From: Lyophyllum atratum
Taxonomy: Eukaryota; Basidiomycota; Agaricomycetes; Agaricales; Lyophyllaceae
NCBI GenBank assembly: GCA_014905825.1
Contig: JACGCN010000013.1
Coordinates: 1 to 64,000 of the forward strand
Reading direction: 5' to 3'
DNA length: 64,000 nt
A program made the position numbers and the translations under genes. The first letter of the stretch is position 1. Every line of letters starts with the position of its first letter. This document shows positions 1 through 64,000 of the stretch, one piece after another. Below the pieces are notes generated by a model. It was given only the letters and a program-made list of their open reading frames with translations. It made no database searches and was not told where the DNA came from.

Positions 1-11423: not shown

Positions 11424-12194
11424 AATACAGCTGGCGGGCTAGATGTGCGCGGCCTGAAGGGATGCAGTAACCAAAAGTCCGAACCTGTCCGTCGGTGCTT
11501 TAAGTACCGAAGGTAAACGCTTAAATTATGTCGACTAGATCGCTATCTCACAGCGCCAGTCACCGAGGCGATTAGGGGGGCGGCAGGACATAACTGTTCT
11601 AATATGTCAATGATGTCACTGTTGCGAACAGTAGATAGCTACCACTTCAAGGGAGAGGCGGTGGATGCGCTACAAAATGCTGAGGGGCTCGACTTTTCCG
11701 ATTGCGTCGAGCTATTTGCATACCCCGTATACTATCCTGCATTTCCATGACGGACTCCATTAAGGAACAGTTCCGTATCAGAGAGATAGCAGCAATCGAG
11801 CAGTTGCGACTTCCAGATTGCAGGATAGCGCCGATCCGCGTAACTAGCGACTCAGGCGGCCGGGGATAAGAACCGATAGATGGGATGGTGCGAGGTAGAA
11901 TGTCAATCAGGCTGGATGGCAGATTTCAGGGTATATAGGCGGTGACGTGGGTTGTTATCTATTACGTAGCGAGGAACGAGCGGAGGATTAGATGTATGTC
12001 TTTGTGAGAACGTCGGGTGATGCCGAACTTTCCTCTCTTCCGCTCACCACGACGTTCTGGACCTTTCCGACGTCAGAGAAGCTCCCTTCCGCTCCTTTTT
12101 GCATTTGCACTACACAGTATCATTTACCTAGCGTACTTTCGCTCTAAGCTACAATTTTGAAATATCAAGTCATTCCCTGAACCACCACGTCATC
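11424..12194. other. Divergent intergenic region
   Basis: Shared upstream region of the 7TM-like gene (minus) and the hypothetical gene at 12195 (plus). I see no open frame of interest. A pyrimidine-rich leader precedes 12195. Confidence 0.6.
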
Positions 12195-13211
12195 ATGGCA
12201 GAGCGCCTCGACCGAGACCCGAACCTCGACGCGTGCCCCGATTTCTCCTCGGATCCTTTTGAGCCGATGCGAGCGCTACTGAGGAATACCGGGATGACCG
12301 ACGAAGCTGCTGTTGTCACGCTGAGGGATGCATGGACCGCACACAACACGCAGCTGCGGGAGTGCTGGGATAGAGAGGCTGAAGACCGAGCGGCAGAGGC
12401 GGCAGCGCGGGGAGAGCAGCATCAGCAGCAGCAGCAGCAGCAGCAAGGAGGGCAGCCAGGGCAGCAAGAGGAGCCAGAAGAGGAGCGACCGGCGGAACGG
12501 GAGAAGAAGATGCGGTCGAAGCTTAGGGCTCTCGAACCGGAACTGGCAGTCGGGGGCGTTCTTTCCCCTCGGCCGTCCTCATACGCCCTGAACAAGTTAG
12601 CGAACTTCGAGTACTGCGAACTCTGGTACTTCACACAGGAGGGGTGCGAAGACGCGCAACGAACACATCGCACAGAGGCCGACGACTCGTTCGGCATGAG
12701 CAGAGTCGGGGAGCTGGTCACCCTCCGCCCAGTCGCATCCGTTCAAGCGTCGAAACGCGCTCTTCAGGACAATAACCTCACATGGGAGCAGTTCCATTAC
12801 GCCCATCGCTCCTTTATCAAGTTCCTCCTCAAGGCAGGCTGGCCTGACGAGCACGTGCAAGCACTCCTCCGATTCTTTCTCGAACTCGAGAATAGTCCGT
12901 ATATCGACCGCGAGAACGGCAAGCAAATCGTCCTCACGTACCAGGCCCGAGTTCGGCGCAGCTGGATGGACAGCATGAAGGACAGCAACGAGAGGGTCTT
13001 CAACATCGCGCTAATCAATAACGAGCTCATGGAGTCCATATCCGTCTCGGCCACTAGGGCTTGGGTCAGATCCCTTCCCTCATGTCGGGAAGCGCTTCGC
13101 GCTTTCGCCCACTTCGCATACTACAGTCTACTATGCAACCTACTCCTGTCCTTAGTCTACATAATGCTAATGCTACGTGTTCCTTCCATCCGCTTCTCCC
13201 TAAGTGAATAG
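12195..13211 (+). CDS. Conserved basidiomycete hypothetical protein with Gln-rich segment
   Basis: The frame starts at ATG 12195 and runs 338 codons. After an acidic N-terminus comes a Q/E-rich low-complexity stretch (a run of eight Gln, then GGQPGQQEEPEEE, residues ~75-100) that may be coiled or disordered. Next is a well-kept block beginning ALNKLANFEYCELWYFT, with later RSFIKFLLKAGWP and LTYQARVRRSW. I know this block as a frequent hypothetical protein of agaricomycetes, often in repeat-rich places, with no assigned function. The last ~45 codons look like read-through of an intron (composition changes after NNELMES near 13040), so the true 3' end is uncertain and probably lies further on, past an acceptor near 13210. 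Confidence 0.6.
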   Translation: MAERLDRDPNLDACPDFSSDPFEPMRALLRNTGMTDEAAVVTLRDAWTAHNTQLRECWDREAEDRAAEAAARGEQHQQQQQQQQGGQPGQQEEPEEERPAEREKKMRSKLRALEPELAVGGVLSPRPSSYALNKLANFEYCELWYFTQEGCEDAQRTHRTEADDSFGMSRVGELVTLRPVASVQASKRALQDNNLTWEQFHYAHRSFIKFLLKAGWPDEHVQALLRFFLELENSPYIDRENGKQIVLTYQARVRRSWMDSMKDSNERVFNIALINNELMESISVSATRAWVRSLPSCREALRAFAHFAYYSLLCNLLLSLVYIMLMLRVPSIRFSLSE

Positions 13212-13758
13212 ACAAAGATTGCGAAAATCCTGCCTATTTGAACTCCGACCACCCTACAAAAATGGTAAGTATACCTCGTTACGATTACGAGTATCCCAGA
13301 AATTCGAAAGAAGGACGCCATGCGCCCCCAAATCTCGCGCAACGCCTGAAACACCATTGGTTGTATGCTGGCCTCGTCCACGATGAACATTTCCAGTCGC
13401 GATTTTCAAGGGGTTTACGAAAGGAAGACCGTGACTCGAATTCAATGCAGCGAATCAGTGAGGAGCATCGAACGAAGCCTTAAGTTCTGGCCTCTATTAG
13501 AGCAGAGCAGTATCTGAGTCTGCGATCCGTGCGTTCAGTACTTATCTTGACTCGAGTATGTGGGGTAAGCTCTGGCTCTGAAACCTTCGTGTTAACGCGT
13601 GGTATGGTGAGCACTTCGATCCAATGCGAAATCTGGTATAGGGCCTGAGCGACTAAGCCTAGGGCTATCCAATTAGAGCAATCCAGGTAACGAAAGTACT
13701 TCGATATATCGTGCCCATCCCTACAAATCAGCACCAGTCCAACCGCGACACCGCCTTT
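13212..13758. other. Intergenic or unresolved 3' exons
   Basis: May hold the last exon(s) of the gene at 12195. I could not choose a splice pattern. No other feature is seen. Confidence 0.4.
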
Positions 13759-15804
13759 CTAGTCGACTTCGTCCGAGTGAACATGCGCGCTCCTAGAACC
13801 GAGCGAGTCGCTATCCATGGTCATATCCTTCCCGATGCCCATGTGCATTACCTCTATTTGCACGATGTGATCTGTTACTGGGTCCACCTACGCACAGAGC
13901 ATCAGCATGCAACGAGAATAGGAAGAAGGTAAACACCCACCCGAATTCCCAACAGCCTCTCTTCGTCCATCAGCACGCCTGCAAACTCGAATCGCTGGCC
14001 CCGGGGCGGCCAGCACGCGAGGCTGACGTACGGCAGCGCACTCTCCACAGGATCTTTGAACGCATCCGCTTTCAACTTGCTCGGCGTCGTCACCACCTTC
14101 ATCAACGTCCTCCGTCCCTCCTTCTGGTGCTCTATCCACTGCTCCGCACCCCGTTCTGCCAGCATACGCTGTATCGCCACCGGATTGAAATCTAACACTG
14201 TCAAAGGCGGGCCGCCTCTCTGATCCCAACTCGAACCTGTGCCGTTAACATACCAGTGGTGTCCCAGCTCAGGCCGCAACTCCTCCGCCCAAAGCTCGTC
14301 TTCATCCATGGCCTCCACATCCTCGATGCTCATGACACACCGCTGCCCCGCAGAGGTCGTAATCCACCTCGTCGGCATATCATCCGCATCGAACCACCTC
14401 GTCACAGGCGGGCCCCAGTCCTGCCAGTGCATATACACAACCGGAGCCCCCGCTTGGTCGGGCTGCGGCTCGATCTCCACAATCGTCTCCGGCATCCTAT
14501 GTTCCATCAACTCCATCTTGCCGTCGTTCATGACCGCACCAACACTGATATCCCCCCAATACCGAGCGTACGTCTCCAGGGCCTGCGCCTCCCGTGCGAG
14601 GGAGAGGAGGGCGCTGCGGTGGACGAACAAGGAGAAGGCGATGCCGGCATGCCCGAGACGGAGGTTGAAGATGACGATGGCGTCCTCTGGGGCAGCGTGG
14701 AAGGGTTGGTTGGAGTGGGGTGTTCCGTTAAGGGTAGGGCCAGGTTCGCTGCGGCAATTGACAGTCAGCATGAACTGGCCGAGGTTGAGGGTAGGTAATT
14801 CGAGGGAGAGGAGCGGGCGGGGTTTCGACGAGGGGTCGGAACTGGGGTCGTTCGGTGGTGGGGAGGCGGGAATAGACCAGATATCGAAACAGTGCTTCTG
14901 GGTGTTAGGGAGGAGGACGAGTGTGGGGGAGAGGAATACGAGGCCGGAGTAGGTGTCGTGGGGGGCGGATATTTTCTGCAGAGTCGGGATCAGCGGGGTG
15001 AGACATGGGAGCCGATGGGGAAAGTGTTTACCATTTTGAGGGCGCCTGTCTTCCAGTCAAAGACATAGAAGGTATCGCGGGGTCGTTGGTGACCGAGGAA
15101 GTGGTTCGTGATGAGCGCGAGATTGTCACCTACGATTTCGATGCCAATGGAAGGTCGGGGCCAGCGGGTTTCTGCGACAAATAGTACAGGGCTGCGGGCG
15201 AGCGGGTGGTGTTTGCCCGAGGAGAACTCCAGTAATAGCAGTTCGATGACGTGCATCCCGACGTGTGTGGGGTGTTGTGTGCTAAGCGGATATTAGACTT
15301 GAGAAACATCAGGAGAACTCGAGCGACGCACGTTGTGACGACAGCTATAAGATCATGCTCGTAGATCGCCAGACCCATATCGATAAGTTCACGGTCGATA
15401 CGTATCTGAGACCACGTCGCCGGATCGCTCGGTTTGGACGGAAGCTTGCAGTAGTGCAGTGCCCGCCTGTTCTCATCTCCCAGCAAATATATCCCACCCG
15501 TCATATCGTAGATCCCGGACGGCGTGTGCCGGACAGGTATCTTCCTGCGAAAGTCGAAGTTAAATCCGCCCCAGCCTTCTTCTCGGTCCTTCAGCAACGC
15601 CAGACGCTGAGCGATTAAGACACTCGAGTCTGGGTTATCCTCAACTGCGGCGGCCTGAAGGGCGAATCTGTAACGCAGAACATGGACTGTCCGTGTGTTG
15701 TAAAGGGTATGATTTGTTCGAATGGCGGAAACGAAGTCTGGTAAGTCCAGATAGCATAGTATGAGTACAATGACTTCTGGTGGTAGGTCGAGCAGGTTTG
15801 GCAT
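13759..15804 (-). CDS. F-box protein with C-terminal beta-propeller-like region
   Basis: Four exons join in frame: 15804-15332, 15281-15032, 14975-13941 and 13887-13759, giving 628 aa. An upstream in-frame ATG at 15855 would add 17 residues. The F-box lies at the very start: LLDLPPEVIVLILCYLDLPD. It is followed by a long region with the rhythm of repeated beta strands (for example IEIVGDNLALITN and RDTFYVFDWKTGALK), common in agaricomycete F-box proteins that present substrates to SCF ubiquitin ligases. The final 53-nt intron replaces a frame that would otherwise end at 13902 with an unrelated tail. The substrate is unknown. The F-box call is firm; the propeller is an impression from strand pattern. 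Confidence 0.75.
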
Positions 15805-15855
15805 CGGATTCGGATTCGTAGTGGCAAAAAAATCACCTGACAACGCAGTTGGCAA

Positions 15856-16440
15856 TCATCGTGTGAAGATCTAATCCGGCTTTGACGCCGAAACCAATCC
15901 ACAGCTATCCTTGTAAGTCTTGCTTCCACCCTGATAGCGATGTTTCTCTCTGAGTATGTCTCGCTCTCTGGATTGTATTCTACATGATCTGATGACGATT
16001 GGCAGATAGATTGTTACTGCGTTGATGTTCACAGTACAGTATGCTGACTACCGTGCTCTGAGCTCGTCGAACCCGGAACGACCGGATAAGCACAGCAAGG
16101 TGTTCCAAACTCGCCGTGTTCGAGTTAAAGATTCCTGGGTACTCTCCCAGGTCGGACGCCGTGTACCCCATCAGACGTCAGGGGTGTTACGGGCAAAACA
16201 GAGGGTCATAAGCCCGGATACGGGATGGGTTTTGGTTGCGTGAGTGAACACGGGTTGGGTTCTTCGCGTGTATGGATCTCACTTCATTTTACTTCCTTAC
16301 ACGTTTATGAGCTTATTTTCGGTGTCACCGCAGTACAACGTGTAAAGATCCCTGCCTGCAATCGCATGGAAGGCGCATCTCTTTCCGAATGTGTGAGTTT
16401 AAGCCCATGAAACGTTTGCAGCTCCACAAAGCGCACGACC
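15856..16440. other. Divergent intergenic region
   Basis: Lies between the F-box gene (minus) and the membrane protein at 16441 (plus). No gene or repeat recognised. Confidence 0.6.
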
Positions 16441-18033
16441 ATGCTCTCCTTGGTTCTAATTCACGCCCTTCTTGCACGAAACGCCAACTCTGCTCCCGTC
16501 TTGCCCGCCATTCCCCAATACGCGGAATCACCTTCGGACGATTCAAAGATTTATCGAACAACAGCCGGGATCGTCTGGAACTGTCTCATCACCATCTTCC
16601 TATGCACATGGGTCGCAATCCACCCCAATGTTCCTGCTCCTGAAGAGGGGTGGTTTAACATCAGCCTGCTACGCTTCAAGACCATGATCTACGCGTTGCT
16701 CGCGCCAGAGCTTATGATGTGGTGGGCTGCTCGTCAGTGGCTGGGCGCTGAGCAACTTGTAGGTACGACTGAATTTTGCGGTACGTTAGCGTTCCTCAGG
16801 TATCATTGGTCTCCGGATACGACTTCGGTTTCATTAGCGCTAGATTGGACGAAAACACACGGATTTTTCGCACAGATGGGTGGCTTCATGCTATACGATA
16901 AGGACAAGAAGCCTATTGGTGTTCTACTGCCAAAGGAGCTACTCCGCCGGCTACGTGACGAAGAAGTCAAGTCTCCTCGTATATCAGAGCGAGAAATTCA
17001 GGACAGAAGTAAAGGCGACGCCGTATCGAAAGGCATCGTCCTTCTACAGACTTCCGCTTTTTTCGCTCAGTGCGTGGCGCGCAAGGTCGAAGGATTAGCT
17101 ATTACCGAGCTCGAGCTCGTCACCCTCGGATATACATTCCTCAACTGCTTCATCTACTACCTCTGGTGGAATAAACCGCAGAACGTTCAGTGCGTCGTCC
17201 CTGTATATTTGAAGAAAGTAAATATGATACAACTCTTCGAGGGGTCTCATGCAAGTGACGAGGACGCCCAGGAGCAGATCGATTCATCAGAAACCAAATA
17301 CATCGACCCCGTGGACATAGATATGGAACCTCTCCTGGCAATATCGCAGACCGCACCACCCCACGTTCCCACTCCCTCCCCCTACGGCATTCCCGAGTCC
17401 ATAACGTACATCATCAACATCCTATCCAGTGCTCCTCATGCGGTTCAGACGACGCTTCCCGGGACAAGAGCCTCCATCCGCAGGTTCGGGTGGCGGCTTC
17501 TTAACATGTTACGATCTGCCGCGTCTTGTGTCACATCCGCACTCATCTCCACAGTCGCCGACATGGGTGGTGCGTGCGGTCACATCCATCCCGACGACAT
17601 GAAAGTACCCGCGTTCTACGCTATGGAACCACTCCCCGGGTCTATCCATCGTTACCGCGCCGCACGCATTTCAGCATTCAGCATAGGCGCGATCTTCGGC
17701 GCCATCCACTGCTTCGCATGGTCTTTCCACTTTCCTACCGCTGCAGAGAAACTCGTCTGGCGCGGATCCTCTGTGGTCATCACGGGCTTTCCTGTTATCG
17801 ATATCGTCAGCCACATTTTCTTTATGATCTTACGTACGGAACGCTTCAGACATCTGGCGAACAAGGATGGTGAGGGGAGGATCACGTATGCGACTTTCTT
17901 TTTCGTTGGAGCGATCATCTACCTTGTAGCACGCATCGTACTTCTCGTACTTCCCTTGCTTGCTCTTCGAGATATCCCGCCCGACGCCTATATTGCTGTA
18001 CAGTGGGCGTCTCTGATTCCGCATCTTGGATAG
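16441..18033 (+). CDS. Multi-pass membrane protein of an agaricomycete family
   Basis: ATG at 16441 opens a signal-peptide-like start (MLSLVLIHALLARNANSAP). Then follow hydrophobic segments TTAGIVWNCLITIFLCTWVA and MIYALLAPELMMWWAARQWL, a cytosolic-looking block with ITELELVTLGYTFLN and YYLWWNKPQNVQC, and a C-terminal group of four to five membrane segments (for example RIVLLVLPLLALRDIP). The block E-I-Q-D-R-S-K-G-D followed by W-W-x-K-P is typical of a widespread agaricomycete family with no known function. The stretch 16763-16843 has GT-AG ends and is 81 nt, so it is probably an in-frame intron; splicing gives AEQLVDWTKTHGFFAQMGGF and a protein of 503 aa instead of 530. Confidence 0.8.
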   Translation: MLSLVLIHALLARNANSAPVLPAIPQYAESPSDDSKIYRTTAGIVWNCLITIFLCTWVAIHPNVPAPEEGWFNISLLRFKTMIYALLAPELMMWWAARQWLGAEQLVGTTEFCGTLAFLRYHWSPDTTSVSLALDWTKTHGFFAQMGGFMLYDKDKKPIGVLLPKELLRRLRDEEVKSPRISEREIQDRSKGDAVSKGIVLLQTSAFFAQCVARKVEGLAITELELVTLGYTFLNCFIYYLWWNKPQNVQCVVPVYLKKVNMIQLFEGSHASDEDAQEQIDSSETKYIDPVDIDMEPLLAISQTAPPHVPTPSPYGIPESITYIINILSSAPHAVQTTLPGTRASIRRFGWRLLNMLRSAASCVTSALISTVADMGGACGHIHPDDMKVPAFYAMEPLPGSIHRYRAARISAFSIGAIFGAIHCFAWSFHFPTAAEKLVWRGSSVVITGFPVIDIVSHIFFMILRTERFRHLANKDGEGRITYATFFFVGAIIYLVARIVLLVLPLLALRDIPPDAYIAVQWASLIPHLG

Positions 18034-20960
18034 AATACTTGGCATTACAGATGAATAGCTTTCATGTCATATTTAGCTACGATTGAATCGATCGAAAGTT
18101 GACTTCGACATACCTGAATCGCACAGTATACCACGCCGACTCAATGATGACAGATATGATCCTTTGACTCCTGGACGGCCGCCGTCGATGGTGCCAAAGC
18201 ACTCATAGACCGACGGTGTGACCTCTTAAGATCAGTATCTTCAGCTCGAGTGATGTAATTGGCGTCCCTCTCACCCCAACTTATAAGAGAACGTGACAGT
18301 AAAAATCCTGTTCGTGGCGAGCGAAAGGGTCAAAGCAGCTCCATAAAATGCAGCATACAACCGCATAGTTATCTAATGTAAGAAAATGGCAGGCAAAGGT
18401 CATCGCTAGAACGCGACGGGCAGGTCATGAGGTTCCGTCATCCTTGTCAAACATCGAGCCCACCTATAGATGCCAGAATTGGGAGTAAGCGGGACGATAA
18501 GAACCCGTTTCTCCAGCCTGAACAAGACCCAAGCCCTCTCAACAACGACGGCGTCACCAATGGCCATCGGCGCTTCTTCTGTATGCCCCGGTCCAAGAGA
18601 ACCCAGTCCTGGATCCGGCAAGCTTGATGGTCCTCGACCGACCATGCTGGGCGATCGCTCGAATCGGATACGCCACGTCTGCATTCCATGATACCGTAGC
18701 GACGATGCAGATGTCAGACGACATTTGTACTGATCATCACCCATGTCGGGCGTGAGTCGAGCACCCGCGTTTCCTGTGGACATCATTGACGAGGTAGAAT
18801 GCCAAAATAGCGTAGGATATGAAGAGCAAGTCACAAAGCGAGTTTCGTCCAGAGAGACGTCGCGATGACGATACTTGGGACGCGTAACCAGGAGATATCC
18901 AACGTCATAATAGACCCTGGTAAAAGACCGCGATTACTGTGCTGCTGGGTAGGGCCTTTACTTCCTTGACGACTGTTCACCTCAGCCTAACCCTTCCAAG
19001 CGAGATCTAACACAAACGCCAGACAGCACCGAAAATCGTGATAGAAACAGATGGTCATGTATTCGCTGAACGCATACTGGGAAATCGACGGCATTCAAAG
19101 GTCTGGAAGATAGAGCACCACGTCCACCCAAGCTATCGATCGAATGTTGTACCCGTCACGGCGACCTTGCGCTCCTTCTCATCTTGTCGACGGGCTACGT
19201 AGTAGCTTCGAAGGTGGGCCGATGAGTTGCGTCCGAAGCTGAGAGTGTTGTCCGACAATGGCTCCTTGTGCAAGATCGAGTCAAGGCCGGACGTTTCCCA
19301 CCACCGCTGACACCCGCTCGTCGCTACCCAGAGTTCGCCGACGTCGATGATCAGGAACGGTGGTGCGCGTTCCCGGGGAAGAGGCGGATGCATGCGTGGG
19401 CAAAGAACACATACGACAGGTGGTAAGTCCTCTCAAGATTCACCGTGACGTACTGGGTTCATAGCCGGCTACGCGCACCCCATCTACCTCAACCTCAGCC
19501 CTCCATATATGCGGTCTCGACGTGCTCACAGTCGCGGACGAGGCCCAGTAGATAGGAGACATGATAACTTGCGGAGCGACGAAAATGATGAGCTGGGACG
19601 AGGATATCAAGACAAGATCTCCGATCTTTGGAGAGGGGCGAATGCCGGATGATGATGGGCAGGTGGCGCAGGTGACAAGGCTACGCCGTGTGGAACGCGA
19701 CCCGGTGGGGATTAACGCAGGGCGGGGCCTCGACAACATCCTTGGACACGAGCAAGGAGTTTGGTGAGGAGCGGAGAGAAACTTCATCATTGGCATGCGC
19801 TGGAGCCGTACAAGTGTTGCGGGTCCGAGACCTCTGGTGACGACAGAAGCCGAAGATGGGACCATGCTGATGGCGTGCTCGTAGTCCTCCCCCCTCTGCC
19901 TCTGCGCAACCCCACACAAGTACTCCGTTACATGCGGGCGGACTCCTAGCTAGGCGACGTCGCGAAGTCAGTGCTGGAAGGAAAATTCCTCAGACAGTTC
20001 AGCTGATAACGGCGGAATCACTCACCAGTGTCTCATGCATTGTCCTCGTCTTTAGCTTTCGCTTGTATCGCATCGACGACGTGAGTGTATGCTATCGTCG
20101 ACAACGTACCGGGCATTCGAGGATGTGATTGCTAGTTGGTTCTTGAACCGAAAATCTTGATGGCGCTTCGCATGGGTCCAGATGACGAGTCAAGCTAGTC
20201 AAGATCCGACACAGGAAAGGAGAGTCATCAATTCCGAGTGACGATGTTTGAGTTATAGATCTCCGCCTGAGCTGCGCAGAGTATGGAGCCTCGAGATCGT
20301 CGTGGTTGACGGCGAAGGGTGAGTTTAATCACGTGCTCAGGCTCGGCTTGAGTTCAAAGTCGGTCCCGACTCCGAGTCCCAAGTCCCGACGGTGGCATGG
20401 CAAGACCCGTCCTGGCCTCAGTCCACGATGAATGTTGGCATTCGGAATTTACAAGAAGGAAGTCTCAAATTCTATGCGGATAATCGGTGAGGAGCCTCGA
20501 AACATTCTGAATTCAAGCATTGGCTGTTTCAGTCGAGCTAACAGCATGCGATAACGGTCAACCTCGAATTTGTTTTCTTTACTTATCTTGAATTGACTCC
20601 AGTGAAACTCCTGAACCCAAAATCTCCGCGTCGACGGTGTCATACGATGAGCAGTTCAATCGAGAGCAGGACTTCGTAGCTCAACCGCGCTCAAGGCTGC
20701 CATATGTACGTTGCCCGATATCCAAAACTTCATTCCGGTTTTGAGTCTTGACACTGTTTTTACATCATGAAGCAGGGTATCCAGACCCGGGGTCGAACGG
20801 AGCTCTCCGCTCAACAAGGTCAGCGGGGACCAGCCCGTGATCATCGCCAACAACTCTAACTCCCTGCCTGACAATTTGTCTTGGATGTGACTTATCCGAT
20901 TCGTGTCTCGACGTAGAGCTATTCCTACTGATGAAAGTTGAAAGATCTCCCAGCCTAATG
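18034..20960. other. Gene-poor stretch left of the mobile element
   Basis: Apart from the possible membrane-family relic, I see only short frames without domain features. A minus frame at 20645-20960 continues from the element arm into the flank (contains GRELELLAMITGWSPLTLL) but is not recognisable. Confidence 0.5.
18406..18834 (-). pseudogene. Possible relic of the 7TM-like membrane family
   Basis: A minus-strand frame carries AIGDAVVVERAWVLFRLEKR, which resembles the DAVVVWRAWVI signature of the membrane genes at 10022 and 49030 with one core Trp replaced by Glu. The rest of the frame has no membrane segments, so this is at best a decayed exon. Confidence 0.3.
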
Positions 20961-20980
20961 ACACCGCTGGCAGCGTCGCG

Positions 20981-21360
20981 TGTTTCTTGAGAAACACCGG
21001 CAAAGAAAAATGATTTAGCTCTTAGATTAATGTACATTTAGAAACAATTTAAATATATTTTGATAACCACTTAACAAACACGCAACCTGTTTTCTAAGTG
21101 GTCCTCGAAAAGCACAAAGCGTGTATCACGAATGTTTCTTAAGAAACACTTAGAAACCACCTCATGTGGTTTCTTTGTGTTTCTTGAAAAATATTTTGTA
21201 TTCATCGGAAGATGCACTGAACGAACTACTTAATATGTACTTTTTTGTGTTTCCCTATAAATAGTCATCGTGTTTCTGAAGAAACACGCAAAGAAACACG
21301 AAAGATGTTTCTAAAAATACAGTCATTTATAAATATCTTACCTGGTTCTTAAGAAAGACT
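20981..21360. promoter_or_regulatory. Subterminal palindromic motifs, left arm (putative transposase binding sites)
   Basis: Three copies of TGTTTCTNNAGAAACA occur at 20981-20996, 21133-21148 and 21271-21286. A related hairpin AGAAACCAC...GTGGTTTCT is at 21152-21174 and a shorter TTCTTAAGAA near 21343. The right arm has them at 43631-43646, 43479-43494 and 43341-43356. CACTA-type transposases are known to bind short subterminal repeats, so these are candidates. Confidence 0.6.
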
Positions 21361-21380
21361 TGAATATACACTCATCGTGC

Positions 21381-21401
21381 CGCTCATCGACTCGATGAGC
21401 G
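21381..21401. repeat. Perfect 10-bp stem hairpin in the arm
   Basis: CGCTCATCGA, one base, then TCGATGAGCG. The mirror copy lies at 43226-43246 in the right arm. Confidence 0.8.
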
Positions 21402-21521
21402 GGCGCTCTGTGTGTCGCTCAGCGACGAGCTGAAACTCGCAGGATAATAAAGGCGTCAGGTTGCGGAGTAAATGTAAATTGCACGAGTACATAGATACAG
21501 TAAGTAACGACCTTCACCCAC

Positions 21522-22262
21522 CCGATCTCATCCGCATCATAACTGTTCATCTCCCCCTTCCTCATCGTCAGCGTCTGCACCACCGATCCCGCGTACTCCT
21601 CCTTCATCAGCACCGTGCACTCCTCAATCGGCTCCAGCATCCTCCCTTTCGCCTCAGGGTCCGGATCGGGGATCATGACGGCCTTGGGCGCCCGACACCG
21701 AGCTGGAAGCCCTCGCGGCGGAGCGTTTCGAGGAGGACGCCGAGGTGCAGAACGCCGCGCCCGCGCAGCTCGAGGGACTCGGAGGTGGGGCCGGGGAGGA
21801 CGTGAGGGCGACGTTGGTTTCGGCTTCTTTGTAGATGCGTTCCCGGATGAGTTGTAAGGTTAGCTGGGTGCCTTCTTGGCCGGCGAGGGGAGATTCGTTG
21901 GCGTGCACGAATATGGAGATCGTGATTCGTAGGGGGGTCGATGGGTGTTGACTATAGTAGGAGTAGTTCGTTAGGGACCAACCGTTGCGCGAGAGGGGTA
22001 GGGAGAACTCACTGGTAGGGGTTAAGGCCCGTCTTCGCTCCATCCTTCGGGGTGGACGAGTGTCACGTTGACTCCGCCGTTCTTGATACCAGCGATGCTG
22101 ACGATTTCCTCTGCACCCGCCACATCCTTCTCCGTCCGATCCAACCCCTTCCGACCGTAGATCAGAGACCTAAATCCATGTCTCAAATGCGCTGGCTCCA
22201 GAACTCTATCGAAACGTGGACGAACTTCAGAGGACTTGATGGCGGTGACATGGATAGACTGA
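21522..22262 (-). pseudogene. Captured TypA/BipA GTPase fragment, left arm
   Basis: Read on the minus strand across three frames, the arm gives RKGLDRTEKDVAG...EEIVSIAGIKNGG, then VHANESPLAGQEGTQLT with EAETNVALT, then LELRGRGVLHLGVLLETLRR, then EPIEECTVLMKEEYAG. These occur in the order found in TypA/BipA translational GTPases (domain II end, domain III, start of domain V). The frame is broken at least three times, including a TAA after GWSEDGP and a shift after NVALT. An intron with GT-AG ends (21975-22010 region) seems retained, which points to capture from genomic DNA rather than through mRNA. It cannot make a working GTPase. Confidence 0.75.
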
Positions 22263-22342
22263 TCATAAGTAGGCGCTTGAGGCCTGTGCAGCGTGCTCGC
22301 CTCTCCCACACACTCACGTGATCCTGGCGTTGGGCCGCCTGG

Positions 22343-22372
22343 AAAGACGCTCAAAGACGCTCAAAGACGCTC
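22343..22372 (+). repeat. Triple decamer AAAGACGCTC at inner TIR end
   Basis: Three exact tandem copies at 22343, 22353 and 22363. The mirror array lies at 42255-42284. They mark the inner border of the arms. Confidence 0.9.
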
Positions 22373-22465
22373 ATTGTTCCCTCATTGTTTCGCGAAGTGA
22401 ATGTAATTGCGCGAGCACACATATATGCAGTAAGTACTCATGACTACAAGATCTGCGAGATTATA

Positions 22466-25400
22466 TCAGCGTGAGTAGAAAGCAACAAAGCATACAGAAC
22501 TTACACGAGATAACGAAATGACGACGACTACGTCTTTACCCTCTTCCCATTGAGGCAATGCACACTTGGCAAAGTGCACATCAACATCGGAGAGCCTCTT
22601 GACTTTAATCGCAGGATTGAGGCGACTGCTCCAAATTCGTGCTCTCAGATAGGGGTATTGCATGTACGGGTCGAAAGCGATGTTTGCAGACTCGTGAGGT
22701 CGTACAACAAGCCAAGTTCCTTGCAATTTAGGATCCAAAGGAGGACCTTTCGAGCGGTCCTTGGGTTCCGAGAACTCGATGATTTTCTGGATCGAGTAGG
22801 GAAGATGGTCGTTCCTGAAGAACACACCACTGTTTCCTTCGTGTTTTGTATATGTTGAATAAACAAATCCGTGCTTTCGAACGTAGCTCCCGTATTTGGC
22901 ACGATGCGGAATGGAAATCGAGGTCCCAAGGATCTGTTCAAAGGCAGCACGATGGTCCGAGTCAAGGTTTCGATCTGCCCCACGGAAGGCCTGGTCATCG
23001 TCATCCAAGTCCCAATCATCCGAGGCACCGTCGAGAGGCATGAGGGCGTCGGAAGCTAAGGAATTGCGGCCTTGCGGTCGTACCATATTTTCGAACACGC
23101 CTTGACGCATGCGAATTGCCTCCGGTGTAGTATCTTTACGGAATAACGCCCTAAAGTTGCAAGATTTATGCCAACTACGTCCGATGGTTTCCTCATATTC
23201 CCCTATCTTTGGGTAAGGGAGGGTAAAACAACTATAGAATTTTGACTTACCAGGTTTATAGTTGGTTGAAAGCCGCTGGAGCATGCCAATTGTTCGTTCA
23301 AATGGGAAAGTCCACCATCCATAAGTAGGGCCATACATTATTAGGAATTCTTGGATGTGCATCGCCATGTGGTGATTCGGATGAGGCTTGTACTCCGGAA
23401 AGATTCTCGTCAGCTCCCGACGATATTCGGTGATCAGCTTTAGATACTCCTCGGCATGGGCGGATGACGTCGTTCGGCTGGTAGCTACGGCGACGGCAGA
23501 AGAAAGGAGCATGGTAAGGTGAAGCAGTTCACGGCGTCTACCGGCAGAGTTCTGATCAACCTTAGACCACAGCCGGATCAACGTCACTGGGAGGTAAACA
23601 GATGATATGGTGCGCCACTGGTCCGACTTCAACTTTGGCCCCGAGGCCGCCAGAGTCGTCGTCACAGGGGAAACCCACGAGGGCTTGATTACTGACTTCA
23701 AATCGGCATCAAGTTCGGCCAACTCCTGCTTGGTGAGAACACAGCCGGCCAACAGCTCAAACGGATCAGGGTCATCCGGTAACTGTTGAAGGCGCTGTGC
23801 CCGTGGTTAATGGAGGATTCCAGAGAAATTGATAATTGAACATACCCATGCCATTATGAACGATGCGATATCTGACTTCGTATGTTTCCCCTCCGGTGGA
23901 GGTGGTGGAAGGCAAGCGACGCCGCGAGCGATGTAGGACAGAGATGCGACGTGCCCTAAGTTTGCAAGGGACTCGACAGCCTTCTCGAAGTTGTCACCTT
24001 TGGGATTGTCAAAGGTGAAAGGGCGATCAAGCCGGTTCAGAAGGCGCCTTAGCGAATCTAGTTCTGTCTCCTGTGTCGGGAGAGGATTGTCGGGGACTTT
24101 GAGGGCGGCAATTCTCTTTTTTACCCGTATCTCTGTCCCTGACTGTGCCCTCGGGTTGGATTCAATACCGAGGATGCCGTGAACGTGCTCCTTGACAATG
24201 CCCAAGAAGAGGCAATGCATAGGATCGACCACCAAGAAGTTAGATGGCTCGTAGTAGGGAAGCCTTAAGAATTCAGAAATGCGAATTCCCGTGGAAGAGG
24301 CGGAGCTATCTGCATTCTCCTTAGTGGCGGCCGTCACGTATCGATCCGAGTATTTACGATGCTCGTCCGTTGTGCGCCAACGCCAAGAGCCATAATCATA
24401 ATTCCATAGGCCCTGCTTTTCCAGATTGAACCAGCAGCGAGAGCAGCAATACTTTTGAGTCGCTCCAGTAAACCCCCCGATCTTCCGTGCTCCGAGGAGA
24501 TCACAGATGACAAGGATGATCGCACAAAGTACGAGTCGCCCGCCCTCGTGCATGGAGGTTCGATCAAAAGACACCCCGTTCCAAAGCTCCAGGAATGTGT
24601 CAACGAGAGGCGCAAGGTACGTGCTGATACGATCGAGAGGAGGATCCTTGGGGCCTGGAGTGACCTGGATAAACTGATTTTCGGGTTTGTTGCGCTCCTC
24701 GATGGGCAGGTTGAGGCAGGATACCGCTATCATGCCAATCGATGGCCTTTTCCCATTTGCCATGATCCGGAGTGGATTGAAGGAGTCAAAGGCAAGGGCG
24801 AAAAGATAGCGACCCGCGGTTTTGCCTCCACACAGACTGAAATGTGTCTTCTTGTCTGGTCCCATAAATTCTCGAACAACGGATCCCTCGAAAACATCCC
24901 GCAAAATCCCATCACTCGGCACCTTCATCCTCTCCCATCCCTTGTCCATCATTTTCTCGCATGTTCGTCGTGAAAGCAATCCCGCCAGCCAATCTTTGAA
25001 GTCGAAAACAACGTATTCCTTGATTGGAACATAGATGGTATAGGTCGTGGAGGGCTTGGGGGTTCGAACGATGATGGACTTGGGACGAACGAGCAGTTCC
25101 CCACAAGTATTACCGCGGCGTTTAAAATTGCATCGGTTTGGATAGCAAGGCACATTGTCCTTTACGAGGTCCGGAAGATGTAGAGCATAGCAGCTTGGGC
25201 AGACAGCATATACTTGTGTCTTCCCTTCGAGATTAAATACGTCCGTGGCTGTGCGGATATCCCGGGGAAAAGACGCGAAGAATTGTCCAAAATACCAGGG
25301 AATTTGATCATTACATGCCGCCATGACAACAGTTTGTATGAGGAACTCGCACATGGAGAACAACCAATGGCTTCCACGGCGGGGAAGGCGGAATATCAGG

Positions 25401-26179
25401 CTGCATGCGACAATCATGAAAAAAACCAGCTGCAGGAAGGGGGGTATATTGGCAAGGATGGGCCGGAAATGACGGGCTTAATATGACGAACAATTAGATA
25501 CAAGAAAATGGGTGGGCTTTAAACACTTACCAGTCGCATACGTAGTAATACCAGCCGCTTCATGCGCCTTGCGCTCTGTAGCCCTAGCGGTTAATACCGC
25601 TTCCCAGAGTTTCTGTACACTGAGAATGGTCCCCGAGAGTTTCTGGAGATCCTGATAGGTCTCTTGACGTAGGACAACAACGGCGGGGGTTTTTACACGG
25701 TGCGCAACATATGCAAGGTCCCTTTCCAACGTGGCACTGGCTTTCCTGATCGTGCTGAGCCGGCCAAGAACGTCCTCGGCTGAGGTGTCGCTTGCTACAG
25801 ATGGGGTTCCAATACCATTGACGTCGAGTTTAAGGCGCGCAATGGAATCCTTAATCTTGCTAATGGTGTGAACCGAGCGGATTGCCCGATCGATCGAATA
25901 TTGATCAACGCCCTTCAAGGACTTTTCCGCGCCGGGTAACGAAGAAGGATCGGCCCCGCTGGCGTCAAGCTTCGTGAGAGCCTTCTCGAGTTTGGCGTGG
26001 TGGGCAGCGAGAGCCTTCTGTTGTGCAGCCTCCGCCATGGCACGCATCTCGACGTTCCTTTGATCTTGCCGATGGCGTTGAAGGGCCGCTGAATCCACCA
26101 TCGCACCCCTTTCCCCACCCATATATTTCTTATCACATCCGTGGACAGTACACACGCATCGACGTGTTTTAACACCCAT
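22466..26179 (-). CDS. Tnp2-domain DNA transposase (CACTA/Plavaka type), possibly frameshifted
   Basis: Exon 1 (26179-25531) starts MGVKTRRCVCTVHGCDKKYM, a Cys-rich zinc-finger-like head, and continues as a charged coiled-coil region. Exon 2 (25429-23846) carries VYAVCPSCYALH, CSRCWFNLEKQGLW and the Tnp2 signature DPMHCLFLGIVKEHVHGILG. After a phase-0 intron (23795-23845), exon 3 continues RLQQLPDDPDPFELLAGCVL. It later has HPNHHMAMHIQEFLIMYGPT and WWTFPFERTIGMLQRL, both classic for basidiomycete Tnp2 proteins; a further intron is at 23203-23250. The natural splice from exon 1 to exon 2 enters the wrong frame and needs a one-base shift near 25370-25392, so the copy may be inactive. Catalytic acidic residues cannot be assigned by eye. 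Confidence 0.85.
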
Positions 26180-26466
26180 GCTGCACGAAGTCAGCTAAGC
26201 TCTTAGCGCATGGGAGACACGCACCTTCGGTGACACTCAAGGGGAGCAACTGGGGGAGGGCTTTAGTGTTTCTGAGGATGTTACAGGAGCGTAGGATAAT
26301 CTCGTATCGATATTTCTGATCCTTGTCGTCTTGCTCAATCATGTGATAAGGAAATCCATATGCACATCAAATTCAGAACATCATGTATGATGTTCTCGTT
26401 CTAGGTCACAAGGCCTGCATAACAGTACATGGTAGCGAGAAAAATCCGGATTTTCCGGGGAACTAT

Positions 26467-27585
26467 TTAGACCAAATTGATAAGTTCGTTCCAGCCCACA
26501 ATGGTGACAGGCTTAGGACATGTCTCATACACCACTCGACACAAAGGGCAATGATTATTCACCCTCCACCATCGCCGAAAGCAACGGTTACAAAAGGTGT
26601 GTCCGCAATAATCGAGGCTGAGGGTGTTGTTGGGCACGCTCAAGAAAGAAAGGCGGTAGACACTTACAGAATCATGCGCCCTTTCTTGCTCCAACAGATC
26701 GTGCATGTGACAAAGTTCCGTATGCCTTGTTCTAACTATTGCGGGTGTCAGCGACGAGGTTAGAGAAGGAGGGCTGGTAACGTACACGATCAATCGCCTG
26801 GCTTTGATGTTGTGCGTGCGCCTGATGCGCCGTGAGCTGCGCCTGATGCGCCGTGAGCTGTGCCCGAGCAGTGTGTTGCAGCATGTCACATTTCTATTAC
26901 CTATGTCAACTATGAAAGTATAAAGAACGGTGGGAAGCTAACCCGGTGTGCTGATGCCAGGCTTTCTTTGAGTTCGTCGTTATCCATCTTGGACAAGCGC
27001 AGGGCCTCCACCATGCCAGCCACATCAACAAGCAAATTGTTTGCTTCCTGTTAAGCGAATAGATGAGTTAAATGCCGCATAATGGTGAGCAAACTGACCT
27101 GCGATTGCTGAAAGAAGATGTCATAGAGTTTCGCTTTCTCGATCTCAATCTCGTCCACCTTCTGGATAAGAGACCGCCGCTCCTGAAGAGGCGCATGAAG
27201 TGGCGTCAATAATGAATGACTTGACCCACCTTCCCTCCATCCGACGCCTCCTTCTCGAGTGCCTGCTTGGTTGCCACTACTTGCAGAAGCTCGTCCCTGA
27301 GTTCCTTGATCTCCTTGTTGAGTAAGAAGCATGTCATTATCAACGAAGTCGGTGTAGACTTTGAATGGGTTGCTCACATCCTGGACGGCCTGCAGTGTTG
27401 CACGTTGAGCTAGTTCGTCATCAAACGAGTTCCTAAATTTTGCTATTTCCTAGCCGAAGGTAATTTCAGTACACCATCAAGCTACTAAGAGACGGGGCGC
27501 ATACCTTGTTAAGATCTGCCAAGGTCGGTGCTCGAAAATCATGCTGAGGCTTTGGGCGAGGTGTATGGGTTTTCCGGGACCCCAT
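26467..27585 (-). CDS. RING-finger protein with N-terminal coiled coil
   Basis: Starts at ATG 27585 (MGSRKTHTPRPKPQ). Short exons then join in frame as coiled coil: EIKELRDELLQVVATKQALE, ERRSLIQKVDEIEIEKAKLY and MVEALRLSKMDNDELKESL. A heptad repeat AQLTAHQ follows. The last two exons, spliced over an intron of 50 nt near 26608-26657, give CTICWSKKGRMI and CGHTFCNRCF with NNHCPLC, a complete C3HC4 RING (C-x2-C-x12-C-x-H-x2-C-x2-C-x10-C-x2-C). RING proteins usually act as E3 ubiquitin ligases. It lies inside the mobile element, between transposase and WD40 gene, on the same strand. The RING is invisible without splicing because its first Cys pair is in another frame. Exact exon ends in the middle are approximate. 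Confidence 0.75.
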
Positions 27586-27685
27586 GGGTTTTCCGGGACC
27601 CCTTCGAATATAAAGAGGTTCGTGGAAAGGTGGGAGGACAAGGAAGACGAAGAGGTTCGTGGAAAGGTGCGAGAACAAGGAAGAC
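27565..27685. repeat. Two short direct repeats over the RING-gene start
   Basis: TGGGTTTTCCGGGACCCC occurs twice side by side (27565-27601). It is followed by two ~34-bp copies of AGGTTCGTGGAAAGGTG...ACAAGGAAGACGA (27616-27685). The first copy pair covers the proposed start codon, so the RING gene's N-terminus may have been altered by this duplication. Confidence 0.7.
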
Positions 27686-27941
27686 GAGACTCCGTCTCTC
27701 CGCTTCAACTACTCGCCTTCTGAAATCTTGACGAAGAACACGAGCCAAAAGAAAGCCAAACACGGTATATTTGCATGCATAGTGTAGCGTACGTAGACGA
27801 ATGGAAATTGAACGTGAACGGTATGGAACGAAAAACAAAGATTCGAGAAAGGGAGGAGGGAAAACATGACGTAGAAGATCTAATCTGATCTGCGTGTCGT
27901 GATGTCGTGATCATGACCTGAAGGTGGGCGTTCTCACCCTA

Positions 27942-27957
27942 CCCTAACCCTAACCCC
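27942..27957 (+). repeat. Short telomere-like CCCTAA tract
   Basis: CCCTAACCCTAACCCC, two and a half telomeric units, directly downstream of the WD40 gene. Too short to call an old telomere; may be chance. Confidence 0.4.
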
Positions 27958-27971
27958 ACAGACTACAGGAG

Positions 27972-30033
27972 CTAGATGACTCTGGTGACGACGTCTACAA
28001 GTGAAACAGGGGCGGGGGCCTCCGTGGAGGTGGCGCTGGTTGCAGTGGGATGGAAGGGGGTGACTGTGCTAAGCTGTCCTTCCCGTATTTGTGGTGCGAT
28101 CATGGAACTACCCATGACCGTATGGACAACAGTGATGGTTGAAGTTAGCGTCTCACGATCCACCGTGATAAGGGATTTAGTGATAGTGCTTGGGTCTTCC
28201 ATGAGCTGTGTAGTCTCCATGGAGGTGGCGCGGTTTGCAGTGGAATGGAACGGTATAACTTCGATGAGCTCTCCTTCCGACAACTGCGGTGAAACCACAG
28301 AACTCCCGATGACCGTGTGGACAATAGTGACAGTTGAAGTTGCGCCTGGACCTCCCACGAGCTGTGTAGGCGGCTCCAAGTTGCTTGCGCCCGCCACGCG
28401 TTGCACGCCACGTATGACGGCAGTACTGGTTACAGATACACCCTGAGCGAATAATAAGCTCTGGAAGGGAGGAAAGCAGAAACAAAAAGATCGACCTTCC
28501 AGATTGGTAGTACCCAGTTGGGAGAAGATACAATTACCAGGAGTATCCCGAACATGACGTTGATGATGCCTTGTTTGCTGATCCCCATAGAACCATTAGG
28601 TGGGGACGGGACTAATCCGCCGACAGGCTGAGGGATAACAGGTGGGGCCTAGAATAATCAGCACAATTATGCGTGCAATGAGGTTCCACGTACCTTTTTC
28701 CAGAGATAAATAGCAGGCATGGCGTCACTTGAACCCCCCGCGACGAAATGAACTGCGCCACCAGTTGTCGCAGCAGCAACAGTCTGGATCAAGTGAAAGT
28801 CTTCTGTGTATTCAGATCCCGATATAGCACGCGTAGGTACGGAAGACTCACCCGTTCTCAGCTTGAGGGACTCCATACTCTCGCCCGTCACAATATCAAC
28901 GATGTGGACGGTACCGTTATCACTCCCGCATATTCCGATTCGCCCATCCTCGCCAAAGGCGCACTGTTTCGTAAAGTGCCGCGTGGACTTGGGTGCGAAG
29001 GATGTCAGTGGGGTACTGGCAGGGAAGCGATATATATCGAAACAGCCTGTTGACAGGTTGTCGACGAGCAGAGTCTTCTCGTCAGGGGATAGGACGGCGT
29101 TCCCACTAAACAACTTTAGCCGTCGCCGAGAGAGGGAGAGTTCATTAGGTCACTTACATTCCACCAGGAAGAGTCTTTGCCCAGCGCACCTCGGACGTTT
29201 GTGCGTCTCGACATGACCTATGGTTGTCATTTAGGCTGGCTCCAAACAAAATCGGCCCCACTTACATCTGGCCGGTCTCGAGGGCATGAATCAAGAGGTT
29301 TTCCTTGCCCTCGCCGAAAAAGGTTACACCCCTAGGGATGCCTTGTGCCACCTCCGCCGTCCAAATCCTCGTCAGTTGAACTAGCGGAAAATCAGTCAAA
29401 TGGCCATTGCTACAGTTCAAAAAGCAACTCACCTCGGTCACGCACGTCATATAAATGGATAGTCCCAGCGTGACTGGCGACAACGAGCCGCCGATTTAAA
29501 GGATCGAATGCCTGACATTCGATCCCATCGTTGCACTCGAATGGGGCAATGGTATTAGCTTCTTTCACTTGGAACCACTTGAACAATATCAGCAAAGACC
29601 TAGACATGATTGGGAGCGTCGACATACGTGGCTATTCTTGGACTTTGGATAAATGCTAAGGTAGCCCCTACCGGTACCAACACACAGAGAGAACCCCTCT
29701 TCGTCTACGGGTGGCTTGAAGTGGAGGAATGTCAGGGCAGTGACTTGTCCCCATTGGGGATCGTGAAGAACTTGTTCGCGCTGCAAGGTCTCTGTATTCC
29801 AGACTGTGACGCATCCGTCGTCACCTATGGAGAACGCCGTGAGACCTCAATACCAGAAAGCGAGGAGAGAGAACCCACCACCACCAAAGAGGAGAGCTCC
29901 GTCATGAGAGAACACAAGCGCATTCATAGCGCCATTGGCGCCTTTCAGCTCACCGGCCAACTCGTACTTAGTTGCCTACAGAAAGGTTAGACCAAGCATA
30001 GCTCCTGACAAAAGAATGTCTTACAGTCGTCAT
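27972..30033 (-). CDS. WD40-repeat protein with C-terminal membrane anchor
   Basis: About ten exons join in phase from ATG 30033. WD-type blades are visible: MNALVFSHDGALLFGGGDDG followed by CVTVWNTETLQ, then LVVASHAGTIHLYDV, GNAVLSPDEKTLLVDNLSTG and IGICGSDNGTVHIVDIVTGE, ending at AIYLWKK. After a Pro-rich linker (APPVIPQPVGGLVPSPPNG) comes one hydrophobic segment (IINVMFGILLGVSVTSTAVI). The tail holds two ~50-residue repeats of the form TSTVTIVHTVIGSSVVSPQ and TSTITVVHTVMGSSMIAPQ. I know such WD40 proteins with one membrane segment as common in agaricomycetes. Here the gene lies inside a transposable element, on the transposase strand. A scaffold role is likely; the partner is unknown. Confidence 0.8.
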
Positions 30034-32614
30034 ATTCCCTTTGTTGTGGTGCTAGGATCGCTGAGTAGTCGCTGCGGTGTCTTCGAGGTGAGACGATCAG
30101 GATGAAAGGGGCGGGGTTTTATATATCTTCCGTTCGGAGTTAGTTAGTCCTCGTGGTCACTGAAAACAAAGGATGCTTACCTCATACTTTTGGATGTCCA
30201 AGATCAAGTCACGACGGAAAGGAGGGCGACATGATATAAGACAGACACACGAAGGAGGATGAATGCCCGCTACTTTGCTACAACAAGTACTTCATGCGTC
30301 TTTACATCCAGCACCATCTTCCGCACGTGACGAACCGAGTTGAGTTCCAAGTTGCACCTCCCCCGGCCCTTCCATCCATTACGACACGGACCGAGTTCAC
30401 TACCGAACGTCTGGCCTATTCGGACAAAGAGGAACCTTTCCTTGCACCGGCTGGGAGAGACAGGGCGAGTCCTACCCCGCCAGACGCAGATGGGAGCGGT
30501 TCAGGACCACGTGGCCCCAGACTCAGGCGGGGATGCAATCAAATACCAAAGCCGGCGGGGGAGCCGGGAAGGCCAAACTCAGGAGGTTTCTGTGTGGAAG
30601 CCGCACTCCTAGCTGAAGGTTGGTCCAAGCAGTCTGCTCAGGAGCTCCGGGTGCGTGATTTGTCGATTTCCCTCCAGCCCACCGCTCATTGCAGGATAGG
30701 AGGCCGTTCGGACTGCGGCTCAGGACCAGCTGGACTTGAAGGTCAGCTATAAAAGCCAACATAAACCGACTTTAAGAAAGATCTGTGCTGAGGTGCGTGC
30801 CACATTGCGAGTAATGTTTGTGGTGTTGAACTTCGGGCATAGATGATGGGGGAGAAGCGATGGCCAGTTTTGAAGAACTACGCTGGCTGCTGGCCGGTTC
30901 ACAGTATGCTGAAATTGGCCCTCAAGTATTTCTCAGAGGCCGCGCGCCGCAACGACTACAAGGAGAGCAGTCAACGACTTCGCGCGGCGCTTAGGGGTGA
31001 GAGTCCTCCGGCGGCCTCGACTTGAAGAGTGTACGAAGACTTAGACTTTGGATCGTAGAATGTAGCTCTATCACTACATAGGGAGAACCATGTGCATATT
31101 TCGGAACAAGGAACACCAGCTCATCCGAACATCATCGCAGCTGAGCAACTGTAGTTGAATACTCTAGTCAGCGAAGCTCGATCACGGCGCATCCCTTGAT
31201 TCCGAAGAAGTCGATGTATCTTGCTGGTATTGAATGAGAACAGAGATGTACGAGGAGGTCATGATCAACTCACTGTAGATATCAAAGAGGTGCAAGAGCG
31301 GAACTGTCAGAAACGACGGTAAAGCAGCCACTGGGGGACGGCACCCTGCGTGAACTATGATGTAGGGATAGATGAGACAAATTCCTCGTAGTAAAGAATT
31401 GTTTGAGTACAACGAATGTCGAGAGGAGAGAGTATCCTCCGTTGCGGGGCACGATATGTTGCTCCCTACAACACTGCTGGCCAGTAAACAGCATATTCAA
31501 GTTGGATATATCGTTCGGGCAAGGAAACCGCCAGGTAGCAAGAGGAGAGATATGATAGAAGTTGTAGGCGTTGTAGATGTAGTTATGGGGCGAAATTTCA
31601 CTCTCAGGGTAAACCCAGCAGACGTGAGTATAGTTTGGGCTGGCCCAAGTCTATACATGAAGGCAAAGTAGCATGGGCAAGCCCAGAGCTACACAACGTA
31701 ACACGGAGAGGTGATGGGCTAAAATCTGGAACGACGAGGAGAGGGGAGGGGATGACGGTGGAGAGATGGAAGGGAATGAGGGGGAGAGAGGGCCGAAGTG
31801 GGCGAGGATTGTTGAGGTGGGCGGGGGTTAAGTCGGGCGAGGGCTGGAGGGAGTGAAAATTTAAAAAGTCAATTAAGAGGTGCAACGGGACTGAATGCGT
31901 TGGCAACTCACCTGCTGACCTGTACCCTGCAGCATAGACATTGCGAACCTAGTAAGGTAAGAGGGAGTCAGAACCTGAAGCTAGAGAACGACTTCTTTTA
32001 CTTACCTGAGACGGGTGGACGCATCCTCTCCACGATTTGGGTGGTGAGCGGAGGCCCGGGTCACCGGTCACCTAGAGGCTAGCAACCACGGATTTGGCAT
32101 GTCGGACTAGGTCGGACTTAGCAGAAAAAAGGTCGAGGCCGAAAAAGGTCGAGGCCGGTCTATTTGGCCTACAAGCAACTGACTAAGCATAGCCGTTGAA
32201 GCAACTTTTTCGTCAAGTCCATCGTGCCCTCGCCGAGTATCTCAGCGACCTTCTCATTTCACACTACCTGTAGTCATGGGGCCACCCAGGCGTACACACA
32301 ACATCCTTTTCCTCTGAAGTTCAGGGCGTGCCCGACTTCCTTGTTTTCTCCTGGTTGCAAACCGAGAAACATATCCACTCTCTGACCACACCTGAGTACT
32401 TGGGCATTCGCTGCCCTCATTCTACGCTATTAGTCTCTAATACCTTTCTGGCTGTCTTCTACTGCACCAACGTCACCTTTTTTTTTACCCAACAATCCAA
32501 TATTTCCGACACTAGTGGCCGCGCTGCCGTTGCTGTACCCACCCAGAGCCATACCTCATCCTCCAGCCACTTCGGGGGGAAATCTCCTTTTCGTCACGTT
32601 CATATATCTGCGCC
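30034..32614. other. Central divergent spacer of the element, with a purine-rich tract
   Basis: 2.6 kb between the leftward and the rightward gene blocks of the element; promoters of both blocks probably lie here. At 31690-31860 the plus strand is strongly purine-rich (GAGGAGAGGGGAGGGG, GGGGGAGAGAGGG). A frame at 30294-30752 has odd composition and no domain. I see no other gene. Confidence 0.5.
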
Positions 32615-35373
32615 ATGCATCAACAGTGAGTTTCCCCTGTTCTTCTTGCTCGTTAGGTCCAACTAACATCTTACACGCAGTCCGCGGCCATTGAACGAGC
32701 GGCTGAACGTACCCTACTCATTCGACAAGACACGGGGCAGAGTCATTGTCCTCAATGGGGACTTTTATTACTCCCCAAATTCTTCGCGCCAAGTTGACTT
32801 GCCCCCTCCCGATCCATATCAGGGCACAATACATAATATATTCGACTGCAAGGATGCTCGAGCAGAGATCTATCATCAGCCTCGGTGGTGGACACGGTCA
32901 TTCGGATGGGTTGCATTCGTGCCCATACAACCTTCCTATACCGGTGCTCTCTTCAATCGCCTGTCCCACGTCCCGACTTATCTCCATGCGTACTCGAATA
33001 TTGATATTACCGACGGATTCTCTCTACCCGAGGATACAAAAGCAGGCTGGATGCGACTGGAGGCCGCTCTTGCGTCTGCCACATCTCTGGTTACAAAGGA
33101 ATATACTCTAGCCGCCATTCGTCCCTTTTCGCCCTGGGCTGTGGGTTATGCCAAGACGCGAAAAAGCTATCACAGCGCCGTAGCTCATGCCCGGAGATCC
33201 CGCGACTGGTTCTCAGTTTGGATGGGCCTGTTCTCCTACCTAATCGCCGAGGCTGAATCCGCCAATCAGTATTCGTTCCAAAAGGCCTGGCTGGACGTCC
33301 TTTTGAATCATGACTTCGATCAGAATTGGATCGACTCCGTCATGTCTTCAACGATCTATGATTTCACCTCTCCCAACTCGCGGGCTGGTACCTTTATCCG
33401 ATTGACAGGACAGGACATTGATCCAACTCAACCTCCAGTTACATGGTTCTGTCACTACAACGTACCTGTATGGTACAGATGGGGCCAGCATGAGGCAATC
33501 ACTGCAGACGACATATTAAAACCTTTGGAGTATCAAATGCAGGAAGCCACAACGTGGCTGACCATGCAACCCGCAAGTCTCCTCCCGTCTGATGTACATG
33601 GTCCCCGGTCTGGTAATTCACCACCTGAAGACGCAGATCCGCCTAGAGCATACATAGCATGGTTTGCTGACCGTGATGAACGTAACAAAAAGCGTGTTCT
33701 CACGGAGACTTCAGCCCAGCGCCAGACCCGTCTCAACCGGGAACGACAACCGCCGACGACAAGTGCAAAAGTCTTTATATGGGAATCCAGCGATTCAGAT
33801 CCTAAAGTTTGGGTTCGCGTGCCTGTGCTCAGAGCTGATAGAGAAGACACCTTAGAAGAATACGCGGGCACTCAATCCCGTTACGATTCTTTTTCTAACG
33901 AATGGGACTGCTGCTACGAATTTGGGCCTGGCGCTGATGATGAAGACGAGGATAATCACCGCTTTCTAGCTGGCCATGAGGATTTCGATGATCACGAGCT
34001 CGATGATCCATCCCAGCAACCTGCCCCCCCCTACATCGATCTCCCCTGCCCTCGAGTGCTTACTCCTCCTCCCCAGCCAGCCCAAAATTCCGATGCACAG
34101 AGCTTGCACATTCCACGCTTTCATCCTATTCACCTCAACACTGCTGCAGTGCAAGAGGGCTCGACACGCAGCTTATCCCAAAGCTCCAAAGCTGACGCGC
34201 TGCAACAGGAAATGTTGGAGGTACTGCACCTACATTATGGTTTCACTCCACCTCTGCCTCTTCCCAATGCTGTCCCTGCTGTCCTCAGCGAAAACGAATA
34301 CAAGAAGATGATCCGTGTCTTGGGCCTTCAATGGAGCGACGTTAAGGACCTTATTGTTGCCCTTCCCATCATCCCCTTGGTCAAGGCATATTTGGATGGG
34401 ATAATAGGCAACTTGCGACCTGCTGACAATAGATGTGACTTCAATCTCCGGAGTCGTACATCTCTTGCGTCATCGTCGCGTCTGAGGTTCCTAAGGATCG
34501 TCCATTCGGCTGACGAAAGCGCCCGGCCTCTGTACATGTTTGATTTCCAGGTATACTCGGTGGCTCCCTGGAAGTTGACGCTCACAACCGCAGCCAATGC
34601 CCTTTTGGTTTGCAGGCTTGATCAAAGTCTCGATGAATACGGGGTCGCGCGCTACCTTCTGGAACACGGAGTCCCGTTCCATACCTTGCTTTCGTCAGAG
34701 CTTGTGGACCGGGGTCCTCGTGAGCCTCCCCCTCCCTGTGTTCTTCCTGTTCGCCTGTCGAAGGCACAGTTCTCGGGCAAAGATTATGATGCGTATGTCA
34801 GTCATCGTTCAGATATCGTGAGGCAACCCCGGGCTCGCGCAGCTCTGCTTAAAGGTGGTTACACGTGGAGGTTATTCATCATGACTGTCAGTTTCGATAC
34901 CGTTTTGAATGGACCGACCGGTTGGAATCCTCTTCCTGGTACCATGTTCGTTGCTCGGGACCAAAAAACAAATGAAACCTTTGTGGACGACAGCTTGACG
35001 GAGGTCGAGTTGAACCTGATTTCCGGTGCATATACATGTCTTACTGGTGAATATTTCTTCTGCGAGTTGATTTATATCTGCTCATTTTTCTTAAGGCATA
35101 CAGAATCAAACGTCGACTCGCTCTTGGTACCCATTGGCCTCCACCTTTGAAGCAGCTGGTGAAAACTACGGCTATTGGAACCCCTATACCGAGAAAGTAT
35201 TCTGGAGGCGGCTGGATGAAATTAATAATTCAGACCGTGCTGCAGATTCCAGGGGACCCTTGACAGCTGGGAAATGGCGAGATCTTTTGCGTGGATCGAA
35301 GGAAGTGCGTCGGTGTAAGGACAATGTTGAGCGTTGGTCAGAGGCCTTCATTACGCAGCACACCAATGCTTAA
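32615..35373 (+). CDS. 884-aa protein of unknown function, element cargo
   Basis: Three exons join in frame: 32615-32625, 32681-35046 and 35096-35373. The start MHQ plus a split His codon supplies the ATG that the long frame lacks. Conserved-looking blocks: RPRPL-like head, RWWTRSFGWVAFVPIQPSY (residues ~75), PPVTWFCHYNVPVWYRWGQH (~260), and AKVFIWESSDSD with ANEWDCCYEF-type sequence (~390). An acidic stretch and a C-terminal YGYWNPYTEKVFWRRLDE follow. I know proteins with VPVWYRWG as frequent hypothetical proteins in agaricomycete genomes but cannot name a function; no catalytic motif stands out. Being inside the arms and intact, it is likely a normal part of this element class. It faces away from the transposase block. 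Confidence 0.8.
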
Positions 35374-35613
35374 TGGTCGACGACCATGTATATATATCTT
35401 GAGTATTAACCAGCTTCATTCCGCGGTAACATCCATATCGTATACACATAAGCACTCTATTATTTGAACGAAATATAGCATACACTTCACAATCCTAATC
35501 ATGCCTTGCCGAACACCATGAACTTGGGGAACTTGAACTTCGGACCCTGAGAGACACGGCTTACAAATCTGTGGACATGTCAGTCTCGCGCCCACGTGTT
35601 GCAACAAAGTCAC

Positions 35614-36082
35614 CTACTTTCTTACAGCAAAGTCGGCAAGCCGAGCGTCTCTCGATCGCAGTCCGACGAACTCATGAACGACGCCCTTCCTCATAATGAC
35701 AATGTCGCCCTTCCAGCCCTGACCTACGCCCCATCTGGCGATGATTCGGTTCCTTGGGAGATGGCAGTGGTTTTTGACAAAAATGTGAAAGCGAGTCAAT
35801 TGCCCGCGACGAGGTTGGATGGCTATGACGCCATCATGTATGAAGGGCTGTAGCTTTTGCCCTCCGAAGGTGGTCTCCAGACACGGCCGTCGACCACGGT
35901 CATTGACAAGGACATGCAGACGCTTAAAGACGCCGCTACGTTTGCGGGAACTAGCACCGTAGTAGCGGCCATGGAAAGGGCGGCTTTTATCCTGTAAACA
36001 ACATGAGCAGGTCTTTGAGCAATGCATCGGAATGGCGACTTACGAGCGTCGTGGGAGTGAATTTCAAAAGTGCGGACACCAT
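35614..36082 (-). CDS. Small basic protein of unknown function, element cargo
   Basis: Two exons join in phase 0: 36082-36044 (MVSALLKFTPTTL) and 35991-35614, giving 138 aa. The protein is basic and rich in Arg, His and Val (SRPFHGRYYGASSRKRSG, DRGRRPCLETTFGGQKL, TRFHIFVKNHCHLPRNRII, GWKGDIVIMRKGVVHEFVGL). The spacing of strands suggests a small beta-barrel, but I do not recognise it. It is the only minus-strand gene in the right half of the element. A GTAAGA donor close to the stop would allow an alternative end. Both neighbours are plus-strand genes, so it shares its upstream region (36083-36332) with the coiled-coil gene. Confidence 0.6.
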
Positions 36083-36332
36083 AACAAGAAATCAGTCGAC
36101 AGGGGTGGTGAGAGTCCGAGAGCGATGAGCGATGAGCGTCAAGAGAGCGTCTAGCGAAGGAAGGAATCAACTCCCTTTCCTTTCTTTTATATGCTGATGT
36201 CACATCGCGGCTTGCACAAAGGGACGGAGTTCAGACTTGCATCACCACGCTGCTACGCCCTATCCCTTACACTCATCTCCCCTCTTGCCTAACTCTACCA
36301 ATTGCTCAACTTCCTTTCCAGTACTACTCAGC

Positions 36333-39300
36333 ATGTTGAACGACAAGTCCAGAGCGCCAGATATCGAGATGTCCGAGGCAGCATCCGTGGTTTGTCTGAG
36401 AGTTATTCGGTTATCGAAGCTAGCTAACATAGAACAGTCTACAGTTGCTGATCCTCCGGTAGCCCGTAGGACTATCCCTGGTGCCTTCCTTTCGGATACT
36501 ATTTTCGACTGCGATTCTCCGGCTCCAAAGGACTCATCCTTTTCTCCTCTGCCCGTCCACCGACCCGGTCCTGTGTACAATCGAGTGGCAACATCGAGGT
36601 TGGCCGTCGATCCTCCTAGTGATGTAAGTTTCTCCAATCTCAAAGCCCTCATTCGATCTAATAGGTCATATAACTAGACAAAGAAGCGTCGAAGGGACGA
36701 TGGAGATCTTGAGGACCCAAAGGTATACATTCAAAGAACACGCTATCTTATCACGATATTTACATCTCATGTTTATCAGTCACGCGATGAAATGATACGG
36801 TCACTAAATCGGGCGCTCCAGAAAGCTGAGACAGAGTTCGAATCGGTCACTCTCAAGCTCCAGGCGTCCAAGCAGGTGTGCTCGACATCGTACACTGCTC
36901 TAATGCTGATACTGATCGCCTTCCACCGTTCAGTCACAAATATCTCTCGAGAATAAACATTCGGAATCTATCAAGGAGCTCGAGGGCAAATTGCGGGACA
37001 CTAAGCAGGCTCTGGAGGACCAGGTCAACTATATTCGGCGGCTCTTTGAGAACATGAGTCTTAAAGACGGGGCTCCTCCTGAAACAAACTCTTTCGACCC
37101 CATAACCGCCACCGTGGAGCTCCAAACCCGTATAGATCATCTTCAAGAACGCGCGAGAATGGCGGAAGGCAGAGAAAAGGCATTGCTGTATCAGGTGGAA
37201 TCGATGACAAGCGAGGCGCGCGAAAGGAAGGTCGAAGCGGACAAAACGACGCACGACGCGGCCAGGCAGAAGGAGGCACTGCACAACGTCAGAGACCAAC
37301 TTATAGCTCTCAAGGCCGAGCACTCCGAAGCCTGTGATCGTTTCGAGGAAAAGCTTGCCTCGGTAGAGGGTGCGCTTCAGGCGACGAAGGCCAAACTCTC
37401 CGAGGTCGAGGGTGGACACGCCGAGATAAAAACAGCGTATGAGAACGTCGAGGACATGTATGAAGCAGCCTGCACCGAGTTGATGGGGTATAAATCGCGA
37501 TATCAGCATGTGGAGCCTTCGAGGAAAGAGTATGAGGTTGTTCAAGTAAGTTGACGGCGAGATATAAAGTACCTCTACTAATGAACATCCAGGAAAAGCT
37601 TGACCATACGAAAGCGGCGCTGATGGAATCCACAAAGGTGTGACGCCCGTTGGGACTGGTAGTGCCTTCTTCTGATGCCTAATTCTTTGCAGGAGGCCGG
37701 AGACCTCAAATCTCGAATCAAAGAGATCGAACACAGTGCGCGCGAGGAAGCAGAACGTCTTAGGAGCGAGATCCAGCGAGGCAAGAACGAGTTAGAAGAA
37801 GAAAGAGGCAAACTCGTCGAGGAGGCGAAGACTCATGGAGGTCTTGCCCTCGAGAAGCTTCAGAGCACCCATCAGGCGCAGGCGGTACGTTGATTTACAT
37901 TCCGAATGGTACCCTCCGCTTACGCCCGCATCAGGCCAGACTTTCCAACGCTGTGAAAACTGCTCAGACTGAAGCGCAACGCGTGACGACGGTAATGAAT
38001 GACTTAAACCCAGAGTGCGTCATCTGACGTCCTGTCAATATAGGAACTCCAAGAACTACAAGCAAAGTTCGAGCAGGAGAAGCTTGACGCCGTCGCAACT
38101 TCGACCGCTACACTTCAGGAAATCCACAAAGCAGCGCAAGTAAGTTGTTTTCTTTAGCACGAAGAATCTATTTGATGGGCGATACATAGGAAAAAGTGGA
38201 GGGGAACCTCAACGTGACTCAGACGGCCTTAACACGGTCCTCGGAGGTAAGATCCTCCCTCAGTCGCGAGGAAGTCGTCTAACATTCCGGTTCACCCAGG
38301 AGGTCGTCACGCTCAAGGCACAGATATCGACCCTCGAATCAAATGCGCAAGATGCCGTCACCCGTCTCCAGCAAGACTTGAAGAATGCCCAGCGCGATGC
38401 GGAGCAGACACGCACGAGGCTTACTGAAGAGGCGAATAGCCGGGAAGCTCTCGAGAAGGTTCAAAGCACCCATCAAGCGGAGACGGTACGTTGATTTACA
38501 TACCAAATAGTACCCTCCGCTTACTCCCGCATCAGGCCAGACTTAACGAGGCTGTGAAGACCGCTCAAACTGAAGCGCAACGCGTGACGACGGTAATGAA
38601 TGACTTGAACCCAGAGTGCGTCATCTGACGTCTTGTCAATGTAGGAACTCCAAGAACTGCAAGCAAAGATTGAGAAGGAGAAGGACACCGTCGCAACGTC
38701 AACCGCTGCACTTCAAGAAAGTCACAACGCAGCGCAAGTAAGTTGTTTTCTTCAGCACGAAGAATCTATTTGATGGGCGATACATAGGAAAAAGTCGAGG
38801 GGGACCTCAATGTGACTCAGACGGCCTTAACACAGTCCTCGGAGGTAAGATCCTCCCTCAGTTGCGAGGAAGTCGTCTAACATTCCGGTTCACCCAGGAG
38901 ATCGTCACGCTCAAGGCACAGATATCGACCCTCGAATCAAATGCGCAAGATGCCGTCACCCGTCTCCAGCAAGACTTAGAGAACGCCCAGCGCGATGCGG
39001 AGCAGACACGCACGAGGCTTACTGAAGAGGCGAATAGCCGGGAAGCTCTCGAGAAGGTTCAAAGCACCCATCAAGCGGAGACGGTACGTTGATTTACATA
39101 CCGTATGGTACCCTCCGCTTACGCCCGCATCAGGCCAGACTTAACGAGGCTGTGAAGACCGCTCAAACTGAAGCGCAACGCGTGACGACGGTAATGAATG
39201 ACTTAGACCCGGAGTGCGTCATCTGACGTCTTGTAAATGTAGGAACTCCAAAAACTACAAGCAAAGGTTGAGCAGGAGAAGCTTGACGTCGTCGCAACTT

Positions 39301-42033
39301 CGACCGCTACACTTCAGGAAATCCACAAAGCAGCGCAAGTAAGTTGTTTTCTTTAGCACGAAGAATCTATTTGACGGGCGATACATAGGAAAAAGTCGAG
39401 GGGAACCTCAACATGACTCAGACGGCCTTAACACGGTCCTCGGAGGTAAGATCCTCCCTCAGTCGCGAGGAAGTCGTCTAACATTCCGGTTCACCCAGGA
39501 GGTCGTCACGCTCAAGGCACAGATATCGACCCTCGAATCAAATGCGCAAGATGCCGTCACCCGTCTCCAGCAAGACTTGAAGAATGCCCAGCGCGACGCG
39601 GAGCAGACACGCACGAGGCTTACTGAAGAGGCGAATAGCCGGGAAGCTCTCGAGAAGGTTCAAAGCACCCATCAAGCGGAGACGGTACGTTGATTCAGAT
39701 ACCGTATGGTACCCTCCGCTTACGCCCGCATCAGGCCAAACTTAACGAGGCTGTGAATACCGCTCAAACTGAAGCACAACGTGTGACGACGGTAATGAAT
39801 GACTTGAACCCAGAGTGCGTCATCTGACGTCTTGTAAATGTAGGAACTCCGAGAACTACAGGCAAAGGTCGAAAAGGAGAAAATTCAACTTGAGGCAACA
39901 TATACGACCAATCTCCAACAAACCCATCAAGCAATTCAAGTAGGTCCATTGGCAATCGTTTACCATATCACTCTGACTGCTGCTCAAGGAGAAACTCAAG
40001 GCAGATCATGAGGAGACCCAAAAGAAGTTGGCCAGAGCAACTGCGGTGAGATATCCCACCTCTATTGGGAAATTTACATCTGACTCCTGGATGACCGCAG
40101 GAGATTGAGGGTCTGACATCTCGTATACAAGAACTGGAGTGCCGTGCCTCGGATGGTAACGACGGAGATGTTGAAATGGACGACGCAGGAGCAGCCAGCT
40201 CTCCACGTCGACAGAGACCACTCCACCTTTTGGTTAGCATTCCGCACTTGAATTGTTGTATAAGCTCATCGGTGTTCACGTTCCAGACAAGTAACGCGAC
40301 AAGGTACCGTGGGTCAAAGAGGCCCGAGTCGCTCCTCGAAGGCCTAAGGGAGACCTCCGTCGTTCCTGAACGCTCCGTCGGGCAGAGTGGAAATCCTAGG
40401 TCGACCCCTCTTCCAACTTCACCAGGCCGCCCATTCACAACTTTACCAAATCCGGGTCTATTTGGTTCCTCTCCTCTCTCATCACCAACGACTGCGATGG
40501 CACACTCCTCGCTTTATAATAACTTCATGAACTTCCCCTCTTCACCTTCTCGCGCTTCTTCCATTCGTCTTTCACCACCTCCTGCCGCTTCTTCCAGTCG
40601 TCTTTCACCACCGCCTGCCGCTTCTTCCAGTCCCAGTCATCTTTCACCAAATCCAGCTGCAATGGCAGACTCCCTGCTTCACAATAATTTCCTTAATTTC
40701 CCCCCCCCTTCACCTCCTGTCGCTTCTTCGAGTCGTCGTCCGCAAAGCACCTCGGGTTATCGTCAAATTGCTCCTCCAGGCTACGCGCAGTCTCGAGCCC
40801 GCGGGTCAGGCTCGAAACAAACGACCCGAGGCCGTCAGCTAGGTCCCCGTCCGACTCCGCCTCCCCGCACCCCTGCGCCCGAGCCCGGTGCGTCTGGAAG
40901 CAACCATCCACCAGTCTCCAACTTTGGTCGTGCAGACGGCGCCCCCGAGCCCAATGCTCAGACCGCGGGCGACGCTATATTAATGGAACTCCTTCGAGAA
41001 GTTCGAGACATGCGTTCTGACGTCGATGAAGTCATGGGATCATCCTCTCGCAAAACGGCCAAAAAATCGACCCATAGGAGCACTGGGAACTTCCTAGTAC
41101 CCGCAAAGAAGAGACCACGTTCTGCAGAACGTGTATTCTTGACAAACACAATTCATGCCCGCCTTGACCTGATGCTGCATATAAAGGACGACAAGGACAT
41201 CGCGAAAGTTGCCATGGAAGTTGTCGTTACCCGTGAAACCTTGGAGAAGTTCGAGGAGGGCACTATCGAGATTCCACCCCTAGAACCACTGCAGGTGAAC
41301 CTTGACGACCTAAAACATCCTTGGAACGAAGAACTGTCAGATGTATTCACGGATGACTTTCTCGCGGAAAACCCAGAGCTTAGCCACAGACGGCCAGAGG
41401 TCAAAGTGCACTTCCACGCTCGATTAAGAGCCCTCAGGACCGCACTTCTCAAGCATTGCAGACGCGAAGGCGAGCAGCCAGAGGATGTCTTTGGTCGGAT
41501 GGAGAGGGAATACCAAGCAAATAAGCAGATCAGAAGAGTTCTGAGACGACAAGACGCGGTAGGTCCGCATGTCTGTAGAATGGATCGATACTGACCTTTA
41601 CTCGTAGCTGCGCTCAGATAGGATCAAGATATGCGAGCAACAGGCCCGGGACGGTGACGCAACATGGACGCAGCTCTTCGCAATCATGGAAGAGCTTCCA
41701 TCCAACGGTCATAGCTCGGACGAATCGGGTAACGAGGGTGGGAAGACCTATGCCGTCAGAGTGAAACAATGGCGCAGTGACGAAATCACCAAGATCGTGC
41801 AATATGTCGATAAACATCGAATCACGACCAACGCTTATGGAAACGCTCTTCCCGGTAATCACAGCCGCAACCGCGTTCGTCACACGTACCCACCTCTCAG
41901 TAAAGTGGAAGCATGCGCTCAGCTTCCCTTGAACTTCTATAACGCAGCATGGTGGGGTGCATTGAGAAGGAGCGAGACGAGGAACTTGGAGTCGAAACCA
42001 GACATGGTTTTGCCCAAGGTTCCGGATCTTTAG
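36333..42033 (+). CDS. Coiled-coil protein with repeated exon cassette and C-terminal conserved domain
   Basis: ATG at 36333 (MLNDKSRAPDIEMSEAAS); more than twenty short exons follow. Most of the protein (36790-40190) is predicted coiled coil (for example LRDTKQALEDQVNYIRRLFE, SRIKEIEHSAREEAERLRSE). Between 37885 and 39850 a cassette of four phase-0 exons is repeated. Then comes a Ser/Pro-rich region with the repeat RLSPPPAASSS and a basic nuclear-localisation-like KKRPRSAER. The conserved C-terminus includes TIHARLDLMLHIKDDKDIAK, HPWNEELSDVFTDDFL, CRREGEQPEDVFGRM and, in the last exon, LPLNFYNAAWWGAL. The final intron is about 41559-41607. A nuclear, filament-like or scaffold protein is likely; its role in transposition is unknown. 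Confidence 0.7.
37885..39850 (+). repeat. Tandem array of a ~600-bp four-exon cassette
   Basis: The junction GTACGTTGATT recurs at 37885, 38486, 39084 and 39685, giving periods of 601, 598 and 601 bp. Each unit holds four exons of 19, about 32, 19 and about 62 codons (ARLNEAVKTAQTEAQRVTT; ELQELQAKFEQEK...; EKVEGNLNVTQTALTRSSE; EVVTLKAQISTLESNAQ...) and their introns, all phase 0, so copy number can change without breaking the frame. The copies are nearly identical, introns included; the exon before the array is a diverged version of the fourth exon. Confidence 0.9.
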
Positions 42034-42235
42034 ACTTCACTTCACTCTATGCCTATATTTCTACCCTTTACGTTCACGAGCATCCGGTGACATCCGGCGA
42101 TTTGCAATTAGATATAATGTATTGTACGCCACAATATTACAACCACATCGCTCCTCCAGTTTACAGTGGGATGGGTGTTAGATCAATAACCTCAAATACC
42201 ACGTTACCCTGCGAGAACCTTGGGCATCGTGTGAG

Positions 42236-43666
42236 GAACCAATGAGGGAACGATGAGCGTCTTTGAGCGTCTTTGAGCGTCTTTCCAGGCGGCCCAACGC
42301 CAGGATCACGTGAGTGTGTGGGAGAGGCGAGCACGCTGCACAGGCCTCAAGCGCCTACTTATGATCAGTCTATCCATGTCACCGCCATCAAGTCCTCTGA
42401 AGTTCGTCCACGTTTCGATAGAGTTCTGGAGCCAGCGCATTTGAGACATGGATTTAGGTCTCTGATCTACGGTCGGAAGGGGTTGGATCGGACGGAGAAG
42501 GATGTGGCGGGTGCAGAGGAAATCGTCAGCATCGCTGGTATCAAGAACGGCGGAGTCAACGCGACACTCGTCCACCCCGAAGGATGGAGCGAAGACGGGC
42601 CTTAACCCCTACCAGTGAGTTCTCCCTACCCCTCTCGCGCAACGGTTGGTCCCTAACGAACTACTCCTACTATAGTCAACACCCATCGACCCCCCTACGA
42701 ATCACGATCTCCATATTCGTGCACGCCAACGAATCTCCCCTCGCCGGCCAAGAAGGCACCCAGCTAACCTTACAACTCATCCGGGAACGCATCTACAAAG
42801 AAGCCGAAACCAACGTCGCCCTCACGTCCTCCCCGGCCCCACCTCCGAGTCCCTCGAGCTGCGCGGGCGCGGCGTTCTGCACCTCGGCGTCCTCCTCGAA
42901 ACGCTCCGCCGCGAGGGCTTCCAGCTCGGCGTCGGGCGCCCAAGGCCGTCATGATCCCCGATCCGGACCCTGAGGCGAAAGGGAGGATGCTGGAGCCGAT
43001 TGAGGAGTGCACGGTGCTGATGAAGGAGGAGTACGCGGGATCGGTGGTGCAGACGCTGACGATGAGGAAGGGGGAGATGAACAGTTATGATGCGGATGAG
43101 ATCGGGTGGGTGAAGGTCGTTACTTACTGTATCTATGTACTCGTGCAATTTACATTTACTCCGCAACCTGACGCCTTTATTATCCTGCGAGTTTCAGCTC
43201 GTCGCTGAGCGACACACAGAGCGCCCGCTCATCGAGTCGATGAGCGGCACGATGAGTGTATATTCAAGTCTTTCTTAAGAACCAGGTAAGATATTTATAA
43301 ATGACTGTATTTTTAGAAACATCTTTCGTGTTTCTTTGCGTGTTTCTTCAGAAACACGATGACTATTTATAGGGAAACACAAAAAAGTACATATTAAGTA
43401 GTTCGTTCAGTGCATCTTCCGATGAATACAAAATATTTTTCAAGAAACACAAAGAAACCACATGAGGTGGTTTCTAAGTGTTTCTTAAGAAACATTCGTG
43501 ATACACGCTTTGTGCTTTTCGAGGACCACTTAGAAAACAGGTTGCGTGTTTGTTAAGTGGTTATCAAAATATATTTAAATTGTTTCTAAATGTACACTAA
43601 TCTAAGAGCTAAATCATTTTTCTTTGCCGGTGTTTCTCAAGAAACACGCGACGCTGCCAGCGGTGT
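42236..43666 (-). repeat. Right terminal inverted repeat (1431 bp)
   Basis: Reverse complement of 20961-22391 with the same length. Its outer end (43666) is 145 bp from the stop codon of the first hydrophobin gene (43811). Confidence 0.95.
42365..43105 (+). pseudogene. Captured TypA/BipA GTPase fragment, right arm
   Basis: Same fragment as in the left arm, read on the plus strand with the same breaks. Because the two copies share every indel and stop, the damage came before the arms were duplicated or was homogenised between them. Confidence 0.75.
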
Positions 43667-43810
43667 GAGGCGTATCATACTCATTCACAAGAAATCCGGG
43701 CAATAAATCATAATGTTTTCGAACCAGACACTACATCACAAGACAACTAAGAGCAGGACTACACGGACCGAGCAGCGTTCCACTTCAATTGAGTAAACTC
43801 CGCCTGCGAC

Positions 43811-44354
43811 TTACAGGCCGATGTTAATGGGGGTGCATCCGATGACGATGACGCCGTTCTATGGAAATCGGATCAGTGCTAAGCAGACAGCCACGCAAAG
43901 AACCCGCTCACGAAGTTATTGTTGGAACAGCAGACGGGCTGGGCGGTACAAGCGCCTCCCGAGCCGATCCCAGCAGCATTGATGGGTGAGCAGGTCAGCC
44001 CGACGGGGACAGCGACGCCTTGAATGACGACGCCGAGGAGGGCCGCGATGGCAGCGACACCGGCGGAGTCAGACTGATGAAAGAGAAAGAACGTTATGAG
44101 CATGTACGCGTGAGGAAATCGCGAGGGAGCACATACCGATTGAACACTGTTGCAGCACTGCATGCTGCCGGTGTTGCATTGACTAGCGGGCGTAGTCGAG
44201 GTCGGCTTGGGCTATTATCAAAGAACGTCAGACAAGAGATGCTGGACAATAAGTGAGTCCAACAGACAGTTGTCGTTACGGTCGTAGTGGTGTGCGTGGC
44301 GGCAGCAAGAAAAGCGGAAGCCAACACGGTAGCGAGAGAGAGTTTGGAGAACAT
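43811..44354 (-). CDS. Class I hydrophobin 1
   Basis: Four exons in phase 0: 44354-44268, 44211-44137, 44073-43912 and 43858-43811, giving 123 aa. A signal peptide (MFSKLSLATVLASAFLAAAT) is followed by the eight-Cys pattern C-x6-CC ... C ... C-x5-CC ... C, visible as CNTGSMQCC, LTCSPINAAG, ACTAQPVCC and IGCTPINIGL. Class I hydrophobins are secreted and assemble into amphipathic rodlet layers on hyphae and fruit bodies. The short last exon carries the final Cys and the usual GCTPINxGL end. A TATA box lies about 78 bp upstream. The mobile element ends 145 bp after the stop. Confidence 0.95.
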
Positions 44355-45948
44355 GTTTAAGTGCGAGAAGATGGGGTAGGCGAGTTGCTAGAGCTGTTCG
44401 ACTGAAGAACGAAGGGTATGACCGATGAGGCTTTATATCGACGGTAGGGTCTGTGCGCGTTGCCCAAGAGATTGCGGTGAGGTCATTCCCGGATTGTCGC
44501 CTCACTTGTAGCGACTGCATTTTCGATCAGAAACTCGTCAGTGTACAGAGAACTGCGCCTACACGGGGTACCTCACCTCAGGACTATCGCACTCCACAAT
44601 TTGAATATGGAATACGGCACTTGGACGCCCGCGGAATGAAATGAGACCTGGAGCGATCGCGCTGTAAGGGAACATGGTACATAATTGTATGTTCCAAGGC
44701 TGTCAGCCATGTCGTTATTGGTGCATGTCATCGCGTTTTGACAGTTCAGGTCCCCAATTGTCGTTGCAGTGCGTCTTTGTTCGTTCTGACATGTTCCTTC
44801 GGACCCTAAGAAAACGTAAGTTCCTTTGGCTGAATATCGTTACGAAACGATCGATCAGACGTGCACGTACACCGGTCATCGATGCTCTGAACTGCCTTAC
44901 GACTGTCCTTGGCATTGCAGGGCGATGCCTAAGTGAAAATTGTGACGTATCTCCTCGTCATTGATTCCGTAGGGCCGCAGCAGCTGGAAGGCGCCTCTTA
45001 TCATAACGACATTCCACCACAGACGTACGAAGTTCCTGGTTCACAAAATGTATAGCACCAAGTTCGCGAATTTTACTAGCGAGTCCCGCTTGGGTATAGC
45101 AGACCAGCATCATAGAGCCATAGCCGAGAAGCGGTATCAAGGCGGGATCCTGCGCGTGCACCAATAGAATGAGTAAATGGTCGACTGAAATGAAGGTACC
45201 CGAGTCCCTGGCGTTGCCCCGTCGCGATGCCACATATCGTGAGGGTCCGCCAACAATGACTCCACCGAAACCTGACATTCGACCTCGATAAAATGCAATG
45301 GAAGAGGTATAACTCACAGATTGAAGTGCGCAGGCTCTAAGGAGCAGTGGAGTGCGGTAGCGCGATCAGGTTGGTGAGGTGGCACGCCCGAGGTCCGGAA
45401 TTAGCAGTCGGGATCGTCACTAATGCAGCTATAACGCGCCCGTAGATAACTTGAAGCGACTTCAGGCTATCTTACGAATCGAAAAATGCGGTAGACATGG
45501 GTGGACTGTGAGCATACGAAGATTGTGGTGGGCGATGAGGAAAAGAAGCGATCAGTCTGGGCATCCGGTCACAACCAGGGACCGATAGCCGCAAACTTCG
45601 ATGCTGTCTAGTGGCAATTTTTTTTGTTGATGATCCGTGATGCAGGTTGATTGCACAGATCATCCATGAGCACTGCGCTTATGTCCATCCACCGCCTCGT
45701 ATGCGCGTTCCCTGGACGAGCCGCCCGATCAAGTACGCAGCCTGCGATTCAATGGGGTGTCCATGAACCTGTCCCCAAAATTTCCGCTGTACGTTTCGTC
45801 GCAGTAATTCATAGTTATCACCGCAATTCCATATATTGATCATCGCATCAAGCTGACGAGCATTCAAAGAAAATAACACAGTACGAAACGATATCCTATT
45901 CATTGCGCCATCCTGCAAATCACTACGCAGAGTCCCGATGATCATGTC
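44355..45948. other. Spacer between the two hydrophobins
   Basis: Promoter of hydrophobin 1 and 3' flank of hydrophobin 2. A minus frame at 44958-45317 has a few hydrophobic residues in a row (LLILLVHAQDPALIPLLGYG) but no family signature. I call nothing here. Confidence 0.5.
44431..44440 (-). promoter_or_regulatory. TATA box of hydrophobin 1
   Basis: Minus strand CGATATAAAG, about 80 bp before the ATG at 44354. Strongly expressed fungal genes such as hydrophobins often keep a TATA box at this place. Confidence 0.6.
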
Positions 45949-46490
45949 TCAGAGATGGATATTGATCGGGACACACGCAATCGCTACGACACCATGCTAC
46001 GTCGATTTCAGTACACACTCAATATCCGCGAGGCAGCAATCCGACTTACGAAATCATTATTCTGGCAACATACGGGCTGCCCCGCACAGGGACCGTCAGA
46101 GCCGATGCCGAGGACATTGATGGGGGTACAAGTGATACCGATGGGCGTTGCGACACCCTCGATGACAATGTTTAGCGTATGGAGGAGGGGCGCGATGGCG
46201 CTTGAGTCAGACTGAAAAAGTTCACTGATGAGTATCGGAACCCAAAAGCATGCCGTGGACATACGTATTGGATTGTGTCGCAGCAGTGGAGGTTCTCGGT
46301 ACCACACTGGCTGGCGGGCTGTGTCCCGGTCGGTTGGGGCTGGTCAAATTACGCGGACTTAATTCTCTAGGCAATCAGATTATGAAGAAGGTGCACATAC
46401 CGTGGTTGTTACTGTGGTTGTAGGCTTGGTGGCGGCCGCAAGTGAAGTAAAAGCGAGGAACGCGACAAATGAGAACATGCGCGAAGACAT
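45949..46490 (-). CDS. Class I hydrophobin 2
   Basis: Four exons in phase 0: 46490-46401, 46339-46265, 46211-46050 and 45996-45949, giving 124 aa. Signal peptide MSSRMFSFVAFLAFTSLAAA. The eight Cys lie in CGTENLHCC, ITCTPINVLG, PCAGQPVCC and AIACVPINIHL. Exons 2-4 have exactly the same lengths as in hydrophobin 1 (75, 162 and 48 nt), and both genes share the TTVTTT and PASQC segments, so they are tandem duplicates about 1.6 kb apart. The last block differs from the family norm: ACVPINIHL instead of GCTPINIGL. Confidence 0.95.
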
Positions 46491-49029
46491 GGTGGGCTAC
46501 TGATGTTAGACGAACTGACTCGACTGGTAAAAGTGAGGGCGAGTTCGAATGTCTTTATACCTGCTGGCCGGTGTGAATGTCCTGCGTAGACATTGATGAC
46601 GCCAAGCAGAAAATCTTCATGAATGAATAGTTTACGATACTCAGTTGTCATTTGTGTTAAATGACTGAACACGAGTACGCATGCGTGATTGTTCTCCTGC
46701 CAAGTTGATCAGGGAAGATGTTACAAGGGAAGAAAGGAACGTGATTACGCGTACGAGTAGAACTCGGAGGTCTGGTAAGTCGATATCATCTCTCACTCCA
46801 CAAAAAGAGCTGTCAGCCGCAGGCTTTCACGACACTTATCATATTGTCCAAGGTATCTAGTCAATCGCCGCCCGTCGAAACCCGCCAAAGGTGATACTAT
46901 TCGGGGCTGATCATGTTCCTTGACCTGGCGTATAATGATACACTTGAATGATAATTAATGGCGAGTGAATATGTCACTAGTAAATGCATGATCGAGACGT
47001 ACCTGCATTGCCCTGCACCGACATCGATAAGGATATGACAGCTCCGATCGCCTGGGCTGATTGAGTTCTCAAGGTCGGGATACAAGGCGAGCCTGACCGG
47101 AGTAAAGAATCTTCGATCGCTACGACCATGACGGAATGTGGGACCCCGCTTTCCAGGGGGTGTAGACCAGAAGTGGGCATAGGGCCTGACATAAAGTGCA
47201 TCAGAACACGAAAGGAATGTCTGCGGCCCAAGGGCGGCATGAAGATTGAACATGTCTCTCACCATCAAGCCACCTCGTCATTGACCGACATAAGTTCCTT
47301 CGAAACCTGCCATTTTCCGCATGGAGCCCCCTGTAACGTGGCACGAAATGTTGTGGTGCTAAGTGGGTCCGAGCATGAGGGTTTATCGTGGAAGAGAAGC
47401 TGTGCCCAGACAGAGATAATGGCGGGATGGAAGTGGTGGTGTCACATCTGGCCCTCAGCTCGCCTTCACTAACACCGCGTGGTACAGCACGTCATGAGGA
47501 GATGTTGGACGTATGCCGGACAGTGGTGGATAAATTATCGAAGAGAGTATAAGCCTCGTGTGGAAATCGCAGCAAACGGATCTCATTATAAGTACCAGCG
47601 GCAGGGAATGTTTCCGGGATTGGAGACGCGATATCGTTAGGGTAGGAGGGGCCTGCTCAATCTAGTACATTCTCAAGGAAAACCCGCCTGGTCTAGAACG
47701 GAGCGAGTAACTTCGGAGTTGATGAATGGTATGCGCCGGTCAACAAACGGCCCAAATTGCTGATATCAAGGACGGTTTCGGGTCCAGCGCGTTTCATAGA
47801 CGCCGTGACTGGGTCTGGATGACGAAGCTAGAAATGACAGACCCACCAACCCCATAATTCACGGGAGGAATTAGAGTAGGTCAGGAGGGCGAAGCGAGAC
47901 GGTAGAGTGGGTGAGAACGTTAAAACGTAATACATTGCACTCCACCTTGAGCGTTCCAAGAGGAGCGGTATGCAAGGAGTGCGGACTCTTCCCCTGAAGA
48001 CGAAACCTCGAGGGCGCATCACGAAACATGATGGGGTCGATATCGGAGTCGAAGGTCCTAAACGGATCGGTGGGGCTGGTGCAAGTGGATAGGATGTGTT
48101 TCGTATCAAATGTGCCACGGGACTCAGGCCCAAGACTCCGTACTCAGTGTCAAGGCAATACACTGCGTGAACAATTCAGGTACACGAGTTTCCTAATGTC
48201 ATAGGCAGCCTGAAAAGTGTGGACCGCTGTGCGACGAGTGCCCCGTTCAAGTGTATGCCTATGTACAGGTCAACATCACCGGTCAGCGCTTCAGCAGCAA
48301 CCATGACGGTATGCGGTGGACATACCCGGCATGGGATCCTTCCTCAGCATCCCATATATGCGTTCTTCTGTCCTTCCTCCCCGTAGTTTACGCCCGTCTC
48401 TATCCTCTTCCCCCCTAAGTGAGGTCGCTAAACCTCTGCAACGATTCGAGATTGTCTACCCTCTCCGCATTGCGAGCAGATTCGTTCTCGACGGGCTAAG
48501 TATCGAGTTCCGTAGCAGGTAGCATACTCTTTAACATGAACAAGGTTGTTGAGCTAGAGCTCCGAATGTGGAGCATCGTATCCAGTCGACAAGGGCAAAG
48601 CGTGGTGGCCATCGTCAGTGGTCACTCGCGAAAACGAACAAGGCGATCAGTGGCTGTGCTCCACCCAGATATTTCCGAACATCTTATCGCTGATGTCACA
48701 ACACCATGACCTCCTTCTTCCGCGACCAGAAGTTCCCTGACAACTGGAGCCGCTATTCGTCTGTAGGCGAACTTCAAGTAATCGGTAAAACGGCGAGCGA
48801 TGTTCTTATATTGTCTAGACATACATATACGCGTATCAGGGAGAGGTGTGCCAGGATATCTTCGTCATTGCACCAGTTTCTTTTCGCACTCGGAAAAGAC
48901 CTAGAATGGAGCCGTCCTAACCTCCCAGCGCCCAACGGTTGCATCATTCCTCCCCGCAGGCTCGACCTTTGCAATGGAGCCACTCGAGTCGATCAAGACC
49001 GATGAACCAACTGGATGTGCGGATCGGGA
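46491..49029. other. Gene-poor stretch
   Basis: Upstream region of hydrophobin 2 and 3' flank of the membrane gene at 49030. Only short unrelated frames; I see no gene, repeat or RNA. Confidence 0.5.
46551..46560 (-). promoter_or_regulatory. TATA box of hydrophobin 2
   Basis: Minus strand GTATAAAGAC, about 64 bp before the ATG at 46490. Confidence 0.6.
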
Positions 49030-50360
49030 TTATGCGAAAGAGAGATGACCCGGAGTCGCCGGAGAATTATCCATTGTCTCTGATGTGTGGAACTGTGCTG
49101 GGGGGGCAATCGCATCTGCGATCGAGCACCGTTTGTGAACGAGAACGGCTATCATCGTAGGATACATTGCCTAGACTGTGTTGTTAGATTATAAGCGGGA
49201 GGGAGGTCGGAAACGCACAGTGAACGAGATATAGATACCCAGAATGACGGAATTGACATAATCGGTTGTTGAACTCAACGATGCATTTGGAAGGAACTCC
49301 ATCACGAGGTTGATCAACTAATCGCGGAAGAAGGATGAGCGAGATCATGGATACAAATCATGAATACCCACTTGCAATCCGCAGTAGATAGCTCCTGACT
49401 CAGTGAGGAGAATCAAAACGGTCTGCGCAGGTGACGTTTTTTGACGTAAACCAAGTCTTCTAAGCGATTTTCGATGAGTCCTAACAGGAGAAGTGTTGTT
49501 GGTTCAGCCAGTGATATTTTCCGAAATATGTCTCACCATAGTTTATACGCCATTAAGAAAGTGGCAAGAGCGTTTGTCGCCAAGGACAATGCCAAGAAAG
49601 CGTTGAAAAGGTTTTGTGCGATTGCCTGCCGGCCAAACTGCTCAGCAGCGAGGACATTGTCGCTCGAGGTAAGCACAAGGTGGGCAAAGCCTGAAGCTAG
49701 CAATGGACTGTATTGAAATCAATTGTCGGAATCATGCGGCGGTAGACTCACCACTAGTGCCGAGCAGAAGGGCGAGCGGACCCAGCATTAGCCATCGCTG
49801 GTAAGGAAAAACGGCCCAGGCTCTCCACACGACGACACAGTCACTAATGAAGGTCTGTGAGCCTATTAAGCATCAGATTCTTGGCACGCTACAAAAGCTG
49901 GTACCAGGAGCTGGGATACCCAGTTGAAAATCTCCGCGAGATGGAAAAGGCTCCGACTATTCGTGAAGAGCTTTTCAGCATCCAGTGGCACACCATCATC
50001 CAGTAGTATCCTGATTTCAAGGACGAAAAACGCCGTAAAGTCGGCCCACTGCAAAGTTGCAAGCAAGAAACTTATTATGGACACCGCTAACATCATCCGA
50101 GAAGCACTTGTCTTCAAGCCTCGCTGTCTATGGAATCAGTCAGCGAGTATTTTGCACACGATCAAGTTAGACTAACATGAACGAGGATGTGGAGTAGGCG
50201 AAGAGCGACACGAAACATCCTGAACGAAGCCGTTAGGACCGTTAAATAAAGAGGAAGCATATTCGGAACCATAGAGAAAAGTTATTCCAGAAAAACTGCA
50301 CATATTTGCAAGAAGGACCCTGCCAACTTGGTCAAGGATCGATTGGTCTTCTGGCGTCAT
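49030..50360 (-). CDS. Agaricomycete 7TM-like membrane protein (copy B)
   Basis: Starts at ATG 50360 (MTPEDQSILDQVGRVLLANM) and can be joined in frame over about eight exons to the stop at 49030. Membrane segments: GITFLYGCFVSLFAYSTSSF, SIISFLLATLQWADFTAFFV, then FISDCVVVWRAWAVFPYQRW, LMLGPLALLLGT, SLATNALATFLMAYKLW, QTVLILLTESGAIYCGLQ and SVILGIYISFTAMYPTMIAV. It ends in a short polar tail. The plan is the same as the gene at 10022-11423, including the exon break after Y-K-L-W, which here uses a normal GTGAGA donor. The family has no known function. No frame break is seen, so the gene is likely intact. Confidence 0.75.
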
Positions 50361-51585
50361 TATAGATGAGGTTGGTCGCGTTAAAGGTTACAAGTTCTAA
50401 GACCTATTAAATAGGCACAAATGACATCGTGAGGAACGTCGGGCGTATCCAGAGACTCAGATCACACAAGCAGCGTCTGATGAGATGGGAGCACACAGCC
50501 TTCGAACACGAGATGGCGGAGCCCAATGATAGACCCACATACGATGTACTGAACAGATGTTCGCTCGTCGACAAGCGAATCATTCAAGGATCGCCTTGGG
50601 ATCGACTAGTTCTAGAATAGCCTTGATGAAGTCGGCCATATCGAGCGGCATCCGAGTCGTTACTGAGCTACGCTTGATGTTACATATGTCGCGTGAAGGC
50701 GGTGCAGATGATCAACAGTCAGCCACTGGACGCCTCCATGGATGTATTGAGTCTAATTTTCGTTCATGTGTTCATGTCTAAGCCTTTGGCTTTTGACAAT
50801 GGGGATTACGTGGGTGGGCTCACCGGAGGATCTCGCTTTATTGGAGGAAAAGATAGCATGCACAACTGGTAAATGTAAGTGATGATATTTTTTTGAAAAC
50901 TTCTCAGGCTGATGACGGACTGAGGAACCAAGGAAGAAAGAGACAGCAGAGAAAAAAGTTGGGCTGATACTCGATTTGCTTTGCGCTTGCCAACCACGTT
51001 TTCCGGGGCGGGCCGTGTTTGCTTGGCATTGCCAGCGATCAGATAAGATAGTTTTTCATCTAGACAGGCACCAACCACGAGTTTTTTCCCATGGGCCATC
51101 GTGGTTGAACTCAAGACTTGACTCGGACAATGGACATACTCAAAATCCCCGTCTCTATGCAACAGACTCAGGATCCTTCCGTTTAGTATTGTCTAAAACT
51201 TGCTGCGTCTCTTGCGTATTAGCGGTATCGGCGGGCTGCTTTATATATTCTCTGCCTAGACGCGATCGAGTCACTGCCTTGTCCTACATCGAGGAGACAA
51301 AGAGCGTTGGGTGAAAGGACTTCGATGGCCACCGCCCACTGTTCATTCGGGCGGGGACGATTAGGCTATCAATCTCTACGACCATTGTTTCGCAGCAAAT
51401 GGGGAATCTGGACAACGAGGTGATATAAATGGGTGCCACATTCACTCGTGTCTTCCAAAGAGCTTCCCCGTCATTCTTTCCAAGCGCATCATGGTCGAGG
51501 TCAAGGTACGCCGATCCAGCTCATTCGCTTCCCCAACTGACCTTACTTCAATCAGTGTTGGGGCTTACGTTCACGACGTACGTCG
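50361..51585. other. Divergent intergenic region
   Basis: Lies between the membrane gene (minus) and the F-box gene (plus). Possible leader or short first exon of the latter around 51429-51585. No other gene recognised. Confidence 0.5.
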
Positions 51586-53439
51586 ATGCCCTTGGAAAAT
51601 GCCAAGTCGCGTCTTGCTCTGACAGGCAGATTTATCAAGCCAATTCACCAGCCTGCTTCTATTGATTCGCTTCCTAACGAAGTGCTGTCAATTATATTAT
51701 GCTTCACCTTGGAGGGAGTGTATCTTCCCAACGTCGCTCGCAACGAGGCTCCGTTGTCCTTAACCATGGTATGCTCCTCATGGCGGGCAATCGCGTATTC
51801 CCTGCCCTCGCTTTGGGCTTCGATCAACGTCGATCTTCCGAACACGCTTCGAACAACCGGTTTTGCTCCTGCCTGGCTTGCACGCTCCAGAACAACGAAG
51901 CATCGTGCGCTGGGATTCAGATTTGTAAACCAGCCAATAGATTACGGGCGAAACATCCTTCGCACCTGTCTTTTCCCATACGTCGACTCACTCGTGCATT
52001 TACGTCTTTCCATGTCATACGAACAGTACGCATACCTGTCGAGCAATTTGGACAACAACACTCTTCGTGAGCTCCAAGCTATCAAGTTCGTGGTTGATGG
52101 AGAACCGATCGAGGGCCCCGACGATCCCTTTACATACAGCATTGACTTCTCCAACTCTCGCTACCTCCAAGATGTTCACATCGAAATCTGCGGCTCCTTC
52201 GAATTCCTCTCTCGATCATGCATTATGGGAATCGGCTGGTATCGACTCACTGATCTCATCCTCGTGGAAGAAGCACTTCATCCCCTGGCCGCTCTCGATA
52301 TATTGGTGGAATGCCTGTACCTCCAACGGTGCCAGCTACTTCTCCACGGATTCCAGCCTGGTGAGCCGCCGCTGCCCGACTTGGAGTTGATCACTATGTA
52401 CGATCTCGTCTCCTGGGAGGTCAAATACACAGGCATCAAGGATCCAACAACTGGCGTTCATACTCCGACCACCTTGTCCGAGTTTTTCAAGCTATTCAAT
52501 CTCCCATCCATCGAGACACTCAGCATCGAATCACTGGACGAAGGGGGTGCTTACGACCCTGACCTCCTTCGCGCCCTTGCCGCCGCCGCAAGGTACTCCA
52601 CGTCTCCCGAAACGAACTCGTTCATTCTACAGAACTTCACTCTGAAGAATATACGTCTTGGACGTATGAATCATCTTGTTCCGTTTCTAAGGATGACGCC
52701 AGAACTAAGGAACCTCACATTGGAGGCTCCTCCTGGAACGCCCGACACCTTCCTCAATTTATTCCTGGATTTCACCTTTAGGAAGGGTATGTCGAAGGAG
52801 TCTCCATGGCCAACGTGGTTACCCTTTCTAGAACGGTTAGATATCGTGGACAACGCGAGATATTCCGCAGAAGGACAAGCTCACGCATCCTGGGTTGTCG
52901 AATTTCTCAAGTCACGGCGTTGGGGCGAGAATTGGCCTGGATGTGAAGTAGGCGATGGGGTTTCGGACCGAACGTCGAACAAGAAACTGGTCCGCATCAG
53001 AAATAATCCATACTCAAAGAAAATGCGTTTGTCGAAACTGGAGTCTTTCTCGATCGAATGGCGTGATCCCGACGGGCAAGTGCAACTCCCCAGCGTACGT
53101 TTGCGTCGTGCATTTAGGAAGCTCGTGAAAGGGGGCTTGGAGGTACGATGTCCAGATCTTCTCCAAGCCATGCCAAGCCCAGAGGAACGGCACGAAGAGA
53201 AAATACTGCGCAGGCAAAGAGCAAAAGGGAAAGAGAAAGAAGTCATCGGAAGATGCCCAGTCGCCTCGTATGCATCGGCCTTAGCAGAATCTTTCTCCCG
53301 CCCGTCGGGCGAAGTGACTAGCGATGAAGATCCTCATGGAGTAGGGTTTGAGCTCACTCATGTCAGTGGCGAGGGGAACCTGGAACGCCCAAGCGTCTAC
53401 TGCGCGGCTCACCAACATGTTCGGAGCGAGATTGCGTGA
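51586..53439 (+). CDS. F-box protein, agaricomycete type
   Basis: One long frame of 617 codons from ATG 51586; a short upstream exon is possible. The F-box begins at residue ~26: IDSLPNEVLSIILCFTLEG, followed by SLTMVCSSWRAIAYSLPSLW, the standard start of agaricomycete F-box proteins (LPxE...; VCxxWRxxA...; P-x-L-W). A long region with irregular Leu-rich units follows (LRNLTLEAPPGTPDTFLNLF, LPFLERLDIVDN). The C-terminus is basic (RRQRAKGKEKEV). Such proteins are probable substrate adaptors of SCF ubiquitin ligases. The large families of these in mushrooms evolve fast and most substrates are unknown. Confidence 0.8.
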   Translation: MPLENAKSRLALTGRFIKPIHQPASIDSLPNEVLSIILCFTLEGVYLPNVARNEAPLSLTMVCSSWRAIAYSLPSLWASINVDLPNTLRTTGFAPAWLARSRTTKHRALGFRFVNQPIDYGRNILRTCLFPYVDSLVHLRLSMSYEQYAYLSSNLDNNTLRELQAIKFVVDGEPIEGPDDPFTYSIDFSNSRYLQDVHIEICGSFEFLSRSCIMGIGWYRLTDLILVEEALHPLAALDILVECLYLQRCQLLLHGFQPGEPPLPDLELITMYDLVSWEVKYTGIKDPTTGVHTPTTLSEFFKLFNLPSIETLSIESLDEGGAYDPDLLRALAAAARYSTSPETNSFILQNFTLKNIRLGRMNHLVPFLRMTPELRNLTLEAPPGTPDTFLNLFLDFTFRKGMSKESPWPTWLPFLERLDIVDNARYSAEGQAHASWVVEFLKSRRWGENWPGCEVGDGVSDRTSNKKLVRIRNNPYSKKMRLSKLESFSIEWRDPDGQVQLPSVRLRRAFRKLVKGGLEVRCPDLLQAMPSPEERHEEKILRRQRAKGKEKEVIGRCPVASYASALAESFSRPSGEVTSDEDPHGVGFELTHVSGEGNLERPSVYCAAHQHVRSEIA

Positions 53440-54991
53440 TACCCGGAAATTGTAGACTGTATTCTCCTCTGAGCTACGAGTTCGATAGCACATGTATCGA
53501 TTGATATAAAAGGTTGCCTATATGCGGGAGACACTGTCAGTCCCCATGTGTTGTCCGAGTTCGAGGCGGCCGATGTTGAGCAAGTGTGGACGTACGAAGC
53601 AACAGCGTTTTCAACGAGCGCCGGTACGTCTTACCCTGCATCTCCTCCCACAAGCATTTCCACGACTACCCGGAGCTTATCAAACGCCTGGCACATCTTC
53701 CCAGCCGCAACGATAATATCCCGCTGAGGCTGAGATCGCTGGTCGTGGCAGACAACCCTTCGATCTACCGGCTCGCTGTCTTTGATCCGCCATGATTGCC
53801 TTCAGTGATATGACACGTCTCGTATTCGAGCTTGGGTCGCCTTGGTTCTTAAAGTGGCTTCAAGGTTCATTTGAATCCATACAGTATTCCCACTGCTCCG
53901 GATGTGAGGTCACAACCAGGGCTTCTGAGGACGACACGTCAAACATTGACCTGAAGTGGTGGGGAGTTAAGAGTTTCTTGATCGCTATGTTACCACACAC
54001 CGGGTACAAGTTATGACAGTGAAATCGTGCCAGCACTACCAAGGGGAGGTCGCGGCGCCTTCGACGGCTGTAGATGGATGACGATGGATGGAGATGGCGG
54101 CAGAGCGTCGGGGCCAGCGGAGATCATTATGTGGCAGTGCAGAATCCGGATTAGTCAGATTCATTTTCTACGTTCTCATCATCGCTCAATGCTCGTGAAG
54201 CTCTCGAGTCGTCTTTTATCTGCGCAGTCGCATCTGCATACTTTTTTGTATGCTTGAATTCCACAACACTTATCCTTGGCCTCGTTACAGGTTTCCTTCA
54301 CGAAGGTATGAGCAGGGCTAGGGCAATGGAATCAAACAGATGGCTTGCAGATGACTCGACGACGTCGATAGCTGCCGTCGCGCAATCAGCGCGATATTTA
54401 TGTTTCCAATCAGTAGGTAAATTAGCCCCTCTCTGGAGTCTATCTGGTCTGAACTACAATGGTAGATGGTCTCGTCTTCCAAGTCGAAGCCTACATCTGT
54501 GTGAGTGATGACGATCTCTCGTCGTAACACTGTACTGAGCCAACCAACTCCGCACGTCTAGGCTCAAGTACTGCTCGAAGTACCATGGTTGAGTTAACTA
54601 GTGGAAGTACGAAGGAATTCTTCCAAATTTAGTCCACGGCAGAGGCAAAAAGATGGAGTCTGTAGAACCCCCGACCTGATGCAAATTACAAGGAGTCCAA
54701 GATCTCGACCGTTTTGAACTTCCACGAGCTGCCCTGGGAATTTTCTTAGGCCTGGCTGCTGGCCATGGACGCCTTGAACACTGTCTGGCCCGTTATGAGG
54801 ACAATGGGAGGGTGCTGCGCGCATCATACCACTACGGACTGGCCACAAAGGCTTATTTTGGAAATTTGATCATGCCACCTCGATGGACCATCCCCCATTG
54901 TTCGCTGGGATCACTCCGCGCACGTTGGACGACCTATTAAAACAAAGCGGCACTGCTACTCATCCCACACCCAATTCGTCAGTCTACAACC
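53440..54991. other. Intergenic with the relic above
   Basis: Apart from 53586-53792 only short frames; one (53792-54016) may be further debris of the same relic. Nothing else is recognised. Confidence 0.5.
53586..53792 (+). pseudogene. Relic of a paralogue of the gene at 54992
   Basis: The frame contains DYPELIKRLAHLPSRNDNIP and LRLRSLVVADNPSIYRL. These line up with AYAETLLYLPYHPLEKENIL and PNLRSLAVDDNFISSPEAV in the C-terminal part of the 54992-56232 gene. Only this short piece remains, so it looks like a decayed tandem copy. Confidence 0.45.
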
Positions 54992-56232
54992 ATGGTACGT
55001 CATCATCAAAGCTTGGACGCTGAACGATTTCGCTAACTACTCCCCAGTCGGGATCTCCAACTTTTTCGCGACTCACATCGTATACTCAGAGTCTTCCCAT
55101 AACAATTCGTGGCAAAATCCTTGCCGAGTTCGCTTCTCCTCGTGTGCGACGCGATGAAGGTGCCTCGCCTAAGAGCGAAGAACTTGCAGGACTATACCTA
55201 GCCCTCTTTTTCTCACTGCTCATGTACAACGCCTGCCACGCAGGCGCGCAGGGCGTGGCTGATTTCCGGAATATCTCTATCTCACCGTTCGTCAAGAGTG
55301 AATCACTGGTTCGGTATTCTCCAAGTCGGCACACTCCACGGGCAGCCCCTCCATACTGCGTAACACGCAGCTTCGACTTCTCTTACACTCTCTTCCTTGC
55401 CACTTCGTTGCGGCCCAGCATCGTTTGGAACAATGTTTCCGACCTCACCATCCTTGATCCCAGTTTAACGCCCCTCATGGTTTACACGATGCTCTCCCAA
55501 TGCCCAAACCTTGAACACCTCAGCACGGACGGACAGGGTTGCACTGCTTCTTCTGCCCCTGCCCTCAAGACGCGACCCCTCCTTACGCTCCTTCACCTCA
55601 GCAGCTTGAGCGTAACTTTCGCCAGCGCCTGCGTCGCGCGCGCGAGACGGTTAAGCCCAAAAAACATCACCAAAACCATCAGCCACCTGTTCGACCGGCT
55701 CGTCATGCCCGCCCTCAAGAGCCTCGACATCCAAGCTTCTGTTTTGGCAATAGATTACCAACTTCCCACCAAGTTACAGCAGTTCATCCCGTCCCTCGAA
55801 CATCTCTCACTATCCCGTATTCTGTTCAGCCCCGACGATTTATACGACCTTCTATCGATGGCCCGCTCCCTCATCTCCCTCAGACTCGCTGCAGGGTCGG
55901 GGCAGCTTCACGCGTACGCCGAAACCCTTCTGTACCTCCCGTATCATCCACTCGAAAAGGAAAATATCCTTCCGAACCTGCGATCACTCGCCGTCGATGA
56001 CAATTTCATATCGTCGCCGGAGGCCGTCGAGGATTGGGACTTCGGTGTTCTCCACACCATAAAGTCCAGGTTTTGGCGGAATCGGATCTATCCTCATGAC
56101 CAGTTGGGGCTTGCTCGCTTAACTGATGTTGCGATTCAGTGGAACCGGAAGGGAGATCGGGTGGTGGCAAAGCACTTCCGACTTCTCCAGCGTTCCGGGC
56201 TAAATGTGCAGTATTGTGTGGGGTACGATTAG
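54992..56232 (+). CDS. Leu-rich, F-box-family-like protein
   Basis: The start codon sits alone in exon 1: ATG at 54992-54994 is followed at once by an intron (54995-55047) and exon 2 (55048-56232), giving 395 aa that begin MSGSPTFSRL. After the short head, IRGKILAEFASPRVRR stands where an F-box helix would be, but the F-box consensus is weak. The rest has Leu-rich units: LEHLSTDGQG, LLTLLHLSSLSVTFAS, LEHLSLSRILFSPDDLYDLL and LRSLAVDDN. These are typical of agaricomycete F-box/LRR proteins. A neighbouring F-box gene and a relic suggest a local cluster. The role is not known. Confidence 0.65.
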
Positions 56233-56696
56233 GCTTTCTGCGATATTTTCATCATTCCGTTGGGTGGACTGTTGTATCACTTGTATCGAGGTAGTCTACT
56301 GTAGCGTGATCTTGGCTTGTACTGTTGAATTTTGGCATTCCATTTCACCGTCGGACCCAGACTTCGGGACGTGCTGCAGTTCTGCGATGCACCTGTGAAT
56401 ATTTTCCGTGCAACGATCCGACCTATCTATGTCTTCTGAACTACATAATTTCCGGGATTGTGTCGGTCCTGCCTTGGTGGAAGTAAGAACATCGAATTAC
56501 ATCTTTACATTAGACATTACAAGAAAATGTGCAACCGTGGTATGATAAATAAAGCGCTGCAAAGTATCCAATGACTATACCAAATTGACATGGATAGGTT
56601 CGTAAAAGCGGCATTCAATGAATTCACATGACGCGCAGCTGACATGTCCCACGGACTACGAGACGTTTGCCATACGAGCAACGCCTCGAGCTCAGA
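56233..56696. other. Convergent intergenic region
   Basis: 3' flanks of the gene at 54992 (plus) and the membrane gene at 56697 (minus). Nothing seen. Confidence 0.6.

Positions 56697-64000: not shown

Follow-up and report, generated by a model that had tools for sequence, protein, structure and literature searches.

The window, a stretch of 64,000 nucleotides from Lyophyllum atratum (contig JACGCN010000013.1, positions 1 to 64,000), contains an element of 22,704 bp whose limits were set by its other copies in the genome and by empty sites. Two inverted arms enclose a Tnp2-type transposase gene and five further genes. The features of the locus are listed below, with gene coordinates that denote open frames or conserved stretches and not exon limits.

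20959..20961: target-site duplication TGA, left; a single TGA stands at the empty counterpart on contig C116
20962..43665: whole element, ends CACCGCTGGCAGCG..CGCTGCCAGCGGTG; four insertions and four empty counterparts
20962..22391, plus strand: left inverted arm, 1,430 bp
20981..21358: left set of six subterminal palindromes TGTTTCTNNAGAAACA; three exact, three with 2 mismatches
21505..22163, minus strand: fragment of a TypA/BipA-like GTPase host gene in the left arm; 89-90% identity to C73:192130 and C62:116114
22466..26179, minus strand: Tnp2-type DDE transposase gene (PF02992); three open stretches in one frame, with probable introns between them
26467..26937, minus strand: RING-finger gene (PF13923, PF13639, PF00097); more exons possible up to 27449
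27972..28595, minus strand: open frame rich in Ser/Thr that overlaps the WD40-like gene at its end; open frame only
28493..29984, minus strand: WD40-like gene; exons collinear with C72, 31-58% identity
30000..32666: central spacer that separates the divergent blocks; approximate limits, between conserved frames
32667..35373, plus strand: gene of the 884-aa protein; 99% match to P0001
35617..36039, minus strand: small conserved gene, 141-aa open frame
36678..42033, plus strand: coiled-coil gene, start uncertain; counterparts in P0080 and C72
37846..39881, plus strand: direct repeats of about 600 bp within the coiled-coil gene
42236..43665, minus strand: right inverted arm, 1,430 bp
42464..43122, plus strand: the same TypA/BipA-like host fragment in the right arm, by sequence match
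43269..43646: right set of six subterminal palindromes, mirroring the left one
43666..43668: right copy of the TGA target-site duplication; a single TGA at the empty counterpart

An earlier note on this DNA had placed the arms at 20961-22391 and 42236-43666 and described them as mirroring each other without an indel. These stretches are indeed reverse complements free of indels, agreeing at 1426 of 1431 positions (5 mismatches), but the outermost base on either side (A/T) belongs to the flank, and those limits are thus 1 bp too wide on each side. The termini of the element are CACCG..CGGTG. The subterminal palindrome is specific to the arms: all 12 matches in the window fall inside them, where 0.33 would be expected, and all 26 exact copies genome-wide lie within the arms of the 22.7-kb element family (a control pattern gave 1). 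The host gene fragment is also present in both arms; we take the frames at C73:192130 and C62:116114 to encode a TypA-like GTPase.

The genome holds four insertions of the 22.7-kb unit, one of them split over two contigs, which excludes a chance origin of the arms. The four assembled copies display 99.76-99.91% identity at aligned bases and identical exact ends. For all four insertions a clean empty counterpart was found on another contig, each insertion carrying a 3-bp duplication (TGA, CCA, CCA and AAT). Both checks proposed in the earlier note, one for empty sites and one for further loci that share the arms and the gene set, were therefore positive. The empty contigs would represent the other haplotype. 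Three left flanks match them with 93-98% identity over 2 kb, while the left flank of the window matches with 99% over 201 bp only and with 76-78% beyond; the right flank of the window displays 88% identity, and the C52 flank 81%. One insertion is interrupted by an assembly break, with its left part on C1 and the rest on C52, and its empty site emerges when the two are read as one insertion. The C1 copy is in part a chimera; its right end bears the flank of C75. An insertion lies in the transposase gene of the C92 copy, and the C75 copy has a 4-bp insertion in the frame of the 884-aa protein. Taken together, these sequences suggest that the element was apparently mobile in recent times. An alternative reading is a segmental duplication, or several nested transposons mimicking one mobile unit, and nested insertions do occur: C92 contains one of 646 bp and C75 one of 14.2 kb. 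Nevertheless, the exact common ends, the 3-bp duplications and the clean empty counterparts contradict this explanation, which we consider extremely improbable.

The left block encodes the transposase, the RING protein and the WD40-like protein. The Tnp2 assignment of the earlier note is borne out by a Pfam match above the cut-off (PF02992, E 3.1e-8, 33.5 bits against 28.6), and tnp2 is the sole Pfam match of the catalytic stretch. The D, D, CxxC and E positions of the transposase are kept in C72, and D, D and CxxC also in P0079. A protein search gave a single relative. Three RING models score above the cut-off in the neighboring gene, which confirms the RING domain proposed before. Weak RING-like matches lie between Tnp2 and WD40 in C2, C67 and C72, with a similarity across families (33-41%) that any two RING domains might reach. 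The WD40 protein, previously described as anchored, is a less clear case: its Pfam WD40 matches remain below the cut-off, but its collinear exons are kept in C72. The gene has a conserved hydrophobic segment near the 3' end (28493-28579). The Ser/Thr-rich frame could be the tail of this protein.

The right block begins with the 884-aa protein, which corresponds to an annotated L. atratum protein of that length (P0001) listed as a hypothetical protein. Its AlphaFold2 model is confident (pLDDT 86.9, pTM 0.87), and a comparison of the model with PDB structures gave no match. In the protein database, some relatives are annotated with PF28437, a Pfam accession. Relatives are present in C72, C2, C13 and C93; the diverged proteins P0002 and P0004 share 54% identity, and each shares 52-57% with the window protein. 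Additional relatives occur at C71, C130 and C86 with no listed Tnp2 match nearby; this protein family is therefore wider than the element. The small gene, which is new relative to the earlier note, displays 52-55% identity in C2, C93, C72 and C13. Its minus strand is the one exception to the arrangement in two outward-facing blocks that had been proposed. The coiled-coil protein was likewise recognized correctly, and comparison with P0080 and C72 delimits a conserved C-terminal domain at about 40944-42033.

The same gene set was found at diverged loci. C72 harbors an element of 25.7 kb (398016-423750) with CACTTG ends, a CTA duplication and arms of 604 bp that are 95% alike. In this element and at the C2 locus, the order and strand of all six genes are those seen in the window, namely Tnp2, RING-like and WD40-like, followed by the 884-aa protein, the small reversed gene and the coiled-coil protein. 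Partial gene sets occur at C13, C67 and C93. Between the window and C72, dN calculated on chosen alignment blocks only was 0.36 for Tnp2, 0.34 for the 884-aa protein and 0.40 for WD40, and pS was 0.74-0.78, indicating that synonymous sites are near saturation. The similar divergence of these three genes fits joint travel under purifying selection. Meanwhile, the C-terminus of the coiled-coil protein diverged twice as fast (dN 0.76).

These data bear on the origin of the additional genes. An ordinary CACTA transposon might have picked up a block of host genes recently (Pack-type cargo), and the host gene fragment in both arms demonstrates that capture does occur here. Yet the same genes stand in the same order at loci whose synonymous sites are nearly saturated relative to the window element. 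Moreover, 37 candidates were scored for the RING/WD40 query and 11 for the small gene; the 24 and 10 matches, respectively, all fall within the element family, C72 and the C2, C13, C67 and C93 loci, with none elsewhere. Recent capture is therefore very unlikely. It is also conceivable that this is a giant Starship-like element with genes useful to the host, in which RING and WD40 serve the fungus; the conservation of the genes under purifying selection would be compatible with this. However, that conservation tracks the lineage of the element, and all four insertions are missing from the matching contig, making this scenario unlikely as well. Since diverged loci keep the genes in their positions, and Tnp2, the 884-aa protein and WD40 share the same pace under purifying selection, the five genes look like a conserved core of the element, a better reading of these sequences than cargo or picked-up passengers.

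CACTA elements carry subterminal repeats, and clustered ones are present here, together with a Tnp2-type DDE transposase, CAC..GTG termini and 3-bp duplications, the latter in all four insertions of the family and also in C72. Based on its ends, duplication, transposase and subterminal palindromes, we assign the element to CACTA/EnSpm and not to Plavaka. Elements of the CACTA/EnSpm (CMC) group, such as fungal EnSpm and CNIRT6 of Cryptococcus, have the same type of transposase, ends and duplication (PMC12730594). CNIRT6 is about 7.5 kb long with 24-bp inverted ends (PMC12810828), in contrast to the 22.7 kb, 1,430-bp arms and five additional conserved genes of the window element. The earlier note had compared the element with CACTA/Plavaka, and the CACTA half of this comparison stands. 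Plavaka, a related mushroom transposase group within the same wider group, may bear an additional gene, for instance TET/JBP, and has transposases that resemble EnSpm (PMC12730594), and a 3-bp duplication would be compatible with it (2 or 3 bp) and does not discriminate. Nonetheless, Plavaka ends are TGT..ACA or CATCA..TGATG (PMC12730594), which are absent from the CACCG..CGGTG element, and the Pfam family differs, tnp2 being the only catalytic match; a Plavaka-type element is thus quite unlikely. TET/JBP had no Pfam match among the scanned ORFs of the element.

KDZ elements (Kyakuja, Dileera, Zisupton) produce duplications of 7 bp in Kyakuja and 8 bp in Zisupton (PMC12730594), as opposed to 3 bp here. 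Starships are likewise giant fungal elements with many genes, but they use a tyrosine recombinase (PMC13066641), unlike the DDE transposase, long arms and 3-bp duplication of the window element. Among the scanned ORFs, which cover part of the element's frames, no tyrosine recombinase captain was matched by Pfam. Polintons/Mavericks are large elements with long inverted ends and several core genes, including a protein-primed polymerase B and an integrase. Size, long inverted ends and the possession of several core genes are common to both, and the same scanned ORFs gave no Pfam match to polymerase, integrase, ATPase or capsid. Overall, we conclude that this is very probably a giant CACTA/EnSpm-type transposon, apparently recently mobile, whose five further genes are its own long-conserved core. 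Four insertions, each with an empty counterpart, and diverged loci that share the gene set support the proposal of a giant gene-bearing Tnp2 transposon.

We propose that the Tnp2 DDE transposase most likely recognizes two features of the arms, their CACCG ends and the palindromes that cluster within the outer 400 bp. It would then excise the 22.7-kb unit and reinsert it with a 3-bp stagger, and the element would be autonomous. In plant CACTA elements, TnpA is an end-binding, oligomerizing partner; the coiled-coil protein may play a comparable role. The RING and WD40 proteins, in turn, might tune ubiquitin or silencing responses of the host. Arm homology between element families runs from the terminus inward, and the long arms could have arisen through inward extension of the end regions and homogenization, as suggested by the host gene fragment in both arms. 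This fragment makes the element a clean case for the possible origin of very long arms.

CACTA elements usually consist of a transposase and at most one helper. One or two ORFs are usual for En/Spm elements according to PMC6431247, in which enlarged En/Spm elements of the red alga Chondrus crispus, a lineage different from that of the mushroom element, are also cited (16-20 kb, 4-5 ORFs). The repeat library of another mushroom, Marasmius oreades, holds unnamed elements of up to about 42 kb (PMC9674265), likened to ours by size. Among the titles and the openings of abstracts surveyed, we found no prior description of a giant CACTA element or of this six-gene set in mushrooms. The annotation of P0001 as a hypothetical protein is a warning that genes of such elements are listed as ordinary mushroom genes.

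That loci so deeply diverged within a single genome retain six genes, and that the insertions are missing from matching contigs, suggests a multi-gene transposon system in mushrooms, and its accessory proteins deserve direct tests. We tentatively put forward, as slightly less likely than not, that these elements represent an old and separate lineage of mushroom transposons, giant and autonomous, in which the six-gene core around the Tnp2 transposase might act as a multi-protein machinery that moves or protects the element, rather than as a transposase with passengers.

Comparison with the other copies in the genome set the element at 20962-43665 (22,704 bp). Its termini are CACCGCTGGCAGCG and the mirror of that sequence, and TGA flanks the element on either side. 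The earlier note had placed the ends at 20961 and 43666. Its mirrored arms without indels were borne out (1,426 of 1,431 positions identical in those coordinates), but the true limits lie one base inward on each side. When up to two mismatches are allowed, the window contains 12 copies of the palindrome TGTTTCTNNAGAAACA (expected 0.33), all within the outermost 400 bp of the arms. Exact occurrences across the genome number 26, every one in arms of this family, against one for the reversed control pattern. Each arm also holds a 659-bp stretch with 89-90% identity to a host gene on contigs C73 and C62, whose frames we take to encode a TypA/BipA-like GTPase. The presence of one host gene's fragment in both arms would best be accounted for by capture at one end followed by copying to the other. 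The arms may have been lengthened through extension and homogenisation.

The Tnp2, RING, WD40, 884-aa and coiled-coil genes proposed from the sequence alone were all found, the WD40 gene as WD40-like.

Genes of the window element (approximate limits)
22466-26179, leftward, Tnp2 transposase (PF02992)
26467-26937, leftward, RING gene
28493-29984, leftward, WD40-like gene (contains a conserved hydrophobic segment)
32667-35373, rightward, 884-aa gene
35617-36039, minus strand, small conserved gene between the 884-aa and coiled-coil genes
36678-42033, rightward, coiled-coil gene (internal repeats, conserved C-terminus)

The suggested arrangement in two outward-facing blocks held for three leftward and two rightward genes, but not for the previously unlisted small gene, a minus-strand gene in the right block. 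An 827-aa open frame at 32667-35150 matched the annotated 884-aa protein of Lyophyllum atratum (Agaricales, Lyophyllaceae; 99%, 96% of the query), which identifies the genome as that species. Within the coiled-coil gene, direct repeats of ~600 bp at 37846-39881 seemingly span an exon and an intron; its counterpart on contig C72 also has repeated coiled-coil units.

The left arm, used as a query, gave 16 matches in the 64.8-Mb assembly. Ten of these represent four insertions, namely that of the window (contig C35), those on C92 and C75, and one divided between C1 and C52. Further loci with the same arms were among the checks proposed in the earlier note. The remaining six were the host gene (C73, C62), two in an element on C72, and two short and weak matches (C65, C1:4391864). 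The flanks of C52 and C1 (left) join at one point of C65, with CCA in common. Contig C1 stops 229 bp past its right arm (C1:4671926-4672155), in the same flank as the C75 insertion, and the small indels of its copy are concentrated in the final 4 kb of the contig; its right end is therefore likely an assembly chimera. The four assembled copies (C35, C92, C1, C75) are 99.76-99.91% identical at aligned bases, leaving out the partial C52, counting the partly chimeric C1 and omitting the first 61 bases of C75. Their 80 two-state differing positions comprise 62 transitions and 18 transversions.

Individual copies also carry insertions. The C92 copy carries 646 bp within the transposase gene (window 25009), presumably a small hAT-type element, with AACGTATT at either border and ends TAGTG..CACTA. 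In the C75 copy, 4 bp are inserted into the 884-aa frame and 14.2 kb into the left arm (C75:1277766-1291930), the latter with TTAA at the borders and ends TGGGGACT..AGTCCCCA. At window 27536, the window copy is missing a 249-bp segment present in the other three assembled copies.

Empty sites, proposed earlier as a check, were found for 4/4 insertions, each with a counterpart on another contig in which the flanks are joined and the 3-bp duplicated sequence is present once.

Empty counterparts and their 3-bp sequences
C116, TGA, window (C35) insertion
C69, CCA
C65, CCA
C101, AAT

The 2-kb left flanks were 98% (C92), 97% (C1) and 93% (C75) identical to the empty-site contigs. The left flank of the window element was 99% identical across 201 bp and 76-78% thereafter, and its right flank 88% across 1.4 kb; the C52 flank reached 81%. 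The empty-site contigs probably represent the other nucleus of a dikaryon.

The element has discrete ends, a 3-bp duplication, multiple sites, empty counterparts and conserved catalytic positions. The Tnp2 enzyme would cut and paste it, with the palindromes as putative binding sites, and the accessory proteins may have roles in the element. On the features tested (terminal sequences, target-site duplication, type of transposase, subterminal repeats), it fits the definition of a CACTA/EnSpm element. Plavaka membership is unlikely, since the terminal sequences of that group (TGT..ACA or CATCA..TGATG; PMC12730594) do not fit. Large En/Spm elements with 4-5 ORFs are on record from Chondrus crispus (PMC6431247), and elements of up to ~42 kb occur in a mushroom repeat library (PMC9674265). 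Because of these precedents, we place the window element within a known kind and not as a new one.

The same gene set, which the earlier note proposed to look for elsewhere, recurs in diverged loci: contigs C72 and C2 hold all six genes, and C13, C67 and C93 hold parts. The C72 element (398016-423750, 25.7 kb) has arms of 604 bp that match each other at 95.2%, its termini are CACTTG, and CTA is duplicated at its borders. Its arms align with the outer part of the window-element arm from the terminus inward and contain comparable TTTCTCGAGAAA palindromes. Its genes run in the order Tnp2, RING-like (two weak matches), WD40, 884-aa family, small gene, coiled-coil C-terminus; each lies on the strand of its window-element counterpart, and some frames are interrupted by stops in the search output. 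At C2, order and strands are kept, and ~28 kb, probably a nested insertion, separates the WD40 and 884-aa genes. The C67 locus includes the three left-hand genes and C93 the three right-hand ones, and C13 has neither a Tnp2 nor a RING match; these three carry parts of the same lineage as the window element, C72 and C2. Two diverged relatives of the 884-aa protein, P0002 and P0004, are 54% identical to each other and 52-57% to that of the window. The contig encoding P0004 has the same length as C72 (770,440 bp), and that encoding P0002 measures 364,809 bp and is probably C93.

Genome searches with RING/WD40 (24 matches among the best 37 candidates scored) and with the small gene (10 among the best 11) fell entirely in the window-element family, C72 or C2/C13/C67/C93. 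The coiled-coil C-terminus gave at least 13 matches, among them one outside these loci (C110, weak, 33% over 84 aa). The 884-aa family is wider, with many of the 31 matches listed lying elsewhere (C71, C130, C86, C78, C88, C69, C97, C125 and others); the relatives on C71, C130 and C86 had no nearby Tnp2 match among the matches listed. Weak Tnp2 matches accompany distant relatives at C88:341197-364271 (31%, ~21 kb apart) and C69:129769-165025 (35%, ~34 kb); both loci may be older representatives of this type of element. Other distant relatives (26-29%, frames of ~790-950 aa) at C2:10206-12653, C11:21878, C75:13363, C41:5129 and C125:17642 all lie at most about 22 kb from the contig start, and are perhaps a subtelomeric family. 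In the protein database, 78 family members reached E 1e-3 or better. Among the named ones outside L. atratum, the closest come from Tephrocybe, Arthromyces and Termitomyces, which belong to the Lyophyllaceae.

Between the window element and C72, dN in gapless tblastx blocks was 0.36 (Tnp2, 531 codons), 0.34 (884-aa gene, 561 codons), 0.40 (WD40, 265 codons) and 0.76 (coiled-coil C-terminus, 115 codons), values lowered by finding and picking blocks by similarity (6/11, 4/8, 4/8 and 2/6 blocks used, respectively, mostly the longer ones). The corresponding pS of 0.74-0.78 is near or past saturation. The transposase, 884-aa and WD40 genes have nearly equal dN, as would be expected if they had travelled together over a long period.
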